DNA of 64,000 nucleotides from positions 434,001 through 498,000 of the forward strand of contig NZ_LMIW01000008.1 of the NCBI RefSeq assembly GCF_001429185.1, in the 5' to 3' direction. Below, in pieces: positions 1 through 64,000 of this stretch. The DNA is from Terrabacter sp. Root85. GTDB lineage: Bacteria > Actinomycetota > Actinomycetes > Actinomycetales > Dermatophilaceae. A model generated the notes under the pieces. That model did not search any database and was not told the DNA's origin. It worked only from the letters and a program-made list of their open reading frames with translations. Position numbers and translations under genes: made by a program. Each line of letters starts with the position of its first letter. Position 1 is the stretch's first letter.

Positions 1-35
1 ACGCCGAGGTGGACGCGGACGTCGACGCCCGATGA
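1..35 (+). CDS. C-terminal tail of upstream gene, probably rbfA (partial)
   Basis: Only the last ten codons are in the window, ending in an acidic tail (EVDADVDAR) and a TGA whose last two bases follow inside the truB ATG (ATGA overlap). RbfA, the ribosome-binding factor, usually precedes truB in actinobacteria and often has an acidic C-terminus, so rbfA is the best guess. The domain itself is outside the window, so identity rests on position alone. Confidence 0.45.
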   Translation, partial: AEVDADVDAR

Positions 36-982
36 CCGACCGCTCGGGTGGCCTGCTCGTCGTCGACAAGCCGGCCGGATGGACGAGCCATGACGTCGTC
101 GCGCGCGCCCGTCGTCTCTGTGGCACGCGCCGGGTCGGCCACGCCGGCACGCTCGACCCGATGGCGACCGGCGTCCTCGTGCTCGGCGTCGAGCGCGGCA
201 CGAAGCTGCTGACCTTCCTCGTCGGCTGCGACAAGTCGTATGCCGCCACGATCCGTCTCGGGATGGCCACCCTCACCGACGACGCCGAGGGTGAGACGAC
301 CCAGGCGCTCGGGGTCGACGACGTGCCCGCGCTCGAGGCGGCCCTGCCCGCGGCCGTCGCGGCCCTGACGGGCGACATCCAGCAGGTGCCGAGCTCGGTC
401 AGCGCCATCAAGGTCAAGGGTGTGCGCAGCTACACGCGCGTCCGGCAGGGCGACTCGGTCGACCTGCCGGCCCGGCCGGTCACGGTGAGCCGTTTCGACG
501 TGCTCTCGGTGCGCCCCGGCACCGCGACGGTAGAGGTGGGGCCCCCGATCGACGTCGTCGACGTCGAGGTCGAGGTCGACGTGTCGTCCGGCACCTACGT
601 CCGCGCGCTCGCCCGCGACCTCGGCGAGGCGCTCGGCGTCGGCGGCCACCTGAAGGCGCTCCGGCGTACGCGGGTCGGCCGCTTCGGGCTCGACGCCGCG
701 GTCTCGCTCGACGACCTCACGGCCACGTCGGAGACCGACGGGCCGGACGGCATACCCCTGCTCCCGATCGCCGACGCGGCCCGGGCGCAGCTGCCCGTCC
801 ACGAGGTGACGGCCGAGGAGGCCGTCGCCCTCGGCTACGGCCAGCGCATCCAGAGCGCGGTGGACGGTTCCGACGCGGTGGCCGCCATCGACCCCGACGG
901 GCGTCTCGTCGCCGTGCTCGACGAGACGCGTCCGACCGCCCGGGCCAAGGTGGTCTTCGCCGCGTCCGGGGCGGGGGCCTGA
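32..982 (+). CDS. truB: tRNA pseudouridine(55) synthase TruB
   Basis: Converts U55 of the tRNA T-loop to pseudouridine. The N-terminal catalytic domain has the family motif GTLDPMATG with the expected catalytic aspartate at residue 42, preceded by the conserved opening LLVVDKPAGWTSHD. The region KVKGVRSYTRVRQG (about residues 128-141) and a C-terminal TruB/PUA-like part complete a 316-residue protein of normal length. The ATG overlaps the stop of the preceding gene, implying translational coupling in an rbfA-truB-ribF type cluster. Function is clear from sequence. Confidence 0.97.
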   Translation: MTDRSGGLLVVDKPAGWTSHDVVARARRLCGTRRVGHAGTLDPMATGVLVLGVERGTKLLTFLVGCDKSYAATIRLGMATLTDDAEGETTQALGVDDVPALEAALPAAVAALTGDIQQVPSSVSAIKVKGVRSYTRVRQGDSVDLPARPVTVSRFDVLSVRPGTATVEVGPPIDVVDVEVEVDVSSGTYVRALARDLGEALGVGGHLKALRRTRVGRFGLDAAVSLDDLTATSETDGPDGIPLLPIADAARAQLPVHEVTAEEAVALGYGQRIQSAVDGSDAVAAIDPDGRLVAVLDETRPTARAKVVFAASGAGA

Positions 983-1025
983 GCCTCGTGCCCGAGCCCT
1001 CGGACGTCCGCTCCGACGGGGCCAC

Positions 1026-1031
1026 TACAGT
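1026..1031 (+). promoter_or_regulatory. -10 element of a leaderless-type ribF promoter
   Basis: TACAGT lies 7 nt before the GTG at 1039. This spacing places the transcription start at or near the start codon. It supports the 1039 start over the in-frame GTG at 988. Confidence 0.45.
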
Positions 1032-1038
1032 GGTCGCC

Positions 1039-2010
1039 GTGCAGCGCTGGTACGGACTCGACGACATCCCGGCCGACCTCGGGCCCACCGTCGTCACCCT
1101 CGGCAACTTCGACGGGGTGCACCGCGGGCACCGCGAGGTCCTGACGCGCGTCGTGCGCGAGGCCGCCGACCGCGGGGCCCTTCCCGTGGCCGTCACCTTC
1201 GAGCCGCACCCGATCGCCGTGCTCTACCCCGACCGCGCCCCGGCTGCCGTCATGTCGCTCGAGCAGCGACTGGACGCGCTCGCGTCGGTGGGCGTCGGCG
1301 CGGTGCTCGTCATCGAGTTCACGCGTGACTTCGCCCAGCAGACCCCCGAGGAGTTCGTCCGCGGCACGTTCGTGGACGCCCTCGGTGCCTGCGCCGTCGT
1401 CGTCGGCAAGGACACCCGCTTCGGCGTGCGCAACTCCGGCGACGTCGGCACGCTGCGCGAGCTCGGCGCCGCGCACGGCTTCGAGGTCATCGCCCTCGAC
1501 GACATCGGCGAGGGGGCCGACGAGGGCGCGCGCTGGAGCTCGACGCAGCTGCGCGCCGAGCTGCTCGCCGGCAACGTCGACCACGCCGCCCAGATCATCG
1601 GCCGTCCGCACCGGGTCACCGGCACCGTCGTGCACGGCGACCACAGGGGCCGCGAGCTCGGCTACCCGACGGCCAACCTCTCGCAGGACCACGAGGGCCT
1701 CGTGCCGGCCGACGGGGTGTATGCCGGGTGGCTCGTCCGTCTCGGCCTCGACGAGGGTGCCCCCGACCGCACCCTCCCGGCGGCCGTCTCCGTGGGCACC
1801 AACCCGACGTTCGACGGTCATCAGCGCAGGGTCGAGGCCTACGTCCTCGATCGCACCGACCTCGACCTCTACGGCGAGCGCGTCGCGGTGGAGTTCGTCT
1901 CGCACCTGCGTCCCACCCTGAAGTTCGAGTCGATCGACACCCTCGTCGAGCAGATGGCCCAGGACGTGGTCCGGTGTCGCGAGATCCTCTCGGCGATCGT
2001 CCCGTCGTAG
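1039..2010 (+). CDS. ribF: Bifunctional riboflavin kinase / FAD synthetase RibF
   Basis: Makes FMN and FAD from riboflavin. The N-terminal nucleotidyltransferase domain opens with GNFDGVHRGH (residues 22-31). The C-terminal flavokinase domain contains HGDHRGRELGYPTANL, whose GxPTAN motif binds the substrate. The chosen GTG at 1039 gives 323 residues starting VQRWYGLDD, typical for the family, and has a TACAGT -10 box 7 nt upstream. An in-frame GTG at 988 would add 17 residues with no family resemblance. It follows truB, the common actinobacterial order. Confidence 0.95.
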   Translation: MQRWYGLDDIPADLGPTVVTLGNFDGVHRGHREVLTRVVREAADRGALPVAVTFEPHPIAVLYPDRAPAAVMSLEQRLDALASVGVGAVLVIEFTRDFAQQTPEEFVRGTFVDALGACAVVVGKDTRFGVRNSGDVGTLRELGAAHGFEVIALDDIGEGADEGARWSSTQLRAELLAGNVDHAAQIIGRPHRVTGTVVHGDHRGRELGYPTANLSQDHEGLVPADGVYAGWLVRLGLDEGAPDRTLPAAVSVGTNPTFDGHQRRVEAYVLDRTDLDLYGERVAVEFVSHLRPTLKFESIDTLVEQMAQDVVRCREILSAIVPS

Positions 2011-3206
2011 CCGGGCCGCTCCTGCCGCCGACGCGGCCTTCCGCGGGCGGCCGTCGGGCGGTACGGGGCCCCGCCGGGCCGTCGTGGCTGCGGGTCGACC
2101 TCGGACTGCTCATCGGCGCCCTCGGCCTGTCGGTCGTCGGCGTCGTCCTCGTCTGGTCGGCCACCCGCGCGTCGGTCGGCGGGACCGCGGCGCTCAAGCA
2201 GCTCGTCGCGCTGGGCGTCGGCATCGCGTGCGCCGCCGTGGTGACGCGGCTCGACGTGCGCGTGGTGCGGGCGGTCGCTCCCGTCGTCTACGTCCTTGCC
2301 GTCCTCGGGCTCGCGGCCGTCGTCTCGCCGCTCGGGTCGACCGTCAACGGCTCGCGCTCCTGGATCCGGCTGCCGGGCGGCATGAGCCTGCAGCCGTCGG
2401 AGCTGATGAAGGTGGCCCTGGCGATCGGGCTCGCGATGCTCCTCGCGGAGCGGGCCGAGCGCGGGCTGCGCCAGCGCCACCGGGACGTCGCGCTCGCGTG
2501 GGTCGTGGCCGGCATACCCGTGGTTCTCGTGCTCGCCCAGCCCGACCTCGGCTCTGCGCTCGTGCTCGTCGCCATGGCGGTCGTCATCATCGCGGCGGCC
2601 GGCGCCCCGGCCCTGTGGACGCTCGGCGTCCTCGTGGCCGGCGCGGCGGCCGTGGCTGCTGCCTTCCTGACGCCGGTCCTGTCGGCCTACCAGCGCAACC
2701 GGCTGCGCGCCTTCCTCGATCCCTCGCTCGACCCGCAGGGTATCGGCTACCAGACCCGGCAGGTGCGCATCGCCATCGGCTCGGGCGGGCTCGGCGGCCA
2801 GGGGCTCTTCGAGGGTCGCCAGACCCAGGGCGGGTTCATCCCCTTCCAGGAGACGGACTTCGTCTTCTCCGTCGCGGGGGAGGAGCTCGGCTTCCTCGGC
2901 GCGGCAGGGCTCGTCGTGCTCATCGGGTTCATCGTCGTGCGGTGCGTCGTCGTGGCGCGCCGCGCCGACGCGTTCGGGCGCCTGGTCGCGATCGGTGTCG
3001 CCGTCTGGCTGGGGGTGCAGGCCTTCGAGAACATCGGGATGAACCTCGGGCTCATGCCCGTCACGGGGCTGCCGCTGCCGTTCGTGTCGAGCGGTGGCTC
3101 CTCGCTCATCGCCTCGTGGATCGCCGTCGGCCTCGTCGGCAACGTCGCCGCGGCGTCGCAGCGGCGAGGCGGACGACCCGTCGCGGGTCGCCTCCGGCGG
3201 GGTTGA
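1974..3206 (+). CDS. SEDS-family peptidoglycan glycosyltransferase (RodA/FtsW type)
   Basis: Polytopic SEDS protein that polymerises glycan strands from lipid II together with a class B PBP. About ten hydrophobic segments are visible. Family signatures include GSRSWIRLPGGMSLQPSELMK, GGLGGQGLFEGRQTQGGFIPFQ-like central loop and the C-terminal GLPLPFVSSGGSSL. RodA rather than FtsW is likelier from length and loop sequence, but this is not certain. The start is unclear: the first in-frame GTG before the first membrane segment is at 1974, overlapping ribF by 37 nt and giving 410 residues with a 38-residue cytoplasmic lead. No class B PBP is adjacent; the PBP2-like gene lies at 23.9 kb. Confidence 0.88.
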   Translation: MSRDPLGDRPVVAGPLLPPTRPSAGGRRAVRGPAGPSWLRVDLGLLIGALGLSVVGVVLVWSATRASVGGTAALKQLVALGVGIACAAVVTRLDVRVVRAVAPVVYVLAVLGLAAVVSPLGSTVNGSRSWIRLPGGMSLQPSELMKVALAIGLAMLLAERAERGLRQRHRDVALAWVVAGIPVVLVLAQPDLGSALVLVAMAVVIIAAAGAPALWTLGVLVAGAAAVAAAFLTPVLSAYQRNRLRAFLDPSLDPQGIGYQTRQVRIAIGSGGLGGQGLFEGRQTQGGFIPFQETDFVFSVAGEELGFLGAAGLVVLIGFIVVRCVVVARRADAFGRLVAIGVAVWLGVQAFENIGMNLGLMPVTGLPLPFVSSGGSSLIASWIAVGLVGNVAAASQRRGGRPVAGRLRRG

Positions 3207-3295
3207 GCCCCGCCTCCGGTTACCGAGGGGTCACATTTCGACGTGGACGACGACGGATGCGTGACTGGCACGACGATTGTTGACATCATCCCGGC

Positions 3296-3322
3296 ATGGC
3301 GGTCGCCCGCAGACGCCGATGA
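3296..3322 (+). CDS. Possible leader mini-ORF upstream of fadD
   Basis: An ATG opens an eight-codon frame (MAVARRRR) that ends in an ATGA overlap with an in-frame upstream ATG of fadD at 3319. The sequence CATCAT lies 6 nt before this ATG, resembling the weak -10 boxes seen elsewhere in the window. Four consecutive Arg codons (CGC AGA CGC CGA) include two that are uncommon in such genomes. Translation is not proven. Confidence 0.25.
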   Translation: MAVARRRR

Positions 3323-3351
3323 CGCGCAACCGCAGTGACAAAGGAGTCCAC

Positions 3352-5214
3352 ATGCCCCTCCAGGCCCTTGCCGACCGGGACGTCGACCAGAACGTCCTCG
3401 ACGGACGCGCTCCCAGCGTGGGTGCGCTCTTCCGCAGCCGGGTCCGGGCCACGCCCGACGCGCCGGCCTACCTCTACTTCGCGGAGGGGTCGAGCGAGCT
3501 CACCACGCTGACGTGGCGGCAGACGCACGAGGTCGTGGAGCAGTGGGCCGCCGGGCTCGTCAGCCTCGGGGTGGCGCTGGAGGACCGCGTCGCCATCGCG
3601 TCGACGACCCGCGTGGAGTGGATCCTCGCCGACCTCGCCGTCATCTGCGCCGGCGGTGCGACGACGACCGTCTACCCGACGACGATCGCCGAGGACGTCG
3701 CCTACATCCTCACCGACTCCGGCAGCGGCATCGTCTTCGCCGAGAACGCCGAGCAGGTCGCCAAGCTCCAGCACGTGCGCTCGGAGGTGCCGGGCGTCCG
3801 GCAGGTCATCGCCCTGACCGGACCGGGCAGCGACGACGGCTGGGTCATCACCACCGACGAGCTCGCCGAGCGCGGCCGCGAGTGGCTGGCCGCGACGCCC
3901 GACCTCGTCGACTCGCGCATCGACCAGCTCACCCCCGAGTCCCTCGCCGTCGTCATCTACACGTCCGGCACGACCGGGCGGCCCAAGGGCGTGCGCCTCG
4001 TCCAGGACAGCGTCGTCTACGAGGGCGCCGTCATCGACGCCATCGGCACCTTCACCAAGGACGACCTCCAGTTCCTCTGGCTGCCGCTGTCGCACGTGTT
4101 CGGCAAGATGCTCGTCGCGACCGGGCTCCAGATCGGCTTCCCGACCGCCGTCGACGGCCGGGTCGACAAGATCGTCGAGAACATGGCCGTCATCAAGCCG
4201 ACCTTCATGGCCGGCCCGCCGCGCATCTTCGAGAAGGCGCACGGACGCATCGCCCTGATGTTCGCCGGCGAGAAGGGCGTCAAGAAGAAGCTCATCGACT
4301 GGGCGCTCAAGGTGGGCGGTGAGCTTCGCGACGTGCAGGCCCGCGGTGAGCAGCCCTCGTCGGGCCTCCAGCGCCGGCACGCGCTCGCGACGAAGCTCGT
4401 GCTGCACAAGGTGCAGGAGCGATTCGGCGGGCGGGTCCGCTTCATGATCAGCGGTTCCGCGCCGCTCAACGCGGACGTCGCGCGCTGGTTCGGGTCGGTC
4501 GGCCTGCTCGTCCAGGAGGGCTACGGCCTGACCGAGACGTCATCGGGCACGACGGTGAACGCCCCCGAGCACGGCTCGTACCAGTACGGCTCCGTGGGCT
4601 GGCCGCTGCCGGGCACGGAGGTCCGCATCGCCGACGAGGACGGTGAGATCCTCGTCAAGGGCCCCGGCGTCATGCGCGGCTACCACAACAACCCCGAGGC
4701 GACCGCCGAGGTGCTGACCGAGGACGGCTGGTTCCACACCGGCGACATCGGGCGCATCGACGAGCGCGGCTTCCTCTACGTCACCGACCGCAAGAAGGAC
4801 GTCTTCAAGACCTCGGGCGGCAAGTACATCGCCCCGGCCGAGATCGAGGCCCGCTTCAAGGGCCTGTGCCCCTTCGTCAGCCAGTTCCTCGTGCACGGGG
4901 CTGGCCACAACTACGCGACGGCGCTCGTGACGCTCGACCCCGACGCGGTGGCCGGATGGGCCCCGACCGTCGGGCTCGACGGCAAGACGTACGCCGAGGT
5001 GGTGGCCTCGCCGCAGGCGCACGCCCTCGTCCAGCGCTACGTCGACCAGCTCAACGACGGGCTCAACCGCTGGGAGACGATCAAGAAGTTCACCATCCTC
5101 GACAAGGACCTCACCGTCGAGGAGGGCGACCTCACCCCGAGCATGAAGCTGCGCCGCAAGGCCGTCACCGAGAAGCACCGCGCCGAGCTCGACGCGATGT
5201 ACGACGGCTCCTGA
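3352..5214 (+). CDS. Long-chain fatty acyl-CoA synthetase (AMP-binding)
   Basis: Activates fatty acids with ATP and CoA. It is an ANL-superfamily adenylating enzyme with the P-loop motif YTSGTTGRPKG (residues 203-213), GYGLTET (390-396), the hinge region GWFHTGDIG and the C-terminal DRKKDVFKTSGGKYIAP, in which the family's catalytic lysine motif follows. The 620-residue length fits FadD15-like long-chain synthetases, which keep a long linker between the two halves. ATG 3352 is chosen because AAGGAG at 3341-3346 is well spaced; an in-frame ATG at 3319 would couple to the small upstream frame. It ends 9 nt from the convergent metallo-hydrolase gene. Confidence 0.92.
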   Translation: MPLQALADRDVDQNVLDGRAPSVGALFRSRVRATPDAPAYLYFAEGSSELTTLTWRQTHEVVEQWAAGLVSLGVALEDRVAIASTTRVEWILADLAVICAGGATTTVYPTTIAEDVAYILTDSGSGIVFAENAEQVAKLQHVRSEVPGVRQVIALTGPGSDDGWVITTDELAERGREWLAATPDLVDSRIDQLTPESLAVVIYTSGTTGRPKGVRLVQDSVVYEGAVIDAIGTFTKDDLQFLWLPLSHVFGKMLVATGLQIGFPTAVDGRVDKIVENMAVIKPTFMAGPPRIFEKAHGRIALMFAGEKGVKKKLIDWALKVGGELRDVQARGEQPSSGLQRRHALATKLVLHKVQERFGGRVRFMISGSAPLNADVARWFGSVGLLVQEGYGLTETSSGTTVNAPEHGSYQYGSVGWPLPGTEVRIADEDGEILVKGPGVMRGYHNNPEATAEVLTEDGWFHTGDIGRIDERGFLYVTDRKKDVFKTSGGKYIAPAEIEARFKGLCPFVSQFLVHGAGHNYATALVTLDPDAVAGWAPTVGLDGKTYAEVVASPQAHALVQRYVDQLNDGLNRWETIKKFTILDKDLTVEEGDLTPSMKLRRKAVTEKHRAELDAMYDGS

Positions 5215-5223
5215 CGCCGAGGC

Positions 5224-6363
5224 TCAGCGCCGCGCCGGGAGGTCGATGACGGCCCCGGCGTCGGCGCGCCCCGGGTCGGGGAACGCGACGTGGTGCCCGT
5301 GGCTCGCGACGAGTCGCGGGTCGGCCCAGCGCTCGGTGCGTGGGGTGCGGTAGTTGAACCACAGGGTCGGTCCGGCCGGGGCACCGAGCACGACCCGGGC
5401 CACGGCCGCGTCGTCGGGGTGGTGGAAGACGTCGCCGTTCGTCGAGACGAGGTAGTGCCGGGCCGGTGCCGCCCGGAGCAGGGCTGCGACGACGTTGGCC
5501 TCGCTGCCGTGGTGGGGCAGCTTGAACGCGTCGACGCTGAGGGTCTCGTCCCCACGGGCCCGGGCCACGCCCTGCAGGGCCGCCGCGAGCACGCCGCCGT
5601 AGGCGTCGGCGCCGAGCACGACGCTCGCCCCGCGATGCTCGACGAGCAGGGCGATGCTGCTGCCGTTGGGCACCGAGGAGTCCTGGGGCGTCCGTGTGTC
5701 GGCGAGGTGCTCCAGGTCGTCGAGGGGCCCGAGCACGTCGAGACCCACGTCGCGGTCGGGTGCGCCGAGGGCAGCACGGAGGCTCTTCGACCACGTGTCG
5801 GCCAGCCGGGTGAGCCGCTTCGTCGTCGGGGAGAGCACGGTCACCGTCGGCCCACCCGGCACCGCGACCTCGACGAAGCCGCCCGCGGCGCCGGTGTCGA
5901 CCGGCCCGCCACCGAACGCGGCGTTCCACGGCAGGGCGCGGGTGTGGGACGCCAGCGCGGCGGGCCCGCCGGCCAGGGGGTCTCCATCGGAGCCGCGGAG
6001 CGCCGCGACGAGGCTCTCGCCCTGGTCGACGCTGCGGGGCCGGTCGGGCCCTGTGACCGGGAGGTGCGGGCGCCCGTTGAACCAGAAGTCCCCGACGTCG
6101 GCGGCCAGGTCGCTGGCGAGGAACGGCAGCATGCCGCCGATGTGGTCGTTGTCGATGTGCGTGATGACGGCGACGTCGATGTGCCGGTCACCCGGGTCGA
6201 GGCGGCGCAGCCGCGCCTCGAGGAGGGGCCACGTGTCCGGAGGGCCGCCGTCCACGAGCATCCGCCACGTCGTGCCGTCGGGGCGCTGACACTCGACGAG
6301 GAGGCAGTCGCCCAGTCGCGCGGGCAGCACCTCCACGTGGATCGCCGTCGGCACCGTCGCCAC
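5224..6363 (-). CDS. Metallo-beta-lactamase-fold hydrolase (ComEC C-terminal-like)
   Basis: A 379-residue soluble protein with the metal-binding motif THIDNDHIGG (about residues 66-75) and a second metal site in LPHHGSEANVV, typical of the MBL domain found at the C-terminus of ComEC and in stand-alone relatives. There is no membrane segment or signal peptide, so it is not ComEC itself. The substrate cannot be told; stand-alone relatives act on nucleic acids or nucleotides. Two GTG starts are possible: 6363 has a GGAGG seven nt upstream, 6354 is nearer the family start VPTAIHVEVLPA. It is convergent with fadD and divergent from the radical SAM gene. Confidence 0.8.
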   Translation of the reverse strand: MATVPTAIHVEVLPARLGDCLLVECQRPDGTTWRMLVDGGPPDTWPLLEARLRRLDPGDRHIDVAVITHIDNDHIGGMLPFLASDLAADVGDFWFNGRPHLPVTGPDRPRSVDQGESLVAALRGSDGDPLAGGPAALASHTRALPWNAAFGGGPVDTGAAGGFVEVAVPGGPTVTVLSPTTKRLTRLADTWSKSLRAALGAPDRDVGLDVLGPLDDLEHLADTRTPQDSSVPNGSSIALLVEHRGASVVLGADAYGGVLAAALQGVARARGDETLSVDAFKLPHHGSEANVVAALLRAAPARHYLVSTNGDVFHHPDDAAVARVVLGAPAGPTLWFNYRTPRTERWADPRLVASHGHHVAFPDPGRADAGAVIDLPARR

Positions 6364-6468
6364 CTCTCCACCTCCGCCCACCCAGACTAGGTCCGGGTCC
6401 CCGGCGTGTCCGGGCCTTGGCCGAGGGTGGGCGGTTCGCCGTGTTTTCGGTGCAGCGGCAGACCCACG

Positions 6469-6474
6469 TACCAT
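6469..6474 (+). promoter_or_regulatory. -10 element of a leaderless-type promoter for the radical SAM gene
   Basis: TACCAT is followed by 6 nt and the ATG at 6481. It fixes the start at 6481, which matches the protein family start, rather than further upstream. Confidence 0.45.
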
Positions 6475-6480
6475 GGCGGG

Positions 6481-8472
<1,992 letters not shown>

Positions 8473-8508
8473 GCCCCCCGGCCGGTCATGGCGGGCGTCC
8501 CCCAGGGG

Positions 8509-8553
8509 GCCGTATGCCGCGTGCCGGGGGAGGGTGGCGGAGCGGCATACGGC
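8509..8553. terminator. Inverted repeat built from two opposed GTATGCC motifs
   Basis: GCCGTATGCCGC (8509-8520) pairs perfectly with GCGGCATACGGC (8542-8553) across a 21-nt loop. It lies 36 nt after the radical SAM stop. The arms are the window-wide repeated motif facing itself. Confidence 0.5.
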
Positions 8554-8691
8554 TGCTCGGGTCCCCTGTTGCCCGGAGCACACGACCCGGCGAGCGCGCG
8601 CTCGTCGGGACGTGCCCGTCCGAAGTGCCTCAGACGGCGACGAAGATCCGCGACGCCTGTGACGACGGCGGCCTGGTCGGCCCCCGGGAAC

Positions 8692-8731
8692 GGTGAGACC
8701 GGTCCGGGGACTGGCCCGAACCGGTCTCACC
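8692..8731. terminator. Hairpin between convergent genes
   Basis: GGTGAGACCGGT (8692-8703) and ACCGGTCTCACC (8720-8731) form a perfect 12-bp stem with a 16-nt loop. No U-run follows, as is usual for actinobacterial hairpin terminators. Confidence 0.55.
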
Positions 8732-8764
8732 TCGTGGACTCGAATGCGGTTGTGACGGGCCCGT

Positions 8765-8796
8765 CGTGGTCCGGCCTCCCCCTCGGCCGGGCCACG
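8765..8796 (-). terminator. Hairpin after the Ig-like protein gene
   Basis: CGTGGTCCGGCC (8765-8776) pairs with GGCCGGGCCACG (8785-8796), twelve pairs with one G-U, loop 8 nt. It lies 20 nt downstream of the minus-strand stop at 8817. Confidence 0.6.
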
Positions 8797-8816
8797 ATCA
8801 GGTGGAGGGCCTCACC

Positions 8817-11153
8817 TCACGGGCTGGAGACGGAGCCACCGTTGGCGATGGTGAGCGTGAAGTTCTCCGCGCCGCACGAACCGCTGATCGGCAGGTGGTT
8901 CCCGTCACCGGCGTAGGTGACGAGCCACTTGTAGTTCGACGCGCTCGCCGTGGCGATCTCGAAGGACGAGTTGGCCGTGACGGCCGTCCCCGCGCCGCTC
9001 AGCGCCTTCGTCTCGGTGTACGCCGGGGTTCCGGTGCACGTCGAGCCGGCGTAGAGCGAGAACGTCACGTTGCCGCTGGGCGTCCCGCCCACGCTGGCGA
9101 TGACGGCGACCGAGTCCTGCGGCCGGAGCGTCTGCGCCGTGGTGAGGGAGGCGGGTGCCCTCGTGACCACGCTGGCCTCGTTGGCATCGCCACACGTCCC
9201 GGCGGCGGGGTCGTTCTGGCTGTTGCCCGCGTAGCTGGCCACCCAGGCGTACTTGCCGGGAGCCGTCGGCGTGAAGGCCGTGGCCGTGGCGGTGGCGGTC
9301 GTGCCCGTCGACCGTGTCGCCGCGACCGTGCTCGTGGCGCCCGCGATGAGGTTGGCACCGGTGCCCGTGTCGACGCAGGACGTCGAGGTGATCGTGTCGC
9401 CGGCGGCGAACGGACCGTAGAGCTTGAACGTCACGTTCCCCGGAGCGATGCCGCCCGAGGGGAAGTAGCCGTTCGAGATCGTCGCCACGTCACTGATCGA
9501 GGTGCCGAGGACGACCGTGGCGGTCGCCTGGGTCGTCACGGACGGGTGCGCCGGTGCGGCGACGACGTCCTCGTTGGCGTCGGTGCAGCCGGTGTTGTGG
9601 CTGGCCGCGTTGTTGTTCGGAGCGTTGCCGCTGTAGGAGGCGAACCAGTGGTACGTCCCGGGTGCTGCAGCGAGGAACTGCGGACTCGGGGTGTTGTAGG
9701 TGCCGTTCCCACTGACGGTGACGGCGCTCGAGGTGTAGGCGACGGTCGTGCAGTCGTCCGGACCGTAGAGCGTGAACGTGATCGTGCCACCCGCGGCCGC
9801 ACCGGCCGTGTTGGTGGTGTTGATCACCGGGCTGGCGGGCTGGCTCGCCAGGCCGCTGATGCTCGCCTGGTCGGTGATCGCCTCGCCGATGTTGACGTCC
9901 GCGCCCGCCGTGGTGCCGAGCGTCGGGGTGACCGGGTCGACGGTGAAGCACTCAGTGCTGCTGGAGTCGCTCGAGCTGGGGATGCCGTTGGCCGAGTCGC
10001 CGCTGAAGGTGGCGCGCCAGCAGTAGCGTCCTGCCGAAGTGACGTAAGCCGTCGGGGAGAGGACCGTCACGGGGTAGGCCGCTCCGGTGAGGTTCGTCGA
10101 ACCCACCGAGGTGCCGCTCGAGGTGCACAGCCCGGGTGAGTCCACCTTGCACAGCGAGAAGGCGACGGAGCCGGCCGGGGTGGCCGTGCCTCCGGTGAGG
10201 CTGACCACGGCAGAGTCCTTCACGGGGACGATGCCGGTCCCGATGGAGAGGTTGCCCACGATCGGGTTGCCGGCGCCCGTCTTGGGCGTCGTCACGGTCG
10301 TCGAGGAGCAGTTGGTGATCGGCGGCGCGTTCTTGAGGATCGTGTCCTTGTAGTCGGCGGTGTCGGAGTTACCGGTCACGGTGCTCGGGATGGTGTTGGC
10401 GAACGACTTGCAGGCCGTCCCACCGCCGAAGATCGTGGCGGTCAGGTCGACTGCCGCCTCGCCCTTGAACCCGTCCGTGCTGAAGGCGGCCTGCGAGACG
10501 CTGGCGTCGAGCGTCGTGCCGGCGCTCAGGGTGAGGTTCGGCTTGGTGCCGGACCACGTGCGCAGGACCAGGTCGCGACTGCCACCCTGCTGGTCCCAGA
10601 GGATCATGAAGTCGCCGGCCCTGCGGTTGGCCCACGGGTTGCAGCTCGCGGTGAGCTGCGCGTCCGTCGCGCTGTCGTACGCGCACGCGGCCGGTGGCGG
10701 GTCCTGCATGAACTCATAGGCGATGAAGCCGCTGCCGCTGTTGGCGTCACGCTCCCACGCGAAGTAGAGCCAGTCATGACCGGTGCTCGTGTCACGCGCG
10801 GTGTCGAGCCACGCGTTGCGCAGGTCGACCTGGGCATTGGGGTTGGTGAGCCCCAGCATCGGTGGTGTGGCGTTGTGGATGACGCCGATCTTCGTCGTGT
10901 TCGAGTTGATCGGCCCGAGCTCCTTGACGCTGCCCGACAGGTCGGTGAGCTGCGTCGAGCCCGCGTCGGGAACGACGCCGTCGATGGTGAACGGGCCGTC
11001 CGCGGCCCGAGCGATGAGCGGGTTCATCAGAACGCCCGCCGTGACCAGCGCGGTCGCCGCGAGCATGCCCGTGGCCTTGCGCCTGAAGCTGCGATGTGTC
11101 CGTCCTGCCGATGAGCTGGACTTCCCCCGAGACACGATCCATGAATGATTCAT
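8817..11153 (-). CDS. Secreted Ig-like repeat protein
   Basis: A 778-residue Ser/Thr/Ala/Gly-rich protein. It has a long basic N-region (residues 1-29), a hydrophobic stretch (30-49) and a likely signal peptidase site after ARA at about residue 50. An N-terminal domain follows with DWLYFAWERDANSG, common in secreted actinobacterial surface proteins. Next come four related units of about 100-115 residues, each with a GNVTFSLY-type strand, a Y-x-W-x-x-x-Y-x-G-D/N strand and paired cysteines, as in bacterial Ig-like domains. No LPXTG or membrane anchor is seen at the C-terminus. An adhesive or surface role is inferred only. ATG at 11153 has TTGGAGA six nt upstream. Confidence 0.8.
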   Translation of the reverse strand: MNHSWIVSRGKSSSSAGRTHRSFRRKATGMLAATALVTAGVLMNPLIARAADGPFTIDGVVPDAGSTQLTDLSGSVKELGPINSNTTKIGVIHNATPPMLGLTNPNAQVDLRNAWLDTARDTSTGHDWLYFAWERDANSGSGFIAYEFMQDPPPAACAYDSATDAQLTASCNPWANRRAGDFMILWDQQGGSRDLVLRTWSGTKPNLTLSAGTTLDASVSQAAFSTDGFKGEAAVDLTATIFGGGTACKSFANTIPSTVTGNSDTADYKDTILKNAPPITNCSSTTVTTPKTGAGNPIVGNLSIGTGIVPVKDSAVVSLTGGTATPAGSVAFSLCKVDSPGLCTSSGTSVGSTNLTGAAYPVTVLSPTAYVTSAGRYCWRATFSGDSANGIPSSSDSSSTECFTVDPVTPTLGTTAGADVNIGEAITDQASISGLASQPASPVINTTNTAGAAAGGTITFTLYGPDDCTTVAYTSSAVTVSGNGTYNTPSPQFLAAAPGTYHWFASYSGNAPNNNAASHNTGCTDANEDVVAAPAHPSVTTQATATVVLGTSISDVATISNGYFPSGGIAPGNVTFKLYGPFAAGDTITSTSCVDTGTGANLIAGATSTVAATRSTGTTATATATAFTPTAPGKYAWVASYAGNSQNDPAAGTCGDANEASVVTRAPASLTTAQTLRPQDSVAVIASVGGTPSGNVTFSLYAGSTCTGTPAYTETKALSGAGTAVTANSSFEIATASASNYKWLVTYAGDGNHLPISGSCGAENFTLTIANGGSVSSP

Positions 11154-11426
11154 GCTCGTCTCCAATGTGTGCCGGTTGTCCGGCCCCCGATCCGGGTGGA
11201 GAGCATCCGTCGGCGGTGGGCCTGCGTCTCGGGTGGCAGAAACCACCACGAGAGCTCCGCCCCCACGGAGTCGCCGCGCAGGGCCGACCAGTGCTCAACT
11301 GTCGACGTTAAGCACGTGACCCAGGTCGCACAGCCGTTCCCCGGATCTCGTCCCTTTTGCGGGTGAAGTCCGGGACGAAGTCGCGAACTGTCCTGCCTTT
11401 CAAGCTATTCCGCGAAATGCACGCCT
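11154..11426. other. Intergenic region upstream of the Ig-like gene
   Basis: 273 nt with no supported gene. It contains a relatively A+T-rich stretch (about 11290-11310 and 11385-11425), unlike the surroundings. On the minus strand TAACGT (rc of 11302-11307 area) is a possible -10 for the Ig-like gene. No clear terminator for the NUDIX-like gene upstream. Confidence 0.4.
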
Positions 11427-11960
11427 TTAGACCGGGAAACCCACGTGCGCCAGTGCTTGGCGCACGAGGACGCCGTGCGAGCCGGGCATCTCACCGCGCA
11501 CGGCGAGAGACGCGGCCTCCTCCGGTGTGACCCAGGAGAGGTCGAGGGCGTCCTGCTGAGGCCGGCAGTCACCCATGACGGCGACGACGAACGCGAGTGA
11601 GACGGCGTGCTGCCGCGGGTCGTGGAAGGGCGTGACGCCGGGCGTCGGGAAGAACTCGGCGACCGTGAACGGCTGCGGCGACAGGGGGATGCGCGGGAGC
11701 GCCATCGGACCGAGGTCGCTCTCGACGTGCCGGGTCAGGGCGTCGCGGATGCGCTCGTGGTAGAGCACGCGACCGCCGACGACCTCCTGGCCGATGCCGC
11801 CGTCGCTGTCGGCGCGGAGCAGCAGCCCGACGTGGGTGACGACGCCGCGGTCGTCGACGCGGACCGGGATGGCGTGGACGTAGAGGATCGGCAGTCGGTC
11901 ACGGGCGTTGTCGAGGTCCTCGCGGCTCAGCCACGCACCCGTCGTGTCCACTTCGGTCAT
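11427..11960 (-). CDS. NUDIX-like protein, DUF4916 family
   Basis: 177 residues matching the actinobacterial DUF4916 pattern: WLSREDLDNARDRLPILYV at the N-terminus, then GGRVLYHERIRDALTRHVES where a NUDIX box would be, then PFTVAEFFPTPGVTPFHDP and DALDLSWVTPEEA. The NUDIX signature is degenerate: the REUXEE core reads RHVESD, so pyrophosphohydrolase activity is doubtful. ATG at 11960 is the first good start; CAGGAT six nt before it may be a weak -10. Confidence 0.8.
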   Translation of the reverse strand: MTEVDTTGAWLSREDLDNARDRLPILYVHAIPVRVDDRGVVTHVGLLLRADSDGGIGQEVVGGRVLYHERIRDALTRHVESDLGPMALPRIPLSPQPFTVAEFFPTPGVTPFHDPRQHAVSLAFVVAVMGDCRPQQDALDLSWVTPEEAASLAVRGEMPGSHGVLVRQALAHVGFPV

Positions 11961-12023
11961 GACGTCATCCTGCCAAACGCGTGCGCCGAGCCCAGGCGCG
12001 GTCCATCCGCGGCGCGTCGGGGG

Positions 12024-13070
12024 TCACCGGAGAGACCGGATCCACGCCCAGAGGACGGCCCCCGAGCGGGCGAGCTGCCGCCGGTCCACGACGGTGGGCA
12101 CGTCGGTGGCCGAGTGGTATGCCGCATACGGCACGCTGCCGAGCCGGACGGCGGGGATGCCGGCCCTCTCGAACGACACGTGGTCGCTCGCCCTGTTGAC
12201 GCACGCCCTGGTCGCGGCGACGGGGACCGCCGCGCGACGGATCGCGTCCGCGAGGGAGGTGTCGGCGCCGCCGACGTGGCACACCGGCACCGCAGCGGCT
12301 CGCACGCCGACCCGGTCGAGCGCGACCATGCCGCGGACCGCACGACGTTCGGACGCGCCCAGTCCGGCGACGAAGTGCCGCGAGCCGAACGCGTACAGCG
12401 TGCCGTTGCCGCCCCGCGCCTCCTCGGCACCGAACGCGACGAACCGCACGGGGAGCGCGCCGGGCTGCTGGAGCGTCATCCGGGCCACCTCGGCCATGAC
12501 CATGAGCCCGGACGCGTTGTCCTCGGCCCCGGGCGACTGCGGCACCGTGTCGAGGTGCGCGCCCACGACGACGTGCGGCTGCGTCGGGTCGAAGCCGGGC
12601 GGGTCGGCGACGACGTCCACCGTCGTGCCGGCGGGGACCCGCACGCCCCACGACACACCGGCGGGCACGGCGACGGGCTGGAGGGTGACGCGGTAGCCGG
12701 CTGCACGCAGCTGCCCCGCGACGTAGGCCGCAGCCCGGTCGCTCGCCGGGCTCGCCGCGTCACGCGGACCGATCCCCGCCAGAGCACGGATGCCGCCGAG
12801 CACCGTGTCGACGTCGAAGGGGTCCGCGCGGGGCGGGGGCACAGGCGAGGCCGAGCGCGAGGGTGAGTCGGAGGGGGAGGTCGACAGAGGCGTCTGGGCG
12901 GCGTCCTCCGTCGACGTCGAGGGCAGCGAGGAGGTCGGCGCGGACACGGGGGACGCGCCCTCGGACCCGGGAGCCGGGGCTCCGCCGGTGCACGCGGTCG
13001 CAGCCGCGAGGAGGGCGACGACGGCCAGCGCGGTGCGCGACCGGCGCCGGCGACGGGTCGAGGCGGCCAT
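12024..13070 (-). CDS. M28-family zinc metallopeptidase lipoprotein
   Basis: A 348-residue secreted aminopeptidase-like protein. An Arg-rich N-region and hydrophobic stretch lead to a lipobox ending at C27 (AATAC), then a Ser/Thr/Pro linker to about residue 90. The peptidase domain shows the M28 metal ligands in order: VGAHLDTV (His), GAEDNASG (Asp), AFGAEEARGG (catalytic and ligand Glu) and AYHSATD (C-terminal His). It probably cleaves N-terminal residues from peptides outside the membrane. Upstream starts in the same frame would run into the FAD oxidoreductase and destroy the signal peptide, so ATG 13070 is preferred. Confidence 0.88.
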   Translation of the reverse strand: MAASTRRRRRSRTALAVVALLAAATACTGGAPAPGSEGASPVSAPTSSLPSTSTEDAAQTPLSTSPSDSPSRSASPVPPPRADPFDVDTVLGGIRALAGIGPRDAASPASDRAAAYVAGQLRAAGYRVTLQPVAVPAGVSWGVRVPAGTTVDVVADPPGFDPTQPHVVVGAHLDTVPQSPGAEDNASGLMVMAEVARMTLQQPGALPVRFVAFGAEEARGGNGTLYAFGSRHFVAGLGASERRAVRGMVALDRVGVRAAAVPVCHVGGADTSLADAIRRAAVPVAATRACVNRASDHVSFERAGIPAVRLGSVPYAAYHSATDVPTVVDRRQLARSGAVLWAWIRSLR

Positions 13071-13177
13071 CCGGCACGCTAACCCGGTCACCTGTGGGTG
13101 GCCGCCGAGCCGCAGGGTCGTGGAGATCCACCGGCGCCTGGTGCCGACACGACTCCACGAAACCCGCGCCGCGGGCC

Positions 13178-14548
13178 TCAGGCGCCGGGAACCGCGAAGA
13201 CCTTGCCCGGGTTCATGATGCCGAGCGGGTCGAAGACGGCCTTGAGGCGACGCTGCCGGTCGAGCTCGGCGTCCCCGAGCTCGAGGCCGAGCCACGGCAC
13301 CTTGACCGACCCGATGCCGTGCTCGCCGGTGATGGTGCCGTCGAGCGACAGCCCGAGCCGGATGAGGTCGTCGAAGGCCTCCCACGCGCGCGCCAGGCTG
13401 TCGGGGTCGTCGTGGGCGAAGACGATCGAGGGGTGCAGGTTGCCGTCGCCGCCGTGGCCGCTCACCGGGATGAGCACCGACCGGCGCTCGGCGATGGCCT
13501 CGATGCCGCGCACGAACTCGGCGAGCCGGCCGATCGGCACGCACATGTCCTCGGCGAGGCGACCGCCCATCGCCTCGAACGCGGTGCTCATGACGCGGCG
13601 CCCCGCGAGCAGCGCCTCCGACTCCTGCGCGTCGTCGGCCACCGCGACGTCGGTCGCCCCCGCGGACTCCAGCAGGGCGGCATACCTCGCGACGTCGTCG
13701 GCGACGTGACCCGGGCGGTCGGACTGCACGAGCAGCACGGCGGCGCAGTCGTCGGGGAACCCGAAGTCGCCGAACGCCTGGATGGCCCGGACGCTCGTGC
13801 GGTCGATGATCTCGAGCAGGCACGGGCGGTGCGGGTCGCGGCGCAGCGCGACGATGCCGGCGACGGCGGCGTCGAGCGAGTCGAAGACGGCCAGGGCCGT
13901 CAGGGCCGGGTCGGGCGCCGGCTCGAGCCGCACGACGGCCTCGGTGACGACGCCGAGCGTGCCCTCGGACCCGACGAAGAGGCCGGTCAGGTCGTAGCCG
14001 GCGACGCCCTTGGCGGTGCGGTGACCCGTGCGCATGACCTCGCCGCCCGGGAGCACGACCTGCAGGGCCTTGACCCAGTCGGACGTGACGCCGTACTTGA
14101 CGCAGCACAGGCCGCCGGCGTTCGTCGCGATGTTGCCGCCGATGGTGCACGTCTCCCACGACGCGGGGTCGGGCCCGTAGAAGAGGCCTGCCGACGCCGC
14201 CGCACGCTTGAGGTCCGCGTTGACGACGCCGGGGCCGACGACGGCATACCCCTCGAGCTCGTTCACCTCGTGGATGGTGTCGAGCGCCTCGACGTTGAGC
14301 ACGATGCAGTCCTCGGTGGCGACGGCACCGCCCGACCGGGACGTGCGCGCTCCCTGCGGGACGACCGCGGTGCCGGTGGCCTGGGCGTGCTCGAGCACGG
14401 CCACGACATCGCTGACGTCGCGCGCCCGGATGACGGCGAAGTCGTCGGGTGGGGGAGCGAGGGCGACGGTCGCGTCGAGCGCGTACGACCGGCGCACGTC
14501 CGCGTCGGTGACCTCACGATGGGCGATCTGCTCGGGCAGGCTGGGCAT
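13178..14548 (-). CDS. FAD-binding oxidoreductase, GlcD/D-lactate dehydrogenase type
   Basis: 456 residues. The PCMH-type FAD domain has VVPQGARTSRSGG (about 62-74), GNIATNAGG and GLFVGSEGTLGVVTEAV. The C-terminal FAD-oxidase domain has SGHGGDGNLHPSI and TGEHGIGSVK, as in the glycolate oxidase GlcD and D-lactate dehydrogenase group. The substrate, a 2-hydroxyacid, is not determined; there is no Fe-S domain and no GlcE/GlcF neighbour. ATG 14548 follows a TAGCCT -10 box by 6 nt, so the mRNA is probably leaderless. Confidence 0.88.
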   Translation of the reverse strand: MPSLPEQIAHREVTDADVRRSYALDATVALAPPPDDFAVIRARDVSDVVAVLEHAQATGTAVVPQGARTSRSGGAVATEDCIVLNVEALDTIHEVNELEGYAVVGPGVVNADLKRAAASAGLFYGPDPASWETCTIGGNIATNAGGLCCVKYGVTSDWVKALQVVLPGGEVMRTGHRTAKGVAGYDLTGLFVGSEGTLGVVTEAVVRLEPAPDPALTALAVFDSLDAAVAGIVALRRDPHRPCLLEIIDRTSVRAIQAFGDFGFPDDCAAVLLVQSDRPGHVADDVARYAALLESAGATDVAVADDAQESEALLAGRRVMSTAFEAMGGRLAEDMCVPIGRLAEFVRGIEAIAERRSVLIPVSGHGGDGNLHPSIVFAHDDPDSLARAWEAFDDLIRLGLSLDGTITGEHGIGSVKVPWLGLELGDAELDRQRRLKAVFDPLGIMNPGKVFAVPGA

Positions 14549-14554
14549 GCTGAC

Positions 14555-14560
14555 AGGCTA
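14555..14560 (-). promoter_or_regulatory. -10 element of a leaderless-type promoter (FAD oxidoreductase)
   Basis: On the minus strand TAGCCT is followed by 6 nt and the ATG at 14548. It shares two bases with the plus-strand -10 of ileS. Confidence 0.45.
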
Positions 14561-14564
14561 GACT
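14559..14564 (+). promoter_or_regulatory. -10 element of the ileS T-box transcript
   Basis: TAGACT, with transcription expected to start near 14571. It overlaps the divergent -10 at 14555-14560. Confidence 0.45.
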
Positions 14565-14570
14565 GGACGG

Positions 14571-14774
14571 CACAGGCGTCGGAGCCGTGTATCAGCGGCG
14601 AGCCTCCGGAAGAACAGGGTCACCCTCCGCGGCGGGTGACCCCCACTAGAACCGGACGGGTGGGCCCGTCACAGCCTTCGACAAGAGCGGCCGTATGCCG
14701 TCTGCCCGAGCGGGCGGGCACGTGCGGCAAGCGGGGTGGTACCGCGGCAGCCTCCGGCAGGAGACGTCGTCCTC
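14571..14774 (+). promoter_or_regulatory. T-box riboswitch (isoleucine, translational type) for ileS
   Basis: The T-box core TGGTACCGCGG at 14737-14747, preceded by GGGG, is diagnostic and pairs with the acceptor end of uncharged tRNA. The upstream Stem I has ATC at 14591-14593 (GTGTATCAGC), an isoleucine specifier, and is short, as in actinobacterial ileS leaders. A hairpin with arms GGGTCACC and GGTGACCC (14618-14641 area) lies between. There is no terminator before the gene. Instead CTCC (14752-14755) can pair with GGAG (14760-14763), which fits Shine-Dalgarno sequestration. Uncharged tRNA-Ile should therefore raise IleS translation. Confidence 0.9.
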
Positions 14775-14822
14775 GTGGCAGAGACGAGCGACCAACAGAC
14801 GCGAACGCAGGAGACCACGAGC

Positions 14823-18103
<3,281 letters not shown>

Positions 18104-18107
<4 letters not shown>

Positions 18108-18721
18108 TCGCCGCGAACCGCGAGGACGAGCTGGAGGCTGCCGACGTGAGCACGACCCCCGACCCCGACCCGACCGACTCCAACCTGGCCGACTCCGGGG
18201 CTCGCACCGACACGCAGCCGACCGACGGGGTGATCGTGCGCGGCGCCGTCGGCGACGACCTGGCGGGCGTCCTGTCCGTCGGGCACCGGACCTGGCTCGC
18301 GACCTACGAGCCGATCGCCGGACCCGAGTACGTCGCCATGGGTCTCGCGAAGTGGTGGACGAGCGACGTCGTCACCGACTCCATCCGCAAGGGCCGCACC
18401 CTCGTGGCCGTCGAGGACGACGAGGTCGTCGGGGTCGCGACGTTCGGGCCCCAGGACGAGTCGTTCGTGCTGTGGAAGCTCTACGTGCTGCCCGGCCACC
18501 ACGGGCACGGGATCGGCTCGCGCCTCATGGACGCCGTCGTGGAGCGGGCCCGCGAGAACGAGCACCCGCGGATCACGCTCTCCTACCTCGAGGGCAACCA
18601 GCAGGCGGCGCGCTTCTACGCGCGACACGGCTTCGTCGAGACGCACCGAGAGGCCCCGGGATCGGGCCTGCCCGAGAGCGTGTGGATGGTCCGCGAGCTG
18701 GGCACGGGGGAGTCCGCATGA
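18104..18721 (+). CDS. GNAT-family N-acetyltransferase
   Basis: 205 residues. The first 40 are acidic and low in structure. The GNAT fold follows, with the acetyl-CoA motif A region [21 protein letters not shown] (Q/R-x-x-G-x-G/A variant H-G-H-G-I-G) and a terminal [17 protein letters not shown]. The acceptor is unknown. The ATG overlaps the ileS stop and the gene's own stop overlaps the folC start, so ileS, this gene and folC are probably translated from one message. A GTG at 18146 would shorten the acidic lead. Confidence 0.82.
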
Positions 18722-20109
18722 ACGGCCGCCCGGACGCCGCCGCGGTGGAGGCCGCGCGCAACCTCGAGGAGATGAAGCGGATGCGCGAGATCGAGGAGGA
18801 GATCCTCGCCCGGGCGCCCGAGAACGACATCGGTCCGTCGCTCGACCGCATCCGCGCGGTCATGGAGCTCGCCGGCGACCCGCAGCGCACCTACCCCTCG
18901 ATCCACCTGACCGGCACGAACGGCAAGACGTCGACGAGCCGCATGATCGACTCGATCCTGCGCGAGACCGGGCTGTCCACCGGCCGCTTCACGTCGCCCC
19001 ACCTGCACGACATCCGTGAGCGGATCACCCTGTCGGGCAAGCCGATCCCGCGTGAGAAGTTCATCGCGGCCTACGAAGAGGTCGCGCCCCTCATCGAGCT
19101 CGTCGACGCCCGGTCAGTCGAGTCGGGCGGTCGCCGGATGAACTTCTTCGAGGTGCTCGTCGCCCTCGCCTACGCCGCGTTCGCCGACGCCCCCGTCGAC
19201 GTCGCGATCATCGAGGTGGGTCTCGGCGGCTCGTGGGACGCCACCAACGTCATCGACGCCCAGGTCGCCGTCGTGACGCCCGTCGACCTCGACCACACCC
19301 ACCTCCTCGGTGACGACGTCGTCTCCATCGCGGAGGAGAAGAGCGGCATCATCAAGGCCGACTCCGTCACCGTCTCGGGCGTGCAGGACGAGGACGTCGC
19401 GCGCGTCCTCCTCGACCGTGTCGAGGAGGTCGGCGGGGCCCGGATCGTCTTCGAGGGCAACGACTTCGGTGTTCTCGCCCGCGAGGTCGCCATCGGTGGC
19501 CAGCAGGTGTCGATCCGAGGTCTCGCGGGGGAGTACGCCGACCTCTTCCTCCCGCTCCACGGCGCGCACCAGGCGAGCAACCTCGCCACCGCCGTCGCGG
19601 CGGTCGAGTCCTTCCTCGGTGGCGGCGAGCAGCGCATCGAGCCGGAGGTGCTGACCGCGGCCGTCGCGGGGATGACCTCGCCGGGGCGCCTCGAGATCGT
19701 CCGGCGGTCACCGACCGTCCTCGTCGACGCGGCCCACAACCCGCACGGTGCCCGGTCCCTCGTGGCTGCGCTCGGGGAGGCGTTCTCCTTCACCCGTCTC
19801 GTCGGGCTCGTCGGCATCGTCGCCGACAAGGACGCCGCCGGGATGCTCGAGGTGCTCGAGCCGGCCCTCGACCACATCGTCGTGACGCGCAGCTCGTCCC
19901 CGCGCGCGATGCGGCCCGAGGCCCTCGGCGCCCTCGCCGTCGAGCTCTTCGGCGAGTCCCGGGTGACGGTCGTCCGCGACCTGCCCGATGCGCTCGAGCA
20001 GGCCGTGACCATCGCCGAGGCCGATGGCATGGGTGGCGGCGTCGTCGCCACGGGGTCGGTCATCACCGCGGGCGAGGTCCGGATGCTCCTCGGCCACACG
20101 GACCTCTGA
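18718..20109 (+). CDS. folC: Bifunctional folylpolyglutamate / dihydrofolate synthase FolC
   Basis: Adds glutamate to (dihydro)folate, keeping it in the cell. A Mur-ligase-type ATPase with P-loop TGTNGKTSTS (about 64-73), the Mg-binding region VEVGLGG-type (IIEVGLGGSWDATNVID) and C-terminal VDAAHNPHGARSLV. It is 463 residues, normal for the family. The chosen ATG overlaps the preceding stop and has GGGGGAG at good spacing; an acidic/basic helix (AARNLEEMKRMREIEEEIL) precedes the domain as in other actinobacterial FolC proteins. Confidence 0.95.
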   Translation: MNGRPDAAAVEAARNLEEMKRMREIEEEILARAPENDIGPSLDRIRAVMELAGDPQRTYPSIHLTGTNGKTSTSRMIDSILRETGLSTGRFTSPHLHDIRERITLSGKPIPREKFIAAYEEVAPLIELVDARSVESGGRRMNFFEVLVALAYAAFADAPVDVAIIEVGLGGSWDATNVIDAQVAVVTPVDLDHTHLLGDDVVSIAEEKSGIIKADSVTVSGVQDEDVARVLLDRVEEVGGARIVFEGNDFGVLAREVAIGGQQVSIRGLAGEYADLFLPLHGAHQASNLATAVAAVESFLGGGEQRIEPEVLTAAVAGMTSPGRLEIVRRSPTVLVDAAHNPHGARSLVAALGEAFSFTRLVGLVGIVADKDAAGMLEVLEPALDHIVVTRSSSPRAMRPEALGALAVELFGESRVTVVRDLPDALEQAVTIAEADGMGGGVVATGSVITAGEVRMLLGHTDL

Positions 20110-20134
20110 CCCCCGCCCCTCCTCGACCCCGACT

Positions 20135-20140
20135 TAGGCT
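20135..20140 (+). promoter_or_regulatory. -10 element of a leaderless-type promoter
   Basis: TAGGCT, then 6 nt, then ATG 20147. This gives the next genes a promoter separate from ileS-folC. Confidence 0.5.
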
Positions 20141-20146
20141 GGCCCC

Positions 20147-20593
20147 ATGCATCCCCTGGTGAAGCTCGTCCTCATCGTCGTCATCGTCGTCGTCGCAGTC
20201 GTCGTGTGGGGACGGGTCATGGGACGCAAGGACCCCGACCGCGAGCTCGTCGGCCTGACGGACACCGTGCGCGCCAGGGTGAGCCGCGAGATCAGCGCCG
20301 GTCACAAGATCAACGCCATCAAGATCTACCGCGAGGCGACCGGGGCTCCGCTCGCCGACGCCAAGCGGGCCGTCGACAGCTGGTTCGTCCCGGGCCAGGG
20401 GCCGGGCGTGCGCGACGCGGCGGCGTCCTACACCGACGGCCGGCTCACCGACGAGGCCCGGTCGCGCATCAGCGAGCTCATCGTCGCCGGTCGGCGCGAG
20501 GACGCGATGAGCCTCTACGCCGAGGCGACGGGGGCGAGCGGGGCCGAGGCCCAGGCCATCATCCGCACCTGGGACACCACCCAGAACTACTGA
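20147..20593 (+). CDS. Membrane-anchored protein with two L7/L12 C-terminal-like repeats
   Basis: 148 residues. One N-terminal membrane helix (residues 4-22, nearly all Val/Ile/Leu), then two related helical units: 45-79 (KINAIKIYREATGAPLADAK core) and 107-142 (REDAMSLYAEATGASGAEAQ core). The pattern K-I-x-x-I-K-x-y-R-E-x-T-G-x-x-L-x-x-A-K resembles the C-terminal domain of ribosomal protein L7/L12, a domain also seen in unrelated actinobacterial membrane proteins. Function unknown. It begins after its own TAGGCT promoter and precedes the DUF4233 gene by 42 nt. Confidence 0.75.
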   Translation: MHPLVKLVLIVVIVVVAVVVWGRVMGRKDPDRELVGLTDTVRARVSREISAGHKINAIKIYREATGAPLADAKRAVDSWFVPGQGPGVRDAAASYTDGRLTDEARSRISELIVAGRREDAMSLYAEATGASGAEAQAIIRTWDTTQNY

Positions 20594-20635
20594 GCCCACC
20601 GGCCACGAGACCCACACCGAGGCAGACACACACCG

Positions 20636-21070
20636 ATGCGTTCGATCATCTTCTACGGCCAGACCGGCAAGTTCACCTTCCGCATGCTCGCGACGGTGCT
20701 CGGCGGCCAGGCCATCTGCATCCTGCTCGGTGCCCTCGTGGCCCGGGCCGTCGCGGCCACCGACGAGGGGAGCGGGCCGAGCACGGCATACCTCGTCGTC
20801 GGCCTCGGGCTCGGCGCGCTGAGCATCGTGGCCGCCGGGCTCATGCGCCGCCCGTGGGGCGTCACGCTCGGCTGGGTCGTCCAGGTGCTGACCCTGCTCA
20901 GCGCTCTCGTCGTGCCGATGATGCTCATCGTCGGTCTCTTCTTCCTCGCGCTGTGGGTCACCTGTCTCGTCAAGGGCACCCAGGTCGACGCCGTCGTGGC
21001 CCGTCGTGAAGCGGCCGCGGCCGACGGCGAGGCAGCCGACGGCGAGGCGGCCGATAGGGTGGACGGGTGA
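20636..21070 (+). CDS. DUF4233 membrane protein
   Basis: 144 residues with four hydrophobic segments and a short charged, Ala/Glu/Asp-rich tail. It matches the DUF4233 family, which in actinobacteria sits between folC and ndk, exactly as here. Function unknown. The stop overlaps the ndk GTG (GTGA). Confidence 0.85.
   Translation: MRSIIFYGQTGKFTFRMLATVLGGQAICILLGALVARAVAATDEGSGPSTAYLVVGLGLGALSIVAAGLMRRPWGVTLGWVVQVLTLLSALVVPMMLIVGLFFLALWVTCLVKGTQVDAVVARREAAAADGEAADGEAADRVDG
21055..21060 (+). promoter_or_regulatory. -10 element of an internal leaderless-type ndk promoter
   Basis: TAGGGT lies inside the end of the DUF4233 gene, 6 nt before the ndk GTG at 21067. Confidence 0.35.
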
Positions 21071-21495
21071 CCACCGAACGTTCCCTCGTCCTCGTCAAGC
21101 CCGACGGTTTCCAGCGCGGCCTCACCGGTGAGGTGCTGCGTCGCATCGAGGGGAAGGGCTACCGACTGGTCGCCCTCTCCGTGCTGACGCCCACCCGTGA
21201 GCAGCTCGCCGCGCACTACGCCGAGCACGAGGGCAAGCCCTTCTACGAGCCGCTCGTCGAGTTCATGAGCTCCGGTGCCGTCACGGCGGTCGTCGTCGAG
21301 GGCCAGGACTGCGTCAAGGGCTTCCGCAGCCTCGCCGGCGCCACCAACCCGACGGACGCCGCACCCGGCACGATCCGCGGCGACCTCGGCCGCGACTGGG
21401 GCACCAAGGTCCAGCAGAACATCGTGCACGGATCCGACTCCCACGAGTCCGCCACACGCGAGATCGGCATCTGGTTCCCCGATCTCGAGGGCTGA
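21067..21495 (+). CDS. ndk: Nucleoside-diphosphate kinase
   Basis: Balances NTP pools by phosphate transfer through a phosphohistidine. 142 residues with the N-terminal ERSLVLVKPDGFQRG, the binding segment RSLAGATNPTDAAPGTIRGD and the active-site motif NIVHGSDS, where the histidine is residue 121. The C-terminal EIGIWFPDLE is typical. GTG start overlaps the DUF4233 stop. A possible internal promoter is present just before it. Confidence 0.97.
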   Translation: MTTERSLVLVKPDGFQRGLTGEVLRRIEGKGYRLVALSVLTPTREQLAAHYAEHEGKPFYEPLVEFMSSGAVTAVVVEGQDCVKGFRSLAGATNPTDAAPGTIRGDLGRDWGTKVQQNIVHGSDSHESATREIGIWFPDLEG

Positions 21496-21501
21496 TCGGG
21501 G

Positions 21502-21507
21502 CACAAT
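21502..21507 (+). promoter_or_regulatory. -10 element of a leaderless-type mreB promoter
   Basis: CACAAT, then 6 nt, then ATG 21514. It deviates from TANNNT at the first base, so it is weaker evidence than the others. Confidence 0.3.
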
Positions 21508-21513
21508 CGCGGC

Positions 21514-22548
21514 ATGACCTCCCGACCGTGGCTGCGCCCCCTGGGGCGTGACCTCGCGATCGACCTCGGCACCGCCAACACCCTGATCCACGTCCGGGGT
21601 CGCGGGGTCGTCGTCGAGGAGCCGTCGGTCGTGGCCGTCGAGGTGGGCACCGGTCGGCTCGTCGCCGCGGGCACCCGGGCCAAGGAGATGCTCGGCCGCG
21701 CGCCGGGCACCATCCGGGCGGTCCGGCCCCTGCGTGACGGCGTCGTCTCCGACGCCGACGAGACCGAGCGGATGCTGCGGTGGTTCATCGACCAGGTGCG
21801 CACCTCGCGACTCGTCCGCCCCCGCATGGTGCTCTGCGTGCCGAGCGAGGTGACCGGTGTCGAGCGCCGGGCCCTCGAGGACGCCGCGACCCGGTGCGGT
21901 GCGCGACGCGTCTACATGATCGAGGAGCCGATGGCGGCGGCCATCGGTGCCGGCCTGCCCGTCTACGAGACGGCGGCGAGCATGGTCGTCGACATCGGCG
22001 GCGGCACGACCGACGTCGCGGTCATCAGCCTCGGCGGCATCGTCACGTCGAACTCGCTGCGGATCGCCGGCGACGAGATCGACGAGGCCCTCATCGGCTA
22101 CGTCAAGAGCGAGTACTCCCTCCTGCTCGGCGAGCGCAGCGCGGAGGACATCAAGGTCGCCGTCGGGTCGGTCTTCCCGCTGCGCGAGGAGCTGACGACC
22201 CGGCTGCGCGGACGTGACCTCGTGACCGGCCTGCCCAAGACCGTCCAGGTGAGCTCGGTCGAGGTGCGCCGAGCCATCGAGACGCCGGTCCTGCAGATCA
22301 TCGAGCTCGTCCGCGCGACGCTCGACGTGTGCCCACCCGAGCTCGCCGGCGACATCCTCGACCGCGGCATCACGCTGACCGGGGGAGGTGCCCTGCTGCG
22401 CGGCCTCGACGAGCGGATGCGCCACGAGCTCGGCGTGCCGGTCCAGGTCGCCGACGACCCGCTCCGAGCCGTGGCCCGCGGCGCCGGCCGGTGCGTCGAC
22501 GAGTTCGCCAGCCTCGAGCGCGTCCTCGTCGGGGACCACCGCCTCTAG
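21514..22548 (+). CDS. mreB: Rod shape-determining protein MreB
   Basis: Actin-like ATPase of 344 residues that guides the elongation machinery at the membrane. The phosphate-1 loop DLAIDLGTANTLIHV is near residue 11, the phosphate-2 loop VVDIGGGTTDVAVISLGG near 160, and the adenosine loop GITLTGGGALLRGLDERM near 285. It starts the mreB-mreC-mreD-PBP2 cluster, with 4 nt before mreC. Presence of the whole set suggests lateral wall growth or at least a rod stage. Confidence 0.96.
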   Translation: MTSRPWLRPLGRDLAIDLGTANTLIHVRGRGVVVEEPSVVAVEVGTGRLVAAGTRAKEMLGRAPGTIRAVRPLRDGVVSDADETERMLRWFIDQVRTSRLVRPRMVLCVPSEVTGVERRALEDAATRCGARRVYMIEEPMAAAIGAGLPVYETAASMVVDIGGGTTDVAVISLGGIVTSNSLRIAGDEIDEALIGYVKSEYSLLLGERSAEDIKVAVGSVFPLREELTTRLRGRDLVTGLPKTVQVSSVEVRRAIETPVLQIIELVRATLDVCPPELAGDILDRGITLTGGGALLRGLDERMRHELGVPVQVADDPLRAVARGAGRCVDEFASLERVLVGDHRL

Positions 22549-22552
22549 TCGC

Positions 22553-23377
22553 ATGCAGCCGACCGTCCGCCGCCGTCTCCTCGTCGTCCTCGCCTCGCTC
22601 ACCGTCGCCCTGCTCGTCGCCGACCTCGCCCACCTCGCGGTCGCCGACGGGGTGCGCCGGGCCGGCGGGCTCGTGCTGGGGCCGGTCCAACGGGCCCTCG
22701 CCGGGGCGCCGCGTGACGACCTCGCCGCCCTCGAGAGCGAGAACGTCCGCCTGCGTGCCACTGCCGCCGAACAGCAGCACCACCTCGACGATCTCGGACG
22801 GCTCGACGAGCTGTTCGGATCGAGCGCCACGACGGGGCGCACGCTCCTGCCCGCCCGCGTCGTCGCCACCGACGTCAGCGCGCTCGGCGGCCGGAGCGTG
22901 ACGATCGACGTCGGCTCCCGGGACGGGGTCCGGGTCGACTCGACGGTCGTGGCGGCCGACGGTCTCGTCGGTCGCGTCGTGTCCGTGTCGCCGTGGACGA
23001 GCGACGTGCAGGTGCTCGGCAGCGCCGCCTCGGTCGTGGCAGTGCGCGTCGGCCCCGCCGGCACGCTCGGCACGGTGTCGCCGTCGGCACCGGGGGACTC
23101 GGAGTCCCGCCCCCGCGGCTCGCTCCGGCTCGTCGGCATCGCGCCGTCCACCCCCGTCGTCGGCGATGTCGTGCGCACGCTCGGCAGCGTCGACGAGACG
23201 CCGTATGCCGCCGGGATCGTCGTCGGCACCGTGACCGCCGTCGACCCCGACCGGGGCCAGCTGACGCGTGGTGCCACGGTGCGGCCGAGCGTCGACCCCG
23301 ACGCGATCGACGTCGTCGCCGTCCTCGTCCCGACCCCGCGCACGACCCCGCGTCCGACGGTGGGCGCCCGACGATGA
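22553..23377 (+). CDS. mreC: Rod shape-determining protein MreC
   Basis: 274 residues: a short cytoplasmic start, one membrane helix (about 8-28), a coiled-coil segment (LAALESENVRLRATAAEQQ, about 57-75) and two beta-barrel subdomains with GRSVTIDVGSRDGVRVDS. MreC links the cytoplasmic MreB filament to periplasmic-side PBP2. A Pro/Thr-rich basic tail ends the protein. Its stop overlaps the mreD ATG. Confidence 0.94.
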   Translation: MQPTVRRRLLVVLASLTVALLVADLAHLAVADGVRRAGGLVLGPVQRALAGAPRDDLAALESENVRLRATAAEQQHHLDDLGRLDELFGSSATTGRTLLPARVVATDVSALGGRSVTIDVGSRDGVRVDSTVVAADGLVGRVVSVSPWTSDVQVLGSAASVVAVRVGPAGTLGTVSPSAPGDSESRPRGSLRLVGIAPSTPVVGDVVRTLGSVDETPYAAGIVVGTVTAVDPDRGQLTRGATVRPSVDPDAIDVVAVLVPTPRTTPRPTVGARR

Positions 23378-23874
23378 GGCCGACGCTTCTGGGAGTGCTG
23401 CGGACGGCATACGTCCTCGTGGCGGCCCTCGTCGTGGCGACGCTGCTGCCGCGTCTCGGTGCGGAGCCCCGGTGGGTGCCCGACCTCGTGCTCGTCGGGG
23501 TCGTGGCGACCGCCGTGCTCCGGGGTCCCGTGCACGGTGCCCTCGTGGGGCTGCTGGCCGGGTGGGTCGTCGAGCTCGTCCCACCCATCGGCAGCCCGCT
23601 CGGGCTGGCCCCGCTCGTCATGATGCTCGCGGGGCTCGTCGCGGGCTTCTTCCGCAGGGCGTCGTCGCGCTCGTCGCTGCGCGCCCCGGCGGCGCTGCTG
23701 GCCGCCGCTGCCGTCGTCCTCGTCGGACGCCTCGGCTCGGCCGTGCTCGCCGAGGGCAGCGTGGACCTGACCGACGGGCTGTGGCGGCTGCTCGTGACGG
23801 TGCTCGTCGGCGGTCTGCTGCTGCCGGCCTTCCTCGCCCTCGACCGGGCCCTCGTGCGGCGGAGGCTCGGGTGA
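23374..23874 (+). CDS. mreD: Rod shape-determining protein MreD
   Basis: 166 residues with about five hydrophobic segments and almost no soluble part, the usual form of MreD. The motif GxxxGLLAGWVVELVPP-like loop (GALVGLLAGWVVELVP) is family-typical. It overlaps mreC by ATGA and its stop overlaps the PBP2 GTG. Confidence 0.92.
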   Translation: MRPTLLGVLRTAYVLVAALVVATLLPRLGAEPRWVPDLVLVGVVATAVLRGPVHGALVGLLAGWVVELVPPIGSPLGLAPLVMMLAGLVAGFFRRASSRSSLRAPAALLAAAAVVLVGRLGSAVLAEGSVDLTDGLWRLLVTVLVGGLLLPAFLALDRALVRRRLG

Positions 23875-25877
23875 GGCGCGGCCCGCGCCGTCGGGTCGGC
23901 GTCGCCGGTGTCGTGCTCGTCCTGCTCGTCACACTCTTCGGGCTGCTGCTCGGTCGTCTCGGACAGCTCCAGCTCGTCGACGGGCCCGAGCTGGCCCGCG
24001 CCGCGGTCACGGTCAACACGCGCACCGTCACCGAGCACGCGCTGCGCGGCCGGATCCTCGACCGCAGCGGAACGCCCTTCGTCGCCAACACCTTCGACAC
24101 CGTCGTCACGGTGCAGCGCTCGGTGCTGGTCGGGGCGGACGACGGCGGACGCGACCTCGTGACCCGTCTCGCGACCGCGGTCGGGCAGCCGTTCGAGCAT
24201 CTGTGGGGCAAGACGATGCTCTGCGGCACGGCTGGGGCGCCGCCGGCCCCGGCATGCTTCAACGGGTCGCCCTACGTGCCGATCCCCGTCGCGACGGGCG
24301 TCGACGCGCGCCGGGCGCTGACGCTGCTCGAGCAGCCCGAGAAGTACCCCGGCGTCGGCGTCACGACCGAGCCCGCGCGGGCCTACCCCCGGCCCGACGG
24401 AGCCCTCGCCGCCCACCTGCTCGGCTGGGTCGCCCGGGCCGGTGCCGACGACGTGACCGGGAGCGGGGGGCGCATCGACGCGGAGGACGTCGTCGGGCGC
24501 TCCGGACTCGAGGCGCAGTACGACGAGGTGCTGCGCGGCACGAACGGACGCACCGTCGTCGCCATCGACCCCCGGGGCATCGTCACCGACACCGTCAGCT
24601 CGACCGCCCCTGTCGCGGGGCGCGACGTCGTGACCCACCTCGAGGCCCGGCTGCAGGCCCGCACCGAGGCCGCGCTCGTGCGAGCCGTCGCGTCAGCCCG
24701 GGCGCAGAAGCTGCGCGCCGACACGGCGGCCGCGGTCGTCGTCGACGTGACGAACGGTGGCGTCGTCGCGGCAGCCAGCTACCCGTCCTACGACCCCGCC
24801 GTCTTCTCCGGCGGCATCAGCACGACCGAGCTCGCCCGCCTCACCGACGAGCGGGCCGGCACACCGCTGCGCTCCCGGCTGACGGCCGAGACGTTCCCGC
24901 CGGCGTCGACCTTGAAGGTCATCTCGGTGCCCGCCGCCGTCAACTCCGGGGCCCGGCTCGACGGGACGTACGACTGCTCGCCCAACGTGTCCGTCGGCGG
25001 TCGGCTCTTCAACAACTTCGAGTCGCGGGGCTACGGCCCCATCGACCTCCACCGCGCCCTCGTCGTCTCGTGCGACACCGTCTTCTACCGCCTCGCGTAT
25101 GCCGCGTGGCTCGAGCAGGGCGGCCTCGCCGCGCCGGTCAGCGCCGCCGACCCCTTCGTCTCGATGGCGAAGGCCTTCGGACTGGGGCGGCGCACCGGCG
25201 TCGACGTGCCGGGTGAGGCGGCCGGACGCGTCCCGGACCGCGCCTGGAAGGAGCAGTCCTGGCTCGCGACGAAGGGCGAGACGTGCCGGCGGGCGAGCAC
25301 CGGCTACCCCGAGGTCGCCCGCACCGACCGGGCGCGCGCCGACTACCTCAAGCGGCTCGCCACCGAGAACTGCTCGGCCGGCTACCAGTACCGCGCCGGC
25401 GACGCCGTGAACTTCTCCATCGGACAAGGTGACACGGCCGTGACGATCCTCCAGATGGCGGGGGTCTACGCCGCCATCGCCAACGGGGGCACCCTGTGGC
25501 AGCCGCAGGTGGCGGCCGGCTACCGGACGGCTGCCGGCGCGACGACGGTGATCGCGCCGAAGCGGGTGGCCACGGTGCCGCTGCGACGCGACGTGCTGGC
25601 ATACGTCCGCTCGGCCCTGGGCGACGTGACCCGACCCGGTGGGTCGGCCGGCACGGCCTTCAAGGGCTTCCCGCAGGACCGCTACCCGCTCGCGGGCAAG
25701 ACGGGGACCGGTGAGGTCTTCGGCAAGCAGGCCACCGCCTGGTTCGCCGGCTACGGACCGACGACGAAGCCGAAGTATGCCGTCGTGGTCGTCGTCGGCC
25801 AGGGTGGCTCGGGCTCGAAGGTGGCCGCCCCTGCCGTGCGACAGATCTTCGATGCGATCCTTGCCCTGGGGCTCTAG
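23871..25877 (+). CDS. mrdA: Class B penicillin-binding protein, PBP2 / MrdA type
   Basis: Transpeptidase that cross-links new peptidoglycan during elongation. 668 residues: an N-terminal membrane anchor (about 9-28), a dimerisation domain beginning TVNTRTVTEHALRGRILDRSG, then the transpeptidase domain. Active-site motifs are intact: STLK at 346-349, SCD at 400-402 and KTG at 610-612. GTG 23871 overlaps the mreD stop (GTGA). In many relatives a rodA gene follows; here a FUSC-type gene does. Confidence 0.95.
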   Translation: MRRGPRRRVGVAGVVLVLLVTLFGLLLGRLGQLQLVDGPELARAAVTVNTRTVTEHALRGRILDRSGTPFVANTFDTVVTVQRSVLVGADDGGRDLVTRLATAVGQPFEHLWGKTMLCGTAGAPPAPACFNGSPYVPIPVATGVDARRALTLLEQPEKYPGVGVTTEPARAYPRPDGALAAHLLGWVARAGADDVTGSGGRIDAEDVVGRSGLEAQYDEVLRGTNGRTVVAIDPRGIVTDTVSSTAPVAGRDVVTHLEARLQARTEAALVRAVASARAQKLRADTAAAVVVDVTNGGVVAAASYPSYDPAVFSGGISTTELARLTDERAGTPLRSRLTAETFPPASTLKVISVPAAVNSGARLDGTYDCSPNVSVGGRLFNNFESRGYGPIDLHRALVVSCDTVFYRLAYAAWLEQGGLAAPVSAADPFVSMAKAFGLGRRTGVDVPGEAAGRVPDRAWKEQSWLATKGETCRRASTGYPEVARTDRARADYLKRLATENCSAGYQYRAGDAVNFSIGQGDTAVTILQMAGVYAAIANGGTLWQPQVAAGYRTAAGATTVIAPKRVATVPLRRDVLAYVRSALGDVTRPGGSAGTAFKGFPQDRYPLAGKTGTGEVFGKQATAWFAGYGPTTKPKYAVVVVVGQGGSGSKVAAPAVRQIFDAILALGL

Positions 25878-25931
25878 CCCCCTCCGTTCCCCGGTGGCAC
25901 CCGCCGCAGGGACCGACCGAGAGGCGCGTTC

Positions 25932-27068
25932 GTGGACGACTACCTGAGGAGCGACGCCCCGGTCGTCGAGGCGCTCGACCGGGCCTGGGACCGGAGCCGG
26001 CTCAGCGTCCGCACCCGGTTCGAGCGGCTGCGCTCGCGCGTCTTCCTCCTCGTCCAGTGCGCCGTCTCGGCGGGTGTCGCGTGGTGGCTCGCGACCGACG
26101 TCTTCGGCCACAAGTCCCCCTTCTTCGCCCCCATCGTCGCCGTCGTCTGCCTCGGCATGTCCTACGGTCAGCGGCTGCGGCGGGTCTTCGAGGTCGCGAT
26201 CGGCGTCGCCGTCGGGGTCTTCACGGCAGACGTCTTCGTGCACGTCGCCGGCAGCGGTCCGTGGCAGATCGCCGCCGTGGTGCTCGTGTCGATGGCGATC
26301 GCGACCCTGCTCGACGGCGGCCCGGTCATCGTCACCCAGTCGGCCGTCCAGGGCATCGTCATCGCGGCTCTCGTCGCGAGCCCGGGCCAGGCCTTCGGCC
26401 GGTGGACCGACGCGCTCATCGGCGGCGGCATCGCCCTCGTCGCCGCGACGGTCGTGCCCCAGGCGCCACTGCGGCGGCCCCGGGTCGCCGCCGCCGAGGC
26501 CGTCCGCAAGATCGGTGAGCTGCTCCGCCGGGCGGCCGCCAGCGCCCACGACGGCGACGTCGAGGGGGCGGCCGAGGTGCTGGCCTCGGCCCGAGGCACC
26601 GAGTCGCTGCTGCGCGAGCTGCGGCAGGCAGCCGACGAGGGCCTGTCGGTCATCACCTCGTCGCCCTTCAAGCGTCACCACGCGGCGGGGGTGCGCAAGA
26701 TGGTCGACCTCGTCGAGCCACTCGACCGCGCGGTGCGGAGCACCCGCGTGCTCGTCCGCCGCGTCACGGTCGCGGTCGGGCGCGGAGAGCAGCTGCCGCC
26801 CGGCTACGAGACCCTGCTGCTCGAGCTCGCGTCGGCGACGGACGTCATCGGACGGGCCCTGTCCGAGAACGCCTCTCCCGAGATCGGTCGGCCGGCGCTG
26901 CTGGCCGTGGCCGCGGCGACGGGGGAGGTGCCGCGCACGCCGAGCCTCGCGACCGAGACGGTGCTCGCCCAGGTCCGCTCCACCGTCGTCGACCTGCTCC
27001 AGGTCACCGGTCTCGACGTCGACGAGGCCATCGCCGCCCTCCCACCCGAACGCCCCAGAGACCCCTGA
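25932..27068 (+). CDS. FUSC-family / aromatic acid exporter-like membrane protein
   Basis: 378 residues. Four to six membrane helices lie in residues 35-185, with the segment FFAPIVAVVCLGMSYGQRLRRVFEVAIGVAVG characteristic of FUSC/ArAE proteins. A helical cytoplasmic region fills the rest. The substrate cannot be predicted. GTG 25932 has GAGAGG upstream. It lies 54 nt after PBP2 and may be read with it, but a role in wall growth is not supported by the sequence. Confidence 0.8.
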   Translation: MDDYLRSDAPVVEALDRAWDRSRLSVRTRFERLRSRVFLLVQCAVSAGVAWWLATDVFGHKSPFFAPIVAVVCLGMSYGQRLRRVFEVAIGVAVGVFTADVFVHVAGSGPWQIAAVVLVSMAIATLLDGGPVIVTQSAVQGIVIAALVASPGQAFGRWTDALIGGGIALVAATVVPQAPLRRPRVAAAEAVRKIGELLRRAAASAHDGDVEGAAEVLASARGTESLLRELRQAADEGLSVITSSPFKRHHAAGVRKMVDLVEPLDRAVRSTRVLVRRVTVAVGRGEQLPPGYETLLLELASATDVIGRALSENASPEIGRPALLAVAAATGEVPRTPSLATETVLAQVRSTVVDLLQVTGLDVDEAIAALPPERPRDP

Positions 27069-27081
27069 CCCACCCACTCGA

Positions 27082-27190
27082 GTGAGCGCTCAGTCCCAGT
27101 CGAGTGAGCGCCCTGTCCCAGCGGGTGTGGTCGCGAGCCCACTCGAGTGTGGTTGCGCGCCCACTCGAGTGTGGTTGCGCGCTCACTCGA
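27082..27190. repeat. Five-copy 22-bp tandem array
   Basis: Units of 22, 21, 22, 22 and 22 bp at 27082-27103, 27104-27124, 27125-27146, 27147-27168 and 27169-27190. The last three are near-identical (GTGTGGTTGCGCG core); the first two begin GTGAGCGC. Most unit junctions read ACTCGAGT or close to it, an 8-bp palindrome. It lies between the convergent FUSC and symporter genes. Confidence 0.85.
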
Positions 27191-27219
27191 CGGCGCGGCG
27201 TGGGAGTCGGGACGCGCGG

Positions 27220-27247
27220 AGGGCCGGGTCCTTGCGGACCCGGCCCT
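27220..27247 (-). terminator. Strong hairpin terminator after the symporter gene
   Basis: AGGGCCGGGTCC (27220-27231) and GGACCCGGCCCT (27236-27247) give a perfect 12-bp stem with a 4-nt loop, 23 nt beyond the minus-strand stop. It probably also stops plus-strand transcription. Confidence 0.8.
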
Positions 27248-27269
27248 GCGGCATACGTGCGCTGGCGCG

Positions 27270-28967
27270 TCAGGCGGACGGCGTCAGCTCGTGGGGTCCG
27301 ACGGGCAGCTTCTCGACGCGGGGGTCACCGGCCTCGGCGAAGTAGTCGGCCGGGATCGTCGCGTCCTTGCCCTCCGGCGCCTTGGCGGCCCGGAGCACCA
27401 GCGTGAGGATCGCGGCGACGACGACGTTGATCGCGAAGGCGGTCACCGCGATGTAGCCGAGCTGGCCGATGAGCGGCATGTTCGCGACCGAGCCCGCGAA
27501 CGGTGCACCGGTGGCCTTGTTCGTCACGTTGTACGCGGCCACCGTGCCGTAGACCATCCCGACCGCCCAGCCGGCGAGCAGTGCCCACCGGTGGAACCAC
27601 CGCGTGTAGAGGTAGAACACGAGGGCGGGGAACGTCTGGAGGATCCAGATGCCGCCGAGGAGCTGGAAGTTGATCGCGTTGCTCTTGTCGAGGGTGAGCA
27701 CGAAGATCAGCGCGAACGCCTTGACGACGAGCGAGGTGAGCTTGCTGACCTTGGCTTCCTGCTGCACGGTCGCGTCGGGCTTGATCCACGCCTTGTAGAT
27801 GTTGCGCGTGAAGGTGTTGGCCGCCGCGATCGACATGATCGCCGCCGGGACGAGCGCGCCGATGGCGATCGCCGCGAACGCCACGCCCGCGAACCACGAC
27901 GGGAACATGTCCTCGAAGAGCTGGGGGATGACCAGCTGCCCGTTGACCTTGCCATCGAGGCCGACGGGCTTCGTGCCGGCTGCGATGGCCACCCAGCCGA
28001 GCAGGGCCAGCAGGCCGAGCAGGAAGGAGTAGGCCGGCAGGATCGAGGCGTTCTTGCGGATCGTGTTGCGGCTCTTGGCCGACAGCGTCGCCGTGATCGA
28101 GTGGGGATACATGAACAGCGCCAGTGCCGAGCCGAGGGCGAGCGTGCCGTAGGCCCAGTAGGCCTTGGGGCCCGGGATGAAGACGTTGGGGTTGCCCGTC
28201 GCCGGGTTGGTGGTCGTCGTCATCTTCTCCTTGGCGGAGTCGAACACGTGGCCCCAGCCGCCGACCTTCGAGGGAAGGTAGATGACCGCGACGATGATGA
28301 CGAGGTAGATGAGGATGTCCTTGACGAACGCGATGATCGCCGGTGCGCGCAGCCCCGAGGTGTAGGTGTAGAGCGCGAGGACGAGGAACGCGATGAAGAG
28401 CGGCAGGTCCTTGGCGACCCAGTTGTTGCCGCCGCCGACGCCCGCGACCTCGAGGACGGCCTGGATGCCGACGAGCTGGAGGGCGATGTAGGGCATCGTC
28501 GCGAGGAACCCGGTGACGGCGACCGCGAGGGACAGGACCCTGGAGCCGGAGCGGCCCTCGACGAAGTCGGCGGGCGTCACGTAGCCGTGACGGTGCGACA
28601 CCGACCAGAGGCGCGACATGAAGACGAAGATGATGGGGTAGAGGATGATCGTGTACGGCACGGCGAAGAACCCGTTGACGGCGCCGAAGGCCCACATCGC
28701 GGCCGGGACGGCGACGAACGTGTAGGCGGTGTAGAGGTCGCCGCCGAGCAGGAACCACGTGATCCAGGTGCCGAACGAGCGACCGCCCAGGCCCCACTCC
28801 TCGAGGCTCTCCATGCTCTCCGGGCGACGCCAGCGGGCGGCCCAGAAGCCGGCCCCGGCGACGATGACGAAGAAGAAGATGAGGACGGTGAGGGCGACGC
28901 CGTTGACACCACCGGTGTCAGCCGCGGGCGCGACGGCCGGGGCGAGGGAGGGTGCGATGGCGGTCAT
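27270..28967 (-). CDS. Sodium:solute symporter, MctP/monocarboxylate-like
   Basis: 565 residues with about thirteen hydrophobic helices. The N-terminal SLEEWGLGGRSFGTWITWFLLGGDLYTAYTF is characteristic of SSS-family permeases. Closest by eye are MctP-type monocarboxylate (lactate, pyruvate, acetate) permeases, but substrate choice cannot be read from sequence. It overlaps the upstream DUF3311 gene by ATGA, a common pairing in which the small protein is thought to support the permease. The lone lpd gene lies divergently next to the pair. Confidence 0.86.
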   Translation of the reverse strand: MTAIAPSLAPAVAPAADTGGVNGVALTVLIFFFVIVAGAGFWAARWRRPESMESLEEWGLGGRSFGTWITWFLLGGDLYTAYTFVAVPAAMWAFGAVNGFFAVPYTIILYPIIFVFMSRLWSVSHRHGYVTPADFVEGRSGSRVLSLAVAVTGFLATMPYIALQLVGIQAVLEVAGVGGGNNWVAKDLPLFIAFLVLALYTYTSGLRAPAIIAFVKDILIYLVIIVAVIYLPSKVGGWGHVFDSAKEKMTTTTNPATGNPNVFIPGPKAYWAYGTLALGSALALFMYPHSITATLSAKSRNTIRKNASILPAYSFLLGLLALLGWVAIAAGTKPVGLDGKVNGQLVIPQLFEDMFPSWFAGVAFAAIAIGALVPAAIMSIAAANTFTRNIYKAWIKPDATVQQEAKVSKLTSLVVKAFALIFVLTLDKSNAINFQLLGGIWILQTFPALVFYLYTRWFHRWALLAGWAVGMVYGTVAAYNVTNKATGAPFAGSVANMPLIGQLGYIAVTAFAINVVVAAILTLVLRAAKAPEGKDATIPADYFAEAGDPRVEKLPVGPHELTPSA

Positions 28968-29266
28968 CGGAGGCCGTCCTCTCGGGTGATGTCGTCGTCG
29001 AAGGAGTCGCCCTCGCGGCTCATCGGCACGTGCGGGCGTGCCTTGAGCACGATGCGGTAGGCGGTGTAGGTCAGCGCCGAGCAGAGGACCACCCAGACGA
29101 ACTGGTACCAGATGAAGAAGGGGAACCCGAACACGCGCGGCTCGTCCTTGGCGTAGGTGCCGACGAGGAGCAGGGCGACGATGGGGATGGCGAGGAGCAC
29201 GCCGGCGAGGGCCAGCAGACCCTTGTTCGCCGGTGGCGCCTCGTGACGGTGCGGAGTGGTGCTCAC
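28964..29266 (-). CDS. DUF3311 small membrane protein
   Basis: 100 residues with two membrane helices (about 16-36 and 47-69) and the DUF3311 signature PFFIWYQFVWVVLCSALTY. It is coupled by ATGA to the symporter and is presumably its small partner. GTG start at 29266 has GGAGG eight nt upstream. On the minus strand TAAGTT near 29319-29324 is a possible -10. Confidence 0.87.
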   Translation of the reverse strand: MSTTPHRHEAPPANKGLLALAGVLLAIPIVALLLVGTYAKDEPRVFGFPFFIWYQFVWVVLCSALTYTAYRIVLKARPHVPMSREGDSFDDDITREDGLR

Positions 29267-29342
29267 GCGGGTGACCTCCGTTGGTCGGGCCGGACGAGTG
29301 CGGCCGTGCGTCGCGGAAACTTACTCTCGCCACGGCGGCCCA

Positions 29343-29358
29343 TGTGCTCTGCGACACA
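29343..29358. promoter_or_regulatory. Possible CRP/GlxR-type operator
   Basis: TGTGCTCTGCGACACA shows TGTG-N8-CACA dyad symmetry, close to the CRP/GlxR consensus TGTGA-N6-TCACA but with the inner A/T replaced. It lies between the symporter pair and lpd. One site only, so chance is possible. Confidence 0.3.
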
Positions 29359-29429
29359 GTGAATTGCGCAGTTCTGTGCAGATCGTGATGTGCGGGCGGA
29401 CGCCGTCTCGTTGCGCTCTCGCTCACGGA

Positions 29430-29435
29430 TAGGCT
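29430..29435 (+). promoter_or_regulatory. -10 element of a leaderless-type lpd promoter
   Basis: TAGGCT, then 6 nt, then ATG 29442. It argues against the in-frame GTG at 29436. Confidence 0.5.
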
Positions 29436-29441
29436 GTGGCC

Positions 29442-30839
29442 ATGGCTGATTTCGATGTCGTTGTGCTCGGTGCCGGTCCTGGTGGCTACGTCGCGGCGAT
29501 CCGCGCGTCCCAGCTCGGCAAGAAGGTCGCCGTCGTGGAGAAGCAGTACTGGGGCGGCGTCTGCCTCAACGTCGGCTGCATCCCGAGCAAGGCCCTGCTC
29601 AAGAACGCCGAGCTCGCGCACACACTGACCCATGACAGGGCGAAGTACGGCATCGAGGGCGACGCCACGATGAGCTTCGGCCCGACGCACGCCCGCAGCC
29701 GCAAGGTCTCGGAGGGCATCGTCAGGGGCGTCCACTTCCTCATGAAGAAGAACAAGATCGAGGAGATCGACGGCTGGGGCACCCTGACGTCGGCGTCCTC
29801 GATGGACGTCGCCCTCAACTCCGGCGAGAAGCGCTCGATCACGTTCGACAACCTCGTCCTCGCGACCGGATCGGTCACTCGCATGATCCCAGGCGTCGAG
29901 GTCAGCAAGAACGTCGTCACCTACGAGGAGCAGATCCTCGACCCCGAGCTGCCCGGCTCGATCATCATCGCCGGGTCCGGCGCCATCGGCGTCGAGTTCG
30001 CCTACGTCATGAAGAACTTCGGCGTCGACGTGACGATCGTCGAGTTCCTCGACCGCATGGTCCCCACCGAGGACGCCGACGTGTCGAAGGAGCTGCTCAA
30101 GCACTACAAGAAGCTCGGCGTGAAGGTCATGCTCGGCACCAAGGTCGAGTCCGTCGAGGACACCGGCTCCGGCGTCAGGGTCACGGTCAGCCCGGCGGCC
30201 GGCGGCGACCAGCAGGTCCTCGAGGCCGACCGCCTGCTGTCGGCCATCGGCTTCGCGCCGCGCACCGAGGGCTTCGGCCTCGAGGCCACGGGCGTGGAGC
30301 TCACCGAGCGCGGCGCCATCGCCATCGACGAGTACGGTCGCACCAACGTCCCCAACGTCTACGCGATCGGTGACGTGACGGCCAAGCTCATGCTCGCCCA
30401 CGTCGCCGAGGCCATGGGCATCGTCGCCGCCGAGACGATCGCCGGCGTCGAGACCATGGCCATCGACTTCGCCTTCATCCCGCGCGCGACCTTCTGCCAG
30501 CCGCAGATCGGCTCGATGGGTCTGTCGGAGGCGCAGGCCAAGGAGGCCGGCCACGACGTCAAGACGGCGACGTTCCCCTTCTCGGCCAACGGCAAGGCGA
30601 TGGGCCTCGGTGAGCCCGTCGGCTTCGTCAAGGTCATCGCCGACGCGGAGCACAACGAGATCCTCGGCGCGGCGATGATCGGTCCCGACGTCACCGAGCT
30701 GCTCCCGGTCCTCAACCTCGCGCAGACGTGGGACCTCACCGCCGACGAGGTGTCGCGCACAGTCTTCGCGCACCCGACGCTCGGCGAGGCCGTCAAGGAG
30801 GCCGTCCACGGCATCGCCGGCCACATGATCAACTTCTGA
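29442..30839 (+). CDS. lpd: Dihydrolipoyl dehydrogenase
   Basis: FAD flavoprotein (E3) of 2-oxoacid dehydrogenase complexes. 465 residues: the FAD-binding [14 protein letters not shown] at the start, redox-active disulfide C41-LNVG-C46, NAD-binding [12 protein letters not shown], and the C-terminal [16 protein letters not shown] with the catalytic His-Glu pair. E1 and E2 genes are not in the window. ATG 29442 is favoured by the TAGGCT-N6 promoter geometry. Confidence 0.95.
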
Positions 30840-30862
30840 GCATCGTCCGGACAGGCGTGCGT

Positions 30863-31654
30863 ATGCCGTCCGGCCGGCTCGCGAGGGCACTCCCGTTCGT
30901 GGGGGGTGCCCTCGCGCTCTGTCTCGGGACGACCGCCTGCACGACGGATCCGACACAGGCGCAACGCGGCCCGACCGGCGCGTGGTTCGGCACCCCACCG
31001 GGGGTCCAGCAGGGCGACCCTGCGATGGGAACACCGACGCTCGGCGACGACATGACCGCCGTCCCGGAGGACTCGGCCTGCGCTGCCGGGACCGACCGCG
31101 GCGCCAGCCTGCCGGTACGGGCCGCCGACCTGTGGCCGGGAGCCTCCGTGACGGGCGGGCGAGCGACCGAGGTGCGGGCTCGCCCCGGCGAGCCCTGCCC
31201 CGCGGTGCCTGCGCCGGAACCCGACTGCGGCTCGCCGGTCTTCGCGTGGTCGAGCTCGACGAACGAGGAGCTGCTCGGGTGGACCGGTGCCGACCGCGTG
31301 CTGTCGGGTTTCGCCGGGGCCCGGGTGGCTGCATCCTCCGACGCCGGCAAGGGCTCGCTCTCGGTCGGCTACGTCAGTCTGCGCTTCCGCCAGGGTGACT
31401 CACGCCTCGCCGTGACCCGGGCGCACCTCGAGGACGCAATGCGCCGGTGCGGGGGCGGCAGGTCCGGCACGCTCGGCGGCGTCACCGGGTTCGTGGCGAG
31501 CCAGGAGAGCCTCGTCGGCGCCGATCCCGTGCGCACCCTGCTCGTCACGGAGCCGGACCGGGTTGTCTGGGTGGCCCTCGACGGGGGTGCGTGGTCGGCA
31601 ACGAGCACCGAGCGGGCGGTCCGCGTCACCCTCGAGCGGCTGCGGACGTCCTGA
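30863..31654 (+). CDS. Putative secreted lipoprotein of unknown function
   Basis: 263 residues. A basic start and hydrophobic stretch lead to a weak lipobox (GTTAC, cysteine 26). The rest is soluble, with cysteines in CAAGTDRG, EPCPAVP, PDCGS and RRCGGG that could form disulfides. No recognised domain. ATG 30863 is 23 nt after the lpd stop; GTG 30857 is an alternative. The ATG is itself part of a GTATGCC motif. Confidence 0.6.
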   Translation: MPSGRLARALPFVGGALALCLGTTACTTDPTQAQRGPTGAWFGTPPGVQQGDPAMGTPTLGDDMTAVPEDSACAAGTDRGASLPVRAADLWPGASVTGGRATEVRARPGEPCPAVPAPEPDCGSPVFAWSSSTNEELLGWTGADRVLSGFAGARVAASSDAGKGSLSVGYVSLRFRQGDSRLAVTRAHLEDAMRRCGGGRSGTLGGVTGFVASQESLVGADPVRTLLVTEPDRVVWVALDGGAWSATSTERAVRVTLERLRTS

Positions 31655-31770
31655 ACGCCCGCCGGACGGGTGGGTCGTGGGGCGCGGCCGGGGCGGACGG
31701 CATACGACCGTGGCCGCAGGGCACGCGACCCGGGCTGCACGGCATACGCCCGGTGCCAGCCGGGGATGCA

Positions 31771-31802
31771 AGACGCCCCCGCGGAAGTCCGCGGGGGCGT
31801 CT
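31771..31802. terminator. Bidirectional hairpin terminator
   Basis: AGACGCCCCCGCGGA (31771-31785) and TCCGCGGGGGCGTCT (31788-31802) are perfect 15-nt arms separated by two bases, so the closing pairs will open to a normal loop. It lies between the convergent lipoprotein and DUF6131 genes. Confidence 0.8.
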
Positions 31803-31826
31803 GGTTCCAGCTGGTGGTGCGACCGA

Positions 31827-31982
31827 TCAGTACCAGTGCTTCCGGCCACCGATGGCGCGACCCGACGCGCCGAGGATGAAGAGCACCGCGCCCACGACGA
31901 CAAGAATGATGCCGATCGTGGTCAGGATGCTGATCTTGGCGAAGATGCCAATGAGCAGCAGGATGAGTCCGAGAACGATCAT
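31827..31982 (-). CDS. DUF6131 small membrane protein
   Basis: 51 residues, MIVLGLILLLIG at the start, two hydrophobic stretches and a conserved basic end (GRAIGGRKHWY). This matches the short actinobacterial DUF6131 family of unknown function. A longer in-frame version to 32069 would add 29 residues lacking any family match; AAGGAG twelve nt upstream supports ATG 31982. Confidence 0.8.
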   Translation of the reverse strand: MIVLGLILLLIGIFAKISILTTIGIILVVVGAVLFILGASGRAIGGRKHWY

Positions 31983-32244
31983 GGTGTCGCTTGTCTCCTT
32001 CAAGAGGTTTTCCCCGAGCAATCTCTGTCGTACCCGCGGGCCGGGCCCACCCAACACGGGGACGGTCACGAAACGGTCACGCGCTCCGGAGGGTCGTGCG
32101 GCCCGCTCTCCGAGGCTCGATTAGGGCGGCAGGTACCCCGCTGTTACGCTTGGAGACGCCGTCGAACGGCCGCGGATTCGATAGCGCCCAGGTGGACATG
32201 CCCTGGAGCACCGCGCAACGAGATGAGAAGGAGTCGGTTCATCC

Positions 32245-32514
32245 ATGCCTTTGGACGCTGACGTGAAGAAGCAGATCATGACCGAGTACGCCACGGTCGA
32301 GGGCGACACCGGCTCTCCCGAGGTCCAGATCGCGATGCTGACGCAGCGCATCAAGGACCTGACCGAGCACGCTCGGGCCCACAAGCACGACCACCACAGC
32401 CGTCGTGGTCTCCTCCTGCTGGTCGGCCGCCGCAAGCGCATGCTGCGCTACCTCGAGGCGACCGACATCGAGCGCTACCGTTCGCTGATCAAGCGACTCG
32501 GCCTGCGTCGATGA
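32245..32514 (+). CDS. rpsO: 30S ribosomal protein S15
   Basis: 89 residues binding 16S rRNA helices 20-22. Family motifs [14 protein letters not shown] and [25 protein letters not shown] are complete. AGAAGGAG lies upstream of ATG 32245. It precedes pnp with a hairpin between, the conserved rpsO-pnp arrangement. Confidence 0.98.
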
Positions 32515-32521
32515 GTTCGTG

Positions 32522-32562
32522 ACGAAAGGCGGTCACCGCGTCCTGCGGAGACCGCCTTTCGT
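32522..32562 (+). terminator. Hairpin between rpsO and pnp
   Basis: ACGAAAGGCGGTC (32522-32534) pairs with GACCGCCTTTCGT (32550-32562), 13 bp with a 15-nt loop. It starts 8 nt after the rpsO stop and may terminate part of the transcription or be an RNase processing site, as between rpsO and pnp in other bacteria. Confidence 0.75.
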
Positions 32563-32684
32563 CGTAGGTGCAGGCGGGCGACGCCCGTCGTCCGCCGCAC
32601 CAGGGCCAGCCGGCCCGAAGAAGGAAACCACGCACACAACGACGATGTGCGCGGGCACATGAGAAAAAGAAAGCGAGGGCCCAC

Positions 32685-34928
32685 ATGGAGGGTCCAGACA
32701 TCACCTTCGCCGAGGCCGTCATCGACAACGGCAGCTTCGGCACCCGCACGGTCCGGTTCGAGACCGGCCGCCTGGCCCGTCAGGCCGGCGGCGCCGTCAC
32801 GGCCTACCTCGACGACGACACGATGCTCCTGTCGACGACGTCGGCCGGCAAGCAGCCGAAGGACCAGTTCGACTTCTTCCCGCTGACCGTCGACGTCGAA
32901 GAGCGCATGTACGCCATCGGCAAGATCCCGGGCAGCTTCTTCCGTCGTGAGGGCCGTCCCTCGACCGAGGCCATCCTCACCTGCCGCCTCATCGACCGCC
33001 CGCTGCGCCCGACCTTCAAGAAGGGTCTGCGCAACGAGGTCCAGGTCGTCATCTCGGTGTTCTCGCTGAACCCCGACCACCAGTACGACGTGCTCGCCAT
33101 CAACGCGGCCAGCGCCTCGACGCAGATCTCCGGCCTCCCGTTCTCGGGTCCGATCGGTGGCGTGCGCGTCTCGCTCATCGACGGCCAGTGGGTCGCCTTC
33201 CCGAACTTCTCCGACATCGAGCGCTCGGTCTTCGACATGGTCGTCGCCGGTCGTGTCGTCGGTGACGACGTCGCCATCATGATGGTCGAGGCCGAGTCCA
33301 CCGAGTCGACGTGGGACCTCGTCAAGAACCAGGGCAAGCAGGCGCCGACCGAGGAGGTCGTGGCCGAGGGCCTCGAGGCCTCCAAGAAGTTCATCAAGGT
33401 CCTGTGCGACGCCCAGGCCGAGCTCGCTGCCGCGGCCGCCAAGCCGGTCCAGGACTTCCCGATCTTCCTCGACTACGAGGACGACGTGTACGCCGCCGTC
33501 GAGTCCGCCATCGAGGCCGACACGACCGCTGCCCTCACCATCGCGGGCAAGCAGGAGCGCGAGGAGCGCCTCGACGAGATCAAGGCCGCCGTCAAGGCGC
33601 AGCTCGCCGAGCAGTTCGAGGGGCGTGACAAGGAGGTCTCGGCCGCCTTCCGCTCCGTGCAGAAGAAGCTCATCCGCCAGCGCATCCTGCGCGACAAGGT
33701 CCGCATCGACGGCCGTGGCCTCGCCGACATCCGCGCTCTGGGCGCCGAGGTCGAGGTCCTGCCGCGCGTGCACGGCTCGGCGATCTTCGAGCGTGGCGAG
33801 ACCCAGATCATGGGTGTCACGACGCTCAACATGCTCAAGATGGAACAGATGGTCGACACCCTGTCGCCCGTCACGCGCCGTCGCTACATGCACAACTACA
33901 ACTTCCCGCCCTACAGCACCGGTGAGACCGGCCGCGTCGGTTCGCCGAAGCGCCGCGAGATCGGTCACGGCGCCCTGGCCGAGCGTGCGCTCATGCCGGT
34001 CCTGCCGACCCGCGAGGAGTTCCCGTACGCCATCCGCCAGGTCTCCGAGGCGCTGAGCTCCAACGGCTCGACCTCGATGGGCTCGGTCTGTGCCTCGACC
34101 CTGTCGCTGCTCAACGCCGGTGTGCCGCTGCGCGCCCCGGTCGCCGGCATCGCGATGGGCCTCGTGTCCGACACCGTCGACGGTGAGACGCAGTACGCCG
34201 CGCTCACCGACATCCTCGGTGCCGAGGACGCCTTCGGCGACATGGACTTCAAGGTCGCCGGCACCAAGGAGTTCGTCACGGCCATCCAGCTCGACACGAA
34301 GCTCGACGGCATCCCCGCGTCGGTCCTCGCCGGCGCGCTGACCCAGGCCCGCGACGCGCGTCTGCACATCCTCGACGTCATGGCCGAGGCCATCGACGTG
34401 CCCGACGAGATGAGCCCGTACGCCCCGCGCATCATCACGGTGAAGGTCCCCGTCGACAAGATCGGTGAGGTCATCGGCCCGAAGGGCAAGATGATCAACC
34501 AGATCCAGGACGACACGGGCGCCGACATCTCGATCGAGGACGACGGCACCGTGTTCATCGGTGCGGTCGACGGCCCCTCGGCCGAGGCGGCTCGCGCGGC
34601 GGTCAACGCCATCGCGAACCCGCAGATGCCCGAGGTCGGCGAGCGCTTCCTCGGCACCGTCGTCAAGACGACGACGTTCGGCGCGTTCGTCTCGCTGCTG
34701 CCCGGCAAGGACGGCCTGCTGCACATCTCCGAGGTGCGCAAGCTCGTCGGCGGCAAGCGGATCGACAGCGTCGACGACGTCGTCAAGGTCGGCCAGAAGG
34801 TCCAGGTCGAGCTCAAGGAGATCGACCCGCGCGGCAAGCTCAGCCTCGCTGCGGTCCTCGCCGAGGGCGACAACGGTGACTCGGCCGCCGAGGCCGACGC
34901 GCCGGCCACGGAGTCCGCTGACGCCTGA
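32685..34928 (+). CDS. pnp: Polyribonucleotide nucleotidyltransferase (PNPase)
   Basis: Phosphorolytic 3'-5' exoribonuclease. 747 residues: two RNase PH-like domains (the first from [12 protein letters not shown], the second from [21 protein letters not shown]), a KH domain ([18 protein letters not shown]) and an S1 domain ([20 protein letters not shown]), then an acidic tail. ATG 32685 has GAGGG upstream and gives the family start [13 protein letters not shown]; longer in-frame starts add only low-complexity sequence. Confidence 0.97.
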
Positions 34929-34958
34929 CCGAACCGGTCGACCGTTCCTGGTCACGAA

Positions 34959-34992
34959 GCGGCCCGTCACCCCTCAGGGGGTGGCGGGCCGC
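34959..34992 (+). terminator. Hairpin terminator after pnp
   Basis: GCGGCCCGTCACCCC (34959-34973) and the facing GGGGTGGCGGGCCGC (34978-34992) form a 15-bp stem with one G-U, 31 nt after the stop. Confidence 0.8.
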
Positions 34993-35091
34993 TCCGTCGT
35001 CTCGGCGACGGGTCGAGCAACAGGATGCAGGCGCCGGTCGGGTCAAGAGCCCCGGTCCGGAGCGCAGCGTCCTGTCGGTTGACCCGTCGGG

Positions 35092-36687
35092 TCAGAAGAT
35101 CGCGTTGACGATGTTCCAGCCGGTGCTGACGAGCACACGCGGGCTCCAGCCACCCGCGGCGGTCCGCGGGTAGAGCCACAGCCGCCCGCTCGTGTCGCGG
35201 GCCAGCACGTCAGGCACACGGTCGCCGTTCAGGTCGCCGGGGCTCATGATCGCCGTCATGCCGTTCCAGCCCGTGCCGACCCGCACGCGGGTGCCCAGCG
35301 TGCCGGCGCCGGCCCCGGGCACGAGCCAGAGGATGCCGGTCGACGGCTCCCGGGCCAGGAGGTCGGGTCGGCCGTCTCCGGTGAGGTCACCCGGACCGAC
35401 GAGGACGTTGTAGCGGTTCCAGCCGGTGCCGAGGCTCGACCGGGCCTTCCAGCCGCTGCTACCGGTGCCGGGGTAGAGGTAGAGCTCGCCGGTCGTGGCC
35501 CGCCGGGCCACGATGTCCATCCGGCCGTCGCCGGTGAGGTCACCGACCCCGACGATGGCGTTCATCACCTGCCAGCCGGTCCCGACGCGCACGCGGGGGA
35601 GACGCCAACCGCCCGACCCGTTGCCCTTGTACGTCCAGAGGTCGCCGGTCGACGTCTCCCGGGCGAGCACGTCCTGCGCGCCGTCCCCGCTGAGGTCGCC
35701 CGGGGTCTCCAGCGCGGACATGCCACCCCAGCCGGTGCCGACCTGGGCGCCGAGGCCCAGGCTCCCCGTGCCCGTGCCGGCGTAGAGCTTGAGAGCCGCG
35801 GTCGCGGTCCAGCGCGCCAGCACGTCGTTGTTCCAGTCGCCGTTGAAGTCACCGGTGCCACCCGACAGCGACGCCGGCGCCACGGGAAGGCGCGTGAAGG
35901 CATACGGGTCGCACGTGCGGTCGTAGTCCCACGTGGCGTCCCACCACTGGGCGAGGTAGACCTTGCCGCCCGAGAAGCTCGGCTGGGTGCACCGCTCGAG
36001 CGCCTCGGTCGGGTGGTCGAGGGTGCCGGCCGTCGCCCACACGGGGACGCCGGGCAGCCACCACGAGCCCGTGATCGACTGCCACCCCGAGGCGTTGGAG
36101 TAGACGCCGTAGGAGAAGCCCGCGGCCCGCAGACCACGCATGATGCCCTCGACGACGTAGCGGTTGTCGAGGCGCTGCACGGTGGTCGACGTGGGCCAGG
36201 GCTGGGCGGCCCTCGGCTCGACGTCGACCCAGACCATCCGCGGTGCCCAGCCGGGCACGTCGCGCACGGTCGCGACGGCATACGTCGCCTCGGCGTAGCC
36301 GACGTTGCTGAGGCGCCCGGCGCGCGTCGAGGACGACCACGGGCCGCTGCCGCCGTAGGTCATCAGCTGCGCGGCCGTCGGGAAGCCCGCCATGGTGTAT
36401 GCGTGGGTCGGCTTCGCGTGGTCCCTTGCCCAGGCGGCTTGCGTTGCGACGCAAGGGTTCTCCGTGAACGGCAGGCCGTTCGTCAGGCCGATGACGAGGA
36501 ACTGCGTGGACGCCGGCGGGAACGTCGAGGGGCACTGCGGCCACGAGATGTCGTGCCCGAGGAGGACCGCTGCCTGGGCGCTGGGCGCGACGAGGAGACC
36601 GATGATGAGCCCGATGGCCGCGAGAGGGGCCAGGGCCAGGCGACGGAGCCGGCCCACGACGGTGCTGCTGCGCGGACGGACGGACAT
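35092..36687 (-). CDS. Secreted GH25-like domain protein with FG-GAP/VCBS repeats
   Basis: 531 residues. A signal peptide (basic start, hydrophobic 18-38, cleavage near SAQA-AV at about 40) is followed by a domain with GHDISWPQCP at its start and MVWVDVEPR in the middle, resembling glycoside hydrolase family 25-like (lysozyme) barrels, where D-x-E carries catalysis. Five FG-GAP/VCBS repeats of about 45 residues complete the protein, each with GDxxGDGxxDxLAR, the calcium-binding DxDxDG-like loop. Cell-wall binding or lysis is plausible but unproven. ATG 36687 has AGGAAG upstream. Confidence 0.78.
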   Translation of the reverse strand: MSVRPRSSTVVGRLRRLALAPLAAIGLIIGLLVAPSAQAAVLLGHDISWPQCPSTFPPASTQFLVIGLTNGLPFTENPCVATQAAWARDHAKPTHAYTMAGFPTAAQLMTYGGSGPWSSSTRAGRLSNVGYAEATYAVATVRDVPGWAPRMVWVDVEPRAAQPWPTSTTVQRLDNRYVVEGIMRGLRAAGFSYGVYSNASGWQSITGSWWLPGVPVWATAGTLDHPTEALERCTQPSFSGGKVYLAQWWDATWDYDRTCDPYAFTRLPVAPASLSGGTGDFNGDWNNDVLARWTATAALKLYAGTGTGSLGLGAQVGTGWGGMSALETPGDLSGDGAQDVLARETSTGDLWTYKGNGSGGWRLPRVRVGTGWQVMNAIVGVGDLTGDGRMDIVARRATTGELYLYPGTGSSGWKARSSLGTGWNRYNVLVGPGDLTGDGRPDLLAREPSTGILWLVPGAGAGTLGTRVRVGTGWNGMTAIMSPGDLNGDRVPDVLARDTSGRLWLYPRTAAGGWSPRVLVSTGWNIVNAIF

Positions 36688-36801
36688 GCGACCACTTCCT
36701 CGATCCCTTCCAGTGTGCGCCGCACAGCCGACTCCCAGCACGGCTTCGTGACGCACGAGTCCGTATGCCGTGTGCCGCGTCGCGCGCCTCCGTGGGCTCG
36801 T

Positions 36802-36807
36802 TAGGCT
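36802..36807 (+). promoter_or_regulatory. -10 element of a leaderless-type dapB promoter
   Basis: TAGGCT, then 6 nt (GGCCGC), then GTG 36814. Confidence 0.5.
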
Positions 36808-36813
36808 GGCCGC

Positions 36814-37602
36814 GTGAGCGACACGACAGGCCAGCCGTCCCGCGACAGCAAGGTCGCCGTCATCGGTGCGAGCGGCCGGATGGGGTCGGAGGCGGTGCGT
36901 GCCGTCGAGGGCGCCGCCGGTCTGACCCTCGTCGGTGCCTACGGCTCGGGCGACGACCTCGGTGACCTCGGTGGGGCCGAGGTCGCCATCGAGCTGACCG
37001 TCCCCGCGGCCTCACCCGCCAACGTCGCCCACTGCGTCGAGCGCGGGGTCCACGTCGTCGTCGGCACGACCGGCTGGGACGACGCACGTCTCGAGGCGCT
37101 CCGCGGCCAGCTCGCCGACGCACCCCCGGCCTCGTCGGGTGCCGGGGTCGGCGTCCTCATCGCGCCGAACTTCGCCATCGGCGCGCTGCTCATGATGTCG
37201 TTCTCCGCCAAGGCTGCTCCCTTCTTCGAGTCCGTCGAGGTCATCGAGCTGCACCACCCGGCGAAGGTCGATGCGCCGTCCGGCACCGCCGCGCGCACCG
37301 CGGTGATGATCGGTCGGGCGCGGTCCGATGCCGGCTGCTCGCCGGTGCCCGACGCGACGACCCACGACCCCGACGGTGCCCGCGGCGCCCGGGTGGACGG
37401 CATACCCGTGCACTCCGTGCGGCTGCGCGGTCTCACGGCGCACCAGGAGGTGCTGCTCGGAAACGCGGGGGAGATGCTGACGCTGCGACACGACTCCTTC
37501 GACCGCGGCAGCTTCATGCCGGGTGTCATCGCAGCGGTGCGCGCGGTCGCCGACCACCCCGGCCTGACGGTCGGGCTCGAGCACTACCTCGGTCTCGACT
37601 GA
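36814..37602 (+). CDS. dapB: 4-hydroxy-tetrahydrodipicolinate reductase DapB
   Basis: NAD(P)H-dependent step of lysine/diaminopimelate synthesis. 262 residues with the nucleotide-binding [11 protein letters not shown] (about 14-24), the family signature [15 protein letters not shown] with catalytic His and Lys, and the end [13 protein letters not shown]. The dapA gene is at 47.5 kb, unlinked. GTG start follows the TAGGCT box by 6 nt. Confidence 0.96.
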
Positions 37603-37628
37603 GCCGCCGCGCAGCCGACGAGACCGAC

Positions 37629-38492
37629 GTGGCCATCCCCAAGGTCGTCCTCTTCTACGCGTTCCGGCCGCTCGTCGACCCCGACGCGCTCCGACTCTGG
37701 CAGCGTGACCTCTGCGAGGGACTCGGCCTGCGCGGGCGGATCCTGCTCTCGCGCCACGGGATCAACGCGACGGTGGGTGGCGATGTCTCCGTGCTCAAGA
37801 CGTACGTCCGCAAGACGAGGGAGTATGCGCCCTTCCATGACGTCGACGTCCGGTGGAGCGACGGCACCGGGCTCGACGCCGAGGGCCGCAGCCTCGACTT
37901 CCCGCGGCTCGTCGTCAAGGCGCGCGAGGAGATCGTGTCGTTCGGCGTGCCCGACGAGGTCGTCGTCGACGAGCAGGGCATCGTCGGGGGAGGCACTCGG
38001 CTGCGCCCGGCCGAGCTCGACGCCCTCGTGGCCGAGCGCGGCGACGACGTCGTGCTCTTCGACGGGCGCAACGCCGTGGAGGCAGAGGTGGGGCGCTTCC
38101 GTGGAGCCGTCGTGCCCGGCATCCGCCACACGAGCGACTTCGTGCGCGAGCTCGACGCCGGCCGGTGGGACGAGCTCAAGGGTCGCCCCGTCGTCACCTA
38201 CTGCACGGGCGGCATCCGCTGCGAGGTGCTGACCAGCCTCATGCGCTCGCGGGGCTTCGAGGAGGTCTACCAGCTCGACGGCGGGATCGTGCGCTACGGC
38301 GAGGAGCGGGGTGACCGCGGCCTCTGGGAGGGCCACCTCTACGTCTTCGACGAGCGGATGAGCGTCGGGTTCAGCGACGAGGCCGTCCACCTCGCCGCGT
38401 GCCACGTCTGCGGGACGCCGACGAGCCGGATGCACAACCGCGAGGACCTGCCGGGTCGTCCGCTCCAGCCGGTCTGCGACGCCCACGCCTGA
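37629..38492 (+). CDS. trhO: tRNA uridine(34) hydroxylase TrhO (rhodanese family)
   Basis: Oxygen-dependent 5-hydroxylation of U34 in tRNA is known for the YceA/TrhO family. 287 residues: an acylphosphatase-like N-terminal domain with [16 protein letters not shown], a rhodanese domain with the reactive cysteine C192 in [10 protein letters not shown], and a cysteine-containing tail ([11 protein letters not shown]). GTG 37629 is 26 nt after dapB and may be co-transcribed with it. Confidence 0.92.
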
Positions 38493-38563
38493 GCGTCCTG
38501 CGGGACATGGCAACCCGGCCGGTCCCGGCACCGCCGTGCGGGGGTGCTGCGCCCGGCCTCGGA

Positions 38564-38959
38564 TCAGGCGTTCTGATGGCCCGTGCCGTCAGTGCCGAGG
38601 TCGGCCTCGGCGACCAGGTCCGAGGGTGCTCGCATGCGCCACGCGTCCGTCACGAGCTCGTCGAGCCGGTCGGTGTCCACGCGCTCGAGCCGGACCATGA
38701 CGAGCGGAGAGCCGTCGTAGGCGGGCGTCGTGAAGAAGAGGTCCGGCTCGCCGAGGACCAGGGCCTGCTTCTCGGCCTCGTCGCCGACGTAGAGCACGGC
38801 GACGTCGGTGCGGATGACGCGCCGCTGTCCGGGGACGCGCTCGGGATAGGACCAGACGAAGCCGTGGCCGCCCACCCGGAAGTCGAAGCCCGCGCTGGCG
38901 ATCTCCTCGACGCCGGGCAGCGCGAGGGCCAGTCGTCGCACGTCGTCCGCGTCGGCCAC
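38564..38959 (-). CDS. MmcQ/YjbR family protein
   Basis: 131 residues matching YjbR-like proteins: DVRRLALALPGVEE at the start, GFVWSYPER, and LVLGEPDLFFTTPAYDGSPLVMVRL. The fold is CyaY-like and family members are often annotated as DNA-binding, on weak evidence. Last gene of the GNAT-azlC-azlD set, 3 nt after azlD. Confidence 0.85.
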   Translation of the reverse strand: MADADDVRRLALALPGVEEIASAGFDFRVGGHGFVWSYPERVPGQRRVIRTDVAVLYVGDEAEKQALVLGEPDLFFTTPAYDGSPLVMVRLERVDTDRLDELVTDAWRMRAPSDLVAEADLGTDGTGHQNA

Positions 38960-38962
38960 GGG

Positions 38963-39277
38963 TCAGGCCCAGCCGACGGCGCGCAGGAGGGCGGCGGTGG
39001 CGGCGCCGAGCACGACGACGACGATGAACGGCGCGCGCAGCAGGAGCGCGACGACGGCGACCCCGACGGCGGCGGCCCTGGCGTCGAGGACGAACGACCC
39101 GTCGGAACGGGTGAACGCCTGCGTCGCGACGAGGGCGGCGAGCAGCGCGATCGGCAGGGCGGCCGTGATGCGGCGGACCCGTGGCGCGTCGAGCAGGTGC
39201 GCGGGCACGAGGTGCCCGGCGAGCTTGAGCCCGAAGGCGATCGCGGCCGAGACGAGGACGGCGGTCCAGAGGCTCAC
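38963..39277 (-). CDS. azlD: AzlD-family branched-chain amino acid exporter subunit
   Basis: 104 residues with three to four membrane helices and the AzlD pattern RRITAALPIALLAALVATQAF. The GTG at 39277 overlaps the azlC stop, giving the normal AzlC-AzlD two-subunit exporter. Confidence 0.88.
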   Translation of the reverse strand: MSLWTAVLVSAAIAFGLKLAGHLVPAHLLDAPRVRRITAALPIALLAALVATQAFTRSDGSFVLDARAAAVGVAVVALLLRAPFIVVVVLGAATAALLRAVGWA

Positions 39278-39963
39278 GCCTGCTCCCTCCTCGGGGTGCG
39301 CCACGCGAGCAGCGAGGCCGCGGCTGCCGCCACGACGGGTATGCCGGGTGGCATGGTCGGCGACAGCAGCACCGCAACGACGGCGCCGACGACGGCGACG
39401 GCCACCGCGTCGCGGTCCCGCAGCCGCGGCCAGAGCAGGGCGGTGAACGCGGCGCACGCCGCGGCGTCGAGGCCGTACGTGCGCGGGTCGCCGACGTGAC
39501 CGCCGACGAGGGCCCCGGCGAGGGTGCTGAGGTTCCAGAGGGCGAAGACCGTGAGGCCGGTGAGCCAGAAGCCCAGCCGCGACGTGCGCTCGTCGTCCTG
39601 CGCCACGGCGACCGCGGTCGACTCGTCGATGGTCAGGTGGGCGGCCGCGACCCGGCGGGTGCCACGGACACCGAGCACGTGCGTCAGCTCGAGGGCGTAG
39701 AGGCCGTTGCGGACGCCGAGCATCGACGAGGCAGCAATCGCCGCGGGTGCGGCGTGGAGACCGTTCGCGATGATGCCGACGAAGGCGAACTGTGAGCCGC
39801 CGGTGAACATCAGCAGGGAGAGCGCCATCGCCTGCCAAATGTCGAGGCCGGCCGCGACGGCGAGGGCGCCGAAGCTGATGCCGTAGGCGCCGGTGGCGAC
39901 CCCGACCGACAGGCTCTGGCGCACGACGTCCCGTCGTGGGCCCGGGTCGGCCGTCGCGGTCAC
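39274..39963 (-). CDS. azlC: AzlC-family branched-chain amino acid exporter subunit
   Basis: 229 residues with about six membrane helices. The motif MLFTGGSQFAFVG (here LLMFTGGSQFAFVGII) and MLGVRNGLYAL are AzlC signatures. It exports branched-chain amino acids or analogues with AzlD. GTG 39963 overlaps the GNAT stop. Confidence 0.9.
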   Translation of the reverse strand: MTATADPGPRRDVVRQSLSVGVATGAYGISFGALAVAAGLDIWQAMALSLLMFTGGSQFAFVGIIANGLHAAPAAIAASSMLGVRNGLYALELTHVLGVRGTRRVAAAHLTIDESTAVAVAQDDERTSRLGFWLTGLTVFALWNLSTLAGALVGGHVGDPRTYGLDAAACAAFTALLWPRLRDRDAVAVAVVGAVVAVLLSPTMPPGIPVVAAAAASLLAWRTPRREQA

Positions 39964-40712
39964 GGGCCCTCCGGGGCCCTGACGTCGTCGGCGGCCGGTG
40001 CTCTGTCGTCGGCGGAGGTTGCTGCGGAGTCCTCGGCGGGCGCGGGCGCGGGGGCCGCGTCGGCCGCGTCGGCCGCGTCGGCGGCGTCGGAGTCGTCGGC
40101 GAGGAGCGCGGACAGGCGGACCTCACGCGCCGTGTCGCCGTCCGGTGAGACGACGCGCTGGCGGTGCGCCCCGTCGGCCACCATCCCGGCAGCCGTGAGG
40201 AACCCGCGGGTCGCGTCGTCCGAGGCGAGCAGCCACGCGGCGAGCGCGGAGCGGCCACGTGCCCGGGCCGTGTCGACGACCGCGTGCAGCAGGCGCGAGC
40301 CGTGCCCCTGACGACGTGCGTCGGGGTGGACCCCGAGCACGATCAGCTCGGCGGTGCCGGCATCGGTGTCCGCGTCGTCGGACGCGCCGACGGCGGCGAA
40401 GCCGACGACCTGCTCGCCCGCACACGCCACGAGCAGCACGCCGTCCCCGGACCGCTCGCCCTCGAGCGTGGCACGCCAGGCGTTCGCGAACGCCCGGGGC
40501 TCGAACGTGGCGAGCACCTCGGGAGCGAGCGCGGCGGCATACGCCTCCCGGAACACGACGGCCTGCACGAGGCCCACCGCGGGGGCGTCGGAGCCGCGAG
40601 CGACCCGGACCGACGCGTCGGCGACGGGTCCGCGGTCGTGCGCGTGGTCGTGTCCGTCGTCGGGTCCGTGGTCGTGCCCGTGCTGATGTGCGTTTGCGTC
40701 CTCGTGTGCCAC
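39960..40712 (-). CDS. GNAT-family acetyltransferase with His-rich N-terminus
   Basis: 250 residues. The first 27 contain nine histidines mixed with Asp and Gly ([18 protein letters not shown]), a likely metal-binding stretch. The GNAT core has [22 protein letters not shown] (motif A, R-R-Q-G-H-G-S) and ends near residue 205. A low-complexity Ala/Asp/Pro tail ([20 protein letters not shown]) follows, encoded by 9-bp repeats at 40053-40080. It leads a tightly overlapped operon with azlC, azlD and a YjbR-like gene, so an amino-acid-like acceptor is possible, but this is inference. Confidence 0.78.
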
Positions 40713-40745
40713 CCCGGCATCCTCTCAGGCGTGGACGCGCCCGAT

Positions 40746-40765
40746 GTGCACCCCGGTGCACCCCG
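40746..40765 (+). promoter_or_regulatory. Tandem 10-bp repeat upstream of paaA, possible operator
   Basis: GTGCACCCCG occurs twice head-to-tail with no gap. It ends 3 nt before TTGGAC (40769-40774), a plausible -35. An activator or repressor site for the paa operon is possible. Confidence 0.4.
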
Positions 40766-40792
40766 GCTTTGGACGCCCTCGGCTGCATCTCG

Positions 40793-40798
40793 CATACT
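40793..40798 (+). promoter_or_regulatory. -10 element of a leaderless-type paaA promoter
   Basis: CATACT, then 6 nt, then ATG 40805. TTGGAC lies 18 nt upstream as -35. Confidence 0.45.
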
Positions 40799-40804
40799 GG
40801 ACTC

Positions 40805-41872
40805 ATGTATGGCAATGACGTCATCGACCCGAACGAACCGCTGAACGCGGCCGAGACCGCCGCCTACGACGCGGCGGCCGAGCACGAGGACCAGCGGGGC
40901 GGGCGGGACACCGTCGGTGGCGACTTCGACGCGCTGCTCGCGGCCGACCAGCGCATCGAGCCCCGCGACGCGATGCCGGACGAGTACCGCGAGACGCTGA
41001 TCCGCCAGATCGCCCAGCACGCGCACTCCGAGATCATCGGTATGCAGCCCGAGGGCAACTGGATCACGCGCGCGCCGTCGCTGCGCCGCAAGGCCATCCT
41101 CATCGCCAAGGTGCAGGACGAGGCCGGCCACGGGCTCTACCTCTACTCCGCGGCCGAGACGCTCGGCATCGACCGGCAGGAGCTGCTCGAGCGGCTCCAC
41201 GACGGCAAGCAGAAGTACTCCTCGATCTTCAACTACCCGACGCTGACGTGGGCCGACTGCGGCGCCATCGGCTGGCTCGTCGACGGTGCGGCGATCATGA
41301 ACCAGGTGCCGCTGTGCCGGTGCTCCTACGGCCCGTACGCCCGCGCCATGATCCGCGTGTGCAAGGAGGAGTCCTTCCACCAGCGGCAGGGCTTCGAGAT
41401 CCTCTGGAACCTCATGCGCGGCACCGAGTCCCAGAAGGCGATGGCCCAGGACGCCGCCGACCGCTGGTGGTGGCCGGCGCTCGCGATGTTCGGTCCGCCC
41501 GACACCGGTGACGCTGCCAAGGGTGGCCACACCGAGCAGTCGATGGCCTGGGGCATCAAGCGGTTCAGCAACGACGACCTCCGCCAGAAGTTCGTCGACA
41601 TGACCGTCCCGCAGGCCCAGAAGCTCGGCCTCACCCTGCCCGACCCCGACCTGCGCTGGAACGAGGAGCGCGGCCACTGGGACTTCGGCCAGATCGACTG
41701 GGACGAGTTCTGGCAGGTGCTGCGCGGCGACGGCCCGTGCAACGCCGAGCGCATCGAGCACCGCCGCCGGGCCCACGACGAAGGTGCCTGGGTGCGCGAG
41801 GCCGCCAACGCGTACGCCACCAAGCAGGCCGCCCGCGAGCGGGAGCAGCAGCAGAAGGAGAGTGCCGCGTGA
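40805..41872 (+). CDS. paaA: 1,2-phenylacetyl-CoA epoxidase subunit PaaA
   Basis: Catalytic diiron subunit of the ring epoxidase of phenylacetate breakdown. 355 residues with ligand-bearing helices [30 protein letters not shown] and [14 protein letters not shown] (E-x-x-H pairs). First gene of a tightly coupled paaABCDE operon; its stop overlaps the paaB GTG. No PaaK, PaaG or PaaZ genes are seen nearby. Confidence 0.97.
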
Positions 41873-42210
41873 GCGGAGCCACCACCCCGACCACCGGTGC
41901 CGGGGCCCCGTCCGAGCCTGCCCAGGGGGAGCGCAGCTGGCCCCTCTGGGAGGTGTTCGTTCGCGGCAAGCGCGGACTGTCGCACGTGCACGTCGGCTCG
42001 CTCCACGCGCCCGACGCCGAGCTCGCGCTGCGCAACGCCCGCGACGTCTACACCCGCCGCCAGGAGGGTGTCTCGATCTGGGTCGTCAAGGCCGACGACG
42101 TCACCGCGAGCAGCCCGTCCGAGAAGGACTCCTTCTTCGACCCGGCCGGCGACAAGATCTACCGGCACCCGACCTTCTACGACGTGCCCGAGGATGTCGA
42201 GTACCTGTGA
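41869..42210 (+). CDS. paaB: 1,2-phenylacetyl-CoA epoxidase subunit PaaB
   Basis: 113 residues. After a Thr/Pro/Ala-rich lead of about 22 residues the small structural subunit begins ([21 protein letters not shown]), ending [17 protein letters not shown] 41869 overlaps paaA, and its own stop overlaps the paaC GTG. Confidence 0.95.
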
Positions 42211-43106
42211 GCACCTCAGCCAGCTCGCCCTCGACCGACACCGGCACCACGCCGGTCACCGAGCCGGTCACCGGCGCGGTGAGCTCTGCCTCGGAGTCCG
42301 CGCACCGTGAGTCCCTGCCCGGCGCCGCCGAGAACACCGGCGCCGCCCCCGGGGCCAAGCCGTACGCCGCCTACCTCCTCGGGCTCGCCGACGACGCCAT
42401 GGTCTACGCCCAGCGCCTCGGCGAGTGGATGACGAACGCGCCGCAGATCGAGGAGGACATGGCGCTCGGGAACATCGCGCTCGATCTCCTCGGTCAGGCG
42501 CGTGGGCTCTACCCCTACATCGGCTCCATCGACGGCACCGGTCGCGGCGAGGACGACTACGCCATGCAGCGCGACGAGCGGGAGTGGCACAACGTCCACC
42601 TCGTCGAGCAGGAGCGCGGTGACTTCGCCGACGAGATGGCCCGGCTGCTCTGGTTCTCCGCCTACCAGGTCGAGCTGCACACGTCCCTGACCGGCTCGGG
42701 CGACGACGTCGTGGCGGGCGTCGCGGGCAAGGCCCTCAAGGAGGTTCGCTACCACCTCGACCACGCCTCGCTCTGGGTCGTGCGCCTCGGCGACGGCACC
42801 GCAGAGTCCCACCGACGCATGCAGGCGGCGCTCGAGCGCGTGCTGCCGCATCTCGCCGAGCTCTTCGACGACGACGAGGCCTCGGTGCTCGCGGCCGACC
42901 TCGAGGTCGGCGTGCTGCCCTCGACCCTCCATGACGCCGTCGTGGCCCGGGTCGCGCACGTCGTCGAGCAGGGGACCCTGACGCTGCCCGACGGCTCGCG
43001 GTGGCGCTCGCGCGGAGGTCGTGCCGGCATCCACTCGCGTCCCATGGGCTCGCTCCTGGCCGAGATGCAACACATCGCACGGTCGCATCCCGGCGCGACG
43101 TGGTGA
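42207..43106 (+). CDS. paaC: 1,2-phenylacetyl-CoA epoxidase subunit PaaC
   Basis: Structural partner of PaaA with a ferritin-like fold. 299 residues. The first 50 are Ser/Thr/Ala-rich, longer than usual for the family. The core holds YAAYLLGLADDAMVYAQRLGEW and KEVRYHLDHASLWVVRLGDGT. The conserved iron ligands of PaaA are partly absent, as known for PaaC. GTG 42207 overlaps paaB; a later start would shorten the lead. Confidence 0.95.
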   Translation: MSTSASSPSTDTGTTPVTEPVTGAVSSASESAHRESLPGAAENTGAAPGAKPYAAYLLGLADDAMVYAQRLGEWMTNAPQIEEDMALGNIALDLLGQARGLYPYIGSIDGTGRGEDDYAMQRDEREWHNVHLVEQERGDFADEMARLLWFSAYQVELHTSLTGSGDDVVAGVAGKALKEVRYHLDHASLWVVRLGDGTAESHRRMQAALERVLPHLAELFDDDEASVLAADLEVGVLPSTLHDAVVARVAHVVEQGTLTLPDGSRWRSRGGRAGIHSRPMGSLLAEMQHIARSHPGATW

Positions 43107-43612
43107 ACGCCGTGGCCGTGGAGTCCGCTGTCGCAGAGGCGATCTCGCGCATCCCGGACCCCGAGGTGCCCGTCATCAGCATCGCCGACCTCGGCATCCT
43201 GCGAGACGTCGACGTCGACGAGCAGGCGCACACGGTCGCCGTGACGATCACCCCGACCTACAGCGGGTGCCCCGCCATGGAGGCGATCGCGTCACGCATC
43301 GTCTTCGAGGCCGCACGTCAGGGGTATGCCGCCGACGTCCGCACGCAGCTGTCGCCGGCGTGGACGACCGACTGGATGAGCGACGAAGGGCGAGCGGCAC
43401 TGCTGCGCTTCGGGATCGCGCCCCCCGGCGCGGTGCCGGTGGGGGAGCCGCACGGTCCCGTGGCCGTGACCCTGAGCCGCCACGTCGTCGCCTGCCCCCG
43501 CTGCGGCTCCGCCGACACGACCGAGATCGCCCACTTCGGCTCGACCGCGTGCAAGGCCCTGCGCCGCTGCAACGCGTGCCTCGAGCCCTTCGACGAGTTC
43601 AAGGCCATCTGA
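43103..43612 (+). CDS. paaD: Phenylacetate degradation protein PaaD (MIP18/DUF59 type)
   Basis: 169 residues, thought to help load iron-sulfur or diiron centres of the epoxidase complex. DUF59 core IPDPEVPVISIADLGILRDV and TPTYSGCPAMEAI, then a C-terminal zinc-ribbon-like CPRCGS...CNACLEPFDEFKAI. GTG 43103 overlaps the paaC stop. Confidence 0.94.
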   Translation: MNAVAVESAVAEAISRIPDPEVPVISIADLGILRDVDVDEQAHTVAVTITPTYSGCPAMEAIASRIVFEAARQGYAADVRTQLSPAWTTDWMSDEGRAALLRFGIAPPGAVPVGEPHGPVAVTLSRHVVACPRCGSADTTEIAHFGSTACKALRRCNACLEPFDEFKAI

Positions 43613-44773
43613 ATGACCGACGTCTCCACCCCGACCGCAGCCGATCCCGCCGCGGACACGGCCCCTGCCCAGGCCACGAGCGCCCGACACCGCGCGCGTT
43701 TCCACCCGCTGACCGTCTCGTCGGTCGAGCGCCTCACGGACGAGGCCGTCGCCGTCACCTTCGCCGTGCCCGAGGACCTCGTCGACGAGTTCGTCTTCGA
43801 GGCCGGCCAGCACCTGACGCTCCGCGCCGAGATCCGCGGTGAGGACGTGCGCCAGTCCTACTCGATCTGCCAGTCACGCCGGGCCGACCCGGCCGGGCGC
43901 AGCCTGCGGGTCGCGGCCGCGCGCGTGCCCGAGGGTCGCATGTCGAACTGGCTCAACGACGGCGTCTCGCCCGGCGCCGTCGTCGAGGTCATGACCCCGC
44001 AGGGGTCCTTCACGTGCCCGACCCGGCCGGACGGCATACGCCATCACGTCGCGATCGCGGCCGGCTCGGGCATCACGCCCGTCATCTCGCTGCTGACCAC
44101 GGCGCTGGAGGAGGAGCCCGGGTCGCGCGCGACGCTGCTCTTCGGCAACCGGCGCACCAGCTCGATCATGTTCCTCGAGGAGCTCGAGGACCTCAAGAAC
44201 CGCTTCCCGGGGCGCTTCCACCTCGTCAACGTCCTGTCCCGGGAGGCCCAGGACGTCGAGCTCTTCCACGGGCGGCTCGACAGCGAGCGGCTCGAGGCGA
44301 TCTTCGGCACGCTGCTGCCGGTCGGATCCGTCGACGAGTGGTATCTCTGCGGGCCGTTCGGCATGGTCACCGGCGCCGAGGCGCTGCTCACCGGGCGCGG
44401 CGTCGACCCGCGGCACATCCACCACGAGATCTTCCACGTCGACGACGGCACGGAGCCGAGGCGCAAGGTCGTCGTCGACGCCGGCGCACCGCCCGAGGCC
44501 ACGGTCACGGTGAACCTCGACGGCCGCACGACGGTCATCCCGATGCCGAGCCGCGAGGAGACGATCCTCGACGCGACCCTGCGCGCCCGGCCCGACGCGC
44601 CCTACTCGTGCACGGGCGGCGTGTGCGGCACCTGTCGTGCCCGGCTCGTCTCGGGCGAGGTCCGGATGGACCGCAACTACGCGCTCGAACCCGAGGAGGT
44701 GGCAGCCGGCATCGTGCTCGCCTGCCAGAGCCACCCGGTCACCGACGAGGTCAGCCTCGACTACGACGCCTGA
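43613..44773 (+). CDS. paaE: 1,2-phenylacetyl-CoA epoxidase reductase subunit PaaE
   Basis: Passes electrons from NADPH to PaaA. 386 residues: an FAD domain with RQSYSICQS, a nucleotide domain with AAGSGITPVISLL and YLCGPFGMV, and a C-terminal [2Fe-2S] ferredoxin domain with C333, C338, C341 and C371 as ligands (SCTGGVCGTC). ATG directly follows the paaD stop. A palindromic repeat begins 19 nt after the stop. Confidence 0.96.
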   Translation: MTDVSTPTAADPAADTAPAQATSARHRARFHPLTVSSVERLTDEAVAVTFAVPEDLVDEFVFEAGQHLTLRAEIRGEDVRQSYSICQSRRADPAGRSLRVAAARVPEGRMSNWLNDGVSPGAVVEVMTPQGSFTCPTRPDGIRHHVAIAAGSGITPVISLLTTALEEEPGSRATLLFGNRRTSSIMFLEELEDLKNRFPGRFHLVNVLSREAQDVELFHGRLDSERLEAIFGTLLPVGSVDEWYLCGPFGMVTGAEALLTGRGVDPRHIHHEIFHVDDGTEPRRKVVVDAGAPPEATVTVNLDGRTTVIPMPSREETILDATLRARPDAPYSCTGGVCGTCRARLVSGEVRMDRNYALEPEEVAAGIVLACQSHPVTDEVSLDYDA

Positions 44774-44792
44774 CCGCGGCGGGACACGTCCG

Positions 44793-44836
44793 CTGTGTGC
44801 ACCGATCGGTGCCAGGGCCCCGGTGGGTGCACACAG
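44793..44836. repeat. Palindromic repeat copy 1, downstream of paaE and of the DUF559 gene
   Basis: Arms CTGTGTGCACC (44793-44803) and GGTGCACACAG (44826-44836) are perfect; the inner part reads GATCGGTGCCAGGGCC. It is related, in inverted orientation, to the repeat at 45888-45931 (about 36 of 44 positions equal). It can act as terminator for both converging genes. Confidence 0.75.
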
Positions 44837-44843
44837 TGGGAGG

Positions 44844-45839
44844 TCAGGCTGCGGTCCGCCTGACCGAGGAGCACCCCCGTCTACGGCACGGCCGCACCGA
44901 TCCCCGCCACCCTCGGACGCGCAGCAGGTCGCCGACCTCTGCCGCGAGCTCACAGGGAGTGACTGCCACGTCGGTCCAGAAGACCCGAACCGTGACCCGT
45001 CCCAGCCGCGCCGAGCCTCGATCACGGATGCCGTCGCGGACCCGTGCGGCCCACCCGTCGTGCCCGAGCCTCCCGTCCACCTCGAGCACGACCTGTTCGG
45101 CTTCGTAGAGGTTGTCGCAGCGACGGCCCGACCCGATGTGGTGCTGCCGCAGGGCGCTGGGAAGACCGTGTGCGCGCTCGACGTCGCGGATGTAGCGCAC
45201 CTCGGCGGCGCTCTCCGCGCCGGTGCCCACGTCGGTGAGGCACTCCCGGAGCAGGGCGCGGTGCGTCTGGTCCGGTCGGCCCTCGAGCGCCTTCGCGAGT
45301 CGGGCCTCGTCGGTCAGTCGCTGCTGGCACGCTCGAGCGGCAAGGGCCAGCACCCGATCCAGAGGTGTGCGCATGCCGAGGTCGAGAACCGTGTGCTCGA
45401 CTGCGGTCCGATGCGGCCACGCCCAGTCGTCGATGCGCTCGTCGAAGCGTCTCGACCGCATGACCTCGATGCCGTCGCGCGTGCTCGCCCGACGACCGGC
45501 CGGGACGATGAGGTGGACCGACTCCGGTTCGCGCCGTTCCAGCCCCCAGGCCAGTGCTGCGCTCGGTCCGGAGAGGGCCGCGGGGCGCCCGACGAAGAGC
45601 AGGGCGGCGACGGCCCGGACCTCCCAGTCGTCCCGGCCCGGGGTGGTGAGGTAGACCCCCGGGTGCGACGTGGTCCAACGGCCGGACGCGATGGCCCACC
45701 GGATGGCCTCGCCACCGATCCCCGCCGCCAAGGCCTGGCCACGGCTGATGAGACCGGCCTGACCTGACACCTGGGCCCGGAGCCGGGGCGACTCCTCGAT
45801 GACACGGTCGGCGAGCACGCGACCATGGTGCCGACTCAT
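44844..45839 (-). CDS. AbiEi-like winged-helix / DUF559 endonuclease-like protein
   Basis: 331 residues. The N-terminal part ([27 protein letters not shown]) looks like the winged-helix domain of type IV toxin-antitoxin AbiEi proteins. The C-terminal part ([32 protein letters not shown]...VRVFW) fits DUF559, a Vsr/PD-(D/E)XK-like nuclease fold with E-V-D as the metal site. No AbiEii toxin gene is next to it. It interrupts the run from paaE to thyA on the opposite strand and is bracketed by two related palindromes at 44793-44836 and 45888-45931. Similar solo proteins are common in actinobacteria; their function is unknown. Confidence 0.7.
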
Positions 45840-45887
45840 CGCGCCGCCCCGCTCCCGCCGTGCACAGGCAGTCCTCTCGAGAGGCTG

Positions 45888-45931
45888 GTGTGTGCACGGA
45901 TCGTGGCCCTGACACCGATCCGTGCACACAC
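45888..45931. repeat. Palindromic repeat copy 2, upstream of the DUF559 gene
   Basis: GTGTGTGCACGGATCG (45888-45903) and CGATCCGTGCACACAC (45916-45931) form a perfect 16-bp stem with a 12-nt loop. It lies between the divergent DUF559 and thyA genes and is the inverted relative of 44793-44836. Confidence 0.8.
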
Positions 45932-45979
45932 GACGGTGCGTCGGGGGCGGCATTCGGCGGTGGGGTCGGGGGGCGGGGT

Positions 45980-45985
45980 TAGGCT
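45980..45985 (+). promoter_or_regulatory. -10 element of a leaderless-type thyA promoter
   Basis: TAGGCT, then 7 nt, then GTG 45993. Confidence 0.5.
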
Positions 45986-45992
45986 GCGGATC

Positions 45993-46808
45993 GTGCGGCA
46001 GTACCTCGATCTCCTCGACCACGTCCTGACCCACGGTCAGGCGAAGTCCGACCGGACGGGCACGGGCACGCTCAGCGTGTTCGGCCACCAGATGCGCTTC
46101 GACCTCGCCGACGGATTCCCGGCCGTGACGACGAAGAAGCTGCACCTGCGCTCGATCATCGGCGAGCTGCTGTGGTTCCTGCGCGGCGACACCAACGTGC
46201 GCTGGCTCCAGGAGCGCGGGATCTCGATCTGGGACGAGTGGGCCGACCCCGCCACAGGCGACCTCGGCCCGATCTACGGCTACCAGTGGCGATCGTGGCC
46301 CACGCCCGACGGCCGACGCGTCGACCAGATCGCCAAGGTCATCGAGCAGATCCGCACCAACCCCGACAGCCGCCGCCTCATCGTCTCGGCCTGGAACGTC
46401 GCCGACGTCGACGACATGGCCCTGCCGCCGTGCCACACGATGTTCCAGTTCTACGTCTCGCCGCCCGGACCCGACGGCCGCCGGCGCCTCTCGTGCCAGC
46501 TCTACCAGCGCAGCGCCGACATCTTCCTCGGCGTGCCGTTCAACATCGCGAGCTACGCCCTGCTGACGCAGATGGTCGCCCAGCTGACCGACCTCGAGCC
46601 GGGGGAGTTCGTGCACACGCTCGGCGACGCGCACCTCTACCTCAACCACCTCGACCAGGCCCGCCTGCAGCTGACCCGCACACCGCACGCGCTCCCGACG
46701 ATGCGCATCACGCCGGGCAAGACGAACATCGACGACTTCGACCTCGACGACTTCGAGCTCGTCGACTACGTCGCCGATCCGGGCATCAGGGCCCCCATCG
46801 CCGTCTGA
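45993..46808 (+). CDS. thyA: Thymidylate synthase ThyA
   Basis: Methylates dUMP using methylene-tetrahydrofolate. 271 residues. Catalytic C147 lies in [21 protein letters not shown] and the dUMP-binding [18 protein letters not shown] are intact. The dihydrofolate it makes is recycled by the adjacent folA. GTG 45993 is set by the TAGGCT-N7 promoter; upstream in-frame codons lie in the palindromic repeat and lack coding character. Confidence 0.97.
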
Positions 46809-46836
46809 GCGGCCCGAGTCTGGGAGCCTTGGCGCC

Positions 46837-47316
46837 ATGACCACCGCGCTGCCGAACGTGACGATGATCGCCGCCGTCGGACGCAACGGCGTCATCGGTG
46901 ACGGGCTGACGATGCCGTGGCACCTGTCCGAGGACCTCAAGTTCTTCAAGCGCACGACGATGGGCCACCCGATGGTCATGGGCCGCCGCACGTTCGACTC
47001 GATGGGCGGGCTCCCCGGCCGGCGCAGCGTCGTCGTCACCCGCCAGCGCGACTGGAGCGCTCCCGGCGTCGAGGTCGCGCACTCCCTCCCCGAGGCGCTC
47101 GCGCTCGTGGCCGAGGCCGAGCAGGTCTTCGTCGTCGGCGGGGGAGAGATCTACCGACAGGCGATGGCGTATGCCGTCCGCCTCCTCGTGACGGACGTCG
47201 ACCAGTCCCCGGAGGGCTCGGTCACCTTCCCAGCCATCGACCCGGACCTCTGGACCGAGACCGCCCGCGACGAGCAGCCCGGTTTCGCCTGGGTCATCTA
47301 CGAGCGGCGCGGCTGA
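46837..47316 (+). CDS. folA: Dihydrofolate reductase
   Basis: NADPH-dependent reduction of dihydrofolate. 159 residues with MIAAVGRNGVIGDGLTMPWHLSEDLKFFK at the start (substrate and cofactor loop, here with an extra residue before PW), GRRTFDSMGGLPGRRSVVVT and the cofactor motif VVGGGEIYRQAM. Lies 28 nt after thyA, forming the usual thyA-folA pair. Confidence 0.96.
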   Translation: MTTALPNVTMIAAVGRNGVIGDGLTMPWHLSEDLKFFKRTTMGHPMVMGRRTFDSMGGLPGRRSVVVTRQRDWSAPGVEVAHSLPEALALVAEAEQVFVVGGGEIYRQAMAYAVRLLVTDVDQSPEGSVTFPAIDPDLWTETARDEQPGFAWVIYERRG

Positions 47317-47343
47317 CACGGCATACGCGACCACTCGAAAGAA

Positions 47344-47433
47344 AGCCCGGATCGGGCTGTAACGCCCGGGCGAACCCGCCGATATAGGAGGTGGCGAGGC
47401 ACTACTCGGACCCCCGAGCGAGTCGTGCCTCGC
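47344..47433 (+). terminator. Two hairpins between folA and dapA
   Basis: A short stem AGCCCG/CGGGCT (47344-47349/47353-47358) is followed by a longer one, GGCGAGGCAC (47393-47402) with GTGCCTCGCC (47424-47433). The second loop holds a nested CTCGG/CCGAG stem. TCTTTC follows. A Shine-Dalgarno-like AGGAGGT (47386-47392) sits just before the second stem. Confidence 0.5.
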
Positions 47434-47506
47434 CTCTTTCGTGCCCGCGGCGAACCGGCCCGGGTCTCCGGCGTGGGCGTGGCGTCGTGAGCGAGGGCCC
47501 GGGCGC

Positions 47507-47512
47507 TAACCT
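47507..47512 (+). promoter_or_regulatory. -10 element of a leaderless-type dapA promoter
   Basis: TAACCT, then 7 nt, then ATG 47520. It fixes the start and excludes the in-frame extension back to 47391. Confidence 0.5.
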
Positions 47513-47519
47513 TGGCCTC

Positions 47520-48431
47520 ATGGCTGACGCACCCGCCCTCGGACGTGTTCTCTCGGCGATGGTCACGCCCATGCGGCCCGATGGCTCGATCGACCTCGAC
47601 GCCGCGCAGCGGGTCGCGGCCCACCTCGTCGACGCCGGTCACGACGGCCTCGTCGTCTCGGGCACGACCGGCGAGTCGCCCACCACCTCGTCCGACGAGA
47701 AGGACGAGCTGCTCCGCGCCGTCATCGAGGCCGTCGGCGACCGCTGCGTCGTCATCGCGGGCGCCGGCAGCAACGACACCGCCAAGAGCGTCGAGGCGGT
47801 GCGCCACGCGCAGAAGGCCGGCGCCGACGCGGTGCTCGCCGTGACGCCGTACTACAACAAGCCCCCGCAGGCCGGCCTCGTCGCCCACTTCACGGCCCTC
47901 GCCGACGCGAGCGACCTGCCCGTCATGGTCTACGACATCCCCGGCCGCTCGGGCATCGCCATCGCACGCGAGACCTACCTGCGCATCGCCGAGCACGACC
48001 GCATCGCCGCCGTGAAGGACGCCCGCGGTGACCTCTGGTTCGCGAGCGAGATGATGCAGGCTACGGGCCTCGACTGGTACTCCGGCGACGACGCCATGAA
48101 CCTCGGCCACTTCCTCAACGGGGCCGTCGGCTTCGTCGGCGTCACGTCCCAGGTGGCCCCGGCGGCCTACCGGGAGATGGCCGACGCCGTCGTCGACGGG
48201 CGCTGGGACGACGCCCGAGCCGTGCACCGACGCCTCACCCCGATCGTCAACGCCGTCATGAACGTCACCCAGGGCGCCATCATGGCCAAGGCCGGCCTCG
48301 CCGAGCAGGGCATCATCGAGTCGACGGCCGTGCGGCTGCCGCTCGTGCCCGCCGACGAGGAGCAGACCGCCCTCGTCCGGGCCGCTCTCGCCGCTCTCGC
48401 CGCCACCGCGGCCCACCCAGCGGTCGGATGA
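47520..48431 (+). CDS. dapA: 4-hydroxy-tetrahydrodipicolinate synthase DapA
   Basis: Condenses pyruvate and aspartate semialdehyde at the start of the lysine/DAP branch. 303 residues with SGTTGESPT (substrate loop), TPYYNKPPQ carrying the catalytic Tyr, and the Schiff-base lysine K166 in AAVKDARGD. In many actinobacteria dapB, thyX and dapA are linked; here thyA-folA precede dapA and dapB is 10 kb away. RNase J follows after 66 nt. Confidence 0.96.
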   Translation: MADAPALGRVLSAMVTPMRPDGSIDLDAAQRVAAHLVDAGHDGLVVSGTTGESPTTSSDEKDELLRAVIEAVGDRCVVIAGAGSNDTAKSVEAVRHAQKAGADAVLAVTPYYNKPPQAGLVAHFTALADASDLPVMVYDIPGRSGIAIARETYLRIAEHDRIAAVKDARGDLWFASEMMQATGLDWYSGDDAMNLGHFLNGAVGFVGVTSQVAPAAYREMADAVVDGRWDDARAVHRRLTPIVNAVMNVTQGAIMAKAGLAEQGIIESTAVRLPLVPADEEQTALVRAALAALAATAAHPAVG

Positions 48432-48497
48432 CCGCCCCGCTGACCTCTGACCGGAGCCCCCGACGGCCCGGCAGCACCACCGAATGACAGGACACCT

Positions 48498-50183
48498 GTG
48501 AGCCACCCCCACCCCGAGCTGACCACGCCGCCAGCCCTCCCCGACAACGGCCTGAGGGTCGTCGCGCTCGGAGGGCTCGGCGAGGTCGGCCGCAACATGG
48601 CCGTGCTGGAGACGAAGGGCAAGCTGCTCGTCATCGACTGCGGCGTGCTCTTCCCCGAGGACCACCACCCCGGAGTCGACCTCATCCTGCCGGACTTCAC
48701 CTACATCGCCGACCGGCTCGACGACATCGAGGCCATCGTCCTCACCCACGGCCACGAGGACCACATCGGCGCCGTGCCCTACCTGCTCAAGCTCAAGGGC
48801 GACATCCCGATCATCGGCTCGACCCTGACCCTGGCGCTCGTCGAGGCCAAGCTCAAGGAGCACCGGATCCGTCCGTACTCCATGGCCGTCAAGGAGGGCC
48901 AGCGCGAGAAGCTCGGCGTCTTCGACCTCGAGTTCGTCGCGGTCAACCACTCGATCCCCGACGCGCTCGCCGTCTTCGTGCGCACCGAGGCCGGCACGCT
49001 GCTGCACACCGGCGACTTCAAGATGGACCAGCTGCCGCTCGACGGTCGCCTCACCGACCTGCGTGCCTTCGCCCGTCTCGGCGAGGAGGGCGTCGACCTC
49101 TTCCTCACCGACTCGACGAACGCCGACGTCCCCGGCTTCACGACGCCCGAGCTCGAGATCGCTCCGGCCATCGACAAGGTCTTCCGCCACGCCCAGCGCC
49201 GCGTCATCGTCGCCTGCTTCAGCAGCCACGTGCACCGCGTGCAGCAGGTTCTCGACGCCGCGGAGAAGGCCGGCCGCAAGGTCGCCATGGTCGGGCGCTC
49301 GATGGTGCGCAACATGGGCATCGCCGCCGAGCTCGGCTACCTCCGCGTGCCCGACGGCATCCTCATCGACATCAAGAAGATCGACAGCCTGCGCGACGAC
49401 GAGCTCGTCCTCATCTGCACCGGCTCCCAGGGCGAGCCGATGGCGGCCCTCTCGCGGATGGCGAACCGCGAGCACCGCATCGACGTCGGCCCCGGCGACA
49501 CGGTGCTGCTCGCGAGCAGCCTCATCCCCGGCAACGAGAACGCCGTCTACCGCATCATCAACGGCCTCATGCGCCTCGGCGCCAACGTCGTGCACAAGGG
49601 CAATGCCAAGGTGCACGTCTCGGGCCACGCCAGCGCGGGCGAGCTGCTCTACTGCTACAACATCGTCAAGCCGCGCAACGTCCTTCCCGTGCACGGCGAG
49701 TGGCGGCACATGTATGCCAACGCCCAGCTCGCCATCGCCTCCGGCGTCCACGAGGACAACGTCGTGCTCGCCGAGGACGGCGTCGTCGTCGACCTCGTCA
49801 ACGGGGTCGCCGAGGTGACCGGTGTCGTCGAGTGCGGCTACGTCTACGTCGACGGCAGCAGCGTGGGCGGCGCCGACGAGGCGCTGCTCAAGGACCGCCG
49901 GATCCTGCGCGACGAGGGTTTCATCACCTGCGTCGTCGTGCTCGACGCGGCCACCGGCAAGATCGCGAGCGGCCCGGAGATCACGGCCCGCGGGTTCGTC
50001 GAGGACGACGAGATCTTCCAGCAGGTCATCCCCAAGGTCGAGCGGGCCATCGAGGAGGCCGTCGCCAAGGGTGTCCGCGACGACCAGCAGCTCCAGCAGG
50101 TCATCCGGCGCGCTGTCGGCTCGTGGGTCGGTGGCAAGATCCGCCGCCGGCCGATGATCATCCCGGTCGTGCTGCAGGCCTGA
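48498..50183 (+). CDS. rnj: Ribonuclease J
   Basis: Dual endo- and 5' exoribonuclease of the beta-CASP family. 561 residues with LTHGHEDHIGAVP (metal site, about 82-94), HTGDFKMDQ, the beta-CASP segment ACFSSHVHRVQQ and CTGSQGEPMAALSRM, and HVSGHASAGEL. GTG 48498 has AGGACA upstream. It follows dapA, the conserved dapA-rnj order of actinobacteria. Confidence 0.96.
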   Translation: MSHPHPELTTPPALPDNGLRVVALGGLGEVGRNMAVLETKGKLLVIDCGVLFPEDHHPGVDLILPDFTYIADRLDDIEAIVLTHGHEDHIGAVPYLLKLKGDIPIIGSTLTLALVEAKLKEHRIRPYSMAVKEGQREKLGVFDLEFVAVNHSIPDALAVFVRTEAGTLLHTGDFKMDQLPLDGRLTDLRAFARLGEEGVDLFLTDSTNADVPGFTTPELEIAPAIDKVFRHAQRRVIVACFSSHVHRVQQVLDAAEKAGRKVAMVGRSMVRNMGIAAELGYLRVPDGILIDIKKIDSLRDDELVLICTGSQGEPMAALSRMANREHRIDVGPGDTVLLASSLIPGNENAVYRIINGLMRLGANVVHKGNAKVHVSGHASAGELLYCYNIVKPRNVLPVHGEWRHMYANAQLAIASGVHEDNVVLAEDGVVVDLVNGVAEVTGVVECGYVYVDGSSVGGADEALLKDRRILRDEGFITCVVVLDAATGKIASGPEITARGFVEDDEIFQQVIPKVERAIEEAVAKGVRDDQQLQQVIRRAVGSWVGGKIRRRPMIIPVVLQA

Positions 50184-50184
50184 C

Positions 50185-51264
50185 GTGACGGTGCAGGAGG
50201 CCGACCGGGGGCACCTCGACAGCGACGACGGCCACGACGGGCCCTCCGGTCGTCCGGGGGAGCCCGCCGAGTCGTCGACGCGGGAGCCGGCCGGGCGTCG
50301 TCCCCGCCGGCGCTGGGTCGACGTCGTCATCGGCGTCGTCCTGCTCGGGCTCGTCGCCGTCGGGGCGCTGCGCTGGTACGACTCGACGGCATACGTCGTC
50401 GTCGTGCTCCAGACGGCTGGGCCCTTCGTCGTCATCGGCCTGGGCCTGCTCGCCGTGGCGACGCTCGTGCTACGGCGGTGGTGGATGCTCGTCCCCGTCG
50501 TCGTCGCGCTCGTCGTGGCGGCGACGGTCGCGGCGCCGGCCTTCCGGGCCACCTCCTCGCCGAAGGCCGACCGCGACCTCACGGTCATGTCGGCCAACGT
50601 CTGGATCGGGTCGGCCAACGCCGGCCAGCTCATGGACGCCGTGCGCTTTCACTCCGTCGACGTCCTCGTGCTCACCGAGGCGACGCCCGCGATCCTGCGG
50701 CGGCTCGACGCCGAAGGGGCGGCCGACTACTTCAGCCAGCGGGAGGGCGTCGCCCGGGCCAGCACCTACACGGGGACGATGGTCCTGTCGCGCTACCCGC
50801 TCTCGGTGCGCAGCCTCGGCACCGACCCGGCGCTCGAGGGCACCCGAAGCGTCCAGCCCGAGGTCGACGTGACCGTGCCCAACGGCACGGTGCGTCTCAA
50901 GGTCGCCCATCCCACGGCGCCCTTGCGCGGTGACACCGTCGAGTGGCGCGCGGGCCTGCGGGCGCTCCAGTCGTGGAAGCAGCGTCTCGACGGCGACGAG
51001 CTCCTCGTCATGGCCGGCGACTTCAACGCCGGCTTCGGCCACCCCGGCTTCCGCGACCTCGCCGCGGGCCTCGACGACGCGCAGCGCACCGACGGACAGG
51101 GGTGGGTGCGCACCTGGCCCTTCGCGGGCAACCGGCTTCCGGCCTTCGTCCAGCTCGACCACCTGCTGAGCCGCGGCCTCACGGTCGTCGAGGCCGGGCA
51201 GGTGGCTCTCAATCGCGCCGACCACGCCGCGGTCTGGGCGAGCTACGCCCTGCCGGCGCGCTGA
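50185..51264 (+). CDS. Endonuclease/exonuclease/phosphatase-family membrane protein
   Basis: 359 residues. A charged lead (1-43) is followed by three hydrophobic helices (about 45-125), then a DNase I-like EEP domain with MSANVWIGSAN, VLVLTEATP, MAGDFNAGFGHPGF and the final NRADHAAVWASY, which contains the catalytic Asp-His. The domain lies outside the membrane. Substrates in this family range from nucleic acids to phospholipids, so none is assigned. GTG 50185 begins one nt after the rnj stop, implying co-translation. Confidence 0.85.
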   Translation: MTVQEADRGHLDSDDGHDGPSGRPGEPAESSTREPAGRRPRRRWVDVVIGVVLLGLVAVGALRWYDSTAYVVVVLQTAGPFVVIGLGLLAVATLVLRRWWMLVPVVVALVVAATVAAPAFRATSSPKADRDLTVMSANVWIGSANAGQLMDAVRFHSVDVLVLTEATPAILRRLDAEGAADYFSQREGVARASTYTGTMVLSRYPLSVRSLGTDPALEGTRSVQPEVDVTVPNGTVRLKVAHPTAPLRGDTVEWRAGLRALQSWKQRLDGDELLVMAGDFNAGFGHPGFRDLAAGLDDAQRTDGQGWVRTWPFAGNRLPAFVQLDHLLSRGLTVVEAGQVALNRADHAAVWASYALPAR

Positions 51265-51342
51265 CCCGACCCTGAGCGTTCGAGCGCACCGATCGCGCGC
51301 CCGCGCCGGCGCACGGACCCGCTCAGCGGCGTACGCCCGCGG

Positions 51343-52740
51343 TCACCATGGTCGCTCGACCTCGACGTCGCGCGGGTCGGTGCCCTCGAGCGCCCATCCG
51401 GTCTCCGTGAGCGACCACTCCGCGTCGGTGCCCTGCTCGACGAGCCGCGCGACGGCGGCGACGAGCCGCTCGACGCCCTCGAGCGTGCTGCCGAGGCCGA
51501 TGCTGGCGCGGACCGCGGTGGCGGAACGCTCGCCCCACGGGTCCTCGAGGAGCTCGTCGACGAGCAGGTGGGCGCAGAACTTGCCGTCCCGCACGCCGAT
51601 GCCGTGCTCGACGGAGAGGACCTGCGACACGAGCGAGGAGTCCCAGCCGTCGATGGTGAAGGCGACGACGCCGACCCGGTCGCTGTCGTCACCGAAGATC
51701 GACAGGACCTCGACGCCCGCGACGTCGTCGAGTCCGGCGCGGAGCCGCTCGAGGAGGCGGGTCTCGTGCTCCTCGATGGCGTCGCGGTGCCGGCTGATCG
51801 TCGAGCAGGCCGCGGCGAGGGCGATGGCTCCGATGACGTTGGGGCTGCCGCCCTCGTGGCGCGCCGGCCCGGTCGCCCATGTGGTGCCGTCCTCGGTCAC
51901 CGAGCGCGTCGCGCCGCCACCGAGCAGGTAGGGGTTGCCGGCGTCGAGCCAGTCGGAGCGCCCGGCGAGGACGCCCGCGCCGTAGGGGGCGTACGTCTTG
52001 TGCCCCGAGAACGCGACGTAGTCGGCGTCCCACGCGGCGAGGTCGATGGTGCGGTGCGCCGAGAGCTGGGCCGCGTCGACGGCGATCCGGGCGCCGTGCT
52101 CGTGCGCCAGGGTGGCGAAGCGCTCGACCGGCCAGACCTCTCCCGTCACGTTCGAGGCGGCCGCGACGACGACGAGGCGGTGGCGCGACGGGTGGTCGGT
52201 CAGCGCCTCCTCGAGCAGGGCGTGCGCGTCCTCGACGGTCTGCGGGACGGGGAGGCGCACGGTGCGGAAGCGGCCCCAGGGCAGCAGGGTCGAGTGGTGC
52301 TCGGTGCCGAAGACGAAGACCGTCGTGCGGCTAGGCAGCGCCTTGCTCAGCAGGGCCCACGAGTCGGTCGTCGTCCGGGTGAAGATGACGGAGTCGCCCT
52401 CACGCGCGCCGACGAAGGCGGCGACCTCGGCGCGGGCCTGCTCGTACCACGCGCTCGTCAGCCGCGAGGCGAACCCGGCGCCGCGGTGCACGGAGGAATA
52501 GGTCTCGAGGGCGCGGTCGACGGCCGCCTGGACCGTCTCGAGCGCCGGCGTCGAGGCCGCGTGGTCGAGGTTGGCGTATGCCGTGTCGCCGTGGAGCGTG
52601 GGCACGCGCAGTCCCGCGCCGACGACGGTGGGCAGGGTGCGCGCCTCGGGCACGACGTGCAGGGCGCGGGTGCGCACGACGGGTGCGGGGGAGCCGCCAC
52701 AGAGGGAGGCCGCTGGGTGCGTCGAGGGAAGGACCGACAT
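51343..52740 (-). CDS. Class V aminotransferase-fold enzyme (cysteine desulfurase-like)
   Basis: 465 residues. A PLP enzyme with NLDHAASTPA, GTEHHSTLLPW, the pyridoxal-lysine motif FSGHKTYAPYG (K248) and GIGVRDGKFCAHLL. It resembles SufS/CsdA-type desulfurases, but the lead of about 55 residues and the sequence around the possible reactive cysteine are unlike typical SufS. No suf genes are adjacent. Its leader is a SAM-IV riboswitch, so a role in sulfur amino acid metabolism is a reasonable inference. ATG 52740 has AGGAG seven nt upstream. Confidence 0.85.
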   Translation of the reverse strand: MSVLPSTHPAASLCGGSPAPVVRTRALHVVPEARTLPTVVGAGLRVPTLHGDTAYANLDHAASTPALETVQAAVDRALETYSSVHRGAGFASRLTSAWYEQARAEVAAFVGAREGDSVIFTRTTTDSWALLSKALPSRTTVFVFGTEHHSTLLPWGRFRTVRLPVPQTVEDAHALLEEALTDHPSRHRLVVVAAASNVTGEVWPVERFATLAHEHGARIAVDAAQLSAHRTIDLAAWDADYVAFSGHKTYAPYGAGVLAGRSDWLDAGNPYLLGGGATRSVTEDGTTWATGPARHEGGSPNVIGAIALAAACSTISRHRDAIEEHETRLLERLRAGLDDVAGVEVLSIFGDDSDRVGVVAFTIDGWDSSLVSQVLSVEHGIGVRDGKFCAHLLVDELLEDPWGERSATAVRASIGLGSTLEGVERLVAAVARLVEQGTDAEWSLTETGWALEGTDPRDVEVERPW

Positions 52741-52817
52741 GGGAGTGCTCCTGGGTCATGGGACCCACCCGGTGCAGGTCCGCGCTTGCCGACCTCGATC
52801 ACACGTTCAGACCGAGG

Positions 52818-52908
52818 GTGGCCTGGTCGTCACCCGGAGCACCCCACCGCGGAGGAGGGTTGCTGGCCAGCGAGCCGGGGCTTGTCACTGGCACTCATGA
52901 CCTGCGCA
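52818..52908 (-). promoter_or_regulatory. SAM-IV riboswitch
   Basis: Read on the minus strand, the sequence follows the SAM-IV pattern: GGTCATGAGTGCCAG, then CAAGCCCCGGC, GCTGGCCAGCAACCCTCC, CCGCGGTGGGGTGC and CCGGGTGACGACCAGG. The order and spacing of these conserved blocks match the actinobacterial riboswitch that binds S-adenosylmethionine. It precedes the class V aminotransferase by about 78 nt. Confidence 0.88.
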
Positions 52909-52910
52909 CG

Positions 52911-52916
52911 ACGATA
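52911..52916 (-). promoter_or_regulatory. -10 element of the SAM-IV riboswitch transcript
   Basis: TATCGT on the minus strand, placed so that transcription would start at about 52904, at the riboswitch edge. Confidence 0.4.
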
Positions 52917-53091
52917 AAGGGGTCGGTCACCGGCTGTCCACCGGTCGGTCCCCGGGTGTCGCGATCTGAGACGCCGACCCCGCCGGGGACCTCGCGGGAC
53001 GGTGGCGGGCGCGCCCACGGCATACGGCAGCCGCGTCCGACTGGTCAGCCCTGTTGCGCGTGTGACGCGTGAGTTCAGCGGTGCGTTGACG
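52917..53091. other. Divergent intergenic region between riboswitch and ftsK
   Basis: 175 nt with no supported gene. It holds one GGCATAC motif (53019-53025). With the riboswitch it completes a 363-nt gap between the aminotransferase and ftsK. Confidence 0.5.
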
Positions 53092-53097
53092 TACGGT
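53092..53097 (+). promoter_or_regulatory. -10 element of a leaderless-type ftsK promoter
   Basis: TACGGT, then 6 nt, then ATG 53104. Confidence 0.45.
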
Positions 53098-53103
53098 GCG
53101 AGC

Positions 53104-56037
53104 ATGGCGTCACGTCCGTCCACCAGCCAGCGCTCGAGCTCCGCCGCGGCCACCCGCGCCAAGGGGTCCGCGGGCAGCGCCTCGTCACGCCCTCCCGCAG
53201 CCCGGGGCGGCCGGCCCGCGCAGCGCAAGCCCGCGGCCCGCAAGCCCGCCGCCAAGGCCGCGTCCAAGACGCGGGGCGGAGGCCTCCCCTTCCCGTTCGG
53301 CGCGATGCGCAACACCTGGATGGGCGTCTCGCACATGGCCGGGGGAGCGGTGCGCCGCGTCGGGCACAGCGCCGCCGACCTCGAGCCGGAGCACCGCCGC
53401 GACGGCATCGGCTTCGCGCTCATCGCGCTCGCCGTGGTCGTCGCCGCGCGTGAGTGGTGGGGCGTCTCCGGCGCCTTCGGCCAGGTGGTGCACGCCGTCT
53501 TCGCCGGCACCTTCGGCCGCGTCGCCTACGCCGTCCCGCTCGTGCTGCTCGCCCTCGGCCTGCGCATGCTTCGAGCTCCCCAGGACGACGCGGCGACCAA
53601 CCGCGTCGTCGTCGGCACCATCGCCCTGACCTTCGCCGCGTGCGGTCTGTCGCACCTTGCCGACGGCATCCCCAACCCGCCCGACGGCGCCGACGGCATG
53701 CGTGCCGCCGGCGGCATCCTCGGCTTCCTCGCCTCGAGCCCGCTCGCGGCGGCCGTCTCGACCTACGGGGCGCTCGTCCTGCTCGTCCTGCTCGGTCTCT
53801 TCGGCCTGCTCGTCATCACGGCGACGCCGGTCAACATGATCCCGACCCGCCTGCGCCAGCTGCGCGCCCTCGTCATCGACCGCGACCACGTCGACGAGCA
53901 GCCCGACGAGGCGCTCGACGCCCCTGCCGCAGCGGTGAAGCGCGCGCGCCGCAAGGCCGTCGACCTCGCCGACCGCGACGGCGACGAGGCGTTCCGCCAG
54001 GCCGCGCAGAAGGCCCTCGAGGACGAGGCGACCACGCAGCTGCGACCCGGCGAGAAGCGCCCGACGCCTCCCGGGCTGCTGGCTCCCCGTCCCGGCGGCG
54101 AGAAGGGCGGGGAGAAGGTCATCGACGCCACCGACCCGAAGACCCTCGTGGCGCCCGACACGAGCAAGGTCGGACCCAAGGCCGAGCTCATCCCCCCGCC
54201 CATGTCCGACCTGCCGGCTCGCGTCGAGCAGCTCAGTCTCGGCGGCGACATCACCTACCAGCTGCCCGACCACGCGATGCTGACGCCGGGGCCGCCGCAC
54301 AAGACGCGCAGCGAGACCAACGACCGCGTCGTCGAGTCGCTGACCAACGTCTTCGACCAGTTCGACATCGACGCCGCCGTCACGGGGTTCACCCGCGGCC
54401 CGACGGTCACGCGCTACGAGGTCGAGCTCGGCTCGGGCACCAAGGTCGAGCGCGTCACCGCGCTCTCCAAGAACATCGCGTATGCCGTCGCCTCGGCCGA
54501 CGTGCGCATCCTCAGCCCCATCCCGGGCAAGTCCGCCATCGGCATCGAGATCCCGAACCTCGACCGCGAGAACGTGTCCCTCGGCGACGTGCTGCGCAGC
54601 AACACGGCCCGCACCAACGAGCACCCGATGGTCATGGGTGTCGGCAAGGACGTCGAGGGCGCCTACGTCATCGCCAACCTCGCGAAGATGCCGCACCTGC
54701 TCGTCGCGGGCGCCACCGGATCGGGCAAGTCGAGCTTCGTCAACTCGATGATCACCTCGATCCTCATGCGCTCGACGCCCGAGGAGGTCCGGATGATCCT
54801 CGTCGACCCGAAGCGCGTCGAGCTGACGGCCTACGAAGGCATCCCGCACCTCATCACGCCGATCATCACCAACCCCAAGAAGGCCGCCGAGGCCCTCGCG
54901 TGGGTCGTCAAGGAGATGGACCAGCGCTACGACGACCTCGCGGCGTTCGGCTTCAAGCACGTCGACGACTTCAACAAGGCGGTCCGCGCCGGCAAGGTCA
55001 AGCCGCTGCCGGGCTCGGAGCGCCAGATCACGACCTACCCGTACCTCCTCGTCGTCGTCGACGAGCTCGCCGACCTCATGATGGTCGCCCCGCGCGACGT
55101 CGAGGAGTCGGTGGTGCGCATCACCCAGCTCGCCCGTGCCGCCGGCATCCACCTCGTCCTCGCGACGCAGCGTCCGTCGGTCGACGTCGTCACGGGCCTC
55201 ATCAAGGCCAACGTCCCCTCGCGCATGGCGTTCGCGACGTCCTCGCTCGCGGACTCCCGCGTCGTGCTCGACCAGCCCGGCGCCGAGAAGCTCATCGGCC
55301 AGGGTGACGCGCTCTTCCTGCCGATGGGCGCGAGCAAGCCGATGCGTGTCCAGGGCGCGTGGGTCAACGAGTCCGAGATCCACGAGGTCGTCAAGTTCGT
55401 CACGACCCAGCTCAAGCCCAACTACGTCGAGAACGTCACCGTCGCGGCGCCCAAGAAGCAGATCGACGACGACATCGGCGACGACCTCGACGTGCTGCTC
55501 CAGGCCACCGAGCTCGTCGTCACGACCCAGTTCGGCTCGACGTCGATGCTCCAGCGCAAGCTGCGCGTCGGCTTCGCCAAGGCCGGACGGCTCATGGACC
55601 TGCTCGAGTCGCGCGGCGTCGTCGGCCCGAGCGAGGGCTCCAAGGCCCGCGACGTGCTCGTGCGCCCGGACGACCTCGAGCAGACGCTCGCGCTGCTGCG
55701 CGGCGAGGACGTGCCGCACCCCAACGAGCCCGTCGACGCCGATGACCTCGCCGAGATCATCGAGCCCGCCGAGCCGTATGCCGCCCCGCCCGTCGACGTG
55801 GAGCCTGCCGAAGCGTCGGCCGGCTACGCCGAGGAGCCCGACGAGGAGGTCGCGCCGCAGCGCACGGCCTCGCTCGTCGCCGAGCGCGGTGAGCAGCGTG
55901 CCCACGAGGACGAGACCACCGCGGTCCCGATGGCGCGGTGGACGCCCGGCGACATGACGCGCACGGTCGACGAGCACGACGAGGAGTCCGAGGACGCCTG
56001 GAACCTCACCGACCGCGGCGGCCGAGAGCGCTACTGA
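53104..56037 (+). CDS. ftsK: DNA translocase FtsK
   Basis: Moves chromosome ends through the division septum. 977 residues: an Ala/Lys/Arg-rich lead, about four membrane helices (residues 100-245), a linker, the alpha/beta motor with Walker A AGATGSGKSSF (about 535) and Walker B LLVVVDELADLM (about 650), and a gamma winged helix (TSMLQRKLRVGFAKAGRLMDLLE). A further acidic tail of about 100 residues follows gamma. Start is set by TACGGT six nt before ATG 53104; upstream in-frame sequence lacks coding character. Confidence 0.95.
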   Translation: MASRPSTSQRSSSAAATRAKGSAGSASSRPPAARGGRPAQRKPAARKPAAKAASKTRGGGLPFPFGAMRNTWMGVSHMAGGAVRRVGHSAADLEPEHRRDGIGFALIALAVVVAAREWWGVSGAFGQVVHAVFAGTFGRVAYAVPLVLLALGLRMLRAPQDDAATNRVVVGTIALTFAACGLSHLADGIPNPPDGADGMRAAGGILGFLASSPLAAAVSTYGALVLLVLLGLFGLLVITATPVNMIPTRLRQLRALVIDRDHVDEQPDEALDAPAAAVKRARRKAVDLADRDGDEAFRQAAQKALEDEATTQLRPGEKRPTPPGLLAPRPGGEKGGEKVIDATDPKTLVAPDTSKVGPKAELIPPPMSDLPARVEQLSLGGDITYQLPDHAMLTPGPPHKTRSETNDRVVESLTNVFDQFDIDAAVTGFTRGPTVTRYEVELGSGTKVERVTALSKNIAYAVASADVRILSPIPGKSAIGIEIPNLDRENVSLGDVLRSNTARTNEHPMVMGVGKDVEGAYVIANLAKMPHLLVAGATGSGKSSFVNSMITSILMRSTPEEVRMILVDPKRVELTAYEGIPHLITPIITNPKKAAEALAWVVKEMDQRYDDLAAFGFKHVDDFNKAVRAGKVKPLPGSERQITTYPYLLVVVDELADLMMVAPRDVEESVVRITQLARAAGIHLVLATQRPSVDVVTGLIKANVPSRMAFATSSLADSRVVLDQPGAEKLIGQGDALFLPMGASKPMRVQGAWVNESEIHEVVKFVTTQLKPNYVENVTVAAPKKQIDDDIGDDLDVLLQATELVVTTQFGSTSMLQRKLRVGFAKAGRLMDLLESRGVVGPSEGSKARDVLVRPDDLEQTLALLRGEDVPHPNEPVDADDLAEIIEPAEPYAAPPVDVEPAEASAGYAEEPDEEVAPQRTASLVAERGEQRAHEDETTAVPMARWTPGDMTRTVDEHDEESEDAWNLTDRGGRERY

Positions 56038-56088
56038 CCCCCGAGGGCCCGACACCCGACAGCCGCGAGTCCCGCCCGCCCCCGCGGT

Positions 56089-56762
56089 TCAGGGGTTGAA
56101 GCGGTAGCCGAGACCGGGCTCGGTGACGAGGTGGCGCGGGTTCGTCGGGTCGGGCTCGAGCTTGCGGCGCAGCTGGTTGGCGTAGACGCGCAGGTAGTTC
56201 GACTCGCGCCCGTACGAAGGGCCCCAGACGGCTCGGAGCAGGTCCTGCTGCTGGACGAGGTGACCGGGCTCGCGGCACAACGCCTCGAGCACCCGCCACT
56301 CGGTCGGCGTGAGACGGACGTCCTCGCCCTCGACGGTCGCCCTCCGCTCGGCGAAGTCGAGGACGAAGTGGTCGGTCACGACCGGCCCGAGGTGCCGGCC
56401 GAGGTCGCCGCCGCGGCGCACGGCCGCGCGCACCCGAGCGAGGAGCTCCTCGACGCCGAAGGGCTTCGTGACGTAGTCGTCGGCACCGAGGTCGAGCGCC
56501 TCGATCTTGTCGTCGGACTCGTGACGTGCCGACAGGACGATGACCGGGACGACCGAGGCGGCGCGGATGCGGCGGAGCACCTCGGTGCCGTCGAGGTCGG
56601 GCAGCCCGAGGTCGAGGATGACGACGTCGGGTGCGTCCTCGAGCACCGACTGAACCGCGGTGCGACCGTCGGCGGCCGTGACGACCTCGTTGCCGTGGGC
56701 CCGCAGCGCGATCGTCAGGGTGCGCTGCAGCCGCGGGTCGTCGTCGACGACGAGCACTCGGG

Positions 56763-56766
<4 letters not shown>
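56089..56766 (-). CDS. kdpE: Two-component response regulator KdpE
   Basis: OmpR-family regulator of kdpFABC. 225 residues: receiver domain with acidic pocket D8-D10 and phospho-acceptor D52 (VILDLGLPDLDG), the conserved Lys in YVTKPFG, then a winged-helix domain (RLTPTEWRVLEALCREPG). GTG 56766 overlaps the kdpD stop. Confidence 0.95.
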
Positions 56767-59465
<2,699 letters not shown>

Positions 59466-59482
59466 GCGCTGATCCTCTCAGG

Positions 59483-60064
59483 TCACCCGGCGCTCGGCGC
59501 CGAGAGACGCGCAAGGGCGAGGTTGAGCTCGAGGACGTCGACCCGCGGCTGGCCCAGGAAGCCGGCGATGCGGTCCTGTGAATGCTCCTCGACGAGGGCC
59601 CGGACCCGGGTGACGTCGAGACCGCGGGCTGCGGCGACGCGCTCGACCTGGGCGACGGCATACGCCGGCGTGATGTGGGGGTCCAGCCCGCTGCCCGATG
59701 CGGTGAGCGCGTCGGCGGGAGCGGTCGAAGGGTCGAGACCCGCTGCCCCCACGCGCTTGGCGACCTCGGCCTCGAGGTCAGCACCGGGCCCGAGGTTGGT
59801 TCCACCGCTCGTGTCGCCGGCGTAGTCGCTGGCCGAGGGGCGACCGTGGAACCACTCGTCGCCCTGCCACTGCTGGCCGATGAGGCTCGAGCCGACGACC
59901 CTGGTTCCGGACGAGACGAGCGAGCCGGCCGCCTGGTCGCGTCCGGCAACCTGGCCGACGCCCCACACTGCGGCGGGGTAGAGCACGCCGAACAGCACGG
60001 TGAGGACGAGCATGGCCCGAAGGCCCGCGAGGGACTGCTTGATGACGTTGTCCACGTGTCTCAC
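59483..60064 (-). CDS. kdpC: Potassium-transporting ATPase subunit KdpC
   Basis: 193 residues: one N-terminal membrane helix ([21 protein letters not shown]) and a soluble domain with [25 protein letters not shown] and [14 protein letters not shown], all KdpC signatures. It assists KdpB catalysis. GTG 60064 overlaps the kdpB stop (GTGA) and has GGAA upstream; GTG 60055 would give a more usual start (VDNVIKQ). Confidence 0.95.
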
Positions 60065-62238
60065 ATCATTCCGGGGAGGTGGCTCACGACGAGGTCGATC
60101 AGCTTGATGCCGATGAACGGGGCGATGACGCCGCCGACTCCGTAGATGAGGATGTTGCGCCGCAGCAGGGCAGTGCTTCCGGAGGGCCGGTAGCGAACCC
60201 CCCTCAGCGACAAGGGGATCAGCGCGACGATGACGAGGGCGTTGAAGATCACGGCCGAGAGCATTGCCGACTTCGGGGTCGAGAGGCCCATGATGTTGAG
60301 GGCCTCGAGGCCCGGGAAGAGCACGACGAACATCGCCGGGATGATCGCGAAGTACTTCGCGATGTCGTTGGCGATCGAGAAGGTCGTCAACGCCCCGCGG
60401 GTGATGAGCAGCTGCTTGCCGATGGAGACGATGTCGATGAGCTTCGTCGGGTCGGAGTCGAGGTCGACCATGTTGGCCGCCTCCTTGGCCGCCGAGGTTC
60501 CGGTGTTCATCGCCACGCCGACGTCCGACTGGGCCAGAGCGGGGGCGTCGTTCGTGCCGTCGCCGGTCATCGCCACGAGACGGCCGCCCTGCTGCTCCTT
60601 CCGGATCAGGGCCATCTTGTCCTCGGGTGTGGCCTCGGCGAGGAAGTCGTCGACCCCGGCCTCCTCCGCGATGGACTTCGCCGTGAGCGGGTTGTCGCCC
60701 GTGATCATGACGGTGCGGATGCCCATCGCGCGCAGCTGGGCGAAGCGCTCCTTCATGCCGGGCTTGACGACGTCCTTGAGGTGGATGACGCCGAGCACCC
60801 GGGCCGGCCCGCCCGGCTGCTTCGACGCGACGACCAGAGGGGTCCCTCCGGAGCTGGCGATCCCGGCGACCTCGGTGAGCACCCCGGACGGAACGCCACC
60901 TCCGTGGTCGGAAGCCCAGCGGCACACGGCATCGGACGCGCCCTTGCGCACGGCCGTGCCGTCGGGCAGGTCGATCCCCGACATGCGGGTCTGCGCGGTG
61001 AACTCCACGAACGTGGCACCCTCGCGCCGGACTCCGTCGAAGCGCGTACGCGTCTCGTCGGCGAGGCCCCGCGCGGACAGCTCGACGATCGAGCGCCCCT
61101 CGGGCGTCTCGTCGGCCAGTGAGGAGAGGTATGCCGCCTCGGTGACCTCCACGTCCGGAAGGCCGGGGGCCGCGAGCAGCTCGGTTGCACGGCGGTTGCC
61201 GAACGTGATGGTGCCGGTCTTGTCGAGCAGCAGCGTCGACACGTCGCCCGCTGCCTCGACGGCACGGCCCGACATCGCGAGGACGTTGTGCTGCACGAGC
61301 CGGTCCATGCCGGCGATGCCGATCGCGGAGAGCAGCGCCCCGATCGTCGTGGGGATGAGGCAGACGAGCAGGGCCACGAGCACGACGACAGACTGCTCCT
61401 GGCCGGAGTAGACGGCGAGCGGCTGGATCGCCATGACGGCGAGGACGAAGATGATCGTCAGCGTGGTGAGCAGGATGGTCAGCGCGATCTCGTTGGGCGT
61501 CTTCTGCCGTGCCGCGCCCTCGACGAGGGCGATCATCCGGTCGATGAAGGTCTCACCGGGCTTGGTCGTGATGCGCACCGTGATGCCGTCGGAGAGCACT
61601 GTCGTGCCGCCCGTGACGGCGCACCGGTCACCACCGGACTCACGGATGACGGGAGCGGACTCGCCGGTGATCGCCGACTCGTCCACGGTGGCCATGCCCT
61701 CGACGACGTCCCCGTCACCGGGGATGACCTGGCCGGGACGCACGACGACGACGTCGCCGATCGTGAGGTCGGAGGCAGCCACGGTCTCGACGGAGCCGTC
61801 GGCGCTCCGGCGCTGCGCCGTCGTCGTGGTCCGGGTGGCGCGCAGCGTGGCCGCCTGCGCCTTGCCGCGGCCCTCGGCGACGGCCTCGGCCATGTTGGCG
61901 AAGAGGACGGTGGCCCACAGCCACAGGGTGATGCTCCACGCGAACCACGAGGGGTCGACGATGGCGACGACGGTGGTCAGGAGCGAGCCGATCCACACGA
62001 CGAAGACGACGGGACTGTGCCACACGTGACGCGGGTCGAGCTTGCGCACGGCCTCGGGGAAGGTCGCGACCAGCTGGCGCGCGAGCGTGCCGAGCGACAG
62101 CGGGGCCTTCCCCGCCCTGATGAGAGGCATCTCGCTGCCGGAGCCGCCGCGCCGGTGGGCCGAGCCGCCGTGGGCGCCGGGGCCGCGCGGGTCGGTGGTG
62201 TCGGGGGACGACGGGGTCGTCGTCGGGGACGGGGTCAT
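60061..62238 (-). CDS. kdpB: Potassium-transporting ATPase ATP-binding subunit KdpB
   Basis: P-type ATPase that powers potassium import. 725 residues. Phosphorylated D339 in [13 protein letters not shown], the actuator motif [13 protein letters not shown], the hinge [21 protein letters not shown] and about seven membrane helices. A low-complexity lead of about 36 residues precedes the usual start. ATG 62238 overlaps the kdpA stop. Confidence 0.96.
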
Positions 62239-63881
62239 GACAGTGCCTCCGCGAGGGGACCGAGGGCCAGGGCAGGGAAGAACGTGAGTCCGGTGACGAT
62301 GATCGCCACCCCGACGAAGAGGCCCGCGAACGTGGGTGTGTGGGTGGGAAGGGTGCCAGCGTTGGCTGGCCGACGTCGTTGCGCCACCAGGGAACCGGCA
62401 AGGGCCAGCACGAGGACGATCGGCACGAAGCGGCCGAGGAACATGCACAGGGCGAGGGTGAGGTTCGTGTACGGCGTGTCGGCCGAGAAGCCGGCGAACG
62501 CGCTGCCGTTGTTGTTGGCGGCCGAGGCGTAGGCGTACATCACCTCAGTGAGCCCGTGCGGGCCGCTCGCGAGCATCTGCGACGACACCAGGGGCGCCAC
62601 CATGCCGATCCCCGTGAAGACGAGCACGAGGGCCGGCATGACGAGCAGGGCCAGCGCGACCAGCGTGATCTCGCGCCGACCGATCTGCTTGCCGAGCAGC
62701 TCGGGCGTGCGCCCGACCATGAGCCCGGAGATGAACACGGTCAGCATCGCGAGGAGCAAGGCGCCGTAGAGTCCCGACCCGACACCGCCGGGGGAGACCT
62801 CGCCGAGGAGCATGTGGACGAGCGCACCGCCTCCACCGAGGGGGCTGTAGCTCTCGTGCATCGAGTTGACGGCGCCGGTCGAGGTGCCGGTGGTGCTCGC
62901 CGCGAAGAGGGCGGACGGCCAGACGCCGAAACGCACCTCCTTGCCCTCGAGTCCGCCGAGCGGGCCGCTCGCCGCGCTCACCTCGGCCCACGTCACGGCC
63001 GCGACCATGAGGCCCCAGAGCGTGGCCATGAAGCCGAGCACTGCCCAGCCCTGCCGCCGGTCGCCGACGAGGATGCCGTAGGTCCGCGGCAGGGAGAACG
63101 GGATGACGAGCAGCAGGAAGATCTCGACGAGGTTCGTGATGGCGTTCGGGTTCTCGAAGGGGTGGGCGGAGTTGGCGTTGAAGTAGCCGCCGCCGTTCGT
63201 GCCGAGCTCCTTGATCGCCTCCTGCGACGCGACGAGGCCGCCCTGGACGACCTGCGACCCGCCAGAGAGCGTCGTGACCTCCGTCGGCGCCGTGAGGTTC
63301 TGGATGACGCCACCGAGCAGCAGGACGACGGCCCCGACGACGGCGAGGGGCAGCAGGACACGCAGCGACCCACGCACGAGGTCGACCCAGAAGTTGCCGA
63401 TCTCGGCCCCGCTCGAACGGGCGAGGCCGCGCACGAGCGCCACGGCCACCGCCAGCCCCACCGCCGGCGAGACGAAGTTCTGGACGGTCAGCCCGAGCGT
63501 CTGGACGAGCGGCGACGTGCCCGACTCCCCGGCATACGACTGCCAGTTGGTGTTCGTCACGAACGAGACGGCCGTGTTGAGAGCGGTGTCGAGGTTCATC
63601 GACGCACCGCGGGCGAACGGCAGGACGCCCTGCAGGGCGATGAGCGCGAAGAGCAGGACGACGCCGACGACGGAGAAGCCGAGGACGGCGACGGCATACG
63701 TGCTCCAGCGCTGCTCGGACGCGGGGTCGACGCGGCAAAGGCGGTAGACGAGGCGCTCCACGCGCCAGTCCCGGGTGTCGGTGAAGACGCGTGCCATCCA
63801 CGACCCGAGTGGCACGTGGACGGCGGCGAGCGCGGCGACGAGGACGGCGATCGTGAGCAGCCCGCTGACGGTGTCGCTCAT
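62235..63881 (-). CDS. kdpA: Potassium-transporting ATPase channel subunit KdpA
   Basis: Potassium-selective channel-like subunit. 548 residues, about ten membrane helices. Selectivity-filter regions include [30 protein letters not shown] and [15 protein letters not shown], and the fourth near [15 protein letters not shown]. The ATG shares one base with the kdpF stop (TGATG). Confidence 0.96.
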
Positions 63882-63967
63882 CAGAACCGGTCCGCGTGGA
63901 GCAGGACGTGGACGAGGTACACCAGCACGGCGACGCCGACCACGAGCAGGAGGATGGAGGTGAACAT
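63881..63967 (-). CDS. kdpF: Potassium-transporting ATPase small subunit KdpF
   Basis: A 28-residue single-helix peptide: MFTSILLLVVGVAVLVYLVH followed by a short His/Arg-containing end. Such peptides stabilise the KdpABC complex. The start has GGAAGGAG directly upstream, and its stop overlaps the kdpA start by one base. Length and position match KdpF of other actinobacteria. Confidence 0.88.
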   Translation of the reverse strand: MFTSILLLVVGVAVLVYLVHVLLHADRF

Positions 63968-64000
63968 GACTCCTTCCTAGGGTCGCCCGCCGGGCGCCCT
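63968..64000. other. Start of the region upstream of kdpF (cut by window end)
   Basis: 33 nt only. CTAGG just upstream of the ribosome binding site is visible; any KdpE operator would lie outside the window. Confidence 0.3.

What the first reader, a model, noticed from the sequence alone, without database searches (positions are those of the whole stretch)
238..63699. GTATGCC: a repeated DNA motif that reaches into coding sequence and recruits rare codons
By hand I find at least 41 copies: 19 as GTATGCC (238, 1719, 6738, 8512, 12117, 14693, 23203, 25097, 25775, 30861, 36763, 39339, 43324, 47169, 49712, 52576, 54480, 55776, 61129) and 22 as GGCATAC (749, 2511, 8544, 13679, 14243, 20785, 23406, 25598, 27250, 31699, 31741, 35899, 36277, 37399, 40536, 44033, 47320, 50388, 53019, 59657, 63531, 63693). 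Assuming 72% G+C and independent bases, about 6 are expected on both strands. Nearly all are followed by G. In genes it falls as TAT-GCC, GCA-TAC or GGC-ATA, so otherwise rare codons are chosen at the motif; every ATA codon I noticed (749, 2511, 37399, 39339, 44033) is inside it. Orientation is balanced. Copies are also frequent in intergenic DNA, and one pair forms a hairpin (8509-8553). Density of about one per 1.6 kb resembles uptake-signal or HIP1-type motifs. Function (uptake signal, methylation target, nucleoid protein site) is inference.
Basis: partly seen in the sequence, partly recalled or inferred. Interest (0 to 1): 0.78.

Follow-up and report, generated by a model that had tools for sequence, protein, structure and literature searches.

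The report
Genome-wide GTATGCCG signal in Terrabacter
An eight-letter DNA word is planted about every two thousand letters through the chromosome of a soil actinobacterium and its relatives, even forcing rare codons, and it looks like the uptake tags that some unrelated bacteria use to recognise DNA of their own kind.

Summary
The whole genome holds 2414 copies against 378 for the reversed word. The unit is at least GTATGCCG. In genes, Tyr is written TAT in 84 of 112 cases in the motif context but 53 of 1835 where neither neighbour fits. Aligned sites are kept between Terrabacter species beyond the neutral expectation.

Of 119 genomes sampled from the family, 61 are strongly enriched, 15 intermediate and 43 not. 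Sister clades carry related words (GGGTATGCC; GTACGCCG and GTACGGCG). Intrasporangium flavum has lost the word and carries another, GACGCGTC. In Terrabacter, copies are strand-balanced, evenly spaced, denser between convergent genes, and partly arranged as inverted hairpin pairs.

This matches published features of DNA uptake sequences, described as known only from Neisseriaceae and Pasteurellaceae. No conserved methyltransferase appeared among four Pfam families. Com and Tad genes are present, but equally in motif-free genomes, and no receptor was found. I favour an uptake-type signal at about 0.5; function is untested.

The parts
238..244 (+). motif, coding (TCG TAT GCC)
749..755 (-). motif, coding (GGC ATA CCC)
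1719..1725 (+). motif, coding
2511..2517 (-). motif, outside called genes
6738..6744 (+). motif, coding
8506..8556 (.). inverted pair 8512(+)/8544(-), convergent intergenic hairpin
   Evidence: -35.0 kcal/mol
8512..8518 (+). motif, intergenic
8544..8550 (-). motif, intergenic
12117..12123 (+). motif, coding (GCG GCA TAC)
13679..13685 (-). motif, coding
14243..14249 (-). motif, coding
14693..14699 (+). motif, intergenic
20785..20791 (-). motif, coding
23203..23209 (+). motif, coding (in mreC)
23406..23412 (-). motif, coding
25097..25103 (+). motif, coding (transpeptidase)
25598..25604 (-). motif, coding (transpeptidase)
25775..25781 (+). motif, coding (transpeptidase)
27250..27256 (-). motif, intergenic
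30861..30867 (+). motif, intergenic
31699..31705 (-). motif, intergenic
31741..31747 (-). motif, intergenic
35899..35905 (-). motif, coding
36277..36283 (-). motif, coding
36763..36769 (+). motif, intergenic
37399..37405 (-). motif, coding (GGC ATA CCC, dapB)
39339..39345 (+). motif, coding (GGC ATA CCC)
40536..40542 (-). motif, coding
43324..43330 (+). motif, coding
44033..44039 (-). motif, coding (GGC ATA CGC)
47169..47175 (+). motif, coding (dihydrofolate reductase)
47320..47326 (-). motif, intergenic, just past a gene end
49712..49718 (+). motif, coding (RNase J); not followed by G
50388..50394 (-). motif, coding
52576..52582 (+). motif, coding
53019..53025 (-). motif, intergenic
54480..54486 (+). 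motif, coding (ftsK)
55776..55782 (+). motif, coding (ftsK)
59657..59663 (-). motif, coding (kdpC)
61129..61135 (+). motif, coding (P-type ATPase)
63531..63537 (-). motif, coding (kdpA)
63693..63699 (-). motif, coding (kdpA)

Best explanation
GTATGCCG (often CGTATGCCGT, with a weaker GSCC element about one helical turn downstream in intergenic copies) is a self-recognition tag that a sequence-reading protein binds, most likely on the DNA-uptake machinery. Fragments that carry it are taken up and recombined preferentially. Copies therefore spread and are restored over generations at synonymous and intergenic sites, and inverted pairs are reused as terminator-like hairpins. When the reader protein drifts, the genome's word drifts with it, giving dialects. 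Shown here: the excess, its conservation, family range, dialects, spacing and hairpins. Inferred: the reader protein, the link to uptake, and the drive.
For: Copy number and strand balance: 2414 copies, 1228/1186; over 400 kb 92/99, and each of four 100-kb blocks near balance. Codon override: TAT 84 of 112 in xxG-TAY-GCC-G against 53 of 1835 where neither neighbour fits; GCA 38 of 85; ATA 12 of 91. Conservation: 19 of 22 aligned sites kept against 6.8 expected (G000 vs G388), 21 of 27 against 9.3 (vs G349), 29 of 32 against 20.0 (vs G371); TAT codons kept in 109 of 134 pairwise comparisons inside the motif and 30 of 117 outside. Family-wide dialects: T-word strong in 61 of 119 genomes; C-words GTACGCCG up to 4185 copies and GTACGGCG up to 3117 in others; GGGTATGCC in G257. 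Convergent intergenic density 3.16/kb against 0.65 divergent. Of 9 inverted pairs within 45 bp in contig 1, 7 lie 21-22 bp apart; the 7 pairs folded give -22.8 to -31.6 kcal/mol. Spacing more even than a null that keeps the coding/intergenic split: CV 0.784 vs 0.975 ± 0.072, P 0.001. ComEA, ComEC and a Tad cluster are present; in the actinobacterium Micrococcus luteus comEC and tad genes are required for transformation (PMC4322843, passages). Dialects, a fixed short core and inverted pairs are published hallmarks of uptake sequences (PMC3630211, PMC12616744, passages).
Against: My two searches for transformation or competence in this family found nothing relevant (listings). ComEC (115 of 119) and TadE (115 of 119) are also present in motif-free genomes. 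ComEC had no match in four incomplete assemblies, three of them strongly motif-bearing (G319, G322, G323; 58, 81 and 95% complete). Tad gene content does not separate motif-bearing from motif-free genomes. Intrasporangium flavum keeps apparently intact com and tad genes but has lost this word and carries a palindromic one, GACGCGTC; this resembles the HIP1 replacements in cyanobacteria (PMC4390886, passages). Intergenic concentration is clear in Terrabacter and G351 but weak or absent in the samples of G257, G326, G383 and G315. No receptor was identified.
Confidence: 0.5

Rival explanations
1. A HIP1-like iterated word: maintained by selection for an intracellular DNA-processing or marking role (methylation, mismatch repair, replication), not for uptake.
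For: Thousands of copies, codon override, replacement by another word in a relative: I. flavum carries GACGCGTC (65 in 160 kb, 40.6 per 100 kb, against 7.5 per 100 kb in G000). In cyanobacteria some HIP1 replacements coincide with new methyltransferases (PMC4390886, passages).
Against: The Terrabacter word is not palindromic. No methyltransferase family tested is universal: PF01555 in 51 of 119 family genomes and none in G000 or G371; PF07669 4 of 9, PF02384 4 of 9, PF00145 5 of 9 Terrabacter genomes; G371 has no match to any of the four. Other methyltransferase families were not searched. The inverted pairs and the excess past gene ends are not explained by it.
Confidence: 0.22
2. Binding site of a chromosome-organising or nucleoid protein, selected for even spacing; reading it has nothing to do with transformation.
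For: Even spacing, both strands, family-wide dialects, an extended flank pattern in unpaired intergenic copies.
Against: At about one site per 2 kb, with gain, loss or switch inside a genus (g114: GTATGCCG 19 in G351, 1062 in G315, 3681 in G373), an essential organising site would be hard to change. No strand skew as expected of FtsK/KOPS or Chi. Hairpin pairs at convergent gene ends are not predicted.
Confidence: 0.15
3. Transcription-terminator or RNA element whose word leaked into genes.
For: Hairpin pairs and 3'-end excess.
Against: 153 of 232 copies in 464 kb are inside genes, in both orientations relative to transcription (99 sense, 54 antisense). Of 107 intergenic copies in three genomes only 29 have another copy within 60 bp.
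Confidence: 0.04
4. Mutation or repair bias (for example C to T inside GTACGCCG) that makes the word without function.
For: Counting all differences at aligned sites, T to C at the fourth base is the commonest single kind (24 of 93). In several of the most motif-rich genomes GTACGCCG is below its reversed-word control (for example G329 91 vs 205, G353 74 vs 152), as if converted, though GTACGGCG is low there too (84 vs 381, 64 vs 254).
Against: The 34 single-base differences are of nine kinds at six positions, GTACGCCG only 5 of them (pairwise and not independent). TAT in the motif is conserved three times better than outside. In G000 itself GTACGCCG is above its control (574 vs 194).
Confidence: 0.05
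5. Codon usage and composition alone.
For: By raw count the word is about ninth of 630 7-mers of equal composition in the window.
Against: Codon-aware nulls give 7.5 in the window against 41, and 15.7 or 28.5 in 416 kb of coding sequence against 153. Relatives of similar G+C lack it (G235 72.9%, G361 72.0%).
Confidence: 0.01

Closest known systems
Neisseriaceae DNA uptake sequence (DUS) and its dialects
   Same: Thousands of copies per genome, about 8-12 nt, coding and intergenic, inverted pairs with terminator-like hairpins, dialects by clade around an invariant short core (here GTA, then G and C, as GTA.G.C), some family members without any word.
   Different: Unrelated sequence; high-G+C Gram-positive; the pilus genes seen are of the Flp/Tad type; uptake not shown; no ComP-like receptor identified; one relative carries a wholly different palindromic word.
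Pasteurellaceae uptake signal sequence (USS)
   Same: Core plus an informative flank about one helical turn away in intergenic copies (the USS flank is recalled, from no call), even spacing (PMC1939737 passage).
   Different: Flank is G+C-rich and seen mainly in intergenic copies; uptake not shown.
HIP1 of cyanobacteria
   Same: Genome-wide iterated octamer; replaced by other words in a few relatives (PMC4390886, passages).
   Different: Not palindromic in Terrabacter; no conserved methyltransferase among four Pfam families.
Chi / KOPS
   Same: Short word in excess of chance.
   Different: No orientation bias along the chromosome; their orientation bias is recalled.

Membership tests
DNA uptake sequence (DUS/USS) | Hundreds to thousands of copies, far above a codon-aware null | tested here: met
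DNA uptake sequence (DUS/USS) | No strand preference | tested here: met
   forward share 0.476-0.524 in all genomes with more than 800 copies
DNA uptake sequence (DUS/USS) | Inverted pairs acting as terminator-like hairpins | tested here: met
   Terrabacter: (termination itself not tested). Not seen in the samples of G257 and G326; in G351 the pairs are overlapping palindromes
DNA uptake sequence (DUS/USS) | Clade-specific dialects sharing an invariant core | tested here: met
   I. flavum's GACGCGTC does not share the core
DNA uptake sequence (DUS/USS) | Transformation machinery encoded | tested here: met
   ComEC 115 of 119, TadE 115 of 119; also in motif-free genomes, so not discriminating; other competence genes not searched
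DNA uptake sequence (DUS/USS) | Cognate surface receptor (ComP-type minor pilin) | tested here: inconclusive
   Tad minor pilins diverge quickly but show no dialect-tracking pattern in 11 loci
DNA uptake sequence (DUS/USS) | Motif-bearing DNA is bound or taken up preferentially | not testable with these tools
   needs experiment
HIP1 | Palindromic octamer | tested here: not met
   GTATGCCG is not its own reverse complement
HIP1 | Associated conserved orphan methyltransferase | tested here: not met
   four Pfam families only
Restriction-modification recognition site | Cognate methyltransferase present wherever the word is common | tested here: not met
   G371 has 2069 copies and no match to PF01555, PF07669, PF02384, PF00145
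Chi or KOPS | Orientation bias along replichores | tested here: not met
   92/99 over 400 kb, near balance in each 100 kb; 1228/1186 genome-wide

The most novel reading that the evidence does not exclude
A third, independently evolved self-DNA uptake code, the first in Gram-positive bacteria: a Tad/Com-type uptake apparatus that reads CGTATGCCG, with at least three related dialects in one actinobacterial family and an outright switch of word in Intrasporangium flavum, giving a natural series for receptor-word coevolution.
Probability: 0.45. Interest if true: 0.92.

Novelty: new variant of a known kind. Interest (0 to 1): 0.78.

Why it matters
Sequence-specific DNA uptake is described as known in only two proteobacterial families (PMC12616744, passage). 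A codon-overriding, conserved, dialect-forming word in Terrabacter and in 30 of 53 sampled genera of its family would extend self-recognition of DNA to Gram-positives. It would bear on which of these bacteria exchange genes with each other, and it offers close relatives that have, lack or have switched the word for finding the reader protein. Even if the function is different, a word that moves TAT use from 3% to 75% by context is a striking case of DNA-level constraint on codons, and my searches found no description of it.

Tried and rejected
Chance and codon bias: rejected by codon-aware nulls. Maximal-order Markov ranking was of no use because sub-words of the motif are enriched too; I replaced it by synonymous-codon shuffles (and from then on). 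One-step mutational origin from GTACGCCG: disfavoured, not excluded. Conserved methyltransferase: no support; only four Pfam families were tested, and PF07669, PF02384 and PF00145 only in 9 Terrabacter genomes. Presence or absence of ComEC or TadE as the discriminating factor: rejected. Four genomes lack a TadE match (G301, G348, G364, G369), none strongly motif-bearing; four incomplete ones lack a ComEC match (G319, G322, G323, G363), three strongly motif-bearing. Tad-locus gene content in 20 stretches (19 with called genes) and minor-pilin divergence in 11 loci: no candidate. Possible GTACGCCG excess in another family (f5; G004, G023, G040, G056 had high ratios): checked only in 100 kb of G023, where the enriched words are different. 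G004 could not be checked because its contig 1 has 2248 bases; G040 and G056 were not checked. Cross-genus conservation of coding sites rests on 0 to 18 sites per comparison. T-sites of G000 are kept in I. oryzae 5 of 7 and H. xanthopallidus 5 of 7, but also only 2 of 7 in I. chromatireducens and 2 of 5 in a Lapillicoccus MAG, which have the word; against I. flavum 1 of 9 and Humibacillus MAG 1 of 7, which lack it. Suggestive only. Literature: searches listed no paper on the word or on transformation in this family (of the 130 papers holding GTATGCC I saw 20 listed, none relevant by title); the library is open-access only. Five papers were seen as passages; none was read whole.


Full report
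WHAT WAS CHECKED. The window lies in contig 8 of a 4.87-Mb genome in 15 contigs. Its closest named relatives are Terrabacter: LeuRS from the own genome is 98% identical to Terrabacter sp. Ter38, 96% to Root181 and 94% to T. tumescens. Pfam scans of 40 of my 52 gene calls show an ordinary core chromosome segment: truB, ribF, a class I tRNA synthetase, a Mur-type ligase, mreB and mreC, a transpeptidase, pnp, dapB, paa genes, thyA, dihydrofolate reductase, dapA, RNase J, ftsK, kdp. ARAGORN found no tRNA. All 41 motif coordinates are right.

IT IS NOT CHANCE. Window: 41 observed, 7.54 ± 2.42 expected with amino acids, codon usage and codon-boundary context kept and intergenic DNA resampled, maximum 16 in 200. 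In 416 kb of coding sequence from the window plus 400 kb of contig 1: 153 observed, 15.7 ± 2.8 under plain synonymous shuffling and 28.5 ± 3.8 under the boundary-preserving shuffle, 30 shuffles each. The second null is inflated because it keeps the contexts of the motif-bearing codons. Genome-wide: 2414 against 378 for the reversed word. Codon choice makes the point. TAT is 84 of 112 Tyr codons in xxG-TAY-GCC-G, 8 of 42 when the base after GCC is not G, and 53 of 1835 when neither the preceding base nor the next codon fits. GCA is 38 of 85 after CG and before TAC, against 2-6% in the other five contexts. ATA is 12 of 91 in CGGC-ATH-C, against 0-1% in the other five contexts.

IT IS MAINTAINED. 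Four Terrabacter genomes were aligned over 80-100 kb around comEC. At 86-94% identity, 19 of 22, 21 of 27 and 29 of 32 aligned sites of the own genome are unchanged in G388, G349 and G371, against 6.8, 9.3 and 20.0 if each base were as conserved as the average. TAT codons inside the motif are kept in 109 of 134 comparisons, outside it in 30 of 117; the comparisons are pairwise among four genomes and so not independent. Where a site differs by one base, the changes are of nine kinds at six positions. T to C at the fourth base is the commonest when all differences are counted, 24 of 93. This argues against a single hypermutable step without excluding a contribution.

WHERE THE COPIES LIE. In 464 kb: 153 coding, 73 intergenic, 6 partial; intergenic density is about four times coding density (1.92 vs 0.52 per kb in the window, 1.46 vs 0.34 in contig 1). 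Intergenic copies concentrate between convergent genes (24 in 7.6 kb, 3.16/kb) rather than divergent ones (11 in 16.8 kb, 0.65/kb), tandem 1.62/kb. Of 9 inverted (+ -) GTATGCCG pairs within 45 bp in contig 1, 7 have start-to-start distances of 21-22 bp; the seven folded give -22.8 to -31.6 kcal/mol. Seventy-eight unpaired intergenic copies from three Terrabacter genomes share a flank: C at -1 (80%), T at +8 (62%), G at +11 (65%), C at +13 (66%) and +14 (57%), T at +18 (39%), counting the first G of the word as 0, with chi-squared 18.7 to 149.6 on 3 d.f. at these positions, uncorrected for the 34 flank positions looked at. The strands are balanced, 92/99 in 400 kb and near balance in each 100-kb block. 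Spacing is more even than a null that keeps the coding/intergenic split (CV 0.784 vs 0.975 ± 0.072, P 0.001). The largest gap in the 400 kb of contig 1, 10.3 kb, holds a ribosomal protein cluster (named here from its protein starts), as codon constraint would predict.

HOW FAR IT REACHES. In 297 genomes drawn from the order, GTATGCC stands well above its reversed-word control in the window's own family, up to 2643 against 124 in G257. Outside it, read by eye, the highest ratio among genomes with at least 100 copies is 178 against 62 in G229. In 119 genomes drawn from the family, some of them incomplete, and with cut-offs that I chose, 61 (30 genera) have at least 221 GTATGCCG per Mb, 15 are intermediate (41-144 per Mb) and 43 have at most 37 per Mb. 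By 12-23-kb named loci the word is frequent in Terrabacter, Intrasporangium oryzae, I. chromatireducens, Humibacillus xanthopallidus, a Lapillicoccus MAG and Knoellia remsis. It is rare (0-3 GTATGCC) in I. flavum, a Humibacillus MAG, Austwickia, Sanguibacter, Cellulomonas, Actinomyces, Aeromicrobium, Amycolatopsis and Brevibacterium; 20 of the 80 loci were counted.

DIALECTS. k-mer scans with codon-aware nulls on 80-100-kb samples found GGGTATGCC in G257 (GGTATGCC 37 vs 3.6), GTACGGCG in G351 (65 vs 16.6), GTACGCCG in G326 (67 vs 15.6), and GTACG(C/T/G)CG in G383 and G314. G136 has a related CGTACGYC. In G361, G327, G235 and G366 no 8-mer exceeded z 7.2, against 11.9 to 21.0 for the top words of G000, G349, G257, G351 and G326; G366 shows a modest ACGCGTCC excess. 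Whole-genome counts confirm the C-words: GTACGCCG 3903, 2111 and 4185 in the three g125 genomes, 2618, 2366 and 785 in g132; GTACGGCG 3117 in G351. Genus g114 is split (GTATGCCG: G315 1062, G373 3681, G351 19), and genus g96 is split for the C-word (G338 1125 and G383 2529; G297 345 and G362 347). A position-wise core, GTA.G.C, is common to these words. This is the result that most complicates the story. It may be a receptor switch, or it may mean that the whole phenomenon is a HIP-like one; some HIP1 replacements in cyanobacteria are tied to methyltransferases (PMC4390886, passages).

MECHANISM. Methylation: PF01555 is absent from the own genome and from G371, and three further families are patchy in nine Terrabacter genomes; G371 lacks all four. 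Chi and KOPS need orientation bias, which is absent. A pure terminator role fails because most copies lie inside genes in both orientations. What remains are a DNA-uptake tag or a site for an unknown genome-wide binder. The uptake reading is preferred because the set of properties (thousands of copies, both strands, even spacing, paired hairpins, dialects around a short core, losses within the family) is close to the published portrait of DUS (PMC3630211, passages; PMC12616744, passages; even spacing PMC1939737, passage). The genome also encodes ComEA, ComEC and a Tad cluster of the type required for transformation in Micrococcus luteus (PMC4322843, passages). Against it: those genes are present without the word too, intergenic concentration is weak or absent in the samples of several dialect genomes (per kb, intergenic vs coding: G257 0.33 vs 0.37, G326 0.90 vs 0.65, G383 0.68 vs 0.64, G315 0.45 vs 0.25), no receptor was found, and my searches for competence in this family found nothing relevant.

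VERDICT. It is a conserved, family-specific, dialect-forming word of at least eight bases that overrides codon usage. Its most likely role is a self-DNA uptake signal (0.5), which would be the first in Gram-positives as far as the papers seen say. Membership in that class is unproven because the defining experiment is missing.

Noticed in passing
L217-L224 (Intrasporangium flavum, G318): A different iterated word, palindromic GACGCGTC (65 in 160 kb; 55 in 100 kb vs 10.9 expected), denser between convergent genes; a weaker ACGCGTCC excess also in G366 (31 vs 12.8).
   Followed up: partly
L228-L233 (G315, genus g114): GTATGGAG is strongly enriched (11 vs 0.4 expected in 100 kb) beside GTATGCCG: perhaps a second or emerging word.
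   Followed up: no
samples of G361, G366, G351, G136 and I. flavum: CGGGGGAG/CTCCCCCG is 3-4 times above the codon-aware null in genomes with or without the motif (29 vs 8.3 in G361, 28 vs 8.8 in G351, 21 vs 5.1 in G366, 35 vs 9.8 in G136, 23 vs 6.2 in I. flavum); function unknown.
   Followed up: no
L021-L025, L204 and L229 (G351): In G351 the C-dialect word sometimes forms an overlapping palindrome CGCCGTACGGCG (9 in 140 kb), unlike the spaced pairs of Terrabacter.
   Followed up: partly
L197, L199, L218 (tad cluster beside prfB): Terrabacter and I. flavum carry two extra small genes (about 155 and 175 aa) after the TadF/G-like gene, with no counterpart found in the other tad loci compared.
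   Followed up: no
window 44844-45818 (-): Gene with an AbiEi-type antitoxin/regulator domain (PF13338, E 2.1e-6) and GC3 0.85, lower than its neighbours: a possible recent arrival, without a motif copy inside.
   Followed up: no
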